Assembly: GCA_910574255.1 (NCBI GenBank) | Contig: CAJTAK010000005.1 | Coordinates: forward strand, 209,184 to 273,183 | Origin: Clostridia bacterium | GTDB lineage: Bacteria > Bacillota > Clostridia > Lachnospirales > Lachnospiraceae | DNA length: 64,000 nucleotides | Direction: 5' to 3' | Notes under the pieces: generated by a model | Seen by the model: only the letters and a program-made list of their open reading frames with translations | Told to the model about the DNA's origin: nothing | Database searches by the model: none | Shown here: in pieces, positions 1 through 64,000 of the stretch | How the letters are laid out: each line of letters begins with the position of its first letter | Numbering within the stretch: the stretch's first letter is position 1 | Program-made: the position numbers and the translations under genes

Positions 1-343
1 TGTCCTTTTGGAGATCCACAAAGGGGATACCATAGGCATCACAGATGCGGTCATAGCCAAATGCATGGAAGGAACGAGAGGTACGCTCTCCAACCCAGGA
101 GCTTTCCATCACTGTAATGTGAGAAAAACCATGTTTTTGCAGATATTCAATGGTTCCAGCGGTTAGCTCTCCATGAGTGGTGGCTCCAAGGGAAGGATCC
201 TTGGCACAGATCAGGTTTGGTTTTAATCCAATATGTTTTTTGGTGCTGCCAATAGCTGCTGCCAGCTCTGCAGCTTCCAAAAGCTGCAAGGTCATTTCCT
301 TATAGTTTGTTCCGTGAATAATGAAAATATCTTTTTTGTTCAT
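1..343 (-). CDS. DUF362 family protein, 5' part only
   Basis: The gene starts at the ATG on the minus strand at 343 and runs off the left edge, so only about 114 N-terminal residues are visible. They contain the pattern typical of DUF362 proteins: IGLKPNLI near residue 38, then GATTHGE, a helix ending in YLQKHGF, VMESSW, and FGYDRICDAYGIP. A good ribosome site (AGGAGGTT at 353-360) and a sigma-A promoter (367-395) support the start. Members of the family often carry iron-sulfur domains further downstream, but that part is not in the window and the physiological role is unknown. The promoter inside the adjacent invertible segment points toward this gene in the orientation seen here. Confidence 0.8.
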   Translation of the reverse strand, partial: MNKKDIFIIHGTNYKEMTLQLLEAAELAAAIGSTKKHIGLKPNLICAKDPSLGATTHGELTAGTIEYLQKHGFSHITVMESSWVGERTSRSFHAFGYDRICDAYGIPFVDLQKD

Positions 344-366
344 AGGTATCATAACCTCCTGTTCTG

Positions 367-395
367 ATTATATAATAGTTTATATTTTCTGGCAA
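367..395 (-). promoter_or_regulatory. Sigma-A promoter of the DUF362 gene
   Basis: On the minus strand, TTGCCA (390-395) and TATAAT (367-372) are separated by exactly 17 bases, close to the sigma-A consensus. The start codon lies 24 bases beyond the -10 box. Confidence 0.7.
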
Positions 396-589
396 ATGGA
401 AGGAGAGCGTTTATATAATTTAGCCTGTTGTGCCGCTTAAATAACCAGTGCTGCATTCTTTGCACAAAGTACTAAAAAAGCCCCAAATATATCTATGAAA
501 TTGGTGAGCCAGTTCATAAGCTTTGGGAAAAATTTGATGTAAGGATAGGGGAGAAAATAGGAAAATTAGTAGAAAAAGATATAAATAAG

Positions 590-614
590 TTCGTAGAGTA
601 ACCTGCTCTACGAA
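590..614 (+). repeat. Left inverted recombination-like site
   Basis: The site consists of the 9-base arm TTCGTAGAG, the 7-base spacer TAACCTG, and the 9-base arm CTCTACGAA. Inverted 9-bp arms around a 7-bp asymmetric core match the layout of tyrosine-recombinase core sites. The copy at 821-845 is its exact reverse complement. The match stops at the site edges. Confidence 0.7.
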
Positions 615-639
615 TTTATTTTTGTGTTTAACGTTTATT

Positions 640-668
640 ATTATAACCAGATCTAGAATTATTTTCAA
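640..668 (-). promoter_or_regulatory. Strong promoter inside the invertible segment, facing left
   Basis: On the minus strand, TTGAAA (663-668) and TATAAT (640-645) are spaced by 17 bases. In this assembly it fires away from the polysaccharide operon, toward the DUF362 gene. Inversion between the two 25-bp sites would place it at about 767-795, facing the first NusG-like gene. The forward strand has a TATAAT at 711-716 but no convincing -35 box, so the orientation seen may be the OFF state. Confidence 0.65.
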
Positions 669-745
669 TATAAATTATAAATTTTCGTCGGATTCGTCGG
701 TTTACTCTTTTATAATCCCTGTTTTCTAGTAGATTTTTTGAAGCA

Positions 746-1417
746 ATGTGCACTTTGGACATGCAGTCACGTAAAAAAATTACAAAATTTCCCAAAAAAG
801 TCTTATATTCTCCTTTCGATTTCGTAGAGCAGGTTACTCTACGAAAAAATGCAGAAGCAGCAAGGCTCTTAGATACTGAAAGAGCTGCGGTACAGAAAGG
901 GGTCCTTGATATCTGGTATGTGCTTTATTGTCCGAATCAAAAGGAAGAAGATCTGCTCTATGCCTGTAAGCAGCATTTGACCGGAGCGGCTCTTAAGGAT
1001 GCCTTTGTGTTCACCTATGACCGCATGCGGCGGTACGGCGGTGCCTGGCATCTGGAGCGGCAGCTGTTGTTTCCTCATTATCTGTTCCTAGAGAGCAAAG
1101 ACGAAGAGGAGCTGGCGGAAGAATTAAAGAGGTATTCCCCTGTGTTTTCGGTGTTTGAGAGCGGCGGAAAGCTGATTCGGGTGGAGCCGGAGGAAGAGGA
1201 GCTCCTGCGGATGCTCTGCGGAGAGGGCCATCACTCGCAGATGTCCCGGGGATATATCCGGGATGGACAGACCGTAGTGACGGAAGGGCCGCTTCGGGGC
1301 AGGGAGAATCTGATCCGGAGGATTGACCGGCATAAGAGGATTGCCCGGGTGGGAATGCCGTCTGCGGGACGCCTTCGGGAGATGCAGGTTGGGTTGGAGA
1401 TTGTGTCGAAGAGCTAG
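746..1417 (+). CDS. LoaP/NusG-family antiterminator (first copy)
   Basis: This is a specialised NusG paralog expected to ride with RNA polymerase and allow read-through of the long polysaccharide operon. The NGN domain begins at WYVLYC (about residue 57), with FPHYLFLES in its centre. A KOW-like end follows at GYIRDGQTVVTEGPLRGREN. The frame is open back to an ATG at 746, but the first 55 codons cross the inverted-repeat site and resemble no NusG sequence. A ribosome-site-like AAAGGGG lies 8 bases before an ATC codon (911) exactly where homologs have ATG. True initiation (ATG 746, ATC 911 or GTG 920) is therefore unsettled. It heads the operon next to the putative invertible promoter. Confidence 0.8.
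   Translation: MCTLDMQSRKKITKFPKKVLYSPFDFVEQVTLRKNAEAARLLDTERAAVQKGVLDIWYVLYCPNQKEEDLLYACKQHLTGAALKDAFVFTYDRMRRYGGAWHLERQLLFPHYLFLESKDEEELAEELKRYSPVFSVFESGGKLIRVEPEEEELLRMLCGEGHHSQMSRGYIRDGQTVVTEGPLRGRENLIRRIDRHKRIARVGMPSAGRLREMQVGLEIVSKS
821..845 (-). repeat. Right inverted recombination-like site
   Basis: This is the reverse complement of 590-614: the same 9-base arms, with spacer CAGGTTA on the plus strand. It lies within the open frame of the first NusG-like gene, upstream of the conserved NGN core. Confidence 0.7.
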
Positions 1418-1490
1418 TACAACCTTGCACAAATAACAGTGAGTTCTGCACTTGCTATCTATGCGATGCTGTACTAGAGAAAAAGCATCA

Positions 1491-1524
1491 TACCTGCTCT
1501 GCAGTTTAGACTGCGGAGCAGGTA
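1491..1524 (+). promoter_or_regulatory. 15-bp hairpin between the two NusG-like genes
   Basis: The arms TACCTGCTCTGCAGT and ACTGCGGAGCAGGTA pair with one G-U and leave a 4-base loop (TTAG). No T-run follows, so it is not an intrinsic terminator. LoaP proteins are known to bind RNA hairpins in the leaders of their target operons, so this is a candidate LoaP recognition element. That link is inference. Confidence 0.5.
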
Positions 1525-1659
1525 GAAGTGTGTAATAAGGAAAAAGATTGATTTGGGGTATGGGCCGCAAAATGGCGAAGCATGCCCATTTTCAGGAAAA
1601 ACATTTAGCTAATATATGCAGGTTTCTCTGATGTATCGCCATGAAAGGAAAATTGGGAT

Positions 1660-2175
1660 ATGTGGTATGCTATACAGACGCTTACAGGCAAGGAAGAAAG
1701 AGCAATAAAAGAGATTGAGAAGATGGTAGACCGCCGAGTGTATGAAAAGTGCTTTTTACTGAAGCGGGAAGCGGTCTGGCGCATTCAGGGGACATGCAAA
1801 ATACACATAGAACCTCTTTTCCCAGGCTATATTTTTGTCCGAACACAGAATCCTGGAGAATTCTGCAGGCAGTTAAAAGCAGTTCCGGAGTATACAAGGA
1901 TTTTAGGGAAAGAAGAAAGTGGATTTTATCCTGTTTCTGAAGACGAGGAACTGTTTCTAAAGCGATTGCTGAATAAAGATACCGAGGATACAGTACGGCT
2001 CTCACCGGCAATTGTGGATGAAGATGGAACGATTACAGGATGCGGCAAGCCTCTTAAGCCGTATCTGGAATATATGATTAAGAAGAGGATTCGTTTAAGA
2101 TATGTGATCATTCGTGTTCATTTATTTGGCAGGGACAGGGAGATTCTGCTTGGAATAAAGCTGGAGGGAGACTGA
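1660..2175 (+). CDS. loaP: LoaP/NusG-family antiterminator (second copy)
   Basis: This 171-residue NusG paralog starts MWYAIQTLTGKEE, the usual LoaP N-terminus. It continues with the NGN core FPGYIFVRTQ near residue 55 and a C-terminal KOW-like segment ending GRDREILLGIKLEGD. It has a proper ATG preceded by GAAAGGA. The protein is expected to bind elongating RNA polymerase and prevent premature termination across the downstream glycan genes. Two LoaP-like genes in tandem at the head of one operon are unusual. The second lies beyond the first intergenic hairpin and is followed by another hairpin. Confidence 0.85.
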   Translation: MWYAIQTLTGKEERAIKEIEKMVDRRVYEKCFLLKREAVWRIQGTCKIHIEPLFPGYIFVRTQNPGEFCRQLKAVPEYTRILGKEESGFYPVSEDEELFLKRLLNKDTEDTVRLSPAIVDEDGTITGCGKPLKPYLEYMIKKRIRLRYVIIRVHLFGRDREILLGIKLEGD

Positions 2176-2212
2176 TGCATTCTGAAATAATGTCTGATTC
2201 ATAAGCGATAAA

Positions 2213-2246
2213 GCAGGCAGGGATCCATGTATATATGTCTGCCTGC
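2213..2246 (+). promoter_or_regulatory. Hairpin after the second NusG-like gene
   Basis: Perfect 8-base arms GCAGGCAG (2213-2220) and CTGCCTGC (2239-2246) enclose an 18-base loop. No T-run follows. Each NusG-like gene is thus followed by a GC-rich hairpin with CTGC in its arms. It could be a LoaP recognition element or an mRNA processing structure. Confidence 0.4.
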
Positions 2247-2277
2247 AATAGTATAGAAGAAAAGGAACAAAGTAATT

Positions 2278-3573
2278 ATGGTAATTGAAAGATTTCCGGA
2301 AAAAGTGTGGCTTTCCTCGCCGACCATGCACGGGGATGAAAAGAAATATATGCTCGAAGCCTATGAAACCAACTGGATGAGCACGGTGGGGGAAAATATC
2401 AACGAATTGGAGCGCCTGCTCAGCGGATATATCGGTATCGAACACGGTGTGGCGTTAAGCAGCGGCACGGCGGCCCTTCATCTGGCGGTGAAGCTGGCGG
2501 CGGAGCGGTTATACGGCAGTAGTTCAGGGGTATCTACACCGGACGGGCTTGGCAGGGGTGGCAGTCTCTATGGGCGCCGGGTGTTTTGCTCGGATATGAC
2601 CTTTGACGCTACGGTGAATCCTGTTGTTTATGAGGGCGGGGAGCCAGTGTTCATAGATACGGAATATGATACCTGGAATATGTCTCCGGAGGCATTGGAA
2701 CAGGCTTTTCAATTGTATCCGGATGTGAAGCTTGTAATTGTGGCACACCTTTATGGGACGCCAGGAAAGATAGAGGAAATTCGGGCGATTTGTGATGCTC
2801 ATAAGGCACTTCTGATTGAGGATGCGGCAGAATCCCTGGGTGCGACGTATCGGGGCAGGCAGACGGGGGTGTTTGGGGACTATAGTATTATCAGTTTTAA
2901 CGGAAATAAGATTATTACGGGATCTTCCGGGGGAATGCTTTTATGCCATTCACAGGAGGATGCGAATAAGGCAAGGAAATGGAGCACTCAGAGCAGAGAG
3001 GCGGCACCCTGGTATCAGCATGAGGAGCTGGGGTATAACTACCGCATGAGCAATGTGATTGCCGGTGTAGTCAGAGGGCAGTTCGGATATCTTTCGGAGC
3101 ATATTGAGCAGAAACGGAAGATTTATGAGAGGTATCGGGAAGGATTTCGGGATCTGCCTGTAAGGATGAATCCCTATGATGAGTTGTCCAGTCAGCCGAA
3201 TTTCTGGCTGAGCTGCCTTTTGATAGATAAGGATGCCATGTGCGAGAGTGTGAGATCCGAGAATCGGTTTTTCTATAAGAGTGAAAACGGGAAGTCGTGT
3301 CCGGATGAGATATTAGAGGCGCTCGGGAATCTGAATGCGGAGGGGAGACCAATCTGGAAACCTATGCATATGCAGCCGGTGTACAGAAGTCATGGGTTTG
3401 TCACTGCAAGTGGGAACGGACGGGCGAAGAGTAATGCTTATATTAAGGAAATGGAAGCTGTGGATGTGGGAGCAGATATTTTTCGGAGAGGGCTGTGTTT
3501 GCCTTCGGATAATAAGATGACGGAAGAGCAGCAGGATGTAATTATTGAAATAATTCACAGGTGTTTTGCATGA
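2278..3573 (+). CDS. DegT/DnrJ/EryC1 family aminotransferase
   Basis: This is a PLP-dependent sugar aminotransferase of 431 residues, expected to convert a keto-sugar nucleotide to an amino sugar. The landmarks are ALSSGTAALHLAV near residue 60, a conserved FIDTEYDTWN, the VAHLYG element, LIEDAAESLGA, and SFNGNKIITGSSGGML carrying the PLP lysine. It resembles the PglE/EpsN group. The 3' end overlaps the next gene as ATGA. No matching 4,6-dehydratase is in the window, so its substrate must be made by genes elsewhere. Confidence 0.85.
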   Translation: MVIERFPEKVWLSSPTMHGDEKKYMLEAYETNWMSTVGENINELERLLSGYIGIEHGVALSSGTAALHLAVKLAAERLYGSSSGVSTPDGLGRGGSLYGRRVFCSDMTFDATVNPVVYEGGEPVFIDTEYDTWNMSPEALEQAFQLYPDVKLVIVAHLYGTPGKIEEIRAICDAHKALLIEDAAESLGATYRGRQTGVFGDYSIISFNGNKIITGSSGGMLLCHSQEDANKARKWSTQSREAAPWYQHEELGYNYRMSNVIAGVVRGQFGYLSEHIEQKRKIYERYREGFRDLPVRMNPYDELSSQPNFWLSCLLIDKDAMCESVRSENRFFYKSENGKSCPDEILEALGNLNAEGRPIWKPMHMQPVYRSHGFVTASGNGRAKSNAYIKEMEAVDVGADIFRRGLCLPSDNKMTEEQQDVIIEIIHRCFA

Positions 3574-4388
3574 AAAGGGTAGTGAGATTTATAACCGCTC
3601 TGGGAGTGGCTTCTTTTACTCTGGGAATTGTTATAAGCTTATTTGAGAAAAGGAAAGACAAAACGGACAAGAGAGAGGATCACCATCCGTTTTACGGCTT
3701 TTATGAAGCATATTTTAAGCGCCCTTTGGATTTTGCCTTGGCATTTCTGGCGTTGGTTTTTCTGGCACCGGTTTTGATGGTTACTGCAGTGCTGGTAAGG
3801 GTGAAGCTGGGCTCTCCTGTTATTTTTTCACAGGAACGTCCGGGAAAGGATGGGCGGATATTCAAGCTTTATAAATTCAGAACCATGACAGAGGAAAAGG
3901 GAGCAGACGGAAAGCTTCTCCCTGACGAGGAAAGACTTACGGATTTTGGAAAAAAGCTGAGGAGCAGTTCTTTGGATGAACTGCCGGAGTTTTTTAATAT
4001 TCTGGCTGGGGACATGTCTTTTGTGGGACCGAGGCCTCTTATGACGGAATATCTTCCGTACTATACAAAGCGGGAACAGCACAGACATGATGTGCGGCCC
4101 GGATTGACAGGACTGGCACAGGTAAATGGGAGAAGCTTTATTTCCTGGGAAGAAATATTTTCTTATGATTTGCAATATGCAGAAAAAGTGACACTGAGGA
4201 ATGACATTGCGATTATCCTGGCAACCGTCAGTAAAGTATTGAAAAAAGAAAATATTGCAGACGCTTCGGCTGTAGAGCAGGATTCGGATGGACAGTGGTA
4301 TGTACAAGTAAATGGCAGGAAACTGCGCCTGCATCAGCCGTTGAATCTGGAAAGAAGGAATATTCATGCTGAGAGAGATTGGCAGTAA
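3570..4388 (+). CDS. Initiating phosphoglycosyl transferase (bacterial sugar transferase)
   Basis: This membrane enzyme would transfer a sugar-1-phosphate to undecaprenyl phosphate and so start the repeat unit. An N-terminal hydrophobic stretch (residues 8-22) and a second one (about 50-75) precede the conserved core: FSQERPGKDGRIFKLYKFRTM, SSLDELPEFFNILAGDMS, FVGPRPL, and RHDVRPGLTGLAQVNGR. I chose the ATG at 3570 because it overlaps the preceding stop as ATGA. A GTG nine bases upstream is in frame but lacks a separate ribosome site. About 40 extra C-terminal residues follow the usual domain end. Confidence 0.88.
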   Translation: MKRVVRFITALGVASFTLGIVISLFEKRKDKTDKREDHHPFYGFYEAYFKRPLDFALAFLALVFLAPVLMVTAVLVRVKLGSPVIFSQERPGKDGRIFKLYKFRTMTEEKGADGKLLPDEERLTDFGKKLRSSSLDELPEFFNILAGDMSFVGPRPLMTEYLPYYTKREQHRHDVRPGLTGLAQVNGRSFISWEEIFSYDLQYAEKVTLRNDIAIILATVSKVLKKENIADASAVEQDSDGQWYVQVNGRKLRLHQPLNLERRNIHAERDWQ

Positions 4389-5457
4389 CTTTTGGATGGA
4401 TCCCACTGACAGATATGATGAGGCGGTTAACATTACACCAGAAATGTTTGGAATAAGGGGGAGCGATTATACATGGCTCTCTACAGGACGCTCTGCTATA
4501 TCTATGGCAATCGATGAGGTAGAAAAGCGAAATCCTTGCATAGAACGTATTGCATTAGTACCTTCCTATACGTGTGATACGGTAATTGCTCCATTTTTAC
4601 AGGCCGATTATAAAGTGGAAACTCTTGCAGTGGATGGACGGCTCTGCATAAAGGGCGGGGAACTGCTGGATGCGGCAAAAAATGCAAATGCCGGTATTAT
4701 ACTGCTTCATCACTATTTTGGATTTAACACAATACCAGGATGGAAGGATGTAAAGAAAAAAATCGAAGCTCTAGGCATAGTGGTTATTGAAGATCGGACA
4801 CAATGCCTGTATAGCAGTTTCGAAACGCTGGATGCGGATTATGTTGTAGGAAGTATAAGAAAATGGCATGGTGTTCCGGATGGAGGCTTTCTTGTCTGCA
4901 GGGAAGGGAGTCTGAGTAATAAACCCGAAGAATCGGATTTGATTTTAGAGCAGGCAAAAAAGAAAGCAGCAATTTTGAAATATAATTATTTGTATCATCA
5001 ACAGGGGACAAAAGATCAATTTTTGGATGCTTTTGCAAAAGCAGAAAGTATTCTGGACATTCAGACAAAAAGATATGCAATAAGCGATACGTCTCTGCAG
5101 ATGCAGGCATGTCTGGATGCAGAAGGACTAAAGGAAAAAAGAAGACAAAATTATGCATATCTGTTGGAGCATCTTACAGGTATGGAAAGCATATCCTTTC
5201 TGTTTCCGGAACTACCGAAAGAAATAACGCCATTGTACTGTCCGATACTCACTATGGATAGGGTAAGAGTTCAAAGCCATTTAAGGGATTCTGCCATTTA
5301 TGCTCCTGTTATCTGGCCAAAAAGTGAAAAATTGCCTGAAATAAATGGAAAGGCAGATGTCTTGTATACAAGTATGCTGTGCATTCCGATTGACCAGAGA
5401 TACGGAAGTGAAGAGATGAAGAAAATAACAGAGTGTTTATATAGATGCTTTGAGTAA
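4366..5457 (+). CDS. DegT-like PLP aminotransferase family protein
   Basis: This 363-residue protein has the fold-type I pattern of DegT enzymes: LSTGRSAISMAI near residue 39, ALVPSYTCDTVI, LLHHYFG, VVIEDRTQCLYSS, and VGSIRKWHGVPDGGFL with a candidate PLP lysine. The sequence is divergent from the two other DegT proteins of the operon (2278 and 11215). Its reaction is probably transamination or dehydration of a sugar or small metabolite, but the substrate cannot be told. It overlaps the preceding gene by 23 bases and is followed by two GNATs, an ATP-grasp ligase and a FemAB-like transferase, so it may supply an amino-compound for glycan decoration. Confidence 0.7.
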   Translation: MLREIGSNFWMDPTDRYDEAVNITPEMFGIRGSDYTWLSTGRSAISMAIDEVEKRNPCIERIALVPSYTCDTVIAPFLQADYKVETLAVDGRLCIKGGELLDAAKNANAGIILLHHYFGFNTIPGWKDVKKKIEALGIVVIEDRTQCLYSSFETLDADYVVGSIRKWHGVPDGGFLVCREGSLSNKPEESDLILEQAKKKAAILKYNYLYHQQGTKDQFLDAFAKAESILDIQTKRYAISDTSLQMQACLDAEGLKEKRRQNYAYLLEHLTGMESISFLFPELPKEITPLYCPILTMDRVRVQSHLRDSAIYAPVIWPKSEKLPEINGKADVLYTSMLCIPIDQRYGSEEMKKITECLYRCFE

Positions 5458-5470
5458 CGGGGAATCGAAA

Positions 5471-6007
5471 ATGAAGATAGAATGCTTAGACGAAATAAAG
5501 ACAGGATGGATGACTTGGGAAGAGATTCAGCCGTATAAAGAGCAGCTGATAGATTTGGAGCTTGAATTAATGATCCAATATCATTATCCGGATTGGGATA
5601 TTCCGCGTTCATATCCGGAACAGAAGGTGTGTGAATTAGAGCAGCATATAAAGAATGGAAACACATTTTTTTGGGGTGCAGTATCACGAGGGATGCTGAT
5701 GGGATATTATTGGGCATATACTGCGCCATTTATAAATAAAAAGCGTTGGTGTCTGCGCTCTGTAATATTTAGAAAAGAATGCCAGGGTATGGGATTGGGA
5801 GGAATGGCAATTAGGGAAGGATTGCAAAAAGCAAAATCAATAGGTTGTGATGAGGCTGTAACGGAGTATGTGCCTGTAAATACAAATGCTGCCAGAGTAT
5901 ATGAGAAAGCAGGATATGAAATATCAAGGATAGAGGTCGTAAAGAAATTGGAGGATAAAGAAATGTCTGAAGAAAAGACCAAGGAAAAGAAAGTATTGGG
6001 GGGGTAA
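5471..6007 (+). CDS. GNAT family N-acetyltransferase
   Basis: This GNAT protein has the acetyl-CoA motif QGMGLGGMAIREGL near residue 110 and the usual C-terminal NTNAARVYEKAGYE. It would acetylate an amino sugar or amino acid used in the polysaccharide. I chose the ATG at 5471, which has GGGGAA upstream; an in-frame TTG at 5450 overlaps the previous gene. The lysine- and glutamate-rich tail after residue 155 is probably unstructured. Confidence 0.78.
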   Translation: MKIECLDEIKTGWMTWEEIQPYKEQLIDLELELMIQYHYPDWDIPRSYPEQKVCELEQHIKNGNTFFWGAVSRGMLMGYYWAYTAPFINKKRWCLRSVIFRKECQGMGLGGMAIREGLQKAKSIGCDEAVTEYVPVNTNAARVYEKAGYEISRIEVVKKLEDKEMSEEKTKEKKVLGG

Positions 6008-6015
6008 TAGTAAAA

Positions 6016-6456
6016 ATGACTGCTGATATGTGTGAACAATATCATACCATATTAGCAGAATTTTATTATAAAAACATGAAATCCTGTGTTTTTACAGAGG
6101 CATACGTATTTGCCGAAGCAGAGAATAAAATTAAGGAGTTGGTAACATATCTCAAAGAAGGGGAGGCTTATGTATTTGGTTATTTAGCTGATAACCAGTT
6201 GGTTGGCTATGTATGGGGATACATTCACAACTTTCGTGAAGAACAAAGAATCTATGTGAACGAGATACATGTTAAGGAAGAATGGAGATCTTGCGGGATA
6301 GGAAAACAATTACTGAATGAGATAGAAAAAGAGGCAGAGATTCATAAGATTAAAGCACTGTACATTCATGCGGAGGCAGGTAATGAGAAAGCTATTAAAT
6401 TATATAAAAAAGAAGGATTTAAAATAGAACGGGTACAATTGAGGAAGTCATTGTAA
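6016..6456 (+). CDS. GNAT family N-acetyltransferase
   Basis: A compact GNAT enzyme of 146 residues. VNEIHVKEEWRSCGIGKQLL (about residues 76-95) is the acetyl-CoA binding motif and EAGNEKAIKLYKKEGFK the typical end. It begins 9 bases after the previous GNAT. The pair probably acts on related acceptors; the substrate is unknown. Confidence 0.78.
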   Translation: MTADMCEQYHTILAEFYYKNMKSCVFTEAYVFAEAENKIKELVTYLKEGEAYVFGYLADNQLVGYVWGYIHNFREEQRIYVNEIHVKEEWRSCGIGKQLLNEIEKEAEIHKIKALYIHAEAGNEKAIKLYKKEGFKIERVQLRKSL

Positions 6457-6500
6457 AGAGAAAAGAGTATAATAACCCAGATATTAAGGGAAGGAGAGTT

Positions 6501-7637
6501 ATGGACAAGATTGCAATCATTGGTTCCGGCATTCTTGCTAAAGCGATTGCAGAACGCGCCAGGGAATTGAATATAGAGTCACATTGCTTTTCGTGGGACA
6601 GCCACGACATCGCATGTTCTTTTGTAGATTTCTTTCATCAAGTTAATATCTTTGAGGTAGATGAGATAACAGAAATTTGCAGAAAGGAAGGAATTTATGG
6701 TGTTATAGCAACAACCGAACTGACGATCCTTCCGGCGGCAAAGATAGCGGACAGGCTGGGATTGAATGGAAATCCGATCTGTGTGTCGGAGAAAATTACA
6801 AATAAATATGTGACAAGAGATAAGGTAAGGAATGTGGAGCTTATGAAGCAGCCGAAATACTGCGAATATGTATCCGGGAATATTCCAAAGATAGACGGCT
6901 ATCCGGTTATTGTTAAGCCGGTAGCGGCAGGCGGAAAAAGAGGAATTCATGTTGTTTACTCAAAGGACGAAATTGCGGATGCAGTAACAGATGCCCTCAG
7001 CTATTCTAAGGTTGATGGAGTTTTGATTGAAGAGTATCTTGCCAGGGGCAGGGAATATTCTGTCGAAAGTCTTTCATATAAAGGTAAGCATTATGTTGTT
7101 CAGGTTACCCAGAAAGACAGCTCAGGGCCTCCGCACTGCAATGAACTCGGACATCATCAGCCGGCAGAATTGGAAGCCGGAATGCGTGGCAAGATAGATA
7201 AAGCCATTTCTGAAATGTTGACAGCAGTAGGGATTATGAACGGGCCATGCCACACGGAAATTAAGATTATCGGTGATGACATCTATTTGATTGAAATAAA
7301 CGGAAGGCCCGGAGGTGATCACATAACAGAACCTCTGACAGAACTGAGTACCGGATATCCTTTTCTCTCTGCCATTATATGGATTGCGTTAAACCAGTTT
7401 GAAGGACATGAGCCGGTCCGTTTGGAAGAGAACTATTGCGGAATTTATTTTGTGACAGAAGAAACGGCATATCTGAAACCGCTGTTTGACAGGTGTGAAG
7501 AATATTCATGGCTGTATAAAAAGAACAAAATAAGTGATGAGCCATCCAGGATTGTTTTCAATGATGAAGACAATCTTAATTATTTTATTTATTTCAGCAG
7601 AGATAAAAAACCGGATATTGCCGGGTTATTGGGGTGA
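6501..7637 (+). CDS. ATP-grasp carboxylate-amine ligase
   Basis: This 378-residue protein has an N-terminal Rossmann-like part (KIAIIGSGILAKAIAERA) and an ATP-grasp domain. YPVIVKPVAAGGKRGIH (about residues 133-149), VLIEEYLARGREYSVES, and the magnesium-binding end LIEINGRPGGDH are visible. ATP-grasp enzymes form amide or ester bonds through an acylphosphate. GGAAGGAG precedes the ATG by the right distance. Its position beside a FemAB-like aminoacyl transferase and two GNATs suggests that the glycan carries an amino acid or dipeptide substituent. Confidence 0.8.
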   Translation: MDKIAIIGSGILAKAIAERARELNIESHCFSWDSHDIACSFVDFFHQVNIFEVDEITEICRKEGIYGVIATTELTILPAAKIADRLGLNGNPICVSEKITNKYVTRDKVRNVELMKQPKYCEYVSGNIPKIDGYPVIVKPVAAGGKRGIHVVYSKDEIADAVTDALSYSKVDGVLIEEYLARGREYSVESLSYKGKHYVVQVTQKDSSGPPHCNELGHHQPAELEAGMRGKIDKAISEMLTAVGIMNGPCHTEIKIIGDDIYLIEINGRPGGDHITEPLTELSTGYPFLSAIIWIALNQFEGHEPVRLEENYCGIYFVTEETAYLKPLFDRCEEYSWLYKKNKISDEPSRIVFNDEDNLNYFIYFSRDKKPDIAGLLG

Positions 7638-7640
7638 AAG

Positions 7641-8678
7641 ATGCTTTCTGTATATACACTGGAACAGTCACAGGAATGGGATGCTGTGGTTCGTTCATTT
7701 GCAGATTATGACGCTTATTATCTTAGCGGTTATGTAAAGGCCTTCCAGATTCACGGAGATGGAGAGCCTCTTTTATTTTATTATGAAGACAGTAAGATAA
7801 GAGGCATTAATGTAGTAATGAAACGTGATATTGGGAGAGACAGGCATTTTATAGGAAAGATAGAAGAAAATCGGTATTATGATTTTTCCACTCCCTATGG
7901 ATATGGAGGATGGCTGACAGAGGGGACGGATATAAGAGGTCTTGGGGAAGTGTATATAGAATGGTGCCAGAGAAATGGGATCATAAGCGAATTTGTAAGA
8001 TTTCATCCGGTGCTTAAAAATCATACGCCGGTCAGCAGCATGTATGAAGTAATTTCTCTTGGAGAAACAGTAACTATGGATCTGGCTTCTCCGGAAGTAA
8101 TCTGGGCTAATATAACAAGCAAAAATCGGAACATGATCCGAAAGGCAGAGAAAAATGAAGTGCGGATCTATAATGGCCGCTATCCGGACATTTACAGAAA
8201 ATTCCGTGAAATTTACGATCGAACTATGGATAAGGATCATGCGGAAAAATATTACTATTTTGGGGATGAATTTTATGAAAGCTTACTGAATGATTTCCCG
8301 CAGAATGCCCAAGTATTTTATGCAGAATGTGAAGGAAAGGTGATAGCGGCATCGATTATGCTTATGGCAAACGGAAGAATGAACTATCATCTCTCCGGCT
8401 CAGTGAAGGAATATGCGAAGCTTGCGCCAACCAACCTGCTTCTTTATGAGGCGGCACTGTGGGGGTGTATGAATGGCTGTAAAACATTGTATCTCGGCGG
8501 CGGAGTAGGGAGCGGAGAGGATAGCCTTTTCAAGTTTAAGAAGGCATTTTATCGTGGGGAGCAGTTAAACCGCTTTTTTATAGGAAGAAAAATATTTGAT
8601 GAAAATCAGTATCAGTTTCTTTGTGAGTTGAGAAAACTGGAAGAAAAGACAGAATATTTTCCGAAGTACCGTGCATGA
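7641..8678 (+). CDS. FemAB-like / GNAT-fold peptidyl transferase
   Basis: This 345-residue protein has the layout of the FemAB superfamily, which transfers amino acids from aminoacyl-tRNA onto lipid-linked saccharides. RNMIRKAEKNEVRI (about residues 154-167), the central AECEGKVIAASIMLM, and the C-terminal YLGGGVGSGEDSLFKFKKAF are the diagnostic blocks. It starts 4 bases after the ATP-grasp gene. Proteins like this also occur in capsule loci as uncharacterised acyltransferases, so the acyl donor (aminoacyl-tRNA or acyl-CoA) cannot be decided from sequence. Confidence 0.72.
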   Translation: MLSVYTLEQSQEWDAVVRSFADYDAYYLSGYVKAFQIHGDGEPLLFYYEDSKIRGINVVMKRDIGRDRHFIGKIEENRYYDFSTPYGYGGWLTEGTDIRGLGEVYIEWCQRNGIISEFVRFHPVLKNHTPVSSMYEVISLGETVTMDLASPEVIWANITSKNRNMIRKAEKNEVRIYNGRYPDIYRKFREIYDRTMDKDHAEKYYYFGDEFYESLLNDFPQNAQVFYAECEGKVIAASIMLMANGRMNYHLSGSVKEYAKLAPTNLLLYEAALWGCMNGCKTLYLGGGVGSGEDSLFKFKKAFYRGEQLNRFFIGRKIFDENQYQFLCELRKLEEKTEYFPKYRA

Positions 8679-8732
8679 GCTGAATGGTATTGAATACAAG
8701 ATATCAAGATATTTTTCAAAATGGAGAACAAA

Positions 8733-9974
8733 ATGAAACAAAAGGTTATATGGCTAGTCAATCAATATGCAGCGCCAGTGCAGAAAAGAACAAGGCAGAC
8801 TGTATTAAGCCAACATTTAGAAAAACAAGGATATAAGGTCTATATTCTTTGCGGGAGCAAAATTCATGGTGCGGATGACAATCTTATAAGAGATAAGCAT
8901 GCGTATACAAAAGTAAAATTTGATGGTGCAAGGTTTATTGTTATCCGCATTTCTGATTACAGCAGCCAGATAAAGAGAGTTCTTGTTTCCATTGAGTTCC
9001 AGAGAAGAATATGGAGGTTACGTAATCAGCTGCCTAAGCCTGATGTGATTGTCAGTGATTTTGCAGGATTATTTGGAAATGTGTTCTTGAAGTGGAAGAA
9101 GGCTTATGGTACCAGGATTATTTATGATGTCCTTGATTTGTGGCCGGAGGACTTTTTAGATGTAGGTTTTCTGAAGAAAAATAGTATTCCGGCAAAGATT
9201 CTATTTGGCATGGAGCATAAAGCATATCGGGAAGCAGATAATCTCATATTCTCTATGGATGGAGGAAGAGATTATGTTATGGAAAAAGGATGGGATATTG
9301 GCAGCGGCGGCGATGTGGATCTTAATAAGATAGGGGCGCTTAACAATGGTGTGGATCTTGAAGCAGTGGATAGAAACCGTGAAGAATTTGTAGTTCATGA
9401 TACTGATTTGGAATCAGGAAAATTTAAGGTCATTTATCTTGGCTCCATACGCAGGGCAAATAATGTTGATCTGATTGTTGAGGCGGCAAAGATACTGCAG
9501 CAGCAGGGAGTAGAAAACATCATAATACTTATCTATGGAGATGGTGACTATCGTGAAAATCTGGAGAACAAGGCTGCTCGCTTAAAGCTCTCCAATATCA
9601 AGTTTAAAGGAAAACTTGATGTAGAATATGCGCCATATGTATTGTCTCGCTGTGATTTGAACTTGTTTAATTTTATGAATGCTCCAATCTGCAGGTTTGG
9701 TCTCAGTCCTAACAAGCTTTTCATGTATTTTGCCAGTGGAAGGCCGGTTTTATCTATGGTACGTCCCAAATATGAACTGGTAGAGAGCAGGGAATGCGGC
9801 ATCGTTACTGACAATACCCCGCAGGCTGTTGCAGAAGGAATTGTCCGGTTTAGCCAGATGGATAAAACAGAGTATGAGAAGTATTGTAAAAACTGTCGCT
9901 TAGTAGCGGAGGAATACGATTACAAAAATCTGGTGAGGGTTTTAATCAATCAGATAGAAGGAAAATTTTCATGA
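8733..9974 (+). CDS. Glycosyltransferase, GT4-like
   Basis: A GT-B fold glycosyltransferase of about 413 residues, expected to add one sugar to the lipid-linked repeat unit. The N-terminal half contains VIWLVNQYAAP and a YDVLDLWPEDF motif seen in GT4 enzymes. The C-terminal half contains VIYLGSIRRANN and GLSPNKLFMYFASGRPVLSM, the nucleotide-sugar site. I chose the ATG at 8733 because GGAG sits six bases before it; the ATG at 8721 has no ribosome site. The stop overlaps the next start as ATGA. Confidence 0.85.
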   Translation: MKQKVIWLVNQYAAPVQKRTRQTVLSQHLEKQGYKVYILCGSKIHGADDNLIRDKHAYTKVKFDGARFIVIRISDYSSQIKRVLVSIEFQRRIWRLRNQLPKPDVIVSDFAGLFGNVFLKWKKAYGTRIIYDVLDLWPEDFLDVGFLKKNSIPAKILFGMEHKAYREADNLIFSMDGGRDYVMEKGWDIGSGGDVDLNKIGALNNGVDLEAVDRNREEFVVHDTDLESGKFKVIYLGSIRRANNVDLIVEAAKILQQQGVENIIILIYGDGDYRENLENKAARLKLSNIKFKGKLDVEYAPYVLSRCDLNLFNFMNAPICRFGLSPNKLFMYFASGRPVLSMVRPKYELVESRECGIVTDNTPQAVAEGIVRFSQMDKTEYEKYCKNCRLVAEEYDYKNLVRVLINQIEGKFS

Positions 9975-11218
9975 ATATTTTGTTGATAACGCAGATTTAT
10001 CCGGAACCGGATGACGGCAAGGGATATGAGGCAACTAAGACAGTTGAGTATTTTGCCAGGGAATGGGTTGAGGCAGGGCATAAGGTTGTTGTAATGCACT
10101 GTCCAAGCCGATTTCCCTTTTTTTATTATATAATGCCCAGATTTTTGAAGAATCAAATTGGAAAACGTACAAGAATTTTGATTCCAACCTGGTCTTCAGC
10201 AAAACAAATTAGCAGGAGGGAAGATGGAATACAGATATACCGTGAACCAATGAAAAAATGGATTCCATCCCAAGCATATTCAAAACATGCAATGGAGAAT
10301 CAATGCTGTAAGATTAAAGAAAGATTAAATGAAATCAGCTTTAAACCAGATTTAATAGCAGGGCATTTTAGTAATCCAGGAGTAGAACTGGTGGGCAGAT
10401 TAAGCGAATCCTATCATGCGATGTCATCTATTGTATTTCACCATGACTGTACAACCAGAACTATAAAAAAATACCGGATTAAAGAGAATATTGGAAGAAT
10501 TAATGCAGTGGGAGCAAGATCGATTATTGAAGCAGCAAGTATTAAAGAAATGTTGGAATTGAAAGAACAGCCATTTATATGCTACTCGGGTGTCCCTAAT
10601 GATGCGGTGGATGTCAGCGAGAAGGTATGTTTAAAACAGGAATATAAAGAAGAGATTCGATTTTTATATGTTGGCAGCTTGATACAACAGAAGCATGCAG
10701 ATGCAGTGATAAAGGCATATTCAAGGATTAAAGGAGATTATGTCGATAGAAAACTGTCGTTAAAGATTATTGGAAGAGGATTGGAAGAGGAAACATTGAA
10801 AGAACTGGCGCAGCAGCTGGGAGTTTCTGAGACAGTCCATTTTATGGGAAGGCTGCCACGAAGAGATGTACTGCAAGAAATGAAGAAAGCCCATATTTTT
10901 ACTATGATAAGTGATGACGAGACGTTTGGAATGGTTTACTTGGAAGCAATGCTGCAGGGATGCTTGGTTATTGCATCTAAAGGCGGGGGCTTTGATGGGA
11001 TTATTAAAAATGGCGTCAATGGTTTTCTGTGTGAGGCAGGAGATGCAGATAAGCTGAAACAGATTTATGAACAAATTGCAAAACTTAATACAGAAGAGCG
11101 GAATCATATCGGACAGAAGGCAATTAACACAGCAATACAATTTTCAGAAAAGGCTGTGGCTGAGCGGTATCTTAATGACGTAATAGAAAGAAATAAGAAG
11201 AGGCAGAGTACAATATGA
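9971..11218 (+). CDS. Glycosyltransferase family 4
   Basis: This 415-residue GT-B enzyme opens with [18 protein letters not shown]. It carries [17 protein letters not shown] near residue 232 and the GT4 donor-site signature [20 protein letters not shown] near residue 318, whose two glutamates are seven residues apart. The ATG overlaps the previous stop and the gene in turn overlaps the next by four bases, indicating tight translational coupling. The donor and acceptor sugars are unknown. Confidence 0.87.
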
Positions 11219-12309
11219 ATGTTCAATTTTCAGTTCTAGAAAAACAGTATAAAAAATATCAGAAGGAATACGAAGAAGCGGCACTGAGAGCCATGCGTTC
11301 AGGGTGGTATATTCTTGGAAGCGAATTAGAGAAATTTGAAAGGAAATTTGCGGCATTTCATAATGTGAAAAACTGTATGGGTGTGGGGAATGGTCTGGAT
11401 GCGCTCAGACTTGCAGTGAAGGCTATGGGAATTGGCGCAGGCGATGAAGTAATTGTGCCGGCAAATACTTATATTGCTACGGCTCTTGCAGTATCCGAAG
11501 CAGGAGCCATCCCCGTGTTTGTTGATGCAGATATATTTTTCGGATTAAATACAGAATTATTGGAAGATGCAGTTACAGATAAAACAAAAGCAATTATGGC
11601 AGTGCATCTTTACGGGCAGCCCTGTGAAATGGATAAGATTCTTGACATAGCATTAAAATACAACCTTCGGGTAATAGAGGACTGTGCTCAGGCACATGGT
11701 GCAGCATATAAGGGAAAACCGATAGGTACATTTGGAGATGCAGGGTGTTTTAGCTTTTACCCGACAAAACCTGTCGGTGCATTAGGAGATGCAGGTGCTG
11801 TAATTACAAATGACGATATATTGAGCGATAAAATTCGGATGCTTCGAAATTACGGCAGCCGTATAAAATATCAGCATGAAATTTTAGGTGTGAATTCCAG
11901 AATGGATGAAATTCAGGCGGCAGTTTTAGATGTTGCGTTGAAATATGTGAACCAGGGCAACAGGGAACGGAAAGACATTGCGTCAGCTTACTTGAATGGT
12001 ATACAGAATCCGAAGATAAGTATTCCTAGAATAAGATCGGAATCAGACCATGTTTTTCATGTGTTTCCAATTTTATGTGATGAGAGGGACAGGCTTTACA
12101 GCTTTCTGGAGGAACATGATATTCATACACAGATACATTATCCGATACCTTGTCATTTGGCAGAGTGTTATAAAGAGCTGGGTTATAAGGCAGGAGATAT
12201 TCCAAGAGCAGAGTATTATGCAGCTGCCGAGTTAAGCCTTCCTATCTATGTTGGTATGACTATGGAAGAGGCTGAGTATGTCATTGATGTGATAAATAGA
12301 TTTAAATAA
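11215..12309 (+). CDS. DegT aminotransferase, FdtB/QdtB-like (3-amino sugar)
   Basis: This 364-residue PLP enzyme has [64 protein letters not shown], and [18 protein letters not shown] with the PLP lysine. These are characteristic of dTDP-3-amino-3,6-dideoxyhexose transaminases (FdtB/QdtB). The following gene encodes the matching 3,4-ketoisomerase fused to an acetyltransferase, which supports that role. Together they would give dTDP-3-acetamido-3,6-dideoxyhexose from dTDP-4-keto-6-deoxyglucose. The RmlA and RmlB enzymes that make the precursor are not in the window. Confidence 0.85.
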
Positions 12310-12342
12310 ATACAGATACATGTTTGCTGTGGGGAATGATAA

Positions 12343-13317
12343 GTGAAATTAAGAGAGTTAGAGATGAGGGATGTACCACGCATTTTGGAGTGGATGCATG
12401 ATAAAAGTGTAACAAAAGATTTGAAAACAAATTTTTCCGTATTTACCATGGAGGATGTGGAGAGATTCATCCTTCAGAGCAGGGATACACATCTCAATCT
12501 GCATAAGGCCATTGTATCAGATCTGGACGAATATATGGGTACAGTAAGCCTCAAGGAGATTAATCAAAAGGGTGGAAGTGCCGAGTTTGCCATTACAGTG
12601 CGCAGTGATGCTATGACAAAAGGCTATTCTTGGTTCGGAATGACAGAAATGCTTGATCTTGCGTTTTCAGAATTAGGACTTTCGAGCGTTTACTGGTGTG
12701 TATCACGTAAAAATGAACGGGCAGTTCATTTTTATGATAAACACCATTTTCATGAGGCAGTGGATATCCCACAGAATATATTAAAAAGATACGAAGGGCT
12801 TGATAACCTCAAATGGTATTCGGTACTTGCAGGTGATGATTATCACAGTGAGGTTTATAATCATAAGACCATTGCCGGATGTAAAATTGTATCAATAAAG
12901 ACGATTCCTACAGTAGGAGCTGGGGAATTGTCTTTTTTTGAAGCGGAGACGGACATCCCATTCCAGATTAAGAGGATCTATTATATATCAAAGGTTCCGG
13001 AAGGGATACGAAGAGGATTCCATGCACATAAGGAATTAAAGCAGATGCTATTCTGTCCATATGGAAAGATTCATCTTGTACTGGACAATGGAAATGGGAG
13101 AGAAGAGATTACACTCAGCGATCCATCTGTCGGCATTGTAATTGAACAACCTGTTTGGAGGGAAATGCTCTGGATGGAGAAGGATTCTGTATTGTGTGTG
13201 GCGGCTTCTGAACATTACAAGGCAGAGGATTATATCAGAGATCGGACTCAGTTTGACATATATATAAAGAAAGCAAAAACAGAAAATGAAGGAGTTGAGG
13301 CTGATGCAGCTATCTAA
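12343..13317 (+). CDS. Bifunctional GNAT acetyltransferase / FdtA-like 3,4-ketoisomerase
   Basis: This two-domain protein begins at GTG. Residues 1-160 are a RimJ-like GNAT (MKLRELEMRDVPRILEWM, with the typical VHFYDKHHFHE end). Residues about 180-310 are a cupin of the FdtA/QdtA/WxcM type, with GELSFFEAETDIPFQIKRIYY, RRGFHAHKELKQ, and the closing DYIRDRTQFD. The cupin isomerises dTDP-4-keto-6-deoxyglucose to the 3-keto form. The GNAT half would N-acetylate the amine made by the upstream FdtB-like enzyme. GGGGAA precedes the GTG. The next gene starts inside its 3' end. Confidence 0.83.
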   Translation: MKLRELEMRDVPRILEWMHDKSVTKDLKTNFSVFTMEDVERFILQSRDTHLNLHKAIVSDLDEYMGTVSLKEINQKGGSAEFAITVRSDAMTKGYSWFGMTEMLDLAFSELGLSSVYWCVSRKNERAVHFYDKHHFHEAVDIPQNILKRYEGLDNLKWYSVLAGDDYHSEVYNHKTIAGCKIVSIKTIPTVGAGELSFFEAETDIPFQIKRIYYISKVPEGIRRGFHAHKELKQMLFCPYGKIHLVLDNGNGREEITLSDPSVGIVIEQPVWREMLWMEKDSVLCVAASEHYKAEDYIRDRTQFDIYIKKAKTENEGVEADAAI

Positions 13318-14110
13318 ACGCATATATGAGGATTATCTAAAAAAAAGCCGCCTGTCATATTATGAACATTTGCTTTATTATGCGAAGGAGCGAGGATACA
13401 TGATGACTGGGGTATTGGGGTTTTACAGAATGCTGCAGGACCATGATTTTGATTTTACAAAAGGCAAAAAAGTTAAAGTTCTCATTAATCGCCATGATAT
13501 AGATACATCACCAAAGGTTGCATATCAGATGTTTCAAATTGAACAAATGGTTTATGGGAAACAGGGAAGTACAACTTATTATTTTAGAAATTCAACGGTT
13601 GATAAGAAGATTATAAAAGAGATTGAACAGTATGGCTATGAAACAGGATATCATTATGAAGAAATTGCTGATTATGAGAAGGAGCATAGAATAAAAAATA
13701 AAGAGTTATTATTTGAACATTTACCACAGATAAGGGAGAAATTTTTAAATGATTTGGAAAGTTATAGAAGTCTTACAGAAACACAAAGTTTGTCCATAGC
13801 AAGTCACGGAGATTTTATTAATACAAAATATCAGATGCAAAATACTTTAATATTGGAGGATGAAAGCACAAGGCAGAAGTCTGGAATTGAAGTAGAAGCG
13901 TATGATGAAAGTATGACAAAATATATTGAGGCACGATTTGCGGATCAGATGCTGCTTGAAAAATTTTACGGGGAAGTTATTAGGGCAATGAGACAAGAAA
14001 TTAGTGTCATTATGATTTTGACACACCCCAGAAATTGGAAGGTAGATATTATTGCTAATACAAAAGAAAACTTGAAACGGGCTATACAAGGAAGCAAATA
14101 TAGGTTTTGA
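13304..14110 (+). CDS. Polysaccharide deacetylase-like protein (divergent NodB fold)
   Basis: About 268 residues. The signatures are those of a divergent metal-dependent deacetylase: LINRHDIDTSP near residue 60 (the Asp pair), TGYHYEE near 113 (metal histidine), SHGDF near 170, and ILTHPRNW near 240. I took the ATG at 13304, since AAGGAG lies 9 bases before it; an in-frame ATG 18 bases upstream would include that ribosome site. It probably removes an acetyl group from a sugar of the repeat unit. Without a signal peptide, it acts in the cytoplasm. Confidence 0.65.
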   Translation: MQLSKRIYEDYLKKSRLSYYEHLLYYAKERGYMMTGVLGFYRMLQDHDFDFTKGKKVKVLINRHDIDTSPKVAYQMFQIEQMVYGKQGSTTYYFRNSTVDKKIIKEIEQYGYETGYHYEEIADYEKEHRIKNKELLFEHLPQIREKFLNDLESYRSLTETQSLSIASHGDFINTKYQMQNTLILEDESTRQKSGIEVEAYDESMTKYIEARFADQMLLEKFYGEVIRAMRQEISVIMILTHPRNWKVDIIANTKENLKRAIQGSKYRF

Positions 14111-14198
14111 ACTTCGAAAGTGAATCTGACACCTGTTGAGGTGTAAACAGAATTTATATAAAGATTTCGGATTTGCATGAAGGAGACCAAGTTATAAT

Positions 14199-15332
14199 AT
14201 GATTTTTGAACAGAAACAATATGATAAAAGTGCGGGTAGAATACTTTCTTTTTTCTTTATTATTAATGTTGTAAATATTTTTATAAAACAAAATGTATCT
14301 ATATCTTTTATAAATAGATATTTAACTCCATTTTTGGGTTGCCTATATATATTTTATTTAATAAAGGAAAAGAAGTACGTAAAAAAAGTATTTTTGAGGC
14401 TTATACTGGCAGAAATATTTTTTGTTTTGCTTATAGGGATGAGTGCACTTCGTTATCCGGATAGTATTGGAAGCATAATTAAAAGAAGTCTCTGGATTGT
14501 TATGTTTTGTGTTCCGCTTGCAGTTATTTCTACTAAAGTTAAAGACTATAAGATTTTTATAGATCAAACGAATGCAGCAAATATGTTTGTAATGATTCTA
14601 TGTGTACTTTCATGGTTGTTAACAATGAGGCAGGATGGCCATTTCACATATGGAAATTATAACATGGTAATTGGATATACACTTTTATTTCCTCTTTTTT
14701 ACCATGTAGTGAAAGGCTGCAAAGAAAAGAAATATTTGATTTTTGCATTTTTAGAGGCAGTGGTCGTCATTACTTATGGTTCAAGGGGACAATTGTTTTG
14801 CATAATAGTTTTTAGTAGTCTTTTTACTTTAAAAGGAATAAAAACTGATAAAAGGGTTTTAGCTCTCATTTTACTTGTTATTTTTGCCGGCTTAAGTGCT
14901 ATTTTTTACCAGGAATTTATAGGGGGCATAGCTTCAATAATTGACAAAATTGGTTCAAGAACGTTGAGTATGCTTCTTCGGGGACGAATTACGTATGGAA
15001 CAGGAAGGGTAGAAATATGGGCGCAGTCATGGGAAAGGATACTGCAGAAACCATTTTTGGGATGGGGCATTTGTGGAGAATTGGCATATATGACATCATC
15101 CCCACACAATATATTTTTAGAAATTATGCTGCATTATGGAATTATTTTTGGAACAGTAATAAATTTGTGGATGATAGGATTTATTATAAAGTTTCTTTTG
15201 GGCAGAAAATTAAACACAGAACTTTTAATTATGTTCTGCAGTTCTTTTATTCCCTTACTTTTATCAAATACCTATACAGAAACTCCGGTTTTTTGGGTGT
15301 TAGCTATATTGAGCAGTAAAAAAATAAAATAA
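14199..15332 (+). CDS. O-antigen ligase/polymerase-like membrane protein (Wzy)
   Basis: This 377-residue, very hydrophobic protein has about ten predicted membrane spans. It carries one large hydrophilic loop around residues 240-290 that includes GRVEIWAQSWERILQKPFLGWG and SSPHNIFLE, the pattern of the Wzy/WaaL (PF04932) family. It would polymerise lipid-linked repeat units on the outer face of the membrane. GAAGGAG precedes the ATG. The 88-base gap before it contains no hairpin that looks like a terminator. Confidence 0.82.
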   Translation: MIFEQKQYDKSAGRILSFFFIINVVNIFIKQNVSISFINRYLTPFLGCLYIFYLIKEKKYVKKVFLRLILAEIFFVLLIGMSALRYPDSIGSIIKRSLWIVMFCVPLAVISTKVKDYKIFIDQTNAANMFVMILCVLSWLLTMRQDGHFTYGNYNMVIGYTLLFPLFYHVVKGCKEKKYLIFAFLEAVVVITYGSRGQLFCIIVFSSLFTLKGIKTDKRVLALILLVIFAGLSAIFYQEFIGGIASIIDKIGSRTLSMLLRGRITYGTGRVEIWAQSWERILQKPFLGWGICGELAYMTSSPHNIFLEIMLHYGIIFGTVINLWMIGFIIKFLLGRKLNTELLIMFCSSFIPLLLSNTYTETPVFWVLAILSSKKIK

Positions 15333-15351
15333 TTTATATAATGAGGTACTT

Positions 15352-16458
15352 ATGAAGGTTCTGTTGCTTTTTCCCCGTTTCGGAATAGGCGGGATTGCAA
15401 AATCTATGTCTTTCGTTGCAAATATTTGTGCGAAGGCTTTCATGGATGTTACATGCGTTTCAATGTCGAATGAGGAGGTACTGATAGAATTACCAGAGAA
15501 AGCGAAAAAAGTTTATATTAATTATAAGGAAACAGGAAAGAGGTTTGAACTCATAATTAATAAAATATATTTTCTTTTAGCTTTTCGACAATTGATAAGG
15601 AAGGAAAGACCAGATGTAATAGTTTCTTTTGGAACTGATTATGTAAGAATTGTGACGTTTGCAACAATTGGACTAAAAATAAATATTATAGGTTCTGAAA
15701 GGGGAAATCCATTTATATATACAAAAAGACAAAAAAAGAAGTATATTTACGCAATGAAAAAGTGTTATGCTGTGGTGTTTCAGACAGAACAGGCAAAGAA
15801 TTTTTACCCACTTGAAATAAAGGAAAAAAGTATTATTCTTCCAAATCCTTGTGTAATAAAAGAACATTTACAAAAAAAAGTAAACTGTAAAAGTAGAAAT
15901 GTAATTCTTGTATTTTCCAGACTGAGTGAAGAAAAAAATATTGCTGGCATTGTGCGTGCATTTGCAAAAGCACAACGCCAATTAACGGATTTTGAACTTC
16001 ATATTTATGGCAAAGGGCCAGAAAAAGCAAATATAAAAACCCTTATCAGTGAAAAGAATATCAAGAATATTTATTTGTTTGATGAGGTGGCAAATGTATT
16101 TGATTATGAATCCGGTTGCAGAATGTTTGTTTTAAATTCTATAACGGAAGGATTTCCAAATGCTTTGATAGAAGCTATGTTAGAAGGAATTCCATGTATT
16201 GCGTCAGATTGTCCTTCTGGCGGAGTTAGGTTTCTTTCTGATGATGGAAGGCGGGTACACCTTATTCCGGTAAATGATGAAGATGCTCTTGCTCAGGCAA
16301 TGGTGAAGGTGGCAACAGATAACGAATATGCCAACTCCTTGGTAGAAAAAGCAAGAGAAATAGAGTTCGTGTTAAATCCAGATAAAATAGGAAAAGAATG
16401 GATAAAGCTTATTAAAGGGGCGGCTAATGGTAAAGCATTTAAAAAGAAAGCTGATTGA
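15352..16458 (+). CDS. Glycosyltransferase family 4
   Basis: This 368-residue GT-B enzyme opens MKVLLLFPRFGIGGIAKSM. It has VLVFSRLSEEKNIAGIVRAF near residue 185 and the donor site ITEGFPNALIEAMLEGIPCI near residue 264. It resembles GT4 enzymes such as those that add N-acetylgalactosamine in capsule and O-antigen synthesis, but the sugar cannot be assigned. The following gene starts within its last 32 bases. Confidence 0.87.
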   Translation: MKVLLLFPRFGIGGIAKSMSFVANICAKAFMDVTCVSMSNEEVLIELPEKAKKVYINYKETGKRFELIINKIYFLLAFRQLIRKERPDVIVSFGTDYVRIVTFATIGLKINIIGSERGNPFIYTKRQKKKYIYAMKKCYAVVFQTEQAKNFYPLEIKEKSIILPNPCVIKEHLQKKVNCKSRNVILVFSRLSEEKNIAGIVRAFAKAQRQLTDFELHIYGKGPEKANIKTLISEKNIKNIYLFDEVANVFDYESGCRMFVLNSITEGFPNALIEAMLEGIPCIASDCPSGGVRFLSDDGRRVHLIPVNDEDALAQAMVKVATDNEYANSLVEKAREIEFVLNPDKIGKEWIKLIKGAANGKAFKKKAD

Positions 16459-17278
16459 AATTAATGCCAAGAGAATAATAAGAGGATGGGAACATGATTT
16501 CCGTAAATTGTCAGAGAAAAAAGATATTAAGAAGATGGAGATTATGCCTAAGTTAGATATAAATCAATTGTTTCTCGTTCCTCATGCAGATGATGAGTTG
16601 TTGGCCGGGTATGCTTTGACATGTCTGCAAAAGGAGAAGTTAATATTAGCGTATTCTGGATTGACTGGCTTGGATACAAGAGATGAAAACAAACGAATAA
16701 GAAAAAAAGAATATGATAAGTACTGCAGTATAATGCAATGCAGAACAATAGATCTGAATGAGAACAATTTGCTGAATACTATTATTAGTCGAGAAAATAT
16801 TAATGTAATCTACCTGCCTTCTGTAATTGACTGGCATCCGGAACATAGAAAAATGAATTATGATTTATTAGAAGCGCTATCAGAAGAGAAAGTCAGCAAT
16901 ATTCGGATTATGTGGTATTCAGTAACTGTTCCGATAGAATATAAAAGAAGGTATATGGTTCCAATGACTAAGAGAGAACATCGAGAGAAATATGAAATTT
17001 TTAAAAAGGTTTATTTGTCGCAAAGTTGTATACCTTTGCAGAGATTTCAATTACAGGATCGATTAAATGGATTGAGCGGCGGACAGTATTCAGCAGAATG
17101 TTTAGTAGAGATTAAATTCTCCTTATGGAAAAATATGGTAGAAATACTTAAGAAACTAGAGCCGGATAAGGGATTGGTACATGATTTTAATAAATTGAAG
17201 AGAAAAATAGATTCTATTTCTGGAATTAGAAAAAAATCAGAAAAATTTTATGAAATATTGATGGAGACAAAAGTATAA
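16427..17278 (+). CDS. PIG-L family deacetylase
   Basis: This 283-residue protein has the zinc-binding signature of PIG-L/LmbE deacetylases in a variant form: FLVPHADDELLAG near residue 45 in place of the common AHPDDE, and IDWHPEHRKMN near residue 135. It would deacetylate an N-acetylated sugar nucleotide or lipid-linked sugar in the cytoplasm. AAGGGG precedes the ATG. Its stop and the next start overlap as TAATG. Confidence 0.78.
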   Translation: MVKHLKRKLIEINAKRIIRGWEHDFRKLSEKKDIKKMEIMPKLDINQLFLVPHADDELLAGYALTCLQKEKLILAYSGLTGLDTRDENKRIRKKEYDKYCSIMQCRTIDLNENNLLNTIISRENINVIYLPSVIDWHPEHRKMNYDLLEALSEEKVSNIRIMWYSVTVPIEYKRRYMVPMTKREHREKYEIFKKVYLSQSCIPLQRFQLQDRLNGLSGGQYSAECLVEIKFSLWKNMVEILKKLEPDKGLVHDFNKLKRKIDSISGIRKKSEKFYEILMETKV

Positions 17279-18786
17279 TGAATAAAGAGAGAAGAGGGAG
17301 CAGTCGGTTATTATTCGGCAACTCGATTTTTTATGTGGTTGCGGATTTCTTGTCGAGAGGGCTTCATTTTATTCTTCTACCTATATATACAATATTCTTA
17401 ACCACAGAAGATTATGGAATACAGAATATTATTACAAGCTTTAACTCTGTAATGTGTTATGTTATTTTATTATGTCTGGATTCGGCGGCGTTAAGGTTTT
17501 ATTCGGAGTATAAAGATGATAAATATACTATGAAGCGCTTTTACGGAACAGCAATGAGTATTATATGCTTTTTTGCGGTAGCTGTTGTTATAGGATGCAT
17601 TTTTTTGCAAGGAATTCTGTCAAAGCTGGTTTTTAAAGGGATTGAATTCTATCCATATGTAATTCTTGGATTGACTATATTGGTTTTGGATTCGATTTAT
17701 ACTTTGCATCGCCGGATACTGGAAGCACAGCAAAAAGGAAAAACTGTAGCAGTTGTAGGTTTTTTGGCAGTGCTTTTTTCGTCAATCATTACGCTTGTTA
17801 TGATTGGTGTCTTTAAACTTGGTATCTATGGGGTACTTATAGCAACTTTATGTACCAGTCTGGCAACAGTTTGTTTTGCGGTTATTGATATCAAAAAAAA
17901 TGATATGCTGACAGTCTGTTTTGACAAAATATTGGCAAAAAAAATGTTGTCATATTCTCTTCCTTTAATACCACATCAGATCTCAGGATATTTGGCTACG
18001 TTGATTTCAAAAATTTTTTTGAATACGTCAAATAGTTTGTCTACTGTAGGGCTCTATGGGATTGCAACACAATTCTCATCTGTAGTGGACTTGTTTCAAG
18101 ATTCGGTTTCTCGTGCATACAGACCGTGGCTTTTTGAAAAGTTAGAAAATAAAGATGTTTTGCAAAAACTGGAGATACAGAATATTAGCACACTTTTAAT
18201 CAGTTTGTATACAGTGATTTATGTAGGCTTAGGGCTTTTTGCCCAAGAAATCATTTTATTTATGACGGCCAGTAATTATCATAGCGCTTGGCGTGTTGTC
18301 CCGATTCTTGTAGTGGCTATGTCATTTAGATCAGTTTATTATTTCTATTTGGCACAGTGCTTATACTACACTCGAACTTCCAATAAAATTTTTATAGCGT
18401 CAATAACAGCAAATCTATCTAATATAGTGGCAGCCTCCGTTCTGGTTCCAAAGTATGGAATGTATGGCAGTGCTATGGCCTCTCTTATTTCTATTGTTAT
18501 CAACACATGCATTATGATTATATTAAATAAACCAAATGGTGATATCGGTTATAAACTTTTGGATTTGTTAAGTCGAATTTTTGTTTCTTGGATATTTATT
18601 TTTGTAGGGATTATACCTTGCTATATTTATTCTGAAAGCGGGATTCAGATTTTACTATTTTTCTATAAAATAATAGTTGCATGCTTGTACTTGTTTTGGC
18701 TATGGATACAGAACAGAAAAAAGATTTATATGTATACAGAAACAAGCAGTATTCTGGAGCTGGTAAAAAAGATTCGAAGGCGGTAA
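17278..18786 (+). CDS. Repeat-unit flippase (Wzx, polysaccharide transporter family)
   Basis: This 502-residue integral membrane protein of the MATE/PST superfamily has roughly twelve to fourteen hydrophobic segments spread evenly. LSRGLHFILLPIYTIFLTTEDYGIQ near the N-terminus is the usual opening of Wzx proteins. It would flip the undecaprenyl-linked repeat unit across the membrane for the Wzy-like polymerase at 14199. The two together define a Wzx/Wzy-dependent pathway. Confidence 0.87.
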   Translation: MNKERRGSSRLLFGNSIFYVVADFLSRGLHFILLPIYTIFLTTEDYGIQNIITSFNSVMCYVILLCLDSAALRFYSEYKDDKYTMKRFYGTAMSIICFFAVAVVIGCIFLQGILSKLVFKGIEFYPYVILGLTILVLDSIYTLHRRILEAQQKGKTVAVVGFLAVLFSSIITLVMIGVFKLGIYGVLIATLCTSLATVCFAVIDIKKNDMLTVCFDKILAKKMLSYSLPLIPHQISGYLATLISKIFLNTSNSLSTVGLYGIATQFSSVVDLFQDSVSRAYRPWLFEKLENKDVLQKLEIQNISTLLISLYTVIYVGLGLFAQEIILFMTASNYHSAWRVVPILVVAMSFRSVYYFYLAQCLYYTRTSNKIFIASITANLSNIVAASVLVPKYGMYGSAMASLISIVINTCIMIILNKPNGDIGYKLLDLLSRIFVSWIFIFVGIIPCYIYSESGIQILLFFYKIIVACLYLFWLWIQNRKKIYMYTETSSILELVKKIRRR

Positions 18787-18788
18787 GT

Positions 18789-19928
18789 ATGAAATATAAG
18801 AAAGTGGGTTTAATAACATTTTATGAGTCTGATAATTTCGGCACATGTCTGCAGGCATATGCGCTTTGTAATGCAATAAATAATTTGGGGTATACATGCG
18901 AGATTATATGCTTTAATCGTTATGAAAATTCTCCGGTCAGAAACAATAGCAAATTAGAGACAATAAAAATACTTGGGGTAAAGAAAATTATAGATATTTT
19001 ATTAAGTAAACGAATTATTGAAAACCAAAAAGAAAAATTCCGTTTATTTCGGGCTGCTTATATGCACTTGTCAGAACAAGAGTATAGTTCAATTAGGGAG
19101 TTGGAAAAAACTTCAAAGGATTATGAAGCATTTATAGTAGGAAGCGATATGGTATGGTCTTGGGAATCAAGGCCTTTTTTAGATATTTATTTTTTGAAAT
19201 TTGCTCCTATGGGAAAAAGGATCGCATATGCTCCATCTTTTGGAAATACAGAGTTTAATGAAAAAATGAATGAATATTATATGCAGGCCATTGCTGGAAT
19301 AGATTTTATATCTTGCAGGGATAGAAAGGGTGCTGAATATATTAGAAACATTCTGGGAAAAAAATGTGAGCTTGTTTTGGATCCAACGTTTTTATTAGAG
19401 GGCGATGAGTGGAAGAAAACTTTTTTTCTTAAAAAGAAAAAAAGTTTAAAGAGAACCGTACTAATTTATATGTTTGGAAAAATACCTCCAAATACATTTA
19501 AAGAGATCAAGAAAAAAGTTAAAGGAAAATGGGAAATCCGTTTTATACCAGAAGGTTTCAGGCAATATTGTTGTGAGAAAAAACATGGAAATGCAGTTTT
19601 TGGCCCAATTGATTTTTTGGAAAGCTATTATAATGCGGATATGATTATTACAAATACATTTCATGGCTTAGTTTTTGCAATGATTTTTGAAAAACCATTT
19701 GTTTTGTTTCATAGAGAGGGAAAGGAACACTGGCATCAACATGAGGAAAGAATGACTTCGTTATTGGAGCAAATGGGGCTATCAGACAGATACCTGGAAG
19801 TGGGGGATGAATTGAAAAAAGAATTTTTCGAATTGGATTATACAGAATTAAAAAAGAAGCTTGAAGATATGAAAAGTGAGTCAATGGAGTACTTAAAACG
19901 TTCAGTTTGTTCGGTAGTGAAAGGATAA
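18789..19928 (+). CDS. Polysaccharide pyruvyl transferase family protein
   Basis: This protein of 379 residues opens VGLITFYESDNFGTCLQAYAL and contains AFIVGSDMVWSWESRP, ISCRDRKGAEYI, LDPTFLL, and ITNTFHGLVFAMIFEKPFV, the blocks of the CsaB-type pyruvyl transferase family (PF04230). It would transfer a pyruvate ketal from phosphoenolpyruvate to a sugar, giving the polymer negative charge. I chose the ATG at 18789, just after the flippase stop; the longer in-frame start overlaps the flippase by over 100 bases. Confidence 0.85.
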   Translation: MKYKKVGLITFYESDNFGTCLQAYALCNAINNLGYTCEIICFNRYENSPVRNNSKLETIKILGVKKIIDILLSKRIIENQKEKFRLFRAAYMHLSEQEYSSIRELEKTSKDYEAFIVGSDMVWSWESRPFLDIYFLKFAPMGKRIAYAPSFGNTEFNEKMNEYYMQAIAGIDFISCRDRKGAEYIRNILGKKCELVLDPTFLLEGDEWKKTFFLKKKKSLKRTVLIYMFGKIPPNTFKEIKKKVKGKWEIRFIPEGFRQYCCEKKHGNAVFGPIDFLESYYNADMIITNTFHGLVFAMIFEKPFVLFHREGKEHWHQHEERMTSLLEQMGLSDRYLEVGDELKKEFFELDYTELKKKLEDMKSESMEYLKRSVCSVVKG

Positions 19929-19939
19929 AAAATGCAAGC

Positions 19940-21160
19940 ATGAAAATAAAGAATATAGAGAGTATTGTGAAAAATAAGAATTGTACAGGCTGTGGTGTGT
20001 GTCAATTAATGTGTCAAACAGGTGCAATATCATTTGAGGAAGACTGTGAGGGATTTAAAAGTCCTCGGATTGCTGCCTCAAAATGTATAGGCTGTGGTGT
20101 ATGTCTTCGTAAATGTCCATCGGAAGTACCAGTTAAGAGACACTCTGTTAAATTGGGAGAATTTTATATTGTACAAAGTAAAGAGCATTGGAAGGTTAAA
20201 AAAAGTGCGTCTGGCGGGGTGTTCTATACTATAGCAAAATATTTTATCAATGAACTTCAAGGGGTTGTTTTTGGAGTTGCCTTTGACAAAGACAATATTG
20301 CAAAACATATATATACAGAGCGGCTGGCAGAATTGCCCAAAATGCAAAATTCAAAATATGTTCAGAGTGATTTGGGTAATTCTTTCAAAATGGTAAAGAA
20401 GTTTTTGAAAGATGGGAGGTATGTACTTTTTAGCGGTACACCATGTCAGGTGGCTGGGCTATATGCCTATTTGAGAAAGTCAGAAGAGCGGTTATTTACG
20501 GCAGATATTATTTGTCACGGTGTATCCAGCCCAAGGCTTTTACAAAAGCAGATAGAAGAATATTCACATTTGCGCAAAGGGAAAATACAGGGGATCTTTT
20601 TCCGGCATAAACATTTTTTGTTTCCGTCTGAAAGCTTATTCTATATGGTGATGAAGGTAAAATATGGTTTACCTATTGTAAGAAATCCAAATGATACTCC
20701 TTATTTTAATATATTTTTAAAGGGTCTTGGATTTCGCGAGAGTTGTTACAATTGCCAATATGCAAATGAGAATAGAGTTGGCGATTTTACAATGGGGGAT
20801 TGTGACAGCCACCGCTTATATCCACAATTTCATCCAAATGAATCAAATTCAAGCTTAATGCTTAATAGCGTAAAAGCAAAAGAAATGTGGAATAAAAAAT
20901 TACATTACTTGTTTGATTCACAGCCGCTTGATATTGCTAAAGAAATAGAATATAATAAACAGCTTCATTCCCCGTCAGCACGCCCTGATATTAGGGATAA
21001 AATATATTGCGAATTGCAAGAACTGCCATGGGGAGAATTTGCTAAGAAATATGCCAGGCAACCGACTACTGTCATGAAAGCACGGTCGTACCTGGCTCTT
21101 GTTATGCCTTTTTTCATAATAAAGGTTTGGAGTAAGAGAAATGAACAAAAAAACATATAA
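19940..21160 (+). CDS. Coenzyme F420 hydrogenase/dehydrogenase beta-subunit-like protein with two 4Fe-4S clusters
   Basis: About 406 residues. The N-terminus is a ferredoxin domain with two CxxCxxC-type clusters: NCTGCGVCQLMC near residue 15 and CIGCGVCLRKCP near residue 42. The rest matches the FrhB C-terminal domain, with SASGGVFYTI, LFSGTPCQVAGLYAYL, and CHGVSSP. Proteins of this type sit beside pyruvyl transferase genes in many polysaccharide loci; their reaction there is not established. The ATG at 19940 follows the previous stop by 11 bases. Cys-rich blocks further along (CYNCQYANENRVGDFTMGD) may bind a further cofactor. Confidence 0.82.
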   Translation: MKIKNIESIVKNKNCTGCGVCQLMCQTGAISFEEDCEGFKSPRIAASKCIGCGVCLRKCPSEVPVKRHSVKLGEFYIVQSKEHWKVKKSASGGVFYTIAKYFINELQGVVFGVAFDKDNIAKHIYTERLAELPKMQNSKYVQSDLGNSFKMVKKFLKDGRYVLFSGTPCQVAGLYAYLRKSEERLFTADIICHGVSSPRLLQKQIEEYSHLRKGKIQGIFFRHKHFLFPSESLFYMVMKVKYGLPIVRNPNDTPYFNIFLKGLGFRESCYNCQYANENRVGDFTMGDCDSHRLYPQFHPNESNSSLMLNSVKAKEMWNKKLHYLFDSQPLDIAKEIEYNKQLHSPSARPDIRDKIYCELQELPWGEFAKKYARQPTTVMKARSYLALVMPFFIIKVWSKRNEQKNI

Positions 21161-21695
21161 AGAATTTCTTGAAACAGATGTATATAAAGGTGAAAAAAGA
21201 ATTTTTATGAAATTATTTGCAAAGTATTTTAATCCCGTGACAAATGCGGCGTTTTTATTCCGAAAGATGCAATACATGAATTCTCAAAAAGGTATTATTG
21301 CTAAAATACAGACAGTCTTGTTAAGGAAAGAACTGGCAGAGAAATATGGAATTTTAGCTTCGCCAGAAGCGATAATTGGTAAGTACCTTAGATTTGTACA
21401 CCCTACCTCAATTGTTATTGGGAGACATGTAGTTGCAGGGGAACACCTTTCACTGTATCAGAACACGACTTTGGGAGGAGCGCATTTAGGTGATGTTAAT
21501 AAAGGTAATCAGCCGGTTGTGGGAAATAATGTAACGCTTTTTGCAAATAGCCTGGCACTTGGAAATATAACAATAGGTGATGATGTAATAATTGGTGCGA
21601 ATTCTCTATTGCTTAAATCTGTTCCGTCAGGTGTTGTATGTGTTGGAACACCAGCCAGATATATAAAGAAGATAGAGAGTAATAAGGAAGGTTAA
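21141..21695 (+). CDS. Serine acetyltransferase-like hexapeptide-repeat acyltransferase
   Basis: This 184-residue protein has a left-handed beta-helix C-terminal half: IVIGRHVVAGEHLSLYQNTT, LGGAHLGDVNKGNQP, VVGNNVTLFANSL, and IGDDVIIGANSLLLKSVPSG, then CVGTPARYIKK. This is the CysE-like pattern of capsule O-acetyltransferases. The N-terminus is not the CysE helical domain, so a sugar substrate is more likely than serine. It overlaps the previous gene by 20 bases. Confidence 0.8.
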   Translation: MNKKTYKEFLETDVYKGEKRIFMKLFAKYFNPVTNAAFLFRKMQYMNSQKGIIAKIQTVLLRKELAEKYGILASPEAIIGKYLRFVHPTSIVIGRHVVAGEHLSLYQNTTLGGAHLGDVNKGNQPVVGNNVTLFANSLALGNITIGDDVIIGANSLLLKSVPSGVVCVGTPARYIKKIESNKEG

Positions 21696-21702
21696 TTGAA
21701 AA

Positions 21703-23019
21703 ATGTATACAAAGTTGTATGAAGAGTTAACAAACAGACAGAAGAAGCTGTCACTTGTCGGGCTTGGGTATGTTGGTATGCCAATTGCAGTTGCATTTGC
21801 AGAGCATGTAGATGTAGTAGGATTTGATTTAAATAAGGAAAAAATAGATCTATATAAAAGAGGAATTGATCCAACAAAAGAAGTTGGTAATCAAATAATT
21901 AAGAGCACATCTGTAGATTTTACGGCCGATGAAAAAAAGCTTAGAGAAGCAAAATTTCATATTGTTGCAGTTCCTACACCTGTTAATGCGGATCATACTC
22001 CAGATTTAAATCCTTTAAAGAATGCCAGCAGAATTCTTGGAAGGAATCTCATGAAAAATTCAGTTGTGGTTTTTGAGTCTACAGTTTATCCGGGAGTCAC
22101 AGAAGAAATTTGTGTGCCTATTTTGGAGAAAGAAAGTGGATTAAAATGTGGTACGGATTTTAAAGTGGGATATAGTCCAGAGCGTATTAATCCAGGAGAT
22201 AAAATACATCGCTTGGAGACTATTAAAAAAATTGTATCAGGAATGGATAAAGAGACATTAGAAGTCATATCAAAAGTTTATGGATTGGTTGTGAAAGCAG
22301 GAGTGTATCAAGCAGAGTCTATTAAAGTTGCTGAAGCAGCAAAAGTAATAGAGAATAGTCAGCGTGACATTAATATTGCTTTTATGAATGAGCTTTCCAT
22401 TATATTCAATAAAATGGGAATTGATACGAAAGCTGTCCTTAAAGCCGCAGAGACGAAATGGAATTTTTTGAATTTTTATCCAGGACTTGTGGGAGGGCAT
22501 TGTATTGGTGTAGACCCTTATTACCTGACATATAAAGCCGAGAAACTTGGCTATCATAGTCAGGTTATTTTATCTGGGCGCCGTATCAATGATGATATGG
22601 GAAAATATATAGCTGAAAATTGTGTGAAAAGTTTAATTGCGGCAGATAAACCTGTAAAAAATGCAAAGGTAGCAATTTTGGGCTTTACATTTAAAGAAAA
22701 TTGTCCAGATATACGTAATACGAAAATTATTGATATTGTGAATGAATTGAAGGAATATGACATTACTCCACATATAGTAGATCCTCAAGCTGATGCAAAT
22801 GAAACCTGGAAAATTTATAACATTAAGCTTGAAGATATAAAAGAGATAGAAAGTATGGACGCAGTTATTCTTGCTGTTGCTCATGATGAGTTTACCAGAA
22901 TACAAAAGTACAATATAGACTCTTTCTATGGGGAAGGTAAGAAAGTATTAATTGATGTGAAAGGAATCCTTCCGCGTAGAGAGTATGAATATGCGGGATA
23001 TATTTATTGGAGGTTGTAA
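21703..23019 (+). CDS. UDP-N-acetylhexosamine 6-dehydrogenase (TviB/WbpO type)
   Basis: This 438-residue protein has all three domains of the UDP-glucose/GDP-mannose dehydrogenase family. The NAD site is LVGLGYVGMPIAVAFA near residue 18. VAVPTPVN, FESTVYPGVTEE, and the catalytic block FYPGLVGGHCIGVDPYYLTY with the active-site cysteine near residue 268 follow. The closing domain has VAILGFTFKENCPDIRNTK. The ADHTPDLNPL segment and overall pattern fit the TviB/WbpO subgroup, which oxidises UDP-GlcNAc or UDP-GalNAc to the uronic acid. With the epimerase that follows, it would make UDP-GalNAcA, an acidic sugar. Confidence 0.88.
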   Translation: MYTKLYEELTNRQKKLSLVGLGYVGMPIAVAFAEHVDVVGFDLNKEKIDLYKRGIDPTKEVGNQIIKSTSVDFTADEKKLREAKFHIVAVPTPVNADHTPDLNPLKNASRILGRNLMKNSVVVFESTVYPGVTEEICVPILEKESGLKCGTDFKVGYSPERINPGDKIHRLETIKKIVSGMDKETLEVISKVYGLVVKAGVYQAESIKVAEAAKVIENSQRDINIAFMNELSIIFNKMGIDTKAVLKAAETKWNFLNFYPGLVGGHCIGVDPYYLTYKAEKLGYHSQVILSGRRINDDMGKYIAENCVKSLIAADKPVKNAKVAILGFTFKENCPDIRNTKIIDIVNELKEYDITPHIVDPQADANETWKIYNIKLEDIKEIESMDAVILAVAHDEFTRIQKYNIDSFYGEGKKVLIDVKGILPRREYEYAGYIYWRL

Positions 23020-23021
23020 GT

Positions 23022-24014
23022 ATGGGCTATAAGAATATAAAATTTCCAGCAAAGAGTATATTTCTCGTTACTGGAGGTGCAGGTTTTATTGGATCAAATC
23101 TTTGTGAAGCTATATTAGCATTGGGTTATAAAGTGCGTTGTTTAGACAATCTTACTACAGGAAAGCATGAAAATATTGCACCATTTGAGGAAGATCCTAA
23201 TTATGAATTTATAAAAGGAGATATAAGAGAATTGCAGGTATGTATAGATGCATGCAAAGGCGTCGATTATGTATTGCATCAGGCGGCATGGGGGAGTGTT
23301 CCAAGATCCATAGAAATGCCGCTGTTCTATTGTGAGAACAATATTACCGGAACATTGAATATGCTAGAAGCAGCAAAGCAAAATAATGTAAAAAAATTTG
23401 TTTATGCAAGCAGTTCTTCTGTTTATGGAGATGAACCTGATTTGCCTAAAAAAGAAGGATGCGAAGGGAACTTACTATCACCTTATGCAGTATCAAAACG
23501 TGCGGATGAGGAATGGGCAAAACAGTACACACAGCATTATGGGTTAGATACCTACGGACTTCGGTATTTTAATGTGTTTGGGAGGCGGCAGGATCCGGAT
23601 AGTGCATATGCGGCAGTTATCCCTAAATTTATTAAGCAGTTATTGAATAATGAAATCCCTACAATAAATGGTGACGGAAAACAAAGTAGGGATTTCACAT
23701 ATATTGAAAATGTAATTGAAGCAAACCTGAAGGCATGCATGGCAGAACATGAAGCGGCAGGAGAGGCATATAATATTGCGTTTGGCGGCAGGGAATATTT
23801 ATTAGATATTTATTATGGATTAGTGGATGCTTTAGAGGTAAAGGACGAAATGGGAAACCGCCCGGAGCCAAAGTTTGGTCCAGATCGTGCAGGAGATATT
23901 AAGCATTCAAATGCAGATATAAGCAAAGCGAAAGAAAAGATCGGATATGCTCCCGACTGGAGTTTTGAAAAGGGAATAAATGCGGCAATTGAGTGGTATA
24001 AGGAGAATTTATAA
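23022..24014 (+). CDS. UDP-N-acetylglucosamine/glucuronate 4-epimerase (TviC/WbpP type)
   Basis: This 330-residue extended SDR has the NAD site LVTGGAGFIGSNLCEAIL near residue 14, YVLHQAAWGSVPRS, SSSSVYGDEPDLPKKE, and the catalytic YAVSKR near residue 154. The HQAA(W)GSVPRS block is typical of the WbpP/TviC/Gne subgroup acting on N-acetylated UDP-sugars. GGAGG lies 8 bases before the ATG at 23022; an in-frame TTG upstream overlaps the previous gene. Together with the dehydrogenase it recreates the Vi-antigen-type precursor pathway. Confidence 0.88.
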   Translation: MGYKNIKFPAKSIFLVTGGAGFIGSNLCEAILALGYKVRCLDNLTTGKHENIAPFEEDPNYEFIKGDIRELQVCIDACKGVDYVLHQAAWGSVPRSIEMPLFYCENNITGTLNMLEAAKQNNVKKFVYASSSSVYGDEPDLPKKEGCEGNLLSPYAVSKRADEEWAKQYTQHYGLDTYGLRYFNVFGRRQDPDSAYAAVIPKFIKQLLNNEIPTINGDGKQSRDFTYIENVIEANLKACMAEHEAAGEAYNIAFGGREYLLDIYYGLVDALEVKDEMGNRPEPKFGPDRAGDIKHSNADISKAKEKIGYAPDWSFEKGINAAIEWYKENL

Positions 24015-24017
24015 GGG

Positions 24018-25736
24018 ATGAATAAAAAAACGGGAGAAAATACAGGATTACTGTTACGCATTATGTGGACAATAGTGTATTTTTCTGCCATGAGTATTAC
24101 AGGACATGCTTCATGTTGGTTTAATATGGTTCTTAGCGTTTTTAATTTTTATATTGTACAAATAAATTTTTCTAAGATGTTTAGTTATGGAAAAGAAAAT
24201 ATTGTGAAGGTAGGTATATTAAATTTTGTATTCACATTCAGCCTTGTGGGAAACAATTTGTTTTTGTACCCCATCGGTGAACACAATATTCTCTATTTCC
24301 TTTATTATGGAATAGATTATCTTTTGTTAATTCCGCAGACAATTTCAATTTTGTACAAATTGGAGAATTTGTCCTTGCGAGATGGTAAAGCAGGATTAAG
24401 CCGGAAAATCTATTTTATATATTTTTTTTGTGGCTTTTTGGTGATAGAACTGGTATATATGATTGCTCTGAATCCAGGAATTGTTTCATGGGATGATTAT
24501 CATGTGATTGCCGAGGCTAAAGGGCTGATGGGAATAAGAGAGTATGAGGGATTGTTCTATATTTATCTAAAAAGATTTCTTTTATGGATCTGTGATGAAA
24601 TATGGTTTTTGGTTTTGGTACAAATTATCTGGGGTGATGTGATTTTTTCAATAATTATTTCGTATTTTATCAAAGAAATAGATGGATACATTAATTGGAA
24701 GTACTCAATATTAGCAGCACTTTTTATTATGACCTTGCCGAATAATTCATCTTTAATTGTTACTTTGAGTAAAGATGTACCATGGGCGGTTTGCTTTATA
24801 TGGCTGATTTATTCTATTATCCGCTTAAAATGGGAAGAAGAAATACGGTGGTATATCATTGTAGAATTTGCTGTATCAATGTCCTTATGTTGGCTCATAA
24901 GGCAAAATGGATTAATTGTAGTTCCTTTTACAGCAGTTGGATGTCTTATAATTTTTAAAAGGAAAAAAAGAATAGCGAAAGGGATACTTCTAGCAATTGG
25001 ATTGATTGTATTAGGTGAATCCATTACAAGGGCAGAGTCATATGAAAGTACACCAAAGGGTATGAAGTATATTGCTATGTTTGAGGATTTACTTGGTGTG
25101 TATTACAGCAATGGGGATATGTGCGAAAATGCTAGAGATATGGTTGAAAATGTCATTACATCTGAGTTTAAGGAGCAATACGATCCATATTGGGCAGTGT
25201 ATGAAACATGGCGAGAACCATTGGGGAAAATCCCTATAAATGAGTTTATAGGAAATTATGTGTGTACATTTTTTCGTAACCCGGTTCGAATGTTGGAATC
25301 AGTTTTGTTGCGGCTTGATATGTTATGGGATATTTCCTTGGGAGTCAATGGAATAGAAACATGGCAGTGGCAGACATATATGTTAACGGAAAAATGGAAG
25401 GAATTGGTTCCGGAACGTATGGAAAATATTTTTACCACTGTAGTAGAAGAAATTGGCAGCAAGACAACAAAAGAACCTTTTAAAGAAATATTATGGAGAG
25501 TAGGAATTTGGCTTCAATGTAGTTTTTTTACAATGGCAGTCTTGATAAAATGGAATCGCAGAAATATTGTTTGCTTTATTCCTCTTGGAGCTTTGATAGT
25601 GTTTTACGTTCTGGCTTTGGGCTGGGAACATTACAGGTATTTTTGGTGCATTTATCTGGCAGCATTACTGTATTTATTGATGTATCTTCAAAATAAAGTA
25701 AGGATTATAGAACGAGAAAAAATATATGGAAGGTAA
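24018..25736 (+). CDS. Large multi-pass membrane protein, GT-C-like (DUF6020-like)
   Basis: This 572-residue protein has about twelve hydrophobic segments and one long extracytoplasmic region around residues 340-480. The motif NPGIVSWDDYH near residue 153 lies in the loop where GT-C glycosyltransferases keep an acidic catalytic residue, and RQNGLIVVPF fits the same group. I would place it with DUF6020-type membrane proteins. These are probably glycosyltransferases using a lipid-phosphate sugar, but this is inference. It is the last gene of the operon; hairpins follow at 25772-25807 and 25903-25930. Confidence 0.7.
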   Translation: MNKKTGENTGLLLRIMWTIVYFSAMSITGHASCWFNMVLSVFNFYIVQINFSKMFSYGKENIVKVGILNFVFTFSLVGNNLFLYPIGEHNILYFLYYGIDYLLLIPQTISILYKLENLSLRDGKAGLSRKIYFIYFFCGFLVIELVYMIALNPGIVSWDDYHVIAEAKGLMGIREYEGLFYIYLKRFLLWICDEIWFLVLVQIIWGDVIFSIIISYFIKEIDGYINWKYSILAALFIMTLPNNSSLIVTLSKDVPWAVCFIWLIYSIIRLKWEEEIRWYIIVEFAVSMSLCWLIRQNGLIVVPFTAVGCLIIFKRKKRIAKGILLAIGLIVLGESITRAESYESTPKGMKYIAMFEDLLGVYYSNGDMCENARDMVENVITSEFKEQYDPYWAVYETWREPLGKIPINEFIGNYVCTFFRNPVRMLESVLLRLDMLWDISLGVNGIETWQWQTYMLTEKWKELVPERMENIFTTVVEEIGSKTTKEPFKEILWRVGIWLQCSFFTMAVLIKWNRRNIVCFIPLGALIVFYVLALGWEHYRYFWCIYLAALLYLLMYLQNKVRIIEREKIYGR

Positions 25737-25743
25737 CTATTCA
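25733..25743 (+). repeat. Terminal inverted repeat, left copy
   Basis: GTAACTATTCA here is the exact reverse complement of TGAATAGTTAC at 26620-26630. The pair brackets the IS200-type element and about 200 bp of hairpin-rich DNA to its left, and begins within the last codons of the polysaccharide operon. Confidence 0.6.
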
Positions 25744-25771
25744 GGACCCCTGATAGAGTCCATGTGAATTT

Positions 25772-25807
25772 TTGTGAAAAACAGAGAAAATGAAAAAACT
25801 GTTTTCA
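25772..25807 (+). terminator. Hairpin after the polysaccharide operon
   Basis: GTGAAAAACAG and CTGTTTTCAC pair with one bulged base around a 14-base A-rich loop, 36 bases after the last stop of the operon. It has no clean T-run and may be a weak terminator or part of the flanking repeat. Confidence 0.35.
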
Positions 25808-25902
25808 CCTAATTTACCTCCTGTTGGTGGATAAGCAACCAATGATTAATCAGTTATTTCCAGCTTTGTGGATTACTGATTCTAATTCATCTTTATTGGT
25901 GT

Positions 25903-25930
25903 TTCAAACCCGATTTTTATCGGTTTTTGA
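25903..25930 (+). terminator. Probable intrinsic terminator
   Basis: ACCCGAT and ATCGGTT pair around TTTT and run into TTTTT, directly before the left-end hairpin of the IS200-type element. It could end transcription from the operon, or shield the element from outside transcription. Confidence 0.45.
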
Positions 25931-26029
25931 ATGAAACAGCATCAATCCCCCAGCTGAGCTGGGGGAATAACAGATGCAAGTGGCGGTGAACGGAGTACAA
26001 AAAATTACCCCCGTTGTATAATAGAAGTA

Positions 26030-26045
26030 GGTCTAGCAAACCGCT
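26030..26045 (+). repeat. Inner inverted repeat of the IS element
   Basis: GGTCTAGCAAACCGCT is repeated in reverse complement at 26520-26535, on the far side of the transposase gene. The two copies could pair in a transcript spanning the gene or in single-stranded transposition DNA. Such a pair is not a standard IS200 end. Confidence 0.6.
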
Positions 26046-26070
26046 CTAAAGACAACGGAGGCAAATCCAT

Positions 26071-26481
26071 ATGGACGATAATAGTTTAGCACATAGTCGG
26101 TACAATTGCACGTACCATATTGTATTTATTCCGAAATATCGTAGGAAAGCGATGTTTGGAGAGTTAAGGAAAGAGGTAGGAGAGATACTGGGAAGGGTGT
26201 GTAGAATGGAAGGAGTAACAATCATAAAGGCGGCTGCACTTCCCGAACATGTGCATATGTATGTATCAATCCCGCCTAAGTTGAGCGTATCAAAGGCCGT
26301 AGGCCTTATTAAAGGCAAGAGTGCGCTTATGATATTTGACAGACATCCAGAATATAGAGAGAAAGGGAATCGTCATTTCTGGGCAAGAGGATATTATTGC
26401 GAGACGGTCGGTAATGTAAATGAAGAGACGATAAAGAAGTATATTCAGGAACAGTACGAAAGAGATAGGATGGAGCATTAA
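26071..26481 (+). CDS. tnpA: IS200/IS605 family transposase TnpA (Y1 HUH)
   Basis: This 136-residue enzyme cuts and rejoins single-stranded DNA ends. It has TYHIVFIPKYRRKAMFGELR at the N-terminus and the metal-binding HUH motif in PEHVHMYVSIPP near residue 52. The catalytic tyrosine lies in IKKYIQEQYERD near residue 127. Length and motifs are complete, so it may be active. The ribosome site (ACGGAGG before the ATG) is complementary to CCGTTGT at 26011-26017, so a transcript begun upstream would fold and hide it, as known for IS200. Confidence 0.93.
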   Translation: MDDNSLAHSRYNCTYHIVFIPKYRRKAMFGELRKEVGEILGRVCRMEGVTIIKAAALPEHVHMYVSIPPKLSVSKAVGLIKGKSALMIFDRHPEYREKGNRHFWARGYYCETVGNVNEETIKKYIQEQYERDRMEH

Positions 26482-26619
26482 AAGAGAGCCGCTTTTAAGC
26501 AGCCTACCAGTAAAGAAACAGCGGTTTGCTAGACCGCCTTTAGGCGGAAATGCAAAGGTCTTGCCCCAGGGGGGCTTCCCCATTCCACCAACTGAGCTGG
26601 TGGTTGGGCCCTTGGGCGG

Positions 26620-26630
26620 TGAATAGTTAC
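26620..26630 (+). repeat. Terminal inverted repeat, right copy
   Basis: TGAATAGTTAC is the reverse complement of 25733-25743. It directly follows a GGGCCCTTGGGCGG stretch after the right-end hairpin of the IS element. Confidence 0.6.
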
Positions 26631-26919
26631 AAATATTCTTTATATATGTCCGAATAAGAAGAAATACATTGTAAAAGGTGAATGTACAGATACATCAACT
26701 TGTGCTTCCTGTGTACTTGAGCTTTTTTATTTATGCTTTAAAAAAGAAAACCATAGATATATTAGGCGCCCTATAGCCAAAGAGGATATATTTCATTGCT
26801 TATTGGTTATGTTGAAATATACAAAATTTAAGACGGGAGGCAAGAGAAAGGATTCTTTCTTTAATAAAGGAAGGAGATATAATTATAGCAATAACAGCCT
26901 TCGATTATATGCATAAATT
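26631..26919 (+). pseudogene. Open but unrecognised coding remnant
   Basis: One frame stays open from just after the inverted repeat to a stop near 26917. It reads CPNKKKYIVKGECTDTSTC near its start, and YIRRPIAKEDIFHCLL later. There is no start codon with a ribosome site, and the IS200 element sits directly upstream, so this may be the tail of a gene cut by the insertion. I do not recognise the family. A further short open stretch (about 26888-26967) and degraded DNA follow up to 27130. Confidence 0.3.
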
Positions 26920-27132
26920 ATACGAAATTGATGGAGAATTATATAACGAAATTTTAGGCTGTTGTTAAAACTTGACGGGAAAGGAGAATGGTATTCCGAA
27001 AATGAGAAGACGTGCAAGACATTTGAAGGATACGTTAGGATTGGCTCCAAATGTTGGTAAAAAGTAGAATTATTGTCTGTATAATGGGGTTAAAACACTT
27101 ACCTTCTAGGCAAAACCTTTAGGTCAACTACA

Positions 27133-27176
27133 CACCTCGAAGTTTAGAAAAAAATAGGGATACTAAACTTGAGGTG
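27133..27176 (+). repeat. Hairpin at the left end of a decayed IS200 copy
   Basis: CACCTCGAAGTTTAG and CTAAACTTGAGGTG pair with one bulged base. The hairpin lies immediately before a degraded tnpA, where an IS200 left-end hairpin would be. Confidence 0.5.
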
Positions 27177-27179
27177 AAG

Positions 27180-27368
27180 GTGGAAAACTATAGGAAATCG
27201 GCACGCTGTACATATGATATAAAATATCATATTGTATGAATAACAAAATATCGAAAACCTGTATTGATAGGAAAGGTTGTGTTAAGGACAAGAGAATTAA
27301 TGCGAAAAATATGCCAGATAAATAAAGTGGAAATACTGGACTATAAAAATCCCAAGAAGAAAATCTAG
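27180..27368 (+). pseudogene. Degraded IS200-type transposase fragment
   Basis: The frame from GTG 27180 reads YRKSARCTYDIKYHIV, then a TGA where related transposases have tryptophan, then ITKYRKPVLIGKVVL, a helix ending ICQINKVEIL, and a TAG at 27366. This is the N-terminal third of a TnpA. The HUH motif and catalytic tyrosine are lost. It is a different lineage from the copy at 26071. Confidence 0.75.
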
Positions 27369-27450
27369 GAATCCCCAAAGATTTATGGTATCCTAAAATA
27401 AAATACCAAAATATGACATACAGAACCATAAGAAAAAGGGGAGAACACAA

Positions 27451-29037
27451 ATGAGCTATGAAGAACTGTCCTTAACCGGATTTATAAATGAAATGAAGGA
27501 TGTCTCCGTAGGCCCCCATGCAAGAAAATTTTGCTTCGTCTTAGGGGCAGGGGCGTCCATTACATCCGGAATAAAGTCAGGCCAGGAGCTTGTAAACATA
27601 TGGGACAAAGAACTGCTGGAGAGAAACAGGGATAGTCATTTAAAATGGAAAAAGGATTTAAAAATAAACGATTCCAACAAATACAGCTTTTACAGCCAAT
27701 ATTATGAAAGGCGTTTTAAACGTCAGCCCATGGATGGGTATAATTATTTGGAAAAACTGATGGAGCATGCAAAGCCAAGCATTGGATATGTAATGCTTTC
27801 GTATATGCTGACGCAGACGGAGCATAACGTTGTAATCACCACAAACTTTGATCATCTGACAGAAGACGCTGTAAATTACTACACACAGACAATACCGCTC
27901 ATCATAGGACATGAGACATTGGCCCATTATATAGGCAGGCAGATCAGAAGGCCCACAATTATAAAAATACACAGGGATCTTCTTTTTGATCCGAAGAATA
28001 GAACGGACGAATTGGAAAAGCTGCATAAAAACTGGGAGGAAGCATTGGGGATCGTATTTTCCGAGTATCATCCTGTTTTTATAGGATATGCAGGAAATGA
28101 TAAGAGCCTTATGAATTTTTTGCTGGAGAATAAGGAGAGATTTTCAAGAGACGAATGGAGATTCCCTTACTGGATGCTTTATAAGACGGACGAGGTAAAT
28201 GCCGAGGTGATGCAGTTTCTGGAAGCGGCCAATGGATATCTGATTAAGCAGAATGGATTCGATAAGGTTTTGTATTTGCTGGGAGCTGAATTTGAGTGCA
28301 AATTGCCTTTAAAGGAAGACTTCATCAACGATGCCGAAAAGCGGTTTCAGATGCTGGCAAATGCGATTGACGAGTTTACTGAGAAATCAATCCGGAAAGA
28401 GGATATGCCCCAGGAGGAAAAAGAGCCTGACGAAGAAATGGACCAGGCAGTTCGGAAAATTACCAATCAGACAAAATTGCAGGGGATGTACAGAAGGGCA
28501 GTTGAACTGCACAATGCTGAGAAAAATAAAGAGGCAATAGAACTGGAACAGCAGCTTCTGGAGTTTGAGCCGGACAATGCCAGATACCGTTATCTTTTGG
28601 GCTTAACTTTACAGCAAATGGGGCGTTATGAGGAATCATTAGATGAACTTCAGAGAGCATTGGAGCTTGATCCGGATAATGCAGAATACAACTACAGCCT
28701 TGGTGTAACCTTTTTTGAATTAGACCGTTACAATGAGGATTTGGAGGCGACAAGAAGAGCATTGGAATTTGACCCGGATAATGCGGAATATCACTATGAA
28801 CTCGGAAAAACATTATACGCATTGGAACGTTATGAGGAAGATTTGAGAGAAACAAGAAAAGCATTGGAACTCGATCCGGACAATGCAGAGTATCACTGGA
28901 GCTTGGGATGCACTCTAAAAAGGCTGAAGCGCTATAAGGAGGCACAAAAGGCAATGCAGAAGGCTTTAGAATTGGAGCCTGACAATGAACAGTATCAGGC
29001 TGATCTTGAAAAGATAAAAAATGAAAAATTTGGTTGA
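27451..29037 (+). CDS. SIR2-like NADase domain protein with TPR repeats
   Basis: This protein has 528 residues. The N-terminal 300 residues are a SIR2-like domain: FVLGAGASITSG near residue 30 (NAD-binding), ITTNFDHLTED near 130, KIHRD near 172, and GYAGND near 212. A charged linker (about 325-345) leads to at least four TPR units of 34 residues ending at about 520, each with the LDPDNAEY-type turn. Bacterial SIR2 domains of this kind often deplete NAD in phage defence, with repeat domains as sensors. No partner gene is adjacent, so a defence role is inference. AGGGGAG precedes the ATG. It sits alone between IS relics and a regulator. Confidence 0.85.
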   Translation: MSYEELSLTGFINEMKDVSVGPHARKFCFVLGAGASITSGIKSGQELVNIWDKELLERNRDSHLKWKKDLKINDSNKYSFYSQYYERRFKRQPMDGYNYLEKLMEHAKPSIGYVMLSYMLTQTEHNVVITTNFDHLTEDAVNYYTQTIPLIIGHETLAHYIGRQIRRPTIIKIHRDLLFDPKNRTDELEKLHKNWEEALGIVFSEYHPVFIGYAGNDKSLMNFLLENKERFSRDEWRFPYWMLYKTDEVNAEVMQFLEAANGYLIKQNGFDKVLYLLGAEFECKLPLKEDFINDAEKRFQMLANAIDEFTEKSIRKEDMPQEEKEPDEEMDQAVRKITNQTKLQGMYRRAVELHNAEKNKEAIELEQQLLEFEPDNARYRYLLGLTLQQMGRYEESLDELQRALELDPDNAEYNYSLGVTFFELDRYNEDLEATRRALEFDPDNAEYHYELGKTLYALERYEEDLRETRKALELDPDNAEYHWSLGCTLKRLKRYKEAQKAMQKALELEPDNEQYQADLEKIKNEKFG

Positions 29038-29069
29038 AATAAGCCGGATTCGTTGCTGTGACCAGCAGC

Positions 29070-29978
29070 CTAACCGTTTGCTGTTATATGAGTTGCATTT
29101 CTATGCTCTTTAGGAGAGCAATCATAAAACCGCCGGAACATTTTTGAGAAATGGCTGGGGCTGTCAAAGCCGCACAAAAGAGCAATCTCCGAAATGCTTT
29201 TTTCCGGTTCCCGCAAAAGGCGTTCGGCACCCTGCATAACTCTGTATTTTAACAGATATTGCATGGGAGGAAGCTGAATATTTCTTTTAAAACAGCGCAG
29301 GCATTCACGCTCTCCGATATCTGCGGCCTTTGCGATATCCGACAGCAGAACAGGCTCGGAAAAATGTGTGTGTATGTACTTAAGCATAATCCGGATGCGG
29401 AGCTGATCCGGATTTGCCCCTGTTTCCTTTGGAACGGCTTTCGGTTCAAAGTGTTCATACAGAAAATAGCATATTTGAGAGAGGGCTGTTCTCACGGTAA
29501 ATTCAAATCCGGGCGTATCACAGGCAAGAGCCTCGAAAGCCTGAAGAAAAGAGGATGTTTGATGAGGATGTGCTTCCTTTTGAAACAAAAAGCCGTCAAA
29601 GAGTGTGTCTGCCGTAAGGGGAGACAGATATTTTGTGGCAAATGCGGAATCGCTGGTTCCGGTAATCAGTCGGGTATGAAAGACCAGGGACAGGAGCTGA
29701 CACTTGGGAAAAGCAGATGCCGTATGGAGAATATTGGAATTGATTACAATGCAGTCTCCCTGGGTGAGCAAAAAGCTTTTGGTTGGAACCCGAAACCTTA
29801 TAGAGCCGCTTTTTACATAGGCAATTTCCAGCTCTTCATGCCAGTGCCAGGGAATGGTTTGCTCAGGCTTGTCTGTATAAAATCCCTTATAAGCGGCACA
29901 GGGAAAACCCGGAGTGCCGTGGGGATGCAATTCTTTTTGCATATTGTTCAAATTCAACCCACATGTTTGTAATCCCAT
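29070..29978 (-). CDS. AraC family transcriptional regulator
   Basis: This 302-residue protein has an N-terminal cupin sensing domain (IPWHWHEELEIAYVKSGSIRF near residue 42, LTQGDCIVINSNILHTA) and a C-terminal double helix-turn-helix. SEPVLLSDIAKAADIGEREC and ISEIALLCGFDSPSHFSKMF mark the two helices. A G-rich stretch precedes the start. The effector is probably a sugar. It converges on the SIR2-TPR gene with 32 bases between stops and is divergent from the small ORF and PHP gene, which may be its targets. Confidence 0.88.
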   Translation of the reverse strand: MGLQTCGLNLNNMQKELHPHGTPGFPCAAYKGFYTDKPEQTIPWHWHEELEIAYVKSGSIRFRVPTKSFLLTQGDCIVINSNILHTASAFPKCQLLSLVFHTRLITGTSDSAFATKYLSPLTADTLFDGFLFQKEAHPHQTSSFLQAFEALACDTPGFEFTVRTALSQICYFLYEHFEPKAVPKETGANPDQLRIRIMLKYIHTHFSEPVLLSDIAKAADIGERECLRCFKRNIQLPPMQYLLKYRVMQGAERLLREPEKSISEIALLCGFDSPSHFSKMFRRFYDCSPKEHRNATHITANG

Positions 29979-30163
29979 AAAAAATCCCCCCCGATAATTT
30001 CCAAAGCTTAATGAAACGGCATTGGGTAATTTCGCATTGTTTAAACAGCGCTGTTGAAAATAGTGGTCGTTTTTGTTACATTATAAGTCGAAAAAAGCAT
30101 TGTTTCAACCCGGAAAAGGCGGTATTTTTATAGATATAGAAATTTGGAAAAGAGACGATTAAC

Positions 30164-30316
30164 ATGGGACAAAACGCACTTTCGCTTCAAAGCTCCGTGG
30201 TGGGCAGCCATGCGGTTGAAATTATTAACGGGCTGGCATGCAGTGGACTGTTTTCGGCGGAAGCTTCCCTGTCAGGGGTATATGGGGCTTTTGAGGTATC
30301 CAAAGGAAGAGCTTGA
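30164..30316 (+). CDS. Possible small ORF upstream of the PHP gene
   Basis: A frame of 50 codons opens at ATG 30164 (GQNALSLQSSVVGSHAVEII) and ends at TGA 30314, 16 bases before the PHP gene. Only a weak AAGAGA ribosome site precedes it. The sequence looks protein-like but I do not recognise it. It could be a leader gene or a remnant of a larger gene. A longer overlapping frame (30144-30329) looks less likely because of its composition. Confidence 0.25.
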   Translation: MGQNALSLQSSVVGSHAVEIINGLACSGLFSAEASLSGVYGAFEVSKGRA

Positions 30317-30332
30317 TCTATGGAGGTAAAAA

Positions 30333-31232
30333 ATGGTTGATTTACATATGCACAGCAATTACAGTGATGACGGAGAGTTTACGCCCCTTGATCTGGCGGA
30401 GAAATGCGTAGCTTGGGGAGTAGAGCTGATGGCTGTCACGGATCACAACTGCGCCTGCGCAAATCAGGAAGTAAAAGAAGCGGCAAAGGAACGGGGAATC
30501 CGTTATATTTCAGGAATTGAGATTGATTGTACCTATGAGGGAGCGAATTTTCATGTGCTGGGATACGGTATAGATGATGCGTCCCCGGATTTTGCCAGGG
30601 TGGAGGAAAATATCAGATCTCAGGTTCGAAATGCTTCCATAGAAATGCTCGCCAAGACAAGAAAGATGGGGTTTATGGTGGAAGAAAGGGAAATGCGGCA
30701 GCTTTCTGAAGGGAGCCGCTGGCCGGATTCCTGGACAGGAGAGATGTTTGCGGAGGTTCTTCTTGCAAAGCCGGAATACAGAGAACATCCTCTGCTTTTG
30801 CCTTATCGGGAGGGCGGAACCAGGGCGGATAATGCTCTGGTGAACTTTTACTGGGATTTTTATTCTCAGGGAAAGCCCTGCCATGCGGATATTTTGATAC
30901 CGGAAATGAAAGATATCATAGATATCATCCATCAAAACCACGGTCTAGCGGTTCTGGCCCACCCCTGCGTCAACCTGAAAGGACGGGAGCAGCTTCTTGG
31001 CGGAATCATAGGTTTGGGGATAGACGGGATCGAAGCTTTCAGCAGTTACCATACGCCAGAGCAGGCTTTGGAGCGTGTGGAGCAGGCAAGGGCTTATGGG
31101 CTGTTCTACACCTGCGGCAGTGATTTTCACGGAAAGACAAAGCCGGCCATTTGCCTGGGAGGGCATGGATGCAAAGCGCCGAAGGAAGAACTTGAACGGG
31201 AATTGGAGAAGCTGATGGAGAAAGCGCTGTGA
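30333..31232 (+). CDS. PHP domain phosphoesterase
   Basis: This 299-residue protein has the four metal-binding blocks of PHP enzymes: VDLHMHSNYSDDGEFTP at the start, AVTDHNCACAN near residue 34, GIEIDCTY near 60, LAHPCVNL near 208, and CGSDFHGKTKP near 262. It resembles the YciV/RNase AM group, which removes phosphate from nucleoside bisphosphates or trims short RNA. TGGAGG precedes the ATG. It is separated from tyrS by a full T-box leader with its own promoter, so it is not part of that unit. Confidence 0.85.
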   Translation: MVDLHMHSNYSDDGEFTPLDLAEKCVAWGVELMAVTDHNCACANQEVKEAAKERGIRYISGIEIDCTYEGANFHVLGYGIDDASPDFARVEENIRSQVRNASIEMLAKTRKMGFMVEEREMRQLSEGSRWPDSWTGEMFAEVLLAKPEYREHPLLLPYREGGTRADNALVNFYWDFYSQGKPCHADILIPEMKDIIDIIHQNHGLAVLAHPCVNLKGREQLLGGIIGLGIDGIEAFSSYHTPEQALERVEQARAYGLFYTCGSDFHGKTKPAICLGGHGCKAPKEELERELEKLMEKAL

Positions 31233-31303
31233 GTGTTCGCTGATTTTGATTGAAAAGTCAGCTTGCTTTTACAAGTTTTAAGATGCTTTTATGGAAAACC
31301 CGG

Positions 31304-31332
31304 TTGACAATCTCGAAATCTACAGATATAAT
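31304..31332 (+). promoter_or_regulatory. Consensus sigma-A promoter of tyrS
   Basis: TTGACA (31304-31309) and TATAAT (31327-31332) are separated by 17 bases, a perfect consensus match. It drives the T-box leader. Confidence 0.9.
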
Positions 31333-31339
31333 GTCCCTA

Positions 31340-31660
31340 GTATCTGACAGATATCCATTACAATTTTATCATTGCAAAAGCATGGACGGGAACAAGTAGA
31401 GAGCAGTGACACCGGACAGAAAGCAGCCGGATGATGAGAGGCACACGGAAAGCCTGCTTTTGAATACATCCCTGAGCTTCACACCAAACGGAGTAATATT
31501 CTAAATTAACTCCAAGTAGGCTGTGACGGAACCCTGCACACGTTATCGTGCTAGAGTGTTTTGAAGCACTTGAAGAGGTAAGCGGCGTGAGCCGTTTATA
31601 AAAAAAGGTGGTAACACGAGTATAACCCTCGTCCTTTTATTAGGACGGGGGTTTTTTGCG
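31340..31660 (+). promoter_or_regulatory. Tyr-specific T-box riboswitch
   Basis: The leader has the T-box sequence AAGGTGGTAACACGAG at 31605-31620, followed by the terminator hairpin with T-run. Upstream there is a long Stem I region, and the segment GAATACATCCCTGAGC near 31460 places UAC (tyrosine) as the specifier codon. Uncharged tRNA-Tyr would pair with the specifier and with the T-box bulge, favouring the antiterminator and raising TyrRS synthesis when tyrosine is short. Confidence 0.92.
31626..31656 (+). terminator. T-box terminator hairpin
   Basis: CCTCGTCC and GGACGGGG arms around an AT-rich loop are followed by TTTTTT. The 5' arm overlaps the T-box sequence region, so it is the conditional terminator of the riboswitch. 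Confidence 0.9.
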
Positions 31661-31752
31661 CATTGGCAATGAGCCGGGCAGCGAAGCGGAATCAAGCGGC
31701 CCGGCGGGGTAAATTTAAAATCAAAGAAAACAATCAAAAGGAGAACAAACCA

Positions 31753-32991
31753 ATGTCACAAAACGTATACGACATCCTGATGGAGCGCGGCTTCATCGAA
31801 CAATGTACCCACCCGGAGGAGGTAAGGGAGCTTCTGGGAGGCAGTGAGCCGGTAACCTTTTACATCGGCTTTGATGCAACGGCGGACAGCCTGACGGCAG
31901 GACATTTCCTGACGATTATGGCTATGATGCATATGCAGAGGGCAGGCCACAGGCCGATTGCCCTTCTTGGCGGCGGTACTACAATGGTAGGAGATCCATC
32001 CGGAAAATCCGATATGAGAAAGGTTATGACCAAGGAAACCATTGAGCACAATGCGGAGTGTTTTCGTAAGCAATTTTCTCATTTTCTGAATTTTGAGGAT
32101 GACAAGGCGATTCTGGCCAACAATGCGGACTGGCTGCTGAATCTGAACTATGTGGAGTTCCTGCGGGAAGTAGGCGCTCATTTTTCCGTAAACCGAATGC
32201 TGACAGCCGAGTGCTATAAGCAGAGAATGGAGAAAGGATTGACTTTCTTTGAATTTAACTACATGATTATGCAGTCCTATGATTTCCTGAAGCTGAATCA
32301 ATTGTACGGCTGCCAGATGCAGCTTGGCGGCAATGATCAGTGGTCCAATATCATCGGCGGCGTGGAGCTGATTAGAAGAAAAGAGAACAAGCCGGCCTAT
32401 GGTCTGACCTTTAAGCTCTTGACTACCAGCGAGGGCATTAAGATGGGCAAGACTATGAAGGGAGCTGTGTGGCTTGACCCAAAGAAGACCTCTCCCTACG
32501 AGTTCTATCAGTACTGGAGAAACATTGAGGATGTGAAAGTGGAGGAATGCCTGGGACTTCTGACGTTCCTGCCCATGGATGAGGTGCGCCGTCTGGGAGC
32601 TTTGGAGGGCGCCGAGATTAACCATGCCAAGGAAGTGCTTGCCTATGAGATTACCAGGATTGTTCATGGGGAGGAAGAGGCAAAGAAAGCCCAGGATGCC
32701 GCAAAGGCACTCTTTGTAAGCGGCGGCAAGACGGATGATATGCCTACGACGGCTTACCCGAAAGCAGATTTGGAAGCAGGCAAGGATATCCTTTCTCTGT
32801 TGGTTGAGACTAAGCTTGCGCCGACCCGTTCGGAGGCCCGCCGTCTGGTGCGGCAGGGCGGCGTCACCGTCAATGATGAAAAGGTGACGGATGTTTACAA
32901 GAGCTTTACCACGGCCGATTTGGACAGTGACGGTGCATTGATCATCCGCAAAGGGAAAAAGGCATACCATAAGGTTGTTGAGGAATCATAA
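31753..32991 (+). CDS. tyrS: Tyrosyl-tRNA synthetase
   Basis: This class I synthetase of 412 residues charges tRNA-Tyr. [17 protein letters not shown] near residue 37 is the HIGH region, [12 protein letters not shown] near residue 197 the tyrosine pocket, and KMGKTMKG near residue 234 the KMSKS loop. The C-terminal S4 domain starts near residue 345 ([17 protein letters not shown]). I chose the ATG at 31753, preceded by AAAGGAGAAC. The longer in-frame start would lie in the T-box terminator. Expression is controlled by the Tyr T-box. Confidence 0.97.
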
Positions 32992-33021
32992 TTTTCTTAT
33001 CTTTTGAAAGGTATAAGGTCT

Positions 33022-34026
33022 ATGGAAAAAAAGTTGACCATCCGTGATATTGCAGATATGTCGGGCGTGGCAAAGAGTACGGTGTCCCGGTATTTGAATG
33101 GGGGAAGCGTCCGGGCGGAAACAGGCCAGAAGATAAAGAAAGTGATAGAAGCACATAATTATGAGCCGAATGTATTTGCACGTCTCAGTGCAAAGAACAG
33201 CCGGATTGTGGGGCTGATTGTTCCCGGATTTGATTCGATTGTGACACCGGGACTGGTAGAACTTATCGTTGCGTATTTGAAACGCTATGACTACACGCCT
33301 TTGATTATGCATACGGGAGACGTTCTGGCGGAGGAAATCAAAAGCATCGAGCGATTGACGAACATGAATGCGGACGGCATCATGGTTCTGGCTTCCGGAA
33401 TTACCGAGCAGCACCGGGCGGCGGTGGAAAAAGCCAACATACCGGTTCTGTTTTTGGGACAAAGGTATATGCAGGGAAATTCCGTAATCAATGACGATTA
33501 CCATGCGGGCCTGGAGCTTGGGCGTTATCTCGGAGCAAAAGGGGCCAGCAGGGTAGCAGGGCTCTGGGTCGGTGAAAAGGATATTGCCGTGGGAAAAGAA
33601 CGGAAACGGGGAGTTGTGGACGGACTTGGCGAATTTGGAGTCCGGGAGATTGAATTTCTGGAGACCAGTTTTTTCTACCGGGACGCAGTAAGAGCAGCGG
33701 AAGAGCTCTTTGCCCGCAAAGAGTGGCCGGATACGGTAGTCTGTGCAACAGATCGGATTGCGGAGGGTGTGTACAAGGTGTTATATCAGAAGCAGGCGAG
33801 GATACCGGAGGATGTTTCCGTAACCGGCTTTGGAGATTATGAGACCAGTGAGATTTTGTGCCCTCCCCTTACCACCATCCGCTTGAATCTGGAGAACTGG
33901 GGAGAAATCAGTGCGGAGACAATGCTTCAGATGATCCAGGGGAAACCGGTGAGCAAGCTACAGGTGAATTCCTATGAACTGATCGAGAGAAGCAGTGTGG
34001 CGGACAGAGGACAAAACAGAATATAG
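33022..34026 (+). CDS. LacI family repressor, likely for the sucrose/fructan operon
   Basis: This 334-residue protein has the LacI helix-turn-helix IRDIADMSGVAKSTVSRYLN (residues 7-26), the hinge helix region NVFARLSAKNS, and a periplasmic-binding-like domain (IVGLIVPGFDSIV onward). It starts 31 bases after tyrS and ends before a strong terminator. Two palindromes centred on ACCGGT (34156-34168 and 34231-34244) flank the promoter of the PTS gene downstream, so it probably represses that operon and responds to a sugar or sugar phosphate. Confidence 0.88.
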   Translation: MEKKLTIRDIADMSGVAKSTVSRYLNGGSVRAETGQKIKKVIEAHNYEPNVFARLSAKNSRIVGLIVPGFDSIVTPGLVELIVAYLKRYDYTPLIMHTGDVLAEEIKSIERLTNMNADGIMVLASGITEQHRAAVEKANIPVLFLGQRYMQGNSVINDDYHAGLELGRYLGAKGASRVAGLWVGEKDIAVGKERKRGVVDGLGEFGVREIEFLETSFFYRDAVRAAEELFARKEWPDTVVCATDRIAEGVYKVLYQKQARIPEDVSVTGFGDYETSEILCPPLTTIRLNLENWGEISAETMLQMIQGKPVSKLQVNSYELIERSSVADRGQNRI

Positions 34027-34047
34027 GGGATGACAGAATATAACAAA

Positions 34048-34102
34048 GGGGCTGCCGGGAAATGAGACAGAAATGGCTGATGTCTTATTTCCCGGCAGCC
34101 CC
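34048..34102 (+). terminator. Strong terminator after the LacI gene
   Basis: Sixteen-base perfect arms (GGGGCTGCCGGGAAAT at 34048-34063 and its complement at 34087-34102) are followed by TGTTTGTTTG. It separates tyrS-lacI transcription from the sucrose operon. Confidence 0.8.
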
Positions 34103-34155
34103 TGTTTGTTTGAATCTCTTTTTTGTAAATTCTGTATAAAGTTATGAGATTTTAA

Positions 34156-34168
34156 GAAACCGGTTCCT
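34156..34168 (+). promoter_or_regulatory. Upstream LacI-type operator
   Basis: GAAACCGGTTCCT is a near copy of the perfect palindrome at 34231-34244. It lies about 25 bases upstream of the -35 box. The pair is spaced by about 76 bases centre to centre, compatible with DNA looping by a tetrameric repressor. Confidence 0.75.
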
Positions 34169-34191
34169 GTAATATTATTGTAATTATACTA

Positions 34192-34220
34192 TTGACATTT
34201 AAAAATATTTTATTTATAAT
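34192..34220 (+). promoter_or_regulatory. Consensus promoter of the sucrose PTS operon
   Basis: TTGACA (34192-34197) and TATAAT (34215-34220) are 17 bases apart. The promoter is flanked by the two LacI-type operators. Confidence 0.9.
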
Positions 34221-34230
34221 AATTTCTAAA

Positions 34231-34244
34231 TGGAACCGGTTCCA
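34231..34244 (+). promoter_or_regulatory. Downstream LacI-type operator
   Basis: TGGAACCGGTTCCA is a perfect 14-bp palindrome just past the expected transcription start, so a bound repressor would block initiation. Confidence 0.85.
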
Positions 34245-34262
34245 AAAAATGTGTTGCATAGC

Positions 34263-34375
34263 AACTTAAAACAGCAATACCCTGACAGTGCCAGAACGAT
34301 TTATGGACACAGCCCCAAGTGGCCATAAATTGTTCTAGATAAGTTGTGCTGGAAAGGGTATTGCGGAACTTAAAA
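34263..34375 (+). mobile_element. 95-bp MITE-like insertion with 9-bp target duplication
   Basis: The direct repeats AACTTAAAA (34263-34271 and 34367-34375) flank a 95-bp element. The element ends in terminal inverted repeats CAGCAATACCCT and AGGGTATTGCGG (11 of 12 match). Inner arms ATTTATGG and CCATAAAT with neighbouring bases also pair, so the whole element can fold into one hairpin. It sits in the 5' leader of the PTS gene immediately before its ribosome site. No coding capacity. The parent transposon is not in the window; a 9-bp duplication is usual for families such as ISLre2, but I cannot assign it. Confidence 0.65.
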
Positions 34376-34389
34376 TGGGAGGGAATGAA

Positions 34390-36315
34390 ATGGGTAAAAG
34401 AGAAGAATACCTGGAGATTTCAAAGGAAATCACAAAACTGGTTGGCGGCATGGACAATATTCAGGGAACGGCACATTGTGCAACCCGTCTGCGGATTGTA
34501 CTAAAGGACGACAGCCAGGCGGACCTAAAGAAGCTTGAAAATGTCAGCAAGGTAAAGGGAGCCTTTGTTGCGGGAAATCAGCTTCAGTTGATTTTCGGGG
34601 CAGGTCTTGTGAATGATGTGTATGAGGTTTTTGCGGAATATACGCATACGCAGAATATGTCCCTTGGAGATCTGAAAGAGCAGAGTGCGAAGAAACAGAA
34701 TCCGGTGCAGGCCGTGATCAAAGCTCTGTCAGATGTGTTTATCGGAATTATGCCTGCGATTTTGGCGGCCGCACTTCTCATGGGGATTACCGGAGTGCTT
34801 GGAAATATGGAGATGGTGAAAAGCAATGAGAGCCTGTATGCGTTAAATAAGCTTACGAGCCTGGCGTCCACCGGGATCTTTGCGATTCTGCCCATGGCAG
34901 TTTGCTACTCCGCAGTAAAACGGTTTGGCGGCAATCCGGTTCTGGGTATGGTGGTAGGAGCCATTATGCTGGATTCCTCTCTGGCAAATGCATATTCCGT
35001 GGGATCCGGAACAGTCGTGCCCGAGGTTCTCCATCTGTTCGGCCTGAATGTTGCACTGGTCGGTTTTCAGGGAGGAATTATTATCGCATTGATGATGGGC
35101 TTTGTGGTTGCAAAGCTGGATCAATTTTTCAACAAGAAAGTTCCGGATTCCATCAAACTGTTGGTGGCACCTATGCTGACGGTATTTCTTTCTACAGTCC
35201 TTTTATTTACCTGCATCGGGCCTGTGGGCAGAATTCTTTCCAACGGCATCACGGGGGGACTGGTATGGGCCACGGAGCATCTGGGCGTCTTCGGATATGC
35301 ACTGTTTGCAGGACTTCAGCAGATCATCGTAATTACCGGACTTCACCACATTATCGGAGCCGTGGAGGCCCAATTGATTGCCACAACTGGCCTGAACTTT
35401 ATCAATCCCCTTATGTCGGTGGCTTTGATGGGACAGGGCGGAGCCGTTCTCGGCTATCTGGTGCTGAACTGGAAAAATGTGAAAGCAAGGGAGCTTTGCA
35501 TCCCCAGCTTTTGTTCCACCCTGTTTGGCATCAGTGAGCCTGCCATTTTTGGTGTGAATCTGAGATACCGCTATCCCCTGGCGGGCGGATGTCTCGGCGG
35601 AGCCATCGCAGGTGCCTATGTGTATTTTGCCAATCTGACCTCACTGGGCTTTGGAACTACGGCCCTGCCGGGCATTGCCATTGTAAATCCAGCCTCCAAC
35701 GGCTATGTTCATTATATTGTGGCTCATGTAATTGCATTGACCTGCGGCTTTGTATTTGCAGCCCTTTTCGGCAGATTTGCAGGCCGGAAACAGGAAGAGC
35801 AGGAAGAAGAAACCAGAGAAAATCCGGCTGAGAAAGTGGAAGAAGAGAAAGAGAAGTTCACAGGAAGAATTGAGCTGACAGCACCGGCAAAAGGCAGGGT
35901 GTGTCCGGTTGCGGAATCTACGGATCCCACGTTCTCCCAAAAGGTTATGGGAGACGGCGTTGTGGTTTTCCCGGAAAAGGGAGAGGTTCAGGCCCCCTGT
36001 GACGCAGTGATTGCCTTTACATATCCGGGCGGCCATGCCCTGGGACTGGAGCTGGCGGACGGCTCATCTATTTTGCTTCACTGTGGAGTTGATACGGTAA
36101 ATCTACAGGGAGAGGGCTTTGATGTATTGGTAAAAGAGGGCCAAAGGGTTGCAAAGGGAGAGCTGCTGCTGCGTTTTGACAAAGCTTTAATTGAAAAGGC
36201 GGGCTATTCCAGCGAGGTCCTGATGATTGTTTCGGAGGTGGCCGACGGACGGAAGCTGGAAGTGGCGGACGCAGATTCCATGACAGACAATGGAACTGTA
36301 GCGGTATTGTTATAA
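34390..36315 (+). CDS. scrA: Sucrose-type PTS transporter, EIIBCA
   Basis: This 641-residue glc-superfamily permease imports and phosphorylates sucrose or a related sugar. EIIB (residues 1-85) has the phosphocysteine in TAHCATRLRI (Cys30). EIIC (about 105-465) has around ten membrane spans with the conserved GLHHIIGAVEAQ and FGISEPAIFGVNLR. EIIA (about 490-641) has the two histidines in GGHALGLE (His549) and LLHCGVDTV (His564). I took the ATG at 34390, with GGGAGG seven bases upstream; another ATG lies 15 bases earlier. GH32 follows directly. Confidence 0.92.
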   Translation: MGKREEYLEISKEITKLVGGMDNIQGTAHCATRLRIVLKDDSQADLKKLENVSKVKGAFVAGNQLQLIFGAGLVNDVYEVFAEYTHTQNMSLGDLKEQSAKKQNPVQAVIKALSDVFIGIMPAILAAALLMGITGVLGNMEMVKSNESLYALNKLTSLASTGIFAILPMAVCYSAVKRFGGNPVLGMVVGAIMLDSSLANAYSVGSGTVVPEVLHLFGLNVALVGFQGGIIIALMMGFVVAKLDQFFNKKVPDSIKLLVAPMLTVFLSTVLLFTCIGPVGRILSNGITGGLVWATEHLGVFGYALFAGLQQIIVITGLHHIIGAVEAQLIATTGLNFINPLMSVALMGQGGAVLGYLVLNWKNVKARELCIPSFCSTLFGISEPAIFGVNLRYRYPLAGGCLGGAIAGAYVYFANLTSLGFGTTALPGIAIVNPASNGYVHYIVAHVIALTCGFVFAALFGRFAGRKQEEQEEETRENPAEKVEEEKEKFTGRIELTAPAKGRVCPVAESTDPTFSQKVMGDGVVVFPEKGEVQAPCDAVIAFTYPGGHALGLELADGSSILLHCGVDTVNLQGEGFDVLVKEGQRVAKGELLLRFDKALIEKAGYSSEVLMIVSEVADGRKLEVADADSMTDNGTVAVLL

Positions 36316-36337
36316 CAGAACGGAAAGAGGAAGCAGG

Positions 36338-37804
36338 ATGGACAGAGAATTCTATGCAAGGGAATATCCGAATTACAAAGCCATGCGGAAGCGGGCGGGG
36401 ATGGATAAAAACAGGCTGAAGCTTCATCTGATGCCGCCCTCGGGATGGATGAACGATCCCAACGGACTGTGCCAGTTTCAGGGAGTATATCATATTTATT
36501 TCCAGTATACACCTTTTTTGGCCGGCTGGGGCTTGAAGCTATGGGGACATTACACCACCCGGGATTGGATTCATTTTCAGGAGGAGGAGCCTTTTCTCTT
36601 TCCGGACTGCCCCTGGGATCGGGACGGTGTTTACAGTGGTTCCGCTTTTGTTAAGGATGGCGAGCTGCACTATTTTTATACGGGAAATGTAAAGCTGACA
36701 GACAGGGCGTATGACTATGTAATGGAGGGGCGGGAGCAGAACACCATTCATGTGAAAAGCCGTGACGGGATGGAGACGGGAGAAAAGCAGCTGGTGTTAA
36801 CCCATAAGGATTACCCCGAGGATATGTCCAAGCATGTTCGGGATCCGAAGATTTTCTGCCAGAATGGAGTCTATTATATGCTTCTGGGAGCAAGGAATGG
36901 GAAAGACGAGGGCTGTGTCCTGCTGTTTTGGTCCCGGGACCTGGAGCACTGGAGTTATTTTGATCGGATTGTATCCAAAGAACCCTTTGGATATATGTGG
37001 GAATGTCCGGATCTGTTTGAGCTGGGAGGGAGGGCCTTTTTGCTGGCCTGCCCTCAGGGTCTTCCCAAGGGGGAGCATTGCCGTCAGAATGTATATCAGT
37101 GCGGTTATTTTCCCATAGAGTTGGATTTGGAGCATAGGGAGTATCATTTGGGGGAATTTGCCGAGCTTGACAGGGGCTTTGATTTTTATGCGGCCCAGAG
37201 CTTTGAGGATGACAGAGGACGGAGAATCCTCCTTGGATGGATGGGAATGCCGGATGCGGATTATGACAGGGATCCTACGGTGGAATGGGACTGGATTCAC
37301 GCAATGGCCCTGCCCAGGGTATTGAGCTGCTTTGACGGAAAGCTGATTCAGCAGCCCTTAGAAGAGATGAGAGAACTGCGTAAGAATAAGAGGGAAGCTT
37401 TGATTCGGGACTTTGGGATTCAAAAGACAGAGGATTGCTGTTTTGAAATGAGAATTGTTTTCGAAGAGCAGACGCAGGCCATGGCTCTTTGGCTTCGGGA
37501 AGATGTATCGCTCAGCTATCAGGGAGAGATTCTTACGCTCTCCCTGGGAGAAAGCGGGTATGGAAGAAAGAGCCGCACGGTCAGGCTTAAGTGTCTTAGA
37601 AATCTTACAATATTTTCGGATACCTCATCCATTGAAATCTTTATCAATGATGGGGAGGAGGCGATGACCACACGGGTGTTCAGCCAAAGCTTAAGACAGA
37701 ATGTGTGGTTTGCGGATCCGGTTTTGGATGGAAAGGCAGAGTTTTATGAGCTTCAGGGGCTGAAAGTGCACTATAGATCCATTTCCTCTCGCAGAATCGA
37801 ATAA
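36338..37804 (+). CDS. scrB: Sucrose-6-phosphate hydrolase, GH32
   Basis: This 488-residue intracellular beta-fructofuranosidase splits sucrose-6-phosphate from the PTS. The three GH32 catalytic blocks are present: WMNDPNG with the nucleophile Asp40, RDPKIF with Asp169, and WECPDLF with the acid/base Glu near 222. A C-terminal beta-sandwich follows from about residue 355. There is no signal peptide. It starts 22 bases after the EIIBCA gene and overlaps the convergent GNAT gene by 34 bases. Confidence 0.93.
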   Translation: MDREFYAREYPNYKAMRKRAGMDKNRLKLHLMPPSGWMNDPNGLCQFQGVYHIYFQYTPFLAGWGLKLWGHYTTRDWIHFQEEEPFLFPDCPWDRDGVYSGSAFVKDGELHYFYTGNVKLTDRAYDYVMEGREQNTIHVKSRDGMETGEKQLVLTHKDYPEDMSKHVRDPKIFCQNGVYYMLLGARNGKDEGCVLLFWSRDLEHWSYFDRIVSKEPFGYMWECPDLFELGGRAFLLACPQGLPKGEHCRQNVYQCGYFPIELDLEHREYHLGEFAELDRGFDFYAAQSFEDDRGRRILLGWMGMPDADYDRDPTVEWDWIHAMALPRVLSCFDGKLIQQPLEEMRELRKNKREALIRDFGIQKTEDCCFEMRIVFEEQTQAMALWLREDVSLSYQGEILTLSLGESGYGRKSRTVRLKCLRNLTIFSDTSSIEIFINDGEEAMTTRVFSQSLRQNVWFADPVLDGKAEFYELQGLKVHYRSISSRRIE

Positions 37805-38289
37805 ATACAGTAGGAATGCACCTGGCCGTTCTTATAGATACCGTTTCGCATGGTGCCCTCATAAGTAAAGCCTGCTTTTTCCAGAACACCTCTTGATCCG
37901 GTATTATAGGCAAAGGGTTCCGCAGAAATGCGGATAATGTCAAAGGTCTGAAACGCTTCCCGGCAAATGATTTGCACGGCCTGAGACATAATGCCCTGCC
38001 GCCAATATTCTTCCGAAAGCCAGTAGCCCAATTCACCGGATTTCTCGTATACATCATTCAGGAGCGTGACTGCAATGCACCCGGCGGCTTTCCCCTCCAC
38101 TTCAATGGCCCATGTGAACCCATGGCTGTCTCCCTTGGAAATGCAGTCGTTGATGAACCAGTTGGCATCCTCAAGGGTATAGGGATTGGGAAAGACATTG
38201 CGCAGGTTGGCGGCGATCTTCGGATTGTCCGCAGCTTTGGCAAGGGCTTTGGCGTCTTCTGTTCTCCAGTGTCTTAGTTGAAAGTTCAT
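37771..38289 (-). CDS. RimJ/RimL-like GNAT acetyltransferase
   Basis: This 172-residue GNAT opens MNFQLRHWRTEDAKALAKAA and has GELGYWLSEEYWRQGIMSQA near residue 88, and an end NTGSRGVLEKAGFTYEGTMR typical of ribosomal-protein or small-molecule N-acetyltransferases. Convergent with the sucrose hydrolase gene, it is probably unrelated to sugar use. AAGGAG lies upstream of the ATG on the minus strand. Confidence 0.85.
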   Translation of the reverse strand: MNFQLRHWRTEDAKALAKAADNPKIAANLRNVFPNPYTLEDANWFINDCISKGDSHGFTWAIEVEGKAAGCIAVTLLNDVYEKSGELGYWLSEEYWRQGIMSQAVQIICREAFQTFDIIRISAEPFAYNTGSRGVLEKAGFTYEGTMRNGIYKNGQVHSYCIYSILREEMDL

Positions 38290-38386
38290 ATTAATAATCT
38301 CCTTTTAAAAACGTTCCAAATGTCTTTTTCAAATAATACAGCAAATAGCTCCTTTTATCAATAAAATATTGTTGTAACACTTTACA

Positions 38387-39214
38387 TTAAAACGTCCCTT
38401 TCCGGTATGCGGAGGGAGACACGGAAAATTCCTTTTTAAATAGTTTGGAAAAAGCCAGCGCATCCTCAAAGCCCAAAGATTCCGCAACAACGGCCACCGG
38501 AAGCTGAGTGGACTTAAGCAGTCCGCAGGCTTTCTTAAGCTTTAGCTCTATGAGGTATTGCTTGGACGGAATTCCAAACTGTTCCCGGAAAATCCGTGTC
38601 ATGTAATGGGGGTGAAAGCCCAGCTCCGAAGCCACATCCTTTAATTTCAAGTTTTTGAAATAATTCATATCCAGATAAAAGCGTATCTTATCCGCCCCGT
38701 TGCGGCGGCCCCACTCCTGCTCCTGGAATGCAATATCCGAAAATAAGTAGGACATAATACGCAGTAAAATGCTGTTAACTGCAAAATAGCTGCTGGTAGT
38801 GTCATCCTGAAAGGTGAGCAGCTCCAGGATGGCAGTTTCGTATTTTTCTGCTGAAAGGCCACGGATGATATAGATTTCCTCCGTGGATGTCATAATATGA
38901 CGAAGATAATTTTCGGCCTGAATGCCCAGAAAGCAGACCCAGGCATAGGTCCATGGCTCATCCCTGGAGGCTTCATAATAGGCCACCTGTCCTGCCGGTA
39001 TCAAAAAGGCATCGCCTGAAGCTGCATGGAACACATGATCACCGATATGCAGCTCCCCCTGGCCCCTTAAAACAAAGTGAATCAAATTATAGGGCCTGAC
39101 CCGGGGACCATAATTCTGTCCGGGGCTGCAGGCTTCATGCCCGGCACTGTAAAGTGTAAGATCTGAGTTGGATTTAAACAGCAGTGAATGATGGGTCTCT
39201 TTATATTCTCGCAT
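38387..39214 (-). CDS. AraC family regulator, likely of the second GH32/PTS unit
   Basis: This 275-residue protein has an N-terminal cupin (ELHIGDHVFHAASGDAFLIPAG near residue 56) and C-terminal AraC helix-turn-helix pair (LKDVASELGFHPHYMTRIFR, VAVVAESLGFEDALAFSKLF). It is divergent from the GH32 gene at 39469 across a 250-bp regulatory gap, an arrangement common for activators of glycoside-use genes. Confidence 0.88.
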   Translation of the reverse strand: MREYKETHHSLLFKSNSDLTLYSAGHEACSPGQNYGPRVRPYNLIHFVLRGQGELHIGDHVFHAASGDAFLIPAGQVAYYEASRDEPWTYAWVCFLGIQAENYLRHIMTSTEEIYIIRGLSAEKYETAILELLTFQDDTTSSYFAVNSILLRIMSYLFSDIAFQEQEWGRRNGADKIRFYLDMNYFKNLKLKDVASELGFHPHYMTRIFREQFGIPSKQYLIELKLKKACGLLKSTQLPVAVVAESLGFEDALAFSKLFKKEFSVSPSAYRKGTF

Positions 39215-39462
39215 AAAATCTCCCTGTTCCCCTTTTTCATATGAAGCAACCCCCAGGTATCAGGAGCTAAGATCTCTTTGGCCCAGGCATCCTATCATGA
39301 GTTTAAGCTAAAAATAGGTAAAGGCTTCGGTAAAGTCATCTTTTTATTTAAAGAATAACACAAAAAGTGTGTTTTTTCCATATTTATTTTTGGAAATGAT
39401 ATGGAAGAACGGGGTGAAATCTAGTTTAATAGAAGCATGAAAGTCAAGTACCCCACAGGAGG
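39215..39462. promoter_or_regulatory. Divergent regulatory region between araC-type and GH32 genes
   Basis: This 248-bp AT-rich gap holds the promoters of both divergent genes. The interrupted palindrome TTCCATAT...ATATGGAA (about 39376-39406) and the small hairpin ACAC-AAAAA-GTGT are visible and could be regulator sites. No near-consensus sigma-A promoter stands out on the plus strand. Confidence 0.4.
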
Positions 39463-39468
39463 ATGAAT

Positions 39469-40824
39469 ATGGGACCTGATAAGAAACAGCAGTACCACCT
39501 TGAGCCGCCCAAGGGGCTTATGAATGACCCCAACGGCCTTGTCTGGTTTCGGGACAGATATTATGTGTTTTTTCAATGGAATCGGTATAAAAAGGATCAT
39601 TCCCATAAGGAGTGGGGGATGTTCTGGTCCAGGGATCTGATAAACTGGGAATTTCGGGGAGGGGCGATTCAGCCGGGCGATACCTATGACCGCTCAGGAG
39701 TCCATTCCGGAAGCTGTCTTGAGATTGACGGAAAGCTTTGCGCTTTTTATACGGGAAGCCGAAAGGACAGTCAGGGAAAACGCAACAGCACACAATGCCT
39801 TGCTGTGAGCCAGGACGGACTGCATTTTGAAAAGAAAGGTGTGGTTCTTTCAACTCCCAAGGGCTTTACCCAGCATTTTCGGGATCCAAAGGTTTTTCGG
39901 ACGAAAAAAAACGGCTATTACATGGTACTGGGCGGACAGAAAGAGAACGGAAAGGGCTCCGTAGTTCTGGGAAGCTCAGAGGACGGGCTTCAGTGGAGGT
40001 ATTCTCATATACTGGCTGAGGCAAAGGAGCACGAAATGATTGAGTGTCCGGATTTGTTCGCCCTGGATGGACAGTATGTGCTGCTGTATTGCCTGCAGAG
40101 ACGGAACAATGAGGAGGATCAGGTGATTTCCGCCCATTCCGCCTATCAGCTGGTTTCCTTTGATGAGGATACGGGCCAGCTTAGGAGCGGGGATTTGGAA
40201 CATGGCTATGAGACGCTGGAATCCGGTTTTGACTTCTTTGCGCCCCAGACCTTTGAAGCCCCGGACGGGCGGCGGATTCTCTTTGGGTGGATGTCACGGA
40301 TGGAGGAAGAGGAGCAGGAAAACAGCTTTGGCCAGGGAGATCCCCGGATTCACTGTCTGACCATTCCCAGAGAGTTGGAGCTTCGGGATGGAAAGCTGTA
40401 TCAGAGACCGCTTCGTGAGTTATACGGGCTGCTTGGGCAGGAATATGAAGTTAAACGGACCGGAGAAAATAGTTGTATGGTGCGGCCTGAGCGGCGGACA
40501 TGGCATTTGAAGCTTCAGGCAATCTCCCATGGGGCATTTTCATCAGAGCTGCATTTGAATCTGGGTGAGACCGAACTTCACTGGGTCGGACGGAGGCTGG
40601 TATTCACTCGCCGGAACTGGGTGAGGGATGAACAAGAAATCCGCAGCCGGATCCTTGAGAGACTGGAAGAGATCGAGATTTGGTCGGATGTTTCCAGCGT
40701 AGAGGTATTTTTAAACGGCGGAGAGGCAGTATTTTCCGCAAGGGTATTTCCCATGACGGAGCCGGCCGTGGTGATTGACGGGATGGATGAGAGAGCAAAG
40801 CTTACGGTTCGGGGAATGATATAA
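39469..40824 (+). CDS. GH32 beta-fructosidase / sucrose-6-phosphate hydrolase
   Basis: This second GH32 enzyme has 451 residues and no signal peptide. The catalytic blocks are LMNDPNG with Asp20, FRDPKVF with Asp near 139, and IECPDLF with Glu near 192; a beta-sandwich follows. It is only distantly similar to the scrB product, suggesting a different phosphorylated fructoside. I chose the ATG at 39469, since AGGAGG would abut the ATG at 39463. The adjacent PTS gene is broken, so its substrate may now enter by another route. Confidence 0.88.
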   Translation: MGPDKKQQYHLEPPKGLMNDPNGLVWFRDRYYVFFQWNRYKKDHSHKEWGMFWSRDLINWEFRGGAIQPGDTYDRSGVHSGSCLEIDGKLCAFYTGSRKDSQGKRNSTQCLAVSQDGLHFEKKGVVLSTPKGFTQHFRDPKVFRTKKNGYYMVLGGQKENGKGSVVLGSSEDGLQWRYSHILAEAKEHEMIECPDLFALDGQYVLLYCLQRRNNEEDQVISAHSAYQLVSFDEDTGQLRSGDLEHGYETLESGFDFFAPQTFEAPDGRRILFGWMSRMEEEEQENSFGQGDPRIHCLTIPRELELRDGKLYQRPLRELYGLLGQEYEVKRTGENSCMVRPERRTWHLKLQAISHGAFSSELHLNLGETELHWVGRRLVFTRRNWVRDEQEIRSRILERLEEIEIWSDVSSVEVFLNGGEAVFSARVFPMTEPAVVIDGMDERAKLTVRGMI

Positions 40825-40917
40825 AATACCGGTATCCCGGACGGCGCCGGAAATTGTTTCATAGAGAGGGCTCCTAAAAAGGGTACTGAAAAATTAAAAA
40901 TGAGGAGGAGATTCAAA

Positions 40918-41784
40918 ATGACGGAACAAGAATTGGCTTCGAAGATCGTAGAACTGACCGGCGGTAAGGAAAACATTTCCACTGTCCGGCACTGTGCCAC
41001 ACGTCTGCGCATTGTTGTGATTGACAGGGAAAAGATTGACACGGACGCAGTGGAGAATCTGGAGAGGGTTAAGGGCTCCTTTTTCAACTCGGGACAGTAT
41101 CAGATTATTCTGGGTACGGGTCTGGTAAACCGTATCTATGACGAGGTAATTAAGATTACCGGAGATCCGGATGCCGGTGCAAAGGGCGGCAAGGAGGAAG
41201 CGCCTGTGTACGGAAATAAGTTCCAGAGGGCCGTCCGCATGTTTTCCGATGTGTTTGTGCCAGTAATTCCCGTACTGGTGGCTACAGGTCTGTTTATGGG
41301 GCTTCGGGGGCTTCTGACACAGGAGGCGGTTCTGTCGCTTTTTGGAATGACGCCCGGGGATGTTCCTCAGGCGCTGCTTACATACACGCAGATTCTTACG
41401 GATACGGCATTTGCATTCCTGCCTGCGCTGGTATGTTGGTCCACGTTCCGCAACTTTGGCGGCAGCCCTGTGATCGGCATTGTGCTTGGCCTGATGCTGG
41501 TAAGCCCCAGTCTTCCCAGCGCCTACGATGTGGGATCCGGGGCAGCGGAGCCTTTGATTTTCTTCGGCTTTCTTCGGGTGGCAGGTTATCAGGGCTCGGT
41601 GCTTCCGGCCTTTGCTACAGGCATTCTTACCGCAAAGTTTGAAAAGTTCCTCCGCCGCCATGTGCCGGATGCGGTTGATTTGATCGTGACGCCTTTTGTG
41701 ACTCTTTTGGCGGGCTCGGCTCTTGCCATGTTCTGTATCGGGCCGGTGCTTCACATGGTAGAAAATGTGGTATTATTCTGGTAA
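40918..41784 (+). pseudogene. Truncated PTS EIIBC component (second system)
   Basis: The N-terminal EIIB domain is intact (phosphocysteine in VRHCATRLRIV). EIIC starts normally (FQRAVRMFSDVFVPVIPVLV) and runs through FCIGPVLHMVENVV, where the frame meets TAA. Compared with the EIIBCA at 34390, about 160 residues of EIIC are missing, including the region equivalent to GLHHIIG and FGISEPAIFG. The junction shows the direct repeat AAATGTGGT (41763-41771 and 41783-41791). Transport by this protein is unlikely. AGGAGGAG precedes the ATG at 40918. Confidence 0.82.
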
Positions 41785-41786
41785 AT

Positions 41787-42356
41787 GTGGTTTCCTTTGG
41801 GGCGGCATTTGCGCTTACATGGTTCTTTGGCTTTAGTGACAAGACGGGGGAAGAGAAAAAGGCTGTTAAGACCGAAAAGTCCAATTCCCTGCCTGAGCCT
41901 GAAAAGACGGCTAAAATCGGCGCAGTGGTAACCGGAACCTATGTACCGATGGCAGAGATTACTGACCAGGTGTTTGCGCAGGGAGTGCTGGGACAGTGCT
42001 GCGGAATTAAGCCGGATGAGGGCAAGGTTTATGCGCCTTTTGACGGGACGGTTACCCAGGTGGCGGATACGAAGCATGCGATTGGACTTCAGGGGCCGAA
42101 AGGCGTGGAGCTGCTGATTCATGTGGGACTTGACACGGTGGATATGAACGGCCAGGGCTTTGATGTTCAGGTGAAGGAGGAGCAGGAGGTCCGTAAGGGA
42201 CAGTTGCTGCTGACGATGGATTTGAAGCAGATCGCAGAGGCGGGGCATCCGGATGTGGTGATGATGGCTGTGACTAACAGTGATGATTATGAGGACCTAA
42301 GGTGGACTGCCGGCGGCAGGGTTGCGGCTGGTGAGGATGTGGCTGAGGTAGGTTAA
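41787..42356 (+). CDS. Detached PTS EIIA domain (glc type) with remnant of EIIC
   Basis: This frame opens at GTG 41787 with the last membrane span of EIIC (VSFGAAFALTWFFGFSDK). It continues through a charged linker into a complete EIIA domain: GAVVTGTYVPMAEITDQVFA, KHAIGLQGPKGVELLIHVGLDTV with both histidines, and GHPDVVMMAV. It is out of frame with the EIIBC part after the deletion. If translated by coupling it could still serve as a phosphocarrier; otherwise it is part of a pseudogene. Confidence 0.7.
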   Translation: MVSFGAAFALTWFFGFSDKTGEEKKAVKTEKSNSLPEPEKTAKIGAVVTGTYVPMAEITDQVFAQGVLGQCCGIKPDEGKVYAPFDGTVTQVADTKHAIGLQGPKGVELLIHVGLDTVDMNGQGFDVQVKEEQEVRKGQLLLTMDLKQIAEAGHPDVVMMAVTNSDDYEDLRWTAGGRVAAGEDVAEVG

Positions 42357-42368
42357 AAATATTTTTTG

Positions 42369-42439
42369 AAAGCGGAGTATCGTACCAAAGTTAGGGGCTG
42401 CGGCAGCTGCCTGATGGTGTTGGTGAAGTACTCCGCTTT
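42369..42439 (+). terminator. Terminator after the second PTS
   Basis: AAAGCGGAGTA (42369-42379) and TACTCCGCTTT (42429-42439) form an 11-bp stem running into T-rich DNA. The loop contains a further GGCAGCTGCC palindrome. Confidence 0.7.
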
Positions 42440-42467
42440 TTATACCTTTTATTAAAGTAAATTTTGC

Positions 42468-42496
42468 TAGAAATAACCGAAATTCTGTAGTATAAT
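42468..42496 (+). promoter_or_regulatory. Probable promoter of the surface-protein operon
   Basis: TATAAT (42491-42496) has a weak -35 (TAGAAA, 42468-42473) 17 bases upstream. The leader that follows is about 155 bases long and AT-rich. Confidence 0.5.
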
Positions 42497-42592
42497 GAAA
42501 AAGTCCTAATAAAAATTGAAAAAATAATCTAATGTTTTATTTATATATGCCGATATATACAATAACGGAGCTGAAAATGAGCGCTCCAGCAG

Positions 42593-42633
42593 ATATTTAT
42601 GTTTTGCGGACAAAGTTTCGCAGAAATAAATAT
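42593..42633 (+). promoter_or_regulatory. Leader hairpin upstream of the membrane-anchored protein
   Basis: ATATTTATGTTTTGCG and CGCAGAAATAAATAT form a stem of about 15 pairs with one bulge and one G-U, ending 11 bases before the AGGAGG ribosome site of the next gene. A second small stem (GGAGC/GCTCC) lies just upstream. I could match it to no known riboswitch class. Confidence 0.4.
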
Positions 42634-42659
42634 AAAAGTTATTCCAGGAGGTATCAAAC

Positions 42660-43196
42660 GTGTCAAACACAGAGCCAAAGAACAACGTAGAGGCAAAGAA
42701 GAAGGGAGGGAAAATTGTTCTTATCATATGCATTTTGATTATCCTGGCCTTGATAGGCGTTGTGATCTATCTGTTGCTGAACAAGGATGGTGAAGAGCAG
42801 GGACGCCGCAATGTGGTAGTCAATGAGGACAATGTGGATAAGATCATTGAGCAGATGCAGGACAGCGAAAGAGTTGCTGACGGTTACTACGAGATGACCA
42901 TGAATTCCACTTGGTATTTTGAGAATGGTACCGCAGCGTCGGACAATGCATATGTAGAGAATACGGTGACGAATACCAACTCGGTGTACTTTGATATCGT
43001 GCGTTCTGATACGGGGGAGACAATCTTTGAATCACCCATTATTCCGGTGGGGAGTCATATGGAGGGAATCACTCTGGATAAGGACTTGGATGCCGGAACG
43101 TATGATTGCGTTCTTATTTATCATTTGTTGGATGAAGAAAATGAGAATGATATCAGTACAGTGCGGGTGAGTGTAACGATTGTTATTGAGAATTAA
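42660..43196 (+). CDS. Membrane-anchored extracellular protein of unknown function
   Basis: This 178-residue protein starts at GTG after AGGAGG. A lysine-rich cytoplasmic head (residues 1-17) precedes one membrane span (IVLIICILIILALIGVVIYL, about 19-38). An extracellular domain of about 135 residues ending in a beta-rich segment (VSVTIVIEN) follows. I do not recognise the domain. It directly precedes a secreted X2-domain protein and could be the membrane partner or anchor for it. Confidence 0.75.
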   Translation: MSNTEPKNNVEAKKKGGKIVLIICILIILALIGVVIYLLLNKDGEEQGRRNVVVNEDNVDKIIEQMQDSERVADGYYEMTMNSTWYFENGTAASDNAYVENTVTNTNSVYFDIVRSDTGETIFESPIIPVGSHMEGITLDKDLDAGTYDCVLIYHLLDEENENDISTVRVSVTIVIEN

Positions 43197-43230
43197 AGGA
43201 ATTGGATGTATTTTCAAGGAGGATATGATA

Positions 43231-44340
43231 ATGAGAAATTATAAGAAGGTTTTGGCAGCCACATTGGCAATGGCTATGGTAGCAGGTAATTCCGTACTGG
43301 CAGCGGCTCCGGGAAACAGCTATATGACTGGCAGTAACGTTGATAAAGTAACAAGCAGTGATACACAGGGAACTGTTTCAGGCGGAGGCCAGATGGAAGG
43401 TCAGGTTAGTAAGGATGTTTTCTGTGTGACTGTTCCTACACAGATTACTGATGCAGGCGGTGCGTCTACTTATGATGGCTTTACTTTTGTAATGGATCCG
43501 CAGAAGCTCATTACAGCGACACAAGCTACCAAATATGTGGATGCAACTACACCATTAGCAAAGGGTTTTGTAGAGGGTAAGACTTTATACTTTACAAAGA
43601 GAACAGATGAGATATTGGATAATGTCAGTGATTATGCTCTGATTACCAATAAGAGCAGTATAGCTGTTGATATTGCAATAAAAGCTGTAATGAAAAATCA
43701 CACTGGTATCACAATGTCCTCGTCGGATGAATTTGAAGACGATAGTGTAAGCATGTATATGGCAGTGATTGGAAACGGGAAAGAAACAGCAATTGGAGAG
43801 ACCAGTGCAGCGGAAGTTGCAGGGACGATTCCTGCAGCAGGAGATGGTGCATATGAAATAGCGTATGATGATACTGCTGGTGATTATGAGTATAAGCTGG
43901 TAGGAACAGATCCGTCTCTCTTCTCAACATATGAGTTTGCCTTGACGGGTTCTTGCAGTGAGGGTGAAGGCTGGTTGGATCTTCCTTCTACTGTAGCTCC
44001 TGAGGTAGAGTTGACATGGAAGGTTGAGCCTTCAACGGCTCCGACAGAAGCAGCTCCGTCTCTTGCACAGACATCATTTGCAAGACCGGCTAGTGGAGAT
44101 TTGGACATAGCTGTTAATTTGGGCGCAGGCGATCTGGCAGCAACGGGAATTACTTCTATTTCATTCATAAATCCGACAACAAGTGCTGAGCAGATTGTAA
44201 AAGACACAAATTACACATTTGCAGATGGTACATTGACATTAAAGTCAAATCTTTTTCTTAATTTGACAGCAGATCGTACTTATACAATTACGTTTAATGA
44301 CGATGCAAAGACTACGGTTCAGTTTACAATTACAATTTAA
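43231..44340 (+). CDS. Secreted surface protein with one C-terminal X2-like domain
   Basis: About 369 residues. A signal peptide (KKVLAATLAMAMVAGNSVLA) is cut near residue 24. Residues about 45-265 form a beta-rich domain shared with the protein at 45624 (DVFCVTVPT, FTFVMDP, SIAVDIAIKAV, YEFALTGSC, VELTWKVEP). Residues about 275-369 are one X2-like Ig-type module (DLDIAVNLGAGDLAATGITS, NYTFADGTLTLKS, RTYTITFND). No sortase motif, membrane span or cell-wall repeat is visible, so attachment may be non-covalent. AAGGAGG precedes the ATG at 43231. Confidence 0.8.
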   Translation: MRNYKKVLAATLAMAMVAGNSVLAAAPGNSYMTGSNVDKVTSSDTQGTVSGGGQMEGQVSKDVFCVTVPTQITDAGGASTYDGFTFVMDPQKLITATQATKYVDATTPLAKGFVEGKTLYFTKRTDEILDNVSDYALITNKSSIAVDIAIKAVMKNHTGITMSSSDEFEDDSVSMYMAVIGNGKETAIGETSAAEVAGTIPAAGDGAYEIAYDDTAGDYEYKLVGTDPSLFSTYEFALTGSCSEGEGWLDLPSTVAPEVELTWKVEPSTAPTEAAPSLAQTSFARPASGDLDIAVNLGAGDLAATGITSISFINPTTSAEQIVKDTNYTFADGTLTLKSNLFLNLTADRTYTITFNDDAKTTVQFTITI

Positions 44341-44378
44341 GTGTGTTTGAAGTATAAAAGTTGATTTATGACTGATAG

Positions 44379-44406
44379 AGAAGAGATACTTTGTAGTATC
44401 TCTTCT
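44379..44406 (+). terminator. Hairpin after the one-module surface gene
   Basis: Perfect 12-base arms AGAAGAGATACT and AGTATCTCTTCT surround TTGT. Only a short pyrimidine stretch follows. It may partly terminate, giving high levels of the first two products relative to downstream genes. Confidence 0.6.
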
Positions 44407-44466
44407 CTTCAAAAGAAGTATATGAGTAAAGAATGAGGACAGGATGGTTTTAAGGGAGAGGGCGAT

Positions 44467-45582
44467 GTGGATTTTGTAAAAGCTTCTTTTTTGGACGTGA
44501 TTTGTGAAGATGAGTATTTGTGGATTTTTGATAATTTGATACAGGCTATTTGTCGAATAGATATTGATAGCTTTGAAATGGAAGTAGTATCTTGCTACAG
44601 GAAAGAAGAGCGATTTGCTGCTCGAAGAATATTTTTATTTCAAGATAAATTTTATCTGGTAACAGAGAATTCGCTAAAGATTTTAGTATTTGATAGAAAA
44701 AAACAGGGAGAAGATTCAGGCTTTTATTTACAGGAACCCTCTATATTGTACGAAATGTCAAGGCCATATATGACATTTATGCATGAGAGTTGTATTTATT
44801 TTTTCCCTAGATATATAGATGGAGAAGTTATTTGCTTTGAATTATTAACAAAGAAGTATATAAAAAAGAAATTATATGAGTGCATTAGAAGAACAAAAAT
44901 AAGCAATAATGATTTGCGTATCAGATATCCTGGCTATTATAAAGGGGTAGTGAGTTTTACTTTGCATAATACAAAATATTATGTGGAATGCAATCTAAAT
45001 GATGATAAAGTAATTATAAATGAATCAGAGTTTAATAATATTATTCTGAATAGTTGTTGTTATGATGGAAAAGAAATTTGGCTGACAGAATTGGACAGCA
45101 GCAATGTTACTTGCATGGGCAGGAGGATTGAGAGGTTACCAAAAGAACAGGGTTATTCCAGAATTTATCCGTTAGAGGATGGTGTTATCATATTTCCGGA
45201 TAATGGTAATAAGTTGGTTTATGTCGAAAAAGGGACTTTTAAAGTGGCAGTAATGCAGATACCTTTGTTGGAAAATGAAAAGCAACATATACGATTGGAT
45301 TGCTGTGAGAATAGCAATTTTGTTTTTTTGTTTTCGAGGAATGAACATATAGATGGATTCTTTCTCGTGAATAAGAGAACTTTTGAAGTAAAACGTGTTC
45401 ATTTAAAATGTGCAAATTATCTAAAAAAATGTTTTGAATTTGAAAAGATTATAATAAATGAAGATGAGTTTAAAGATTTAATAAAGCTTATACAATTTAG
45501 CAAAGAAAGAGTTAATGTTTTATACACTGGAGAAGGCGTTATGGCTGATGCAGGTAAAGCGATATGGGGGGCCATAAGGTAG
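44467..45582 (+). CDS. Conserved-looking cytoplasmic protein of unknown function
   Basis: This 371-residue protein starts at GTG after AGGGAGAGGG. It has no signal peptide or membrane span. Repeated short strands such as DEYLWIFDNLIQAICRID, CIYFFPRYIDGEVICF, and DGKEIWLTELDSSNV are spaced like blades of a beta-propeller, but I recognise no family. It lies between the two secreted X2-domain genes and may act in their modification or export. The composition is AT-rich like the following glycan genes. Confidence 0.7.
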   Translation: MDFVKASFLDVICEDEYLWIFDNLIQAICRIDIDSFEMEVVSCYRKEERFAARRIFLFQDKFYLVTENSLKILVFDRKKQGEDSGFYLQEPSILYEMSRPYMTFMHESCIYFFPRYIDGEVICFELLTKKYIKKKLYECIRRTKISNNDLRIRYPGYYKGVVSFTLHNTKYYVECNLNDDKVIINESEFNNIILNSCCYDGKEIWLTELDSSNVTCMGRRIERLPKEQGYSRIYPLEDGVIIFPDNGNKLVYVEKGTFKVAVMQIPLLENEKQHIRLDCCENSNFVFLFSRNEHIDGFFLVNKRTFEVKRVHLKCANYLKKCFEFEKIIINEDEFKDLIKLIQFSKERVNVLYTGEGVMADAGKAIWGAIR

Positions 45583-45623
45583 AAAACCAGAGAGTTGGAA
45601 AGATTAAAAAGGAGAAGCGCTTT

Positions 45624-48212
45624 ATGGAACACAAGTGTAAAAGGATGATTGCAGGTATTTTGGCAGCAACAATAATAATGAGTGGCTCTGTTTCATTTGA
45701 TTCTAGAGCGACGGGCGGCAGTACAGGTGGGTCTGGCGGGATGGAAGGTGTGCTGTCAGATGTATTTAGTGTTGTGGTTCCAACAGAGGCAAATCGTCCT
45801 GCAAATGAGAATACGCTTTACACAAGTGCATTTGATTTTATCTTAGATCCAAAAGGCCTTGCTTCAGCAGCAGGCGGTTCTCTTGTTGGCAAAAACCTAG
45901 AACCCAATGCAAGTGTATATTTTGAAAACTTAGAGCAAGATGCTGCTTATGATTATAGCAGTACAAGCGATGGGTTTACTGTAATTAATAAAGGTATGGT
46001 TGATGTTGATGTCACGTTAGAGGCTACTCTTACAGGGATGGATGGCGTTCGGCTAATTGGGGATAAAAACTTTGTGGATGATATGAGTGCCAGTGTTTAT
46101 CTTGCATTGACGGACAGTAAGGGGAAGACTTCGGCGGTTGATAAATTTGGTGCTGCTATAAAGACAACCTTGAAAGGGCAGCCAAATGGATATAAGGCGA
46201 CATATAATCATTCGACAGGTAAGTATGAGTATCAGATAAAAAGTGATGTTGAGCTGTTGAAAGATAATATTAAGTTTGTAGATTATACATTTCGGTTGAC
46301 AGGAGCCTGTAATTCAGCGAATTCCTGGTTTAAATTGTCTGGTTATTTGGAACCATTGATTAGTGTTGAATGGCATGTTGCGGCTCGTCCTAAAAATCTG
46401 GCTCCATCAATTGTAAAGACCTCTTATGTTATGAACGTTGGTAAGGCGCTTTTTGTTGATGTGGATCTGGGGGCAGGAAATTTAGCAGCTACAGGTATTA
46501 GCTCAATTACTTATACAAACTCTTCGGGGACGATGAGTACATTGGCAGACAGTAATTATGTATTTGAAGATGGTGTATTGAGATTTAGAGCTTCCTATAT
46601 CTCCAGTGTGCTTAGAGAAGGTGTTAAGCAGCGAGATTATACAATTACTTTTAATGATGGGGCAAGAACTGGGAAAGTAGTTAAATTAGTTGCAAATGAT
46701 GATATAGCTCCATCCATTGCTCAAACAAAATATAGTATGACTTCTGGACAGTCTATTGATGTGGATATGGATTTAGGTGCAGGAGCTCTGGGAGCAAGTG
46801 GCATTACTTCTATTACGTTTATTAATTCGTCTGGAGCGACACAAACTCTGAAAACCGATAAATATACATTTACAAATGGTGTGTTGACATTTAATGCTCT
46901 TTACATTGATATGATGCTAAGTAATGGTATTGCATCACGCACACATGTTATTACTTTGAATGATAATGCCAAAACTCAGTTTTCAGTTACATTAGCGGTA
47001 GATGGGACAGAGCCATCTATTGCCCAGACGGAGTATAGGATGGAAAGAGGAACGGATGTTGATGTGGCAGTAGATTTGGGTACTGATTCATTGGCAGCAT
47101 CAGGAATAAGTTCCATTACATTTACGCCTCCGGCTGGCGGAACTAAGACTTTACAAACTGACAAATATACATTTGCCAATGGTGTACTCACATTTAAAGC
47201 AGACTTTATTAATATGCTGTTTAATAGCGGTGTTGCATCACGAGCTTTTACAGTCAATTTTAATAATGTTACAACAACATCAGTAGTGATTACATTAACT
47301 GCTGATGATATTGAACCCTCTAATGCAGATGTTAGCAGTTTTATTAACAGTGGTCAGCCTATTACAGTGAATGTGGATTTGGGTTCAGGAACAGTAGGGG
47401 CAACTGGAATTAAGTCAATTACTTTTATAAATCCGACTGGTGCTGAGAAGACCTTGCAGACGGATAAATATACATTTGCAGATGGGGTGCTTACATTTGA
47501 AGCTGCTTATATTGACATGTTATTAAGTAATGGTGTAACGTCCCGTACCCATGTAGTCACTTTAAATAATAAGTTAGAAACGAAAATGAAAATCACATTG
47601 GAGGTGGACGGAACAGGGCCAGCTATTGCACAGGCAGATTATACTATGGATCGAGGGAAGAGCATTGATGTGCCAGTGGATTTAGGCACTAAAGCGTTGG
47701 CGGCAACTGGAATTAGTACTATAACGTTTGTATCTCCGGCTGGTGAGGTTAAGACTTTATTAACTGATAAATATACATTTTCAAACAGTGTATTTACGTT
47801 CAAAGACAGTTTCATTGATATGTTGCTTAATAATAGTGTTGTATCACGAACTTTTACAATTACCTTTAATGATATGGCCAAAACACAGGCAAAGGTTACA
47901 TTAAAGGCACCGGATGTGGCCCCGACTATTGATGTAAAAGAGTATACAATGGTTAATAATCAGCCGCTTAATATTAAAGTGGATCTTGGTTCAGGTTCTA
48001 TAGGGGCAACTGGTATTAAATCAATCACATATATGGATGGAACTAAGCAAAAAACAGTTCCCACTACTTATTATACATTTGCAGATGGAATATTGAAGCT
48101 CAGAGCTTCTTATGTTAATGGAGTAATCAGTGCTGGGATTACATCACGTGATTATACAATTACTTTTAATGATACAAATGGGACGAAGGAAGTAATTAAG
48201 TTGCAAAAGTAA
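45624..48212 (+). CDS. Large secreted protein with six X2-like Ig repeats
   Basis: About 862 residues. A signal peptide covers residues 1-30 (KRMIAGILAATIIMSGSVSF). A Gly/Ser-rich stretch leads into the same N-terminal domain as the protein at 43231 (VFSVVVPTE, FDFILDPKG, VEWHVA). From about residue 260 there are six X2-like modules with a period of about 101 residues (starts near 260, 362, 463, 564, 665, 766), each with VDLG(A/S)G..(A/G)ATGI.SIT, DKYTF.(N/D)GVLTF, and SR..(T/V)ITFND. Modules 2 and 4, and 3 and 5, resemble each other most, pointing to duplication of a two-module unit. No anchor motif is seen. Start ATG 45624 follows AAAGGAG. Confidence 0.85.
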   Translation: MEHKCKRMIAGILAATIIMSGSVSFDSRATGGSTGGSGGMEGVLSDVFSVVVPTEANRPANENTLYTSAFDFILDPKGLASAAGGSLVGKNLEPNASVYFENLEQDAAYDYSSTSDGFTVINKGMVDVDVTLEATLTGMDGVRLIGDKNFVDDMSASVYLALTDSKGKTSAVDKFGAAIKTTLKGQPNGYKATYNHSTGKYEYQIKSDVELLKDNIKFVDYTFRLTGACNSANSWFKLSGYLEPLISVEWHVAARPKNLAPSIVKTSYVMNVGKALFVDVDLGAGNLAATGISSITYTNSSGTMSTLADSNYVFEDGVLRFRASYISSVLREGVKQRDYTITFNDGARTGKVVKLVANDDIAPSIAQTKYSMTSGQSIDVDMDLGAGALGASGITSITFINSSGATQTLKTDKYTFTNGVLTFNALYIDMMLSNGIASRTHVITLNDNAKTQFSVTLAVDGTEPSIAQTEYRMERGTDVDVAVDLGTDSLAASGISSITFTPPAGGTKTLQTDKYTFANGVLTFKADFINMLFNSGVASRAFTVNFNNVTTTSVVITLTADDIEPSNADVSSFINSGQPITVNVDLGSGTVGATGIKSITFINPTGAEKTLQTDKYTFADGVLTFEAAYIDMLLSNGVTSRTHVVTLNNKLETKMKITLEVDGTGPAIAQADYTMDRGKSIDVPVDLGTKALAATGISTITFVSPAGEVKTLLTDKYTFSNSVFTFKDSFIDMLLNNSVVSRTFTITFNDMAKTQAKVTLKAPDVAPTIDVKEYTMVNNQPLNIKVDLGSGSIGATGIKSITYMDGTKQKTVPTTYYTFADGILKLRASYVNGVISAGITSRDYTITFNDTNGTKEVIKLQK

Positions 48213-48229
48213 TTGAAGTTTTTGGCAAG

Positions 48230-48260
48230 AAAAAGGGGTACTTTAAAGTACCTCTTTTTT
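48230..48260 (+). terminator. Terminator after the six-module gene
   Basis: AAAAAGGGGTACTT and AAGTACCTCTTTTT pair with one mismatch and end in T6. It separates the secreted-protein genes from the glycan genes. Confidence 0.8.
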
Positions 48261-48300
48261 GCAGAATCAGTGTAGAACAGGGCGGAAGGAAAATAAAAAA

Positions 48301-49503
48301 TTGCGGATTGTTTTTTGGGGAACAGGGAATACGGCAAAGAAATATATAGATCGAATAAAAAGATTATCAGACCGATTTGAAGTTGTGGCATTTACTGATA
48401 GTTGTCAGAATGACAATAACACTTGTTTTTGCTGGGAAGGGTTTAAATTGATAGCCCCCAAAGCGATTTGTGAGCTTGATGTGGACCTCCTTTGTATTTT
48501 AAGTATTTGGGAATGGGAAATACGTAGGACAATTTATGAAGAAAGGGTGTTTGATTTATCGAGGATTATAAGCTTCCATGAGATTTGCATGATGGATTCT
48601 TTTGATATGGAATTGGATATTTGTTATGAAAAGGAATTGGAAAATATGCATCCGCAACAAAAAGAATCGGCAGAAATGTGGAGAGATTATGAATATCTTA
48701 AAAGAAAGTATTCCTATGTGTTGTGTGATAAGTGCTATTGGAAGATAGAAGCAAAGAGAAAGGCTTATTTTGAAAAAGATATAAGACCGATTTGGATTCT
48801 TTGGTTACAAGGAATGGATCGGGCTCCGGAATTGGTAGAAATCTGCATTCGATCTTTAAAAAGAGCATTGGGAGATAAAGAATTTATCTGTCTGTTAGAT
48901 GCAGAGAATGTATGGAATTATATTGATCTGCCTGACTATATAGTACAAAAATGGGAAAATGGAGTAATAAGCAATACCCATTTTTCAGATCTTATCAGAC
49001 TGCGCCTTTTAAATGTTTATGGCGGCATATGGATAGATGCAACCGTGTATTTTACAGGAAGCAAATTGCCGGATTATATGAAAAACAGCAAATTATTTAT
49101 GTTCAATATGCGGGAACATTGGAGTGTGTGTACAGAACCCAGGATAGCGGCAAACTGGCTGATATCTGCTCAGTCTGAAAATAAGATGCTGATTATTTTA
49201 GAAGCATTGTTGCATGAGTATTGGAAAAGAGAGAACAGAGCGATAAATTATTATTTTTTTCATATATTCTGGACAATGGTAGTGGAGTGTAGGCCAAAGG
49301 AATGGGAACAGGTGGAAAATGTTATAAGAGATCCGGCTCAACTATTAAATGGGAAATTAACCAAAGAATTTCAGGAAGATTCTTTCGAATATTTAAAACA
49401 GATGTCAGATATTCATAAGCTTTCTTATAAGGAGGCCTATATGGATGCTGGAAAAAACAGTTTTTGGGCTAAATTATGCGAGATAGACAGGAGGAACAGG
49501 TAA
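48301..49503 (+). CDS. Capsular polysaccharide synthesis glycosyltransferase with N-terminal Rossmann module
   Basis: About 400 residues from TTG 48301, which follows GGAAGGA. An upstream in-frame TTG lies inside the terminator and is unlikely. Residues 1-95 form a Rossmann-like module (RIVFWGTGNTAKKYIDRI, FTDSC). Residues about 160-400 match the capsule synthesis/GT32-like family: IWILWLQGMDRAPELVEIC and a DxD-type block RLLNVYGGIWIDATVYF near residue 241. It would transfer a sugar to the surface glycan of this second cluster. The stop overlaps the next ATG. Confidence 0.78.
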   Translation: MRIVFWGTGNTAKKYIDRIKRLSDRFEVVAFTDSCQNDNNTCFCWEGFKLIAPKAICELDVDLLCILSIWEWEIRRTIYEERVFDLSRIISFHEICMMDSFDMELDICYEKELENMHPQQKESAEMWRDYEYLKRKYSYVLCDKCYWKIEAKRKAYFEKDIRPIWILWLQGMDRAPELVEICIRSLKRALGDKEFICLLDAENVWNYIDLPDYIVQKWENGVISNTHFSDLIRLRLLNVYGGIWIDATVYFTGSKLPDYMKNSKLFMFNMREHWSVCTEPRIAANWLISAQSENKMLIILEALLHEYWKRENRAINYYFFHIFWTMVVECRPKEWEQVENVIRDPAQLLNGKLTKEFQEDSFEYLKQMSDIHKLSYKEAYMDAGKNSFWAKLCEIDRRNR

Positions 49504-50867
49504 TGGAGCATACGTTATTGATACACATAGGAATAAGCAAAACAGGGACAAGTGCGCTGCAGACTTTTTTGTACGAGAATATGGAAAAATTAGAGGAATA
49601 TGGATGGCGCTATCCGGATTTAAATAAGGAACTGTTTGGGCTTCAATTTCTTACATTTGGAAAAGAAATAAACGGAAGTGTTTTCTATAAGGAAAGAGAA
49701 AAACTGGATACCGAAGCAGAAAATTGGAATAAGGCGTGGGAACGAGTACTGGAGCATTTAAAAACTAAAAATGTAATAATATCGGATGAGAGAATATGTG
49801 TCTGGGATACAAACAAATTTCTTACTGCAGCGAAAGAGAAGTATGACAATATTAAGGTTATTATTTATTTAAGACGTCAGGATAGGGCAATTGAATCCTT
49901 TTGGAATCAGAGAGTAAAAAATCCGGTGGGATGCGGACAAATATTCCAGGAATTTATACATTTCGACGGCTGTGCAGAATGTGCCCCATATCATTATAAA
50001 AGACAGTTAGATGATATAAGTAATATTGTTGGTAAAGAAAATCTTATTGTAAGAGTATATGAAAAAGGACAGCTTTGTGGGGAAAAGCATAATACAGAGT
50101 CAGATTTTTTGTCGTCTATTGGAATAGAACCAGACTGGGAACAATGGAAAAGGTGTGTTCCTCAAAATCTTAGATTAGGTGAAAATTATCTTGAGATTAA
50201 AAGAATTTTTAATTCCATACTTGATGAGGGAGATGTGGAACAAGGAATATCATCTATGTTATGTTTTGAGAAATTATCGCAGAATTTTTGCTGTGAGGAA
50301 AAAGAAAAGGGATGTTTTACTATAGAAGAACGGGAAAAGTTTTTAAAACAGTTTGAAGCAGAAAATGAAGAAATTGCAAGGGAATATCTGCATAGAAATG
50401 ATGGGATTTTGTTCTATGATGACAGGAAGGATTACCCTTTATATGAATATTCTTATACTTCATTTGAGCAGGATATGATAAGAGTATTTTCTGCTTTGAT
50501 AAATAATCAGAGCAGAGAACTTCAGCGTTTGGAAAAGCACAACTCTTTTCTGGCAGAGAAGCTTATGCTGTTTAACAACTCAAATGGCAAGAGATTGCTA
50601 CTTTTTGGAGCAGGGCATAAATGCAGAAAACTTTTGGATGAATTGAGAACTCCTGTTACTTTAATTGTGGATAATGATGAAACAAAAAGCGGTAAAAGTT
50701 TACAAAAAGTTCCTATTGTTTTTACGGAACAAGTAAAGGATTGGTCTGACTATTTTATAATTGTAACTTGTGCAGAAACAGAGGAGATAGAACAACAATT
50801 GCAGGGGTTCGGATTAGAGAAAGAAAAAGACTATGTAGTTGCTAAGGATTACTTTATATATTATTGA
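49503..50867 (+). CDS. Sulfotransferase-family protein with C-terminal Rossmann module
   Basis: 454 residues. The PAPS 5'-phosphosulfate loop is LLIHIGISKTGTSALQTFL (residues 5-23). The 3'-phosphate block IIYLRRQDRAIESFWNQRV lies near 119-137. These match carbohydrate sulfotransferases. A C-terminal module starting LLLFGAGHKCRKLLDEL near residue 365 resembles the sugar-nucleotide-type Rossmann module seen in neighbouring genes. It would transfer sulfate from PAPS to a sugar hydroxyl; PAPS can be made by the cysD and cysNC products 8 kb downstream. It has no signal or membrane segment, so it acts in the cytoplasm. The acceptor is unknown. Confidence 0.75.
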   Translation: MEHTLLIHIGISKTGTSALQTFLYENMEKLEEYGWRYPDLNKELFGLQFLTFGKEINGSVFYKEREKLDTEAENWNKAWERVLEHLKTKNVIISDERICVWDTNKFLTAAKEKYDNIKVIIYLRRQDRAIESFWNQRVKNPVGCGQIFQEFIHFDGCAECAPYHYKRQLDDISNIVGKENLIVRVYEKGQLCGEKHNTESDFLSSIGIEPDWEQWKRCVPQNLRLGENYLEIKRIFNSILDEGDVEQGISSMLCFEKLSQNFCCEEKEKGCFTIEEREKFLKQFEAENEEIAREYLHRNDGILFYDDRKDYPLYEYSYTSFEQDMIRVFSALINNQSRELQRLEKHNSFLAEKLMLFNNSNGKRLLLFGAGHKCRKLLDELRTPVTLIVDNDETKSGKSLQKVPIVFTEQVKDWSDYFIIVTCAETEEIEQQLQGFGLEKEKDYVVAKDYFIYY

Positions 50868-50920
50868 TCGTAGTTTGTAAGTGACAGTATTTTTTAAACA
50901 GAGAGTTTAGAGGGAAAAAT

Positions 50921-52933
50921 ATGAAAAAGCTAATTATGGTTTTAGGAATGCATAGAAGTGGTACTTCAGTTGTAACCCAATTATGTCAATGCATGGGTGG
51001 TTATTTAGGTGAGGAAGATGAATTGATAACTGCAAGCAAAGATAATCCGGATGGTTATTTTGAGAATAAAGATATAACGTGTATAGATGATGAAATATTG
51101 CACTTGGCTGGACGGGAATGGTATAGTTTAGGAATGTTGGAGGCGGATTACGACTATACTCAGCTTGCAAAAGTAATGGCAGAGTTAAGGTCAAGTATTC
51201 AAAAGCTTCTAAAAAGAGGGAATATCGTTACGATTAAAGATCCGAGAACTGCTGTTCTGCTTCCTGTGTGGGAGAAAATTTTAGGTGAATTAGAGGTTGA
51301 GGTCCATTATATCTGGGTGTTTAGAAATCCATTGGAGGTGGCAGAGTCATTACGAAAAAGGGACGGATATAGTAGAGAGCATGGGGTATTGCTTTGGGCC
51401 TATTACAATCTTAGTATATTGAACTACCTTAAAAGAAAAGAGTATAAATTGGTTCACTATAGGGATCTATTAGAAAATGTGCAGATAATTGAGGAATTAA
51501 ATCAATTGTTTGGCAGTGAGACAGATGAAAGCTTAAAATATAAACAGGAACGTATTATAAAAAGAGGATATTGTCACTCGGAGTATTCAGTACAGGACGT
51601 ATGGGATATACAAGACAAACTGGTTTCAGATTTTTATTGCTCATTGTTAAAAAATGAAGGACTGGAACAAAAGATATTGGATTGGGAGAAACAGTATACA
51701 GAAAGAATTCCACAAGAAAAGGAAAGATATATTGATTATGATGTATTAGATAATAACAGTTCTTTGAAGGAAAAAGATATAGTTATCTATGGAGCGGGAA
51801 AATGTGGTAAGCAGGTTGCGGGAATGCTGCAGCAGATGGGATTCAGGTATGACTTTTGTGATAAAGATATTCATAAGCAAGGTACGCTTCTTATGGGGGG
51901 ACATGTTTTATCAATTGAAGATGTAAAAGAAAAAGAAAAACTTTGTTTTATTATTGCAATTGAAAAAGAAAGCTTGAAAAAAGAGATTGAGCAAACACTG
52001 TTATGTGTAAAAAAAGCAAGTTTTCTTTCATCTTTTGCAGTACAGCTCTTATCAAAATGTTTTATATGTGAAAATACTGTTTTGGAAACGAAAGCAGAGA
52101 TATTTTCTTCCGGATATAAAAGGATGGTGTCGCAGTGGGGGATGATTAAAGATGCTTGTAAATACCCTGTACTGGTTTACCAAGGTGGAAAAGTAGGTTC
52201 ATTGACAGTTTCACAAAGCTTATGGAAGGCTGGTGTAAAGAACACACATATACATGGATTCTTTTTTAAAAATGATATAGTTGCCGAATTACTACTTAAA
52301 GACTGGTATAGAGATTTTGTAAAAAGTTCAAGTATTTACCAATTTCATTCACCGGAATATGCAAAATATGTAAAGGATGAAATGAAAGGTAAAAAGATTA
52401 TCACAATGGTACGAGAACCTATAGCGGTTGACCTATCTAGAGTGTTCCAATGGATAGGGACAGGAATTGCGGATAGCTATCTGAGACAACAACTAAAACA
52501 AGGAAAGACCTTCTTGGAGATTGTTTATACACTTATGATGCGGATTCAGGATCGAGTTTTTATCTGGTTTGATGAAGAACTTAAGGAATTGTGCGGAGTT
52601 GATGTTTTTGCATATCCTTTTGATAAAGAAAAAGGATATGTGCGTATCAAAGAAAATGGTGTGGAAATATTGCTTATGAAGGCAGAAAAACTATCTCAAA
52701 TGACAGAGGTAATTCGCAAATTTACAGGTAATCAACAGTTGGAATTGAAGAACCAGAATGTGGGAAAGGACAAAGAGTACGCTCATATCTACGAAGAAGT
52801 AAAGAAGAAACTTGAAATTCCGAGAGAGTATGCAGAGCATTATTATAGAAATAATCCATATATGGATCATTTCTATACAGAAGAAGAGAAGAAAAACTTT
52901 TATAAAAAATGGATGAAAAACATAAAAGATTAA
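50921..52933 (+). CDS. Multidomain sulfotransferase-Rossmann-sulfotransferase-like protein
   Basis: 670 residues in three parts. Residues 1-265 form a sulfotransferase domain (MVLGMHRSGTSVVTQL at 6-21, VFRNPLEVAESLRKRDGYS near 133). Residues about 285-375 form a Rossmann module (DIVIYGAGKCGKQVAGMLQQ). Residues about 410-660 form a second PAPS-type domain of the putative capsular polysaccharide synthesis group (VLVYQGGKVGSLTVSQSLW, then IITMVREPIAVDLSRVF). Two transferase units in one chain suggest sulfation at two positions, or one catalytic and one structural unit. The gene ends inside a 45-codon ORF. Confidence 0.75.
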   Translation: MKKLIMVLGMHRSGTSVVTQLCQCMGGYLGEEDELITASKDNPDGYFENKDITCIDDEILHLAGREWYSLGMLEADYDYTQLAKVMAELRSSIQKLLKRGNIVTIKDPRTAVLLPVWEKILGELEVEVHYIWVFRNPLEVAESLRKRDGYSREHGVLLWAYYNLSILNYLKRKEYKLVHYRDLLENVQIIEELNQLFGSETDESLKYKQERIIKRGYCHSEYSVQDVWDIQDKLVSDFYCSLLKNEGLEQKILDWEKQYTERIPQEKERYIDYDVLDNNSSLKEKDIVIYGAGKCGKQVAGMLQQMGFRYDFCDKDIHKQGTLLMGGHVLSIEDVKEKEKLCFIIAIEKESLKKEIEQTLLCVKKASFLSSFAVQLLSKCFICENTVLETKAEIFSSGYKRMVSQWGMIKDACKYPVLVYQGGKVGSLTVSQSLWKAGVKNTHIHGFFFKNDIVAELLLKDWYRDFVKSSSIYQFHSPEYAKYVKDEMKGKKIITMVREPIAVDLSRVFQWIGTGIADSYLRQQLKQGKTFLEIVYTLMMRIQDRVFIWFDEELKELCGVDVFAYPFDKEKGYVRIKENGVEILLMKAEKLSQMTEVIRKFTGNQQLELKNQNVGKDKEYAHIYEEVKKKLEIPREYAEHYYRNNPYMDHFYTEEEKKNFYKKWMKNIKD

Positions 52934-53046
52934 GAATTATTAAACAAATTAGTCAATGCATAGAAAAGTGGGAACGTGAAGAGTATGATTTGGTATTGGG
53001 AAAAGGATACTCATTGGATAAAAGAAAATTGGAGAGAGCACTATGA
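52909..53046 (+). CDS. Small 45-residue ORF overlapping both neighbours
   Basis: The frame opens at ATG 52909, 22 bases before the end of the previous gene, and stops at TGA 53044, overlapping the next ATG as ATGA. The product is highly charged (MDEKHKRLRIIKQISQCIEK at the start, ending LDKRKLERAL) and predicted helical. Double overlap in an operon of tightly coupled genes argues that it is translated. Function unknown; it could also be a remnant. Confidence 0.5.
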   Translation: MDEKHKRLRIIKQISQCIEKWEREEYDLVLGKGYSLDKRKLERAL

Positions 53047-53525
53047 GATGTAAAGGCTTAAGGCTGCTGTGCGGGAGTGTGCTGAGCGGTGTGGCAGTGG
53101 GATATCTGATAAATGCTTATTGGGCAAAGAGGCAGAAAGTTTTACAACAACAGGAAGAAAAGCTCCAAGACCATTACTGGCTGTTAAATCATTGGTTAGA
53201 GTTTAAAAATGAGGGAAAAACGGCGGCTTCCTATTTTGAGGATATGGGCTATCATCATATAGCTATTTATGGAATGTCCGATTTGGCTAACCGTCTTATG
53301 GAGGACTTGGAGGGAAGCTCCATTCAGATTGATTATGGAATTGATCGCGATATCTGCTGTTCGAGCGCAAGAATATCAGATATTTATTTTCCGGAGGATG
53401 AGCTTCCAAAGGCAGATGCTATTGTAGTTACACCATATTCGGCAATGGAATCTATCAGTGCGATGCTTAAGAGTAAAGTAGACTGCCCGGTTATTTCCTT
53501 GGAAGAGGTTGTATGGAGTGTATAA
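53043..53525 (+). CDS. Membrane-anchored Rossmann-module protein
   Basis: 160 residues. An N-terminal membrane segment (LLCGSVLSGVAVGYLINAYW, about 8-27) and a short coiled region (KRQKVLQQQEEKLQDHY) lead to a Rossmann-like domain with IAIYGMSDLANRLMEDL near residue 73, and VVTPYSAMESI. There is no catalytic domain attached. The same module is fused to transferases in the surrounding genes, so this may be a membrane scaffold or regulatory subunit. It overlaps the small ORF upstream by four bases. Confidence 0.7.
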   Translation: MRCKGLRLLCGSVLSGVAVGYLINAYWAKRQKVLQQQEEKLQDHYWLLNHWLEFKNEGKTAASYFEDMGYHHIAIYGMSDLANRLMEDLEGSSIQIDYGIDRDICCSSARISDIYFPEDELPKADAIVVTPYSAMESISAMLKSKVDCPVISLEEVVWSV

Positions 53526-53527
53526 AA

Positions 53528-54604
53528 ATGAAAATGATTGCAATGTACTTACCACAGTTTCATGAAATTCCTGAAAATAATGATGCCTGGGGAAAAGGAT
53601 TTACGGAGTGGGTAAATGTGAAAAAAGCAAAGCCCTTATTTTTCGGACATAATCAGCCGCGGATTCCTTTGCATAATCATTATTATAATCTTTTGGATAA
53701 GGGCGTGTTGGAAGGACAGACTGCGTTGGCAAAGCGGGCAGGTATCTATGGATTTTGCTTTTATCATTATTGGTTTCATGGCAGGATGGTCTTGGAAAAG
53801 CCGGTTCAGATGCTTTTGGATAACAATAAGATAGATTTTCATTATTGTTTTTCCTGGGCTAATGAGCCTTGGACAAAAACCTGGCATGGCGCAGGAGGTA
53901 ATAAGGAGATTTTGATTCCGCAGACCTATGGAAAAGAGGATGAATGGCAGGAGCATTATAATTATTTCAGGCCTTTTTTTATGGATGAACGGTATATTAA
54001 GGAGGGAAACTGTCCGGTTCTGTTGATTTACCGTCTGCGGAATATACCCCATTTTAATGATATGATTCGCTTTTGGAATGAATGTGCCCGTGGGGATGGA
54101 TTTTCCGGAATATTTGTGGTTTCTATGAATAAAAGCCGGGAACATGTGGCAATGAGCCGTTTGGTAAATGCGTCAGTGGATTTTGAACCCAATAGAACAA
54201 AATCAGATTTACTTGAAACACCGTCCTGCCTGCCTGTAAAGGCAGAAGGGAGTCTCTGGTGGAATTGGTTTGCCATGAAACGTATTGATTATAAGCTCTT
54301 AAATGAAAAGATGCTTCATACTACACATGAAAAAAATCATTTTCGCATGGTATTTGCAGACTTTGATGATTCTCCTCGGAGAAATACAAGGGCCGTGGTT
54401 ATGAAGGGGAGTACGCCCAAGCGGTTTGGAAGATATTTGAGGAGAACCTTGCAACTGAGCCGGCAGGAGGGAAATGATTATGTGTTTTTAAATGCATGGA
54501 ATGAATGGGGAGAGGGAAACTACCTGGAGCCGGACGTAAGGCATGGCTATAAATATTTGAAGGAGATAAAAGCCGCCTTAGAATACCAGGGAAAGGAAAT
54601 TTGA
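53528..54604 (+). CDS. WbsX-family glycan synthesis protein (GH99-like fold)
   Basis: This 358-residue protein matches the WbsX family (PF14307): MIAMYLPQFHEIPENNDAWG at the start, GFTEWVNVKKAKPLF, GFCFYHYWFHGRMVLEKP near residue 76, FSWANEPWTKTW, and FLNAWNEWGEGNYLEPD near residue 322. These proteins occur in O-antigen and capsule loci and are proposed to be glycosyltransferases or glycosidases with a GH99-like barrel. The ATG at 53528 follows GGAGTG; a longer start overlaps the previous gene. Confidence 0.83.
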   Translation: MKMIAMYLPQFHEIPENNDAWGKGFTEWVNVKKAKPLFFGHNQPRIPLHNHYYNLLDKGVLEGQTALAKRAGIYGFCFYHYWFHGRMVLEKPVQMLLDNNKIDFHYCFSWANEPWTKTWHGAGGNKEILIPQTYGKEDEWQEHYNYFRPFFMDERYIKEGNCPVLLIYRLRNIPHFNDMIRFWNECARGDGFSGIFVVSMNKSREHVAMSRLVNASVDFEPNRTKSDLLETPSCLPVKAEGSLWWNWFAMKRIDYKLLNEKMLHTTHEKNHFRMVFADFDDSPRRNTRAVVMKGSTPKRFGRYLRRTLQLSRQEGNDYVFLNAWNEWGEGNYLEPDVRHGYKYLKEIKAALEYQGKEI

Positions 54605-54609
54605 GAACT

Positions 54610-55827
54610 ATGGATAATAAAAATCCTTTAGTTAGTATTGTTGTACCTGTATATAATGTATCTCTCTATATAGAAAAGTGTATCAAAAGTATACAGGAAC
54701 AAAGTTATGAAAACTTGGATATTATCCTTATAGATGATGGTTCCACAGATGGAACATCAGAAATTTGCGATAAAATCGCTGAAAATGATATGAGAATAAA
54801 AGTAGTTCATCAAAAGAATTCCGGAGTTGTCAGGGCAAGGAAGAGGGGCGTAGAGTTAGCAAAAGGAAAATATATTTCTTTTGTTGACGGAGATGATTGG
54901 ATTGAACCGGATATGATCAAGTTTATGCTGAATAATATCAGAGAAGCGGAGATTCTTTCCCTGGGAGTTTATGAGGAAGTTGCACCGGATAATATTGCGG
55001 TAAGATATGACGAATTTCCGGAAGGACTGTATATAGGTGAATCACAAATTGCTGAAATATTAAGGAATATGATTTATGATTTTGCCCAAGACCGTTTGCA
55101 GAGATTGACGCCTTGGGGATGGAATAAACTTTTTTTGAGTGTTCTGATTAAAAAAATTTATCAGGAAATAGATCCTGAGATTACGATTGCAGAAGATACG
55201 GTGTTCGTCTATAAATGTTTATTAAGGTGCAAATCGATAGTTATCAGCCATAATTGCTTCTATCATTACCAATATCGGGAAGAATCTGCCGTACATACGG
55301 CGAATCCTCATATGTTGATTAGCATTAATAAAATTTATCTTGCACTGTATACTGAATTTAACAAGCATCCAATGAGTGAATCCCTGCTTCTTCAACTGCA
55401 GAAGTGGGTTTTGCTGATGGATTATTGGGCTGTTAATATTTATTCGGGCTTTGATAAACGAATCTATATTCCGGAATTTGTTGCGAATCTTTCCGGTTTA
55501 GAAAATAAAAAGATAATATTATATGGGGCGGGAAAAGTAGGAAAGACGGCATATGAACAACTTAAAAAATTTGGTTATAATATTGTGTCATGGGTAGATA
55601 AAAATTTTAAATATTATCAGAATATAAATTTGCCGGTTACAACACCTCATAGATTAGCAGATAAAGACTTTGATTTGATTTACATCGCTGTCAGTGATCA
55701 GGAAGTAGCAGAGAAAATAAAAATGGAGTTATTGGCAAAAGGAATTCCGTACAATAAGTTAATATGGAAAGAACCTATGAAGATTTTTGATTATAGCGAA
55801 TGCCGAAGAATGAAAGGGTTAAGCTGA
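54610..55827 (+). CDS. Glycosyltransferase family 2 with C-terminal Rossmann module
   Basis: About 405 residues. The N-terminal GT2 domain opens LVSIVVPVYNVSLYIEKCI, with LIDDGSTDGTSEICDKIA near residue 42 and the DGDDW metal-binding motif near 95. From about residue 302 a Rossmann module follows (IILYGAGKVGKTAYEQLKKF, WVDKNF, DLIYIAVSD). The ATG at 54610 is preferred over an in-frame TTG at 54601. It would add a sugar from a nucleotide donor on the cytoplasmic face. Confidence 0.85.
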   Translation: MDNKNPLVSIVVPVYNVSLYIEKCIKSIQEQSYENLDIILIDDGSTDGTSEICDKIAENDMRIKVVHQKNSGVVRARKRGVELAKGKYISFVDGDDWIEPDMIKFMLNNIREAEILSLGVYEEVAPDNIAVRYDEFPEGLYIGESQIAEILRNMIYDFAQDRLQRLTPWGWNKLFLSVLIKKIYQEIDPEITIAEDTVFVYKCLLRCKSIVISHNCFYHYQYREESAVHTANPHMLISINKIYLALYTEFNKHPMSESLLLQLQKWVLLMDYWAVNIYSGFDKRIYIPEFVANLSGLENKKIILYGAGKVGKTAYEQLKKFGYNIVSWVDKNFKYYQNINLPVTTPHRLADKDFDLIYIAVSDQEVAEKIKMELLAKGIPYNKLIWKEPMKIFDYSECRRMKGLS

Positions 55828-55828
55828 A

Positions 55829-57262
55829 ATGAGGATATTATTGTATAACTGGATACCATTTGATGACAAGAATGGACGAGGCGGAGGAGTAACGGTATAT
55901 TTAAAGAATTTAATTGATGAAATGGTGAAAGAATATAGCTCCAACATAGAGGTGTTTTTTTTATCTTCCGGTTGTTATTATGATATATATAATGAAGAAA
56001 CGAGAGTTGAAGAAACATCAAATGTTTACGGGAAAAAATGCAGGACTTTTTCAATTATCAATTCTCCCGTATTTTCGCCGGGCTATCTGTCATTTTATTA
56101 TTTGGACAAGGTATTATATGACGAAACATTGAAAGATGTATTTTACAAATTTTTAAATGAATATGGACCCTTTGATGCTGTACATTTTCATAATTTAGAA
56201 GGTGTGTCAATTCAGCTTTTGGCATGCAAAAAAGATTATCCGAAAATAAAGTTTATCTATACGCTGCATAATTATTACCCGTTCTGCCCCCAGATTAATT
56301 TATGGAAGGAAGAGCGACGTAACTGTAATATTCAGGATACGGGTGAGATCTGTATGAAATGTATGGATCAGCATGTACCGGCGGAAAAGCTCAGACGTAA
56401 GATGGCAATGACCTACAACCTTGTAAAAAATCCGTCGGAGAACTTAGCCAAAGCATATAAATATTGCGGAAGTCAATTGGACAGCTATTTTGAAAAATTT
56501 GAAAAGAGTGATTTGTCAGAAGAGGATTATAAACGTGTAGTGGATGCGCTAAAACAATTTAGACAATATTTTGTAGAGATGATTAATACAAATATAGATC
56601 TTGTGTTAGCTGTTTCGGAAAGAGTCCGTGAAATTGCCATAAGAATGGGAATTCAAAAAGAACGATTGACTGTTTCCTATATAGGAACTAAAGCGGCTGA
56701 TTTTGCATTAAACCATGCAAATTGCACCTGTTTAAAAAAGGAACCTTTTTCTTTAATATATATGGGATATCAACGCATAGATAAGGGGTATTATTTTTTG
56801 GCGGAGGTTTTAAATAATATGCCGGAAGCTATAGCAAAAAAAATAGATGTTACGCTTTTGGCAAAGAAATATCCTAATTCGAAATATAAAGATACACAGA
56901 TAAATGAAGACAAATTTCATTCATTTATTGCAAAGGATGGTTATTTAAAAGATGAAATGCAGTCGTTATTAATGAATAAGCATTTGGGAATTATCCCGGT
57001 TTTATGGGAAGATAATTTGCCACAAGTAGCTATTGAGATGACAGCTTATGGTGTACCGATACTAACATCTGATTTAGGAGGCGCTTCGGAGCTATGCGGC
57101 GATAAGGCATTTGTTTTCCATGCAGGTGATGTTAATGATTGTATCAATAAAATTATCAATTTTGTTTCCCATCCGGAAATATTGGAAAAGTATTGGGAGA
57201 ACTATAAAGGGCTTAAAACAATGAAGGAACATTTAAAAGAACTAATAGAGCATTGGAGCTGA
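55829..57262 (+). CDS. Glycosyltransferase family 4
   Basis: This 477-residue GT-B enzyme has GRGGGVTVYLKNLIDEM near residue 12, FIYTLHNYYPFCPQINLW near residue 140, and the donor site LPQVAIEMTAYGVPILTSDL near residue 396. A Cys-containing insertion (CNIQDTGEICMKCMDQH near 168) could bind a metal, a feature of some long GT4 proteins. The gene starts one base after the preceding stop. Confidence 0.85.
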   Translation: MRILLYNWIPFDDKNGRGGGVTVYLKNLIDEMVKEYSSNIEVFFLSSGCYYDIYNEETRVEETSNVYGKKCRTFSIINSPVFSPGYLSFYYLDKVLYDETLKDVFYKFLNEYGPFDAVHFHNLEGVSIQLLACKKDYPKIKFIYTLHNYYPFCPQINLWKEERRNCNIQDTGEICMKCMDQHVPAEKLRRKMAMTYNLVKNPSENLAKAYKYCGSQLDSYFEKFEKSDLSEEDYKRVVDALKQFRQYFVEMINTNIDLVLAVSERVREIAIRMGIQKERLTVSYIGTKAADFALNHANCTCLKKEPFSLIYMGYQRIDKGYYFLAEVLNNMPEAIAKKIDVTLLAKKYPNSKYKDTQINEDKFHSFIAKDGYLKDEMQSLLMNKHLGIIPVLWEDNLPQVAIEMTAYGVPILTSDLGGASELCGDKAFVFHAGDVNDCINKIINFVSHPEILEKYWENYKGLKTMKEHLKELIEHWS

Positions 57263-57328
57263 ATCACAAATCAAGGCATGTAGGAAAGACTATTAGAAAG
57301 ATTGTATGGCATGGTGCAGGGCAAATAA

Positions 57329-58252
57329 ATGAAAATAAATCAGGGACAATATGAATCTATAATAATATATGGGATCGGGCAGTATTTTGAAAGTATTAAA
57401 GAAGACTTATTTCAATATGTAGAGCCTGACTATTTGTGCGACAGAAAATGGGATGATGATGTACCAAGTAGTTATCATGGCATACCAATTATAAAGAGAA
57501 AAGAACTGCCTCATTTAAAAAACAGCTTAATAATTATAACAACAGGTTCCCCCTGGATAACGGCTTCTATAAAAAATGAATTAAAGCTGGAGGAAGCATC
57601 TGTAATACATGCAAATGAAGTTCTTGGAAGACCTAAAAGTATAACAGGTAAGGAATTGAAAGAAGCTTCCCATAAGGGGTATTATCAGGATATATGGGAA
57701 AATCGCATCTACTTTAACGAGACAGTCCCAAATTCAATTATAATAAATTTTTTAGGGAAAAATAATACGCTGGAGATAGGTACTAATGTGACGGTAAATA
57801 ATCTGAAAATTTCCTTTGGAAATGGCGGAAGGTGCAGTATTGGGGAAAGAACAGAGGTGATGGGAGCAAATTTTGCGGTATCAGGAGCAAGTTTGAAGAT
57901 TGGAAGAGACTGTTTGCTTTCCTTTGGAGTATTTATACGAAATCATGATTCACATCATATTTTTGATGTTCATACACATGAAAGAATTAATTATCCTAAA
58001 GATATTGTAATTGATGATCATGTATGGATCGGACAAAATGCGATTATCCTGCCAGGCGCTGGAATAGGCAGGAATTCCATTGTAGGAGCCGGAACGGTTA
58101 CTTCCGGCCAGTTTGGCGAAAATCTAATTATTGCAGGGTGTCCGGCAAGAGTGATTCGCAAACAGGTATGTTGGAGCAGAGAGGATACGGCTTATTTTAG
58201 TTATGATACATTGGAAGAGTGTGCATCTCAGGAGGCGCTTAAATATCTATGA
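57329..58252 (+). CDS. Hexapeptide acyltransferase with N-terminal Rossmann module (PglD-like layout)
   Basis: 307 residues. Residues 1-100 are a Rossmann-like module (SIIIYGIGQYFESIKEDL). Residues about 145-285 form a left-handed beta-helix with LEIGTNVTVNNLKIS, IGRDCLLSFGVFIRNHDSHH, and VWIGQNAIILPGAGIGRNSI, and an end CPARVIRKQ. This is the order found in PglD-type sugar acetyltransferases. It would O- or N-acetylate a sugar of the second glycan. It is the last gene of the glycan block. Confidence 0.82.
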   Translation: MKINQGQYESIIIYGIGQYFESIKEDLFQYVEPDYLCDRKWDDDVPSSYHGIPIIKRKELPHLKNSLIIITTGSPWITASIKNELKLEEASVIHANEVLGRPKSITGKELKEASHKGYYQDIWENRIYFNETVPNSIIINFLGKNNTLEIGTNVTVNNLKISFGNGGRCSIGERTEVMGANFAVSGASLKIGRDCLLSFGVFIRNHDSHHIFDVHTHERINYPKDIVIDDHVWIGQNAIILPGAGIGRNSIVGAGTVTSGQFGENLIIAGCPARVIRKQVCWSREDTAYFSYDTLEECASQEALKYL

Positions 58253-58268
58253 AAGATAACAACTGAAT

Positions 58269-58282
58269 AAAGGCTTTACACC
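58269..58282 (+). repeat. Inverted repeat flanking a small gene, left copy
   Basis: AAAGGCTTTACACC is the exact reverse complement of 58568-58581. A third partial copy (GGCTTTACAC) is at 58597-58606. The small gene at 58352 lies between them. Confidence 0.6.
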
Positions 58283-58351
58283 TTTCAAGCGATCCATTAT
58301 AATATCAAGTAACAATACATTATAATAGAGTAACGAGAAGGTGATGAAGAT

Positions 58352-58534
58352 ATGACAGAAAAAGAAATGATAAAGGTATCTATAGAAGAGTTTTCCAGGC
58401 TTCAAAGTTATATGCTTGCAACTGAGAAAGATTCGAATGGTTACAAACTCATGAAAGAGCGTTACATTGAGTTAAAAGTAATTTTAACTTCTTTTGGCAT
58501 CAATCTAACAGAGATAGACAGGATCAAAGAATAG
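58352..58534 (+). CDS. Small 60-residue protein of unknown function
   Basis: The protein reads MTEKEMIKVSIEEFSRLQSY at its start and is predicted to be all helical and charged. GAGAAGGTGATGAAG supplies a ribosome site. It is flanked by inverted repeats and ends before a terminator, so it seems to be an independent unit between the glycan block and cysD. TATAAT-like sequences at about 58300 and 58320 could be its promoter. I do not recognise it. Confidence 0.6.
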   Translation: MTEKEMIKVSIEEFSRLQSYMLATEKDSNGYKLMKERYIELKVILTSFGINLTEIDRIKE

Positions 58535-58568
58535 CTCTGCAAACAAATCAAACAGCATGAAAGCATGG

Positions 58569-58611
58569 TGTAAAGCCTTTGTTGGATTATTAAGGGGCTT
58601 TACACTTTTTG
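58569..58611 (+). terminator. Terminator between the small gene and cysD
   Basis: GTGTAAAGCC (58569-58578) and GGCTTTACAC (58597-58606) pair perfectly and are followed by TTTTTGATTTTTT. The 5' arm overlaps the right copy of the flanking inverted repeat. Confidence 0.8.
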
Positions 58612-58632
58612 ATTTTTTAAAGGAGAATCCAT

Positions 58633-59547
58633 ATGACAGAAAGAAAAACAAACACCCACTTAGACGCCCTTGAGGCAGAAGCCATTTACATCATAAGAGA
58701 AGTAGCGGCGGAGTGCGAAAAGCCGGTAATGCTCTACTCCATTGGAAAGGACAGCTCGGTGATGCTTCACCTGGCACTGAAAGCATTCTATCCCGAGAAG
58801 CCCCCTTTCCCCTTTCTTCACATTGACACTACATGGAAGTTCAAGGATATGATCGCTTTCCGTGACCGGATTGCAAAGGAAAAAGGCATCGAAATGTTGG
58901 TTTACACCAACGAGGAGGGCGTACGCCAGGGCATCAATCCCTTTGATCACGGCTCTGCCTACACAGACATCATGAAAACTCAGGCATTAAAGCAGGCCCT
59001 TACCAAATACGGTTTTACGGCAGCCTTCGGCGGCGGCCGCCGGGATGAGGAGAAGTCCAGAGCTAAGGAGAGAATATTCTCCTTCCGCAACAGTGAACAG
59101 GCATGGGACCCCAAGAATCAGCGGCCGGAGATGTGGAAGCAGTATAACACGCAGCTTCACAAGGGCGAGAGCATCCGGGTATTTCCCATTTCCAACTGGA
59201 CAGAGAAGGATATCTGGCAGTACATTGAGAGGGAAAAGATAGAGATTGTGCCCCTGTACTTTGCAAAAGAACGCCCGGTGGTGTATCGGGACGGCAATAT
59301 TATCATGGTGGATGACGACAGGATGCGGATGCGCCTTCTTCCGGAAGAGCAGATAGAACAAAAAAGTGTCCGCTTCCGGACCCTGGGCTGCTATCCTCTG
59401 ACCGGCGGCGTGGAATCTACGGCAGACACCCTGGAAGAGATTGTAAAGGAAACCCTTGGAGCAGTGACCTCCGAGCGGACAAGCCGGGTGATTGATCATG
59501 AGGCGGCAGGAAGTATGGAAAGACGTAAGCGGGAGGGATATTTCTAA
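58633..59547 (+). CDS. cysD: Sulfate adenylyltransferase subunit 2
   Basis: This 304-residue PP-loop enzyme of the CysD type opens with [19 protein letters not shown]. It has [20 protein letters not shown] near residue 33 and [16 protein letters not shown] near 61. [17 protein letters not shown] (near 137) and [12 protein letters not shown] follow. With CysN it forms APS from ATP and sulfate. AAAGGAG precedes the ATG. It starts right after the terminator at 58569-58611 and is followed at once by the cysN-cysC fusion. No cysH or sulfite reductase gene is near. Confidence 0.95.
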
Positions 59548-59548
59548 T

Positions 59549-61375
59549 ATGAACGGACTACTAAAATTTATTACCTGCGGAAGTGTGGACGATGGAAAAT
59601 CAACGCTGATTGGGCATATGCTGTATGATGCCAAGCTGCTTTTTGCGGATCAGGAACGTGCCCTGGAGCTTGACAGCAAGGTGGGAAGCCGTGAGGGTGA
59701 GATTGATTATTCTCTGCTGCTGGACGGACTGATGGCGGAGAGGGAGCAGGGAATCACCATTGACGTGGCATACCGGTATTTTACCACGGAGAAAAGGAGC
59801 TTTATTGTTGCCGATACCCCCGGTCATGAGGAATATACCCGAAATATGGCAGTGGGAGCCTCCTTTGCGGATCTGGCGGTCATTCTTGTGGATGCGTCTC
59901 AGGGAATCCTGGTACAGACCAGGCGCCATGCCAGAATCTGTGCACTTATGGGAATCCGGCATTTTGTATTTGCCGTAAATAAGATGGATCTGGTGCGCTA
60001 TGATCAAAAGATCTATCGAAGGATCGAAAAGGATATTAAAAAGCTGGCAGTGGATCTGGAGCTTGACCATGTGAATGTGATTCCGGTTTCAGCCACAGAG
60101 GGGGATAATGTTACCTTAAAGTCACCCAGTATGCCATGGTACCAGGGAAAGACCCTCCTTGGACATCTGGAAACGGTGGATGTGGAGGATGAGACGGAGG
60201 AACAGGGCTTTGTTCTGCCTGTTCAGAGGGTCTGCAGGCCCAACCATACTTTCCGTGGATTTCAGGGGCAGATTGAATCCGGAACGGTTAAAAGGGGAGA
60301 TGGGATCACCGTTCTGCCAAGCAGGGAGAAAGCTATCGTGCAGTCGATTCTGGTAACGGATCAGGAGGCTTCGGAGGCTTCTGCGGGACAGGCGGTGACT
60401 GTTACCCTTGACAGGGAAATTGATGTTTCCCGGGGATGCATCCTTGTGAAGGATGCGGACTTGATTGTGAGCAGTATGTTTACGGCGACGATTCTCTGGA
60501 TGGATGACGTAGAGCTGACCCAGGGAAAGAATTTTCTGGTTAAGATAGGGACAAAGCTTATTCCTGCGGCCGTTATGGATATCAAGTATCGTGTCGATAT
60601 TAATACGGGAGAACATCTGGCCGCAACCCATTTATACAAAAATGAGATTGCAGTCTGCGATATTGCGGCAGCAGATGAAATCGTGTATGATACGTTCCGA
60701 AAGCATAAGGGAGTTGGAAGCTTTATCCTGATTGACCGGGTAACCAATATGACCTCTGCCTGCGGCGTGGTGGAGCATTCCCTAAGGAGATCCGAAAATA
60801 TCGTGTGGCAGAAGCTGGATATCACACGGGAGATCCGGGCCGGCAAGATGGGACAGAAGCCTTTGACCTTATGGTTTACGGGGCTTTCCGGTTCCGGAAA
60901 ATCTGCGCTGGCCAATGAGCTTGAAAAGCGTCTGAGCGTTGCCGGAAGGTTCACCATGCTTCTGGACGGAGACAATATCCGTATGGGGCTTAATAAGAAT
61001 CTTGGATTTGAGCCGGAGGATCGAATCGAGAATATAAGAAGAATTGCGGAAGTGGCCCGGCTTATGAATGATGCGGGACTGATTGTTCTTACCGCATTTA
61101 TCTCTCCTTTTGCCAGCGACAGGCAGAACGCAAGAGACATTATCGGAGAGGGAAATTTTGTTGAGATCTATGTGAGCACTCCTTTGGAGGAATGTGAGCG
61201 CAGGGATATCAAGGGTCTCTACCGGAAAGCCAGGGATGGCAGAATCCCTAATTTTACGGGTATTTCAAGTCCTTATGAAGTGCCTGAAAAAGCAGAGATT
61301 GTCATAGATACAAGCAAACAGTCCATTGAGGAATCCGTGGACATAGTACTTGAGGCACTGGAAAAGTATTTTTAG
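59549..61375 (+). CDS. cysNC: Sulfate adenylyltransferase subunit 1 / APS kinase fusion
   Basis: 608 residues. The N-terminal GTPase half has TCGSVDDGKSTLIGHMLYD (residues 9-27), DTPGHEEYTRNMA, and the NKMD guanine motif, with two beta-barrel domains after it. The APS kinase half starts with the P-loop LWFTGLSGSGKSALANEL near residue 445 and includes LDGDNIRMGLNKNLGF and GLYRKARDGRIPNFTGISSPYE. The fused enzyme takes sulfate through APS to PAPS, as NodQ does. The start at 59549 follows the cysD stop by one base, with GGGAGGG upstream. PAPS as end product fits supply of sulfotransferases. Confidence 0.95.
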   Translation: MNGLLKFITCGSVDDGKSTLIGHMLYDAKLLFADQERALELDSKVGSREGEIDYSLLLDGLMAEREQGITIDVAYRYFTTEKRSFIVADTPGHEEYTRNMAVGASFADLAVILVDASQGILVQTRRHARICALMGIRHFVFAVNKMDLVRYDQKIYRRIEKDIKKLAVDLELDHVNVIPVSATEGDNVTLKSPSMPWYQGKTLLGHLETVDVEDETEEQGFVLPVQRVCRPNHTFRGFQGQIESGTVKRGDGITVLPSREKAIVQSILVTDQEASEASAGQAVTVTLDREIDVSRGCILVKDADLIVSSMFTATILWMDDVELTQGKNFLVKIGTKLIPAAVMDIKYRVDINTGEHLAATHLYKNEIAVCDIAAADEIVYDTFRKHKGVGSFILIDRVTNMTSACGVVEHSLRRSENIVWQKLDITREIRAGKMGQKPLTLWFTGLSGSGKSALANELEKRLSVAGRFTMLLDGDNIRMGLNKNLGFEPEDRIENIRRIAEVARLMNDAGLIVLTAFISPFASDRQNARDIIGEGNFVEIYVSTPLEECERRDIKGLYRKARDGRIPNFTGISSPYEVPEKAEIVIDTSKQSIEESVDIVLEALEKYF

Positions 61376-61396
61376 TATTATTCATGGCTATTTTAA

Positions 61397-61434
61397 ATCT
61401 CCACGCCAATTACTTTGCTGATTGGCGTGGAGAT
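61397..61434. terminator. Hairpin between convergent cysNC and LacI genes
   Basis: Perfect 14-base arms ATCTCCACGCCAAT and ATTGGCGTGGAGAT surround a 10-base loop. AT-rich DNA lies on the left side, so it probably terminates at least the leftward LacI transcript and perhaps both. Confidence 0.65.
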
Positions 61435-61450
61435 CGCAGAGTAATACGGC

Positions 61451-62440
61451 TTATATATGGAAACAACTGTCTCTTTCCATGATGTGACACGGGAATTCCA
61501 CACGCAGCTTTTCCGCATGTCCGTGCAGAATCCGATCATGCAGTATCTGTACGGCCATATGAGCCATAGTCTCTCTGGGGATATGAACGGTTGTAAGCAG
61601 CGGCTTCGTCATCTGGGCTTCATCCGTGTCATCAATAGCAATGACTGAGATTTTCCTGTTTCGCTGCTTCTTATGGACGTGCAGTGCTTCCAAGGCTCCC
61701 ACGGCAGTGATATCATTTGCGCATAAGACAGCGGTTAGCTCCGTATCTTCAAGGAGCCGTTCCATAGCCTGAAACCCTTCTTCCTTTGACTGATCCGTAG
61801 GGATAATGCAGGAGTAATCAATGGGGAGATGATGGTTGATCATGGTCTCACAGTATCCTATATAACGGCTCTCATAAGAGCAGTCTCCGATATATCCGAT
61901 TTTTCGATGACCCTTTTGGATTAGATAGGTGACGGCGGCTTGGGCGGCTTTTTGACCATCGCATACGATTTCATCGATTTCAAAATTCATCGGATTTCTC
62001 CAGATTCCAACTAAATTTTGCGTAAGATTTGAAAGGGTGTGTATTATTTTTGAGGAACATCGCCCAAGAATGACGGCGCCGTCACAGGTAAGAGATTTTT
62101 GGCGGACAACATCGTTCTGGGTAATGATGCATTCGGTAGTGAATCCTTTCTTAAATGTTTCAATCTCAAGATTGCGGTAAAGATCTCTGAAAAAGGGGTC
62201 CTGTTCCAAGGTTTTTACTCTTGCCAGAACAATTAGTATATGCAGCTTTTTTTCCTGGCCAGACTGGCCGGACTTCAGGTTTCGGGCGGAAACATTTGGC
62301 ACGTAATTAATTTCGTGAGCCGCTTTCCAGATTTTTGCTTTCAATTCCTCCGATGCACAGGTGGCATAATTATTGTTTAAAACTCTTGAAACGGTGGAGG
62401 TGGAAGTGCCGGCCATTTCGGCAATCTTTTTTAAGGACAT
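61451..62440 (-). CDS. LacI family regulator, likely of the sulfate transport operon
   Basis: 329 residues. The N-terminal helix-turn-helix is LKKIAEMAGTSTSTVSRVLN (residues 3-22), followed by the hinge YVPNVSARNLKSG. The effector domain contains VCDGQKAAQAAVTYLIQKGH, IGYIGDCSYESRYIGY, and CANDITAVGALEAL. A perfect palindrome CACAAACGTTTGTG lies 19 bases before its start, and a 12-bp copy lies upstream of the sulfate-binding protein gene, so it likely controls both. LacI proteins normally sense sugars, which makes control of sulfate uptake unusual. Confidence 0.88.
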   Translation of the reverse strand: MSLKKIAEMAGTSTSTVSRVLNNNYATCASEELKAKIWKAAHEINYVPNVSARNLKSGQSGQEKKLHILIVLARVKTLEQDPFFRDLYRNLEIETFKKGFTTECIITQNDVVRQKSLTCDGAVILGRCSSKIIHTLSNLTQNLVGIWRNPMNFEIDEIVCDGQKAAQAAVTYLIQKGHRKIGYIGDCSYESRYIGYCETMINHHLPIDYSCIIPTDQSKEEGFQAMERLLEDTELTAVLCANDITAVGALEALHVHKKQRNRKISVIAIDDTDEAQMTKPLLTTVHIPRETMAHMAVQILHDRILHGHAEKLRVEFPCHIMERDSCFHI

Positions 62441-62458
62441 GATTTACTCCTTTGTTTA

Positions 62459-62472
62459 CACAAACGTTTGTG
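62459..62472. promoter_or_regulatory. LacI-type operator at the regulator's own gene
   Basis: CACAAACGTTTGTG is a perfect 14-bp palindrome just upstream of the minus-strand LacI start, suggesting autoregulation. Confidence 0.75.
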
Positions 62473-62564
62473 AAATGAGAGGTTGAAAGGGAGCGGATTT
62501 TGTGCTAACATCTTTATGTGAAATATATTATATCTTATTTTTAAGGATTTTCAATAGCTTTATT

Positions 62565-62660
62565 CCTGCGGGCAACGAGCCAAGCGGACATGCTAGCATG
62601 TCCATTTGGCGACTGCCGCAAGGGTCAAATACCCCGCAGCTTGCTGCGGGGTATTTGACT
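62565..62660. repeat. Palindromic intergenic repeat (REP/BIME-like)
   Basis: The stretch contains a large imperfect hairpin centred on the perfect palindrome GGACATGCTAGCATGTCC (62587-62604), with flanking pairs GCCAA/TTGGC and TGCGG/CCGCA. A second perfect hairpin ACCCCGCAGC-TT-GCTGCGGGGT (62631-62652) follows. The GC-rich block sits in AT-rich intergenic DNA between two operators, consistent with a dispersed repeat. It may also insulate the two divergent genes. Confidence 0.6.
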
Positions 62661-62663
62661 TAG

Positions 62664-62675
62664 ACAAACGTTTGT
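62664..62675. promoter_or_regulatory. LacI-type operator of the sulfate transport genes
   Basis: ACAAACGTTTGT matches the core of the palindrome at 62459-62472 and lies 63 bases before the start of the sulfate-binding protein gene. A possible promoter (TTTGTG, 17 bases, CAATAT) begins within the operator. Confidence 0.7.
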
Positions 62676-62738
62676 GTAAATTGAAAATATCTGCAATATA
62701 TTTCAGAAAGATTTGTTATAGCGAGGAGTGATTGAAGC

Positions 62739-63779
62739 ATGAAAGAAAGAACTATGAAAAAAAGGACCACAGCAGGGGCGCTGATTATAGCAATGGTGTT
62801 TTTGGCCCTGTTGGCCGGATGCGGGAAGAGCTCCAAGACGGGTGACAACAAGGGCATGGAGCTTTTGAATGTTTCTTATGATCCCACCAGAGAATTTTAT
62901 GCAAAGTATAATGAACTGTTTTCGGAATATTGGAAAGATAAGACGGGCGAGGAGATAACGGTAACGCAGTCTCATGGCGGCTCCGGCTCCCAGGCACGTT
63001 CCGTAATTGAGGGAAATGAGGCGGATGTGGTGACCCTGGCCCTGGCCCATGACGTTACGGCTATTGAAGAGGCTGGGCTTATTGAAAAGGGCTGGATTGA
63101 AGAGTTTGACGGCAACAGTGCGCCCTATACATCCACCATTGTATTTCTGGTTCGGAAAGGGAATGAAAAGGGGATTCAGGATTGGGACGATCTGGTGAAG
63201 GACGGCGTTGAGGTAATCACCCCCAATCCCAAAACATCAGGCGGTGCCTGCTGGAATTTCCTTGCGGCCTGGGCTTATGAGCAGAAGCAGAACGGCGGGG
63301 ACGAGGAAGCTGCCAAAGCCTTTTTGAAGAAATTGTATGAAAATGTACTGGTTCTGGATTCCGGCGCCAGAGGAGCCACCAATACCTTTGTGGAAAACGG
63401 GCAGGGGGATGTGCTGATTGCATGGGAAAATGAGGCATACCTCTCTATGGAGCAGTATCCGGGAGAGTATGAGATTGTAGCGCCCAGCATCAGTATTCTG
63501 GCGGAGCCGTCCGTGGCGGTGGTAGACAGCAATGCAAAGGATCATGGGACAGAGGAACTTTCTAAAGCTTATCTGGAATATCTGTATAGCGCTGATGCCC
63601 AGCGACTGGCAGGGGAGAATTATTACCGGCCCTCCGATCAAGAGATTCTTAAGGAGTTTTCTGACCAGTTTAATCTTGATATGGATTTGGTTACTATTGA
63701 TGATTTTGGCGGATGGAATGCGGCATATGATACATATTTTAACGATGGTGCGGTGTTTGACCAGATTTATGGAAGTTAG
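62739..63779 (+). CDS. sbp: Sulfate ABC transporter substrate-binding lipoprotein
   Basis: 346 residues. An N-terminal signal peptide ends in the lipobox LLAGC with Cys28. The mature part has the sulfate-binding signature VTQSHGGSGSQARSVIEG near residue 75, ADVVTLALAHDVTAIE, and ITPNPKTSGGACWNFLAAWA near residue 164, typical of CysP/Sbp. It would capture sulfate (or thiosulfate) outside the membrane. GAGGAGTG precedes the ATG. The permease gene follows after 18 bases. Confidence 0.93.
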   Translation: MKERTMKKRTTAGALIIAMVFLALLAGCGKSSKTGDNKGMELLNVSYDPTREFYAKYNELFSEYWKDKTGEEITVTQSHGGSGSQARSVIEGNEADVVTLALAHDVTAIEEAGLIEKGWIEEFDGNSAPYTSTIVFLVRKGNEKGIQDWDDLVKDGVEVITPNPKTSGGACWNFLAAWAYEQKQNGGDEEAAKAFLKKLYENVLVLDSGARGATNTFVENGQGDVLIAWENEAYLSMEQYPGEYEIVAPSISILAEPSVAVVDSNAKDHGTEELSKAYLEYLYSADAQRLAGENYYRPSDQEILKEFSDQFNLDMDLVTIDDFGGWNAAYDTYFNDGAVFDQIYGS

Positions 63780-63797
63780 GAAAGGGCCCGTTGCTTT

Positions 63798-64000
63798 ATG
63801 GAACAGCAGATTGTAAAAGTAAAGAATAAAAAGGGAGTTCGAGTGATTCCGGGCTTTGGACTTTCTTTGGGAGTGACACTTACCATGCTGAGCTGTCTGG
63901 TGCTGATCCCTTTGGCATCCATTTTTTTAAGTGCCGGTCAGCTTGGATTTCGGGAGTTCCTTGCGGTGGTTACTGCCCGCCAGATTGTCTCCGGTTATAT
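63798..64000 (+). CDS. cysT: Sulfate ABC transporter permease CysT, 5' part only
   Basis: About 67 residues are visible before the window ends. A charged head (MEQQIVKVKNKKGVRVIPGF) is followed by a membrane span (LSLGVTLTMLSCLVLIPLASIFL) and AGQLGFREFLAVVTARQIVSGY, the N-terminal pattern of CysT/CysU. It should be followed by cysW and cysA outside the window. Confidence 0.85.
   Translation, partial: MEQQIVKVKNKKGVRVIPGFGLSLGVTLTMLSCLVLIPLASIFLSAGQLGFREFLAVVTARQIVSGY

What the first reader, a model, noticed from the sequence alone, without database searches (positions are those of the whole stretch)
49503..64000. Complete candidate route for a sulfated surface glycan in a Firmicute
Seen: two proteins with three PAPS-type sulfotransferase modules lie in a glycan gene block. 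They are followed by cysD, a cysN-cysC fusion that makes PAPS, a dedicated regulator, and a sulfate ABC transporter. No cysH or sulfite reductase is near, which argues against simple sulfur assimilation. Known: NodQ/CysNC-type enzymes supply PAPS to sulfotransferases in rhizobia. Inferred: uptake, activation and transfer of sulfate form one pathway here. Sulfated polymers are rarely reported from Gram-positive gut bacteria and would mimic host mucin sulfation.
Basis: partly seen in the sequence, partly recalled or inferred. Interest (0 to 1): 0.8.

Follow-up and report, generated by a model that had tools for sequence, protein, structure and literature searches.

The report
Sulfated surface glycan gene cluster
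One stretch of a bacterial chromosome, likely from the gut family Lachnospiraceae, carries close together the genes predicted to import sulfate, activate it as PAPS, transfer it to sugars that likely end up on the cell surface and clear the by-product, and no gene was found for turning that sulfate into cysteine, so such bacteria may coat themselves with sulfated sugars much as animal cells do.

Summary
ST1 (49503) and ST2 (50921) carry three sulfotransferase-type modules: two have a predicted sulfotransferase fold with conserved PAPS-binding residues; the third (NKWYS) rests on motif and gene context. They lie in a glycosyltransferase block followed by cysD, cysN-C, a LacI-type regulator and a sulfate ABC transporter, which continues past the window and ends in cysQ, the PAP phosphatase. 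No APS/PAPS reductase or sulfatase was found genome-wide; two sulfite-reductase-family genes exist elsewhere. Among 80 family genomes a transferase occurs in 22 of 29 with CysN-C against 2 of 51 without (20 against 2 if NKWYS is left out), and both exceptions have a separate APS kinase near the transferase. Two relatives hold surface protein, transferase, glycosyltransferase, cysD, cysNC, cysQ and sulfate transporter in one same-strand run. Best reading: a dedicated PAPS-sulfation pathway for a surface glycan, possibly carried by the surface proteins at 42660-48212. Activity, substrate and carrier are untested. New variant of a known kind: sulfated-polysaccharide loci are known mainly from Gram-negatives and cyanobacteria.

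The parts
42660..43196 (+). membrane-anchored protein, 178 aa (anchor by eye); candidate part of the glycan-carrying surface layer (role inferred)
   Evidence: homologs in the same fetched stretch as CysDNC in L039, L045, L046, L050, L094 and in G111
43180..44340 (+). secreted surface protein, 386 aa (signal peptide by eye); candidate acceptor
   Evidence: homologs in L039, L046, L050, L125, L126, L127
45564..48212 (+). secreted repeat surface protein, 882 aa (signal peptide by eye); candidate acceptor
   Evidence: Pfam only Shr-like_HID 28.2 bits
48259..49503 (+). capsular-polysaccharide-type glycosyltransferase (Caps_synth)
   Evidence: PF05704 221.7 bits; 51% identical gene between the ST2-like and ST1 genes in L039
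49503..50867 (+). ST1: sulfotransferase domain (about 1-308) + helical linker + Rossmann domain (about 362-454)
50921..52933 (+). ST2: N-terminal sulfotransferase (1-244), PglD-like Rossmann (284-379), C-terminal NKWYS module (about 414-670)
53043..53525 (+). small protein of the block, 160 aa, membrane-anchored by eye
   Evidence: homologs in L039 and L048 among 6 loci, L126
53513..54604 (+). WbsX-type glycosyltransferase
   Evidence: PF14307 402 bits
54601..55827 (+). GT2 glycosyltransferase with C-terminal Rossmann module
   Evidence: PF00535 119 bits; Rossmann
55829..57262 (+). GT4-type glycosyltransferase
   Evidence: PF13439 / PF13692
57329..58252 (+). hexapeptide O-acetyltransferase-like protein with N-terminal Rossmann module
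   Evidence: PF00132; 34% identical relative directly after cysA in L125
58633..59547 (+). CysD, ATP sulfurylase small subunit
   Evidence: NF009214 514 bits
59492..61375 (+). CysN-CysC fusion, ATP sulfurylase GTPase subunit + APS kinase (makes PAPS)
   Evidence: NF004035 863 bits; GTPase and APS kinase motifs present
61451..62440 (-). LacI-type regulator, divergent from sbp
   Evidence: 45-51% identical genes beside sbp in L052, L053, L070, L073
62739..63779 (+). sulfate-binding protein (Sbp) of the ABC transporter
   Evidence: NF008022 452 bits
63798..64000 (+). start of cysT; cysT, cysW, cysA and cysQ run on outside the window to 67478 in window numbering
   Evidence: TIGR02139, TIGR02140, TIGR01331 over cut-off; CysA TIGR00968 just under

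Best explanation
The locus encodes what is predicted to be a self-contained pathway that imports sulfate, activates it to PAPS and transfers it to a glycan that is likely displayed on the cell surface. Steps: (1) Sbp-CysTWA would import sulfate, likely under control of the adjacent LacI-type regulator (inferred from family and position). (2) CysD/CysN would make APS and the fused CysC PAPS (family over cut-off, motifs present; activity inferred). (3) ST1 and the modules of ST2 would transfer the sulfo group to sugars assembled by the block's glycosyltransferases (two modules sulfotransferase-like by predicted fold and motif; NKWYS inferred; substrate inferred). (4) CysQ would hydrolyse the PAP left over (family over cut-off). 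(5) The glycan is likely carried by the surface-protein set at the head of the block (42660-48212): the least certain step, inferred from conserved synteny. The PAPS is likely not for cysteine, because no APS/PAPS reductase was found in the genome.
Against: No biochemical data. 7 of 29 CysNC+ genomes have none of the three transferase types, and 46 of 80 named CysNC stretches show no PAPS-type transferase by HMM, motif or cluster (29 of the 49 stretches negative by HMM and motif are cut within 8 kb of CysNC). Among 25 ST1-like proteins near CysNC in these stretches 16 keep the strict 5' motif, 8 read KTATT and one is a fragment. Glycosyltransferases are not generally enriched beside transferase-bearing loci: GT2 in 6 of 100 sampled neighbours against 7 of 100 in the other loci; compact CysD-CysNC-ST1 loci without matches to the window's glycosyltransferases exist (L075, L076, L077, L079). 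The surface-protein family also occurs without CysNC (G013, G153). ST1 and NKWYS matched no sulfotransferase significantly by sequence. The block has no recognised flippase or polymerase of its own. TIGR00434 found no over-cut-off CysH in any of the 80 genomes, also not in 20 with CysN but no CysC, so it may miss this family's reductases.
Confidence: 0.72

Rival explanations
1. The sulfate genes serve sulfur assimilation: sulfate is reduced to sulfide for cysteine, and the sulfotransferases are bystanders.
For: cysD, cysN and a sulfate ABC transporter are classic assimilation genes; the genome has two PF01077 sulfite-reductase-family proteins, one beside a gene that looks AsrB-like by eye. The CysH model found nothing over cut-off in any of 80 family genomes, so its silence here is weak evidence.
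Against: The broader PF01507 finds only CysD genome-wide; AprA gives only a 46-residue 24.8-bit match (cut-off 641.75) in a flavoprotein; APS kinase and CysQ would be superfluous without PAPS use; sulfotransferases track CysNC.
Confidence: 0.06
2. PAPS is used to sulfate small molecules (host steroids, phenols, lipids or a natural product), not a surface glycan.
For: A gut Bacteroides PAPS-ST cluster for steroids is known (recalled; the paper was not held); some CysNC loci are compact CysD-CysNC-ST1 sets without matches to the window's glycosyltransferases.
Against: In the window and in L039, L048 and L125 the transferases are interleaved with glycosyltransferases, and in the window, L039 and L125 with surface proteins; ST1's nearest solved folds include glycan sulfotransferases, though fold does not fix substrate.
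Confidence: 0.13
3. Same pathway but another carrier: the Wzy-type exopolysaccharide encoded at 746-25736, or flagellin, is what gets sulfated.
For: A polysaccharide cluster with a Wzy_C-type polymerase (14199) and a pyruvyl transferase (18681) lies upstream on the same strand; the genome has two flagellins about 50 kb downstream of cysQ, with glycosyltransferase-like genes (by eye) and another surface-protein homolog beside them; in L046 two flagellin genes lie upstream of CysDNC and an NKWYS gene.
Against: The three transferase families have no further member over threshold in the own genome, so none sits in the flagellin island or the upstream cluster; flagellin was found by motif in 2 of 80 named CysNC stretches, whereas the membrane/surface proteins recur in L039, L045, L046, L050, L094 and L125 and within 10 kb of NKWYS in 4 of 5 genomes. 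Neither point excludes action at a distance.
Confidence: 0.3

Closest known systems
Sulfated capsular polysaccharide locus of Vibrio sp. KMM 8419 (PMC11641403, passages read)
   Same: cysD, cysN and cysC plus sulfotransferases and glycosyltransferases inside a polysaccharide cluster; the authors call PAPS genes plus sulfotransferases in such a cluster a hallmark of sulfated polysaccharide synthesis; the polymer's structure was studied by NMR
   Different: Gram-negative marine bacterium, second copies of separate cysC, cysN and cysD, ABC exporter; here a CysN-C fusion with its own sulfate transporter, CysQ and LacI-type regulator
Other reported sulfated bacterial polymers: Cobetia marina KMM 1449 capsule (PMC11766843), Pontiella exopolymers (PMC7356697); search listings only
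   Same: bacterial sulfated polysaccharides with genomic sulfation genes
   Different: marine bacteria, not Bacillota
Synechan locus of Synechocystis (PMC8205485, abstract start in search listing only)
   Same: dedicated bacterial sulfated exopolysaccharide genes
   Different: cyanobacterium; its abstract calls sulfated extracellular polysaccharides unique to cyanobacteria among bacteria
wps-1 cluster of Actinoplanes missouriensis (PMC13390465, passages read)
   Same: Gram-positive; two predicted sulfotransferases in a polysaccharide cluster; a sulfate adenylyltransferase/APS kinase-family gene (AMIS_7390) is also needed for normal sporangia; sulfation itself unverified
   Different: actinomycete, Wzx/Wzy cluster; the passages read do not describe a sulfate transporter or CysQ with it
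Rhizobial NodPQ/NodH (recalled)
   Same: NodQ is a CysNC-type fusion feeding a sulfotransferase
   Different: modifies a lipo-chitooligosaccharide signal, not a surface glycan block
Heparan sulfate N- and 3-O-sulfotransferases (NDST1, 3-OST)
   Same: closest solved folds to ST1, tied with an Alicyclobacillus sulfotransferase
   Different: 10-14% identity over the aligned part; substrate specificity not transferable

Membership tests
PAPS-dependent sulfotransferase (ST1, ST2 N-terminus) | P-loop-like 5'-PSB motif with basic residue | tested here: met
   ST1 K13 76 of 76 ungapped; ST2 R12 46 of 49 ungapped
PAPS-dependent sulfotransferase (ST1, ST2 N-terminus) | 3'-PB Arg and Ser eight residues apart | tested here: met
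   ST1 R124/S132, ST2 R135/S143 conserved; the spacing rule itself is recalled
PAPS-dependent sulfotransferase (ST1, ST2 N-terminus) | sulfotransferase fold | tested here: met
   predicted models
PAPS-dependent sulfotransferase (ST1, ST2 N-terminus) | PAPS-dependent activity | not testable with these tools
   needs assay
PAPS-dependent sulfotransferase (NKWYS module of ST2) | motif pair and fold | tested here: inconclusive
   motif pair present (K424 43 of 44, R498 42 of 42, S506 38 of 42 ungapped); profile comparisons not significant; fold search rows did not cover the module
CysNC bifunctional PAPS synthase | over NF004035 cut-off with both sets of nucleotide-binding motifs | tested here: met
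CysQ PAP phosphatase | TIGR01331 over cut-off | tested here: met
   256.8 vs 228.8 bits; under the stricter NF008182 cut-off (212.7 vs 379)
Sulfate ABC transporter | Sbp, CysT, CysW over family cut-offs | tested here: met
   Sbp, CysT TIGR02139 and CysW TIGR02140
Sulfate ABC transporter | CysA ATPase over TIGR00968 cut-off | tested here: inconclusive
   339.8 vs 342.75 bits, best-ranked family
Assimilatory sulfate reduction operon | APS or PAPS reductase | tested here: not met
   limits: TIGR00434 is over cut-off in none of 80 family genomes, and the AprA model in 0 of 14 control genomes
Sulfated-polysaccharide biosynthesis cluster | PAPS genes and sulfotransferases within a polysaccharide gene cluster | tested here: met
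   hallmark as stated in PMC11641403
Sulfated-polysaccharide biosynthesis cluster | export or polymerisation genes in the same block | tested here: not met
   none recognised by Pfam among the eight proteins 48259-58252; a Wzy_C protein lies at 14199
Sulfated-polysaccharide biosynthesis cluster | sulfate ester in the polymer | not testable with these tools
   needs chemistry

The most novel reading that the evidence does not exclude
Gut Lachnospiraceae build sulfated glycoproteins on their surface with a self-contained operon, from sulfate import to PAP removal, and the NKWYS family, annotated only as putative capsular polysaccharide synthesis protein, is an unrecognised family of glycan sulfotransferases; it would be the first such system established in the Bacillota.
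Probability: 0.35. Interest if true: 0.82.

Novelty: new variant of a known kind. Interest (0 to 1): 0.66.

Why it matters
Sulfated glycans are a language of animal cells, and the gut is lined with sulfated mucins that many microbes eat. A Gram-positive commensal family that makes its own sulfated surface sugars would be a new player in adhesion, phage and immune recognition and in gut sulfate budgets. The compact gene signature (CysN-C fusion with ST1, NKWYS or another sulfotransferase, often with CysQ and a dedicated sulfate ABC) makes it directly searchable, and named contigs with the parts give starting points for experiments. It would also give a function to the NKWYS family and to the ST1 family, which the Pfam scan here did not recognise as sulfotransferases, and new bacterial enzymes for making sulfated sugars.

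Tried and rejected
Rejected: sulfur assimilation as the purpose. Rejected: the idea that CysNC loci in general lie in glycan blocks; the Pfam tallies of neighbours show no general glycosyltransferase enrichment (100 of 110 and 100 of 175 eligible neighbours sampled; the second group still held L042, L052 and L053, which one search shows to have a Sulfotransfer_1-type gene), so the glycan claim rests on this window and its close analogues.

Led nowhere or stayed weak: sequence search of ST1 and ST2 against PDB found no sulfotransferase; the NKWYS profile reached 3-OST chains only at E 0.44, behind unrelated chains; hhalign of NKWYS against sulfotransferase profiles gave probabilities of 0.3-21 against 0.1-1.8 for controls, and ST1 against them 15-61, over 19-25 columns. 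Rfam found nothing at 42000-64000. Literature: searches with gut, Firmicutes, Clostridia or Lachnospiraceae terms showed no report of a sulfated surface glycan in the family in the rows listed (open-licence PMC only; some searches listed 20 of 32, 20 of 216 and 15 of 33); NKWYS is in no paper held. In counting ST1, A1 matches that cover only the C-terminal Rossmann part were not counted (CysNC-: G002, G008, G013, G031, G037, G042, G153; CysNC+: G022, G028, G082, G111, G184); the E < 1e-20 limit was set after seeing the list. The 31 CysNC-negative genomes were taken in order of handle at completeness of 90 or more, not at random. One distance printed (G195, 1876) used the wrong end of the gene; searches give 65 bases.
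Full report
Setting. The window is G000:C5:209184-273183 of a 5.04 Mb, 78-contig genome (96.16% complete, 5.14% contamination). I therefore call it Lachnospiraceae-like; this is an inference.

Check of the observation. The genes are as described. ST1 (454 aa) has no credible Pfam hit; ST2 (670 aa) shows a below-cut-off Sulfotransfer_3 match at the N-terminus, a below-cut-off PglD_N-like Rossmann match and an over-cut-off NKWYS domain. CysD, CysN-C and Sbp are over their curated cut-offs. Beyond the window, on the same strand, come CysT and CysW (over cut-off), CysA (just under) and CysQ (TIGR01331, 256.8 vs 228.8 bits). CysQ matters: sulfotransferases leave PAP, and a PAP phosphatase at the end of the run is what a PAPS-consuming pathway needs (established biochemistry).

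Not assimilation. PF01507 gives one match in the whole genome, the window's CysD; TIGR00434 gives the same place at 24.5 bits. TIGR02061 (AprA) gives one 46-residue match at 24.8 bits against a cut-off of 641.75, in a flavoprotein next to an iron-sulfur-type protein. Two PF01077 proteins exist, one beside a gene that looks AsrB-like by eye, so sulfite can perhaps be reduced, but no route from APS or PAPS to sulfite was found. No PF00884 sulfatase was found (the model was over cut-off in 9 of 14 controls). Limits: about 4% of the genome may be missing; TIGR00434 is over cut-off in 0 of 80 family genomes, including 20 with CysN but no CysC, so it may miss this family's reductases. Longer frames with a weak TIGR00434 match (40-56 bits over most of the model, 561-811 aa) occur in eight of the 80 genomes but not in this one.

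Co-occurrence. CysNC over the NF004035 cut-off is in 29 of 299 family genomes, nearly one genome per genus. In 80 of these (29 CysNC+, 20 CysN without C, 31 with neither) I searched ST1, Sulfotransfer_3 and NKWYS. At least one is present in 22 of 29 CysNC+ and 2 of 51 CysNC- genomes (Fisher 1.2e-11); leaving out NKWYS, 20 of 29 and 2 of 51. Both exceptions, G171 and G091, have a separate APS kinase within 2 kb of the transferase (coordinates). Sixteen of the 22 have the transferase within 4 kb of CysNC (25 to 3439 bases). Among the 80 named CysNC stretches 34 contain a PAPS-type transferase (21 ST1-like, 7 more ST2/NKWYS-like, 6 Sulfotransfer_1-type by cluster), 77 CysD, 23 CysQ and 20 Sbp (own locus left out); 46 show none, and 12 of these have a gene of an arylsulfotransferase cluster instead.

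One run of genes. L039 (Lachnospiraceae bacterium B50_50_CF_H) holds, on one strand, a membrane protein, a surface protein, an ST2-like protein without NKWYS, a Caps_synth transferase, ST1 (60% identical), an unknown gene, CysD (89%), CysNC (80%), CysQ (69%), Sbp (73%), CysT, CysW and CysA (77-82%) and further on WbsX. L125 (genome G111) holds membrane protein, surface protein, an unknown gene, NKWYS, UDP-galactopyranose mutase, GT2, CysD, CysNC, CysQ, Sbp, CysTWA and an acetyltransferase like 57329, again on one strand; here NKWYS is the only transferase candidate I found. L128 has CysQ-NKWYS-CysD-CysNC. The LacI-type regulator has 45-51% identical relatives beside sbp in L052, L053, L070 and L073, which supports a dedicated role.

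Which acceptor? The genes 42660, 43180 and 45564 encode a membrane protein and two secreted proteins (by eye). Relatives of the first lie in the same stretch as CysDNC in L039, L045, L046, L050, L094 and L125, of the others in L039, L046, L050 and L125, and the membrane-protein family is within 10 kb of NKWYS in 4 of 5 NKWYS genomes. But the family also occurs without CysNC (G013, G153). The own genome has two flagellins about 50 kb past cysQ, with glycosyltransferase-like genes and a further surface-protein homolog beside them, and L046 has flagellins upstream of its sulfation genes. The upstream polysaccharide cluster (746-25736) has a Wzy_C polymerase. So the surface-protein carrier is my first choice but not secure.

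Known or new. Vibrio sp. KMM 8419 has an NMR-studied sulfated capsule with cysDNC and sulfotransferases in the cluster, called a hallmark by its authors (PMC11641403, passages); Cobetia and Pontiella reports were seen in a listing. [quoted passage not shown] Searches for the family showed nothing comparable in the rows listed. The kind is therefore known; the host lineage, the self-contained layout with uptake, regulator and CysQ, the two-transferase ST2 architecture and the NKWYS link are new variants.

Noticed in passing
48259-58252: A similar Rossmann (PglD/NeuD-like) module is attached to five of the block's eight proteins (48259 N-term, weak, second round only; 49503 C-term; 50921 middle; 54601 C-term; 57329 N-term), as if the transferases shared a docking or regulatory module.
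   Followed up: partly
58265-58620: Between the glycan block and cysD lies a stretch with an inverted repeat (AAAGGCTTTACACC at 58269 plus strand and 58567 minus strand), a further partial copy, a promoter-like site at 58275, a short ORF and a terminator-like hairpin right before the cysD ribosome site; either a small mobile element or an attenuator. The fold as a whole is not unusual (z -1.51).
   Followed up: partly
L071:6665-8659 and 11 other CysNC loci: A BLAST cluster in 12 of 80 named loci, whose representative is an arylsulfotransferase (ASST, PF05935), recurs near CysNC; ASST are described as PAPS-independent.
   Followed up: no
L104:6198-7664 and 9 other loci: Chromate_transp family genes recur beside CysNC (cluster in 10 loci; 8 of 100 sampled neighbours); they may replace the sulfate ABC transporter.
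   Followed up: no
own genome C5:337337-338308: A further surface protein related to 43180 and 45564 sits close to the flagellin genes and their glycosyltransferase-like neighbours.
   Followed up: partly
746-1417: NusG-domain protein heading a polysaccharide cluster (PF02357), reminiscent of LoaP-type antiterminators (recalled).
   Followed up: no
27451-29037: Protein with what looks by eye like a SIR2-type domain plus TPR repeats, possibly a defence gene; not tested.
   Followed up: no
L072, L074, L083, L093: CysDNC loci of Bacilli (Gracilibacillus, Oceanobacillus, Calidifontibacillus) with a more distant CysQ-like gene some 3.7-3.9 kb from the CysNC start; purpose of PAPS there unknown.
   Followed up: no
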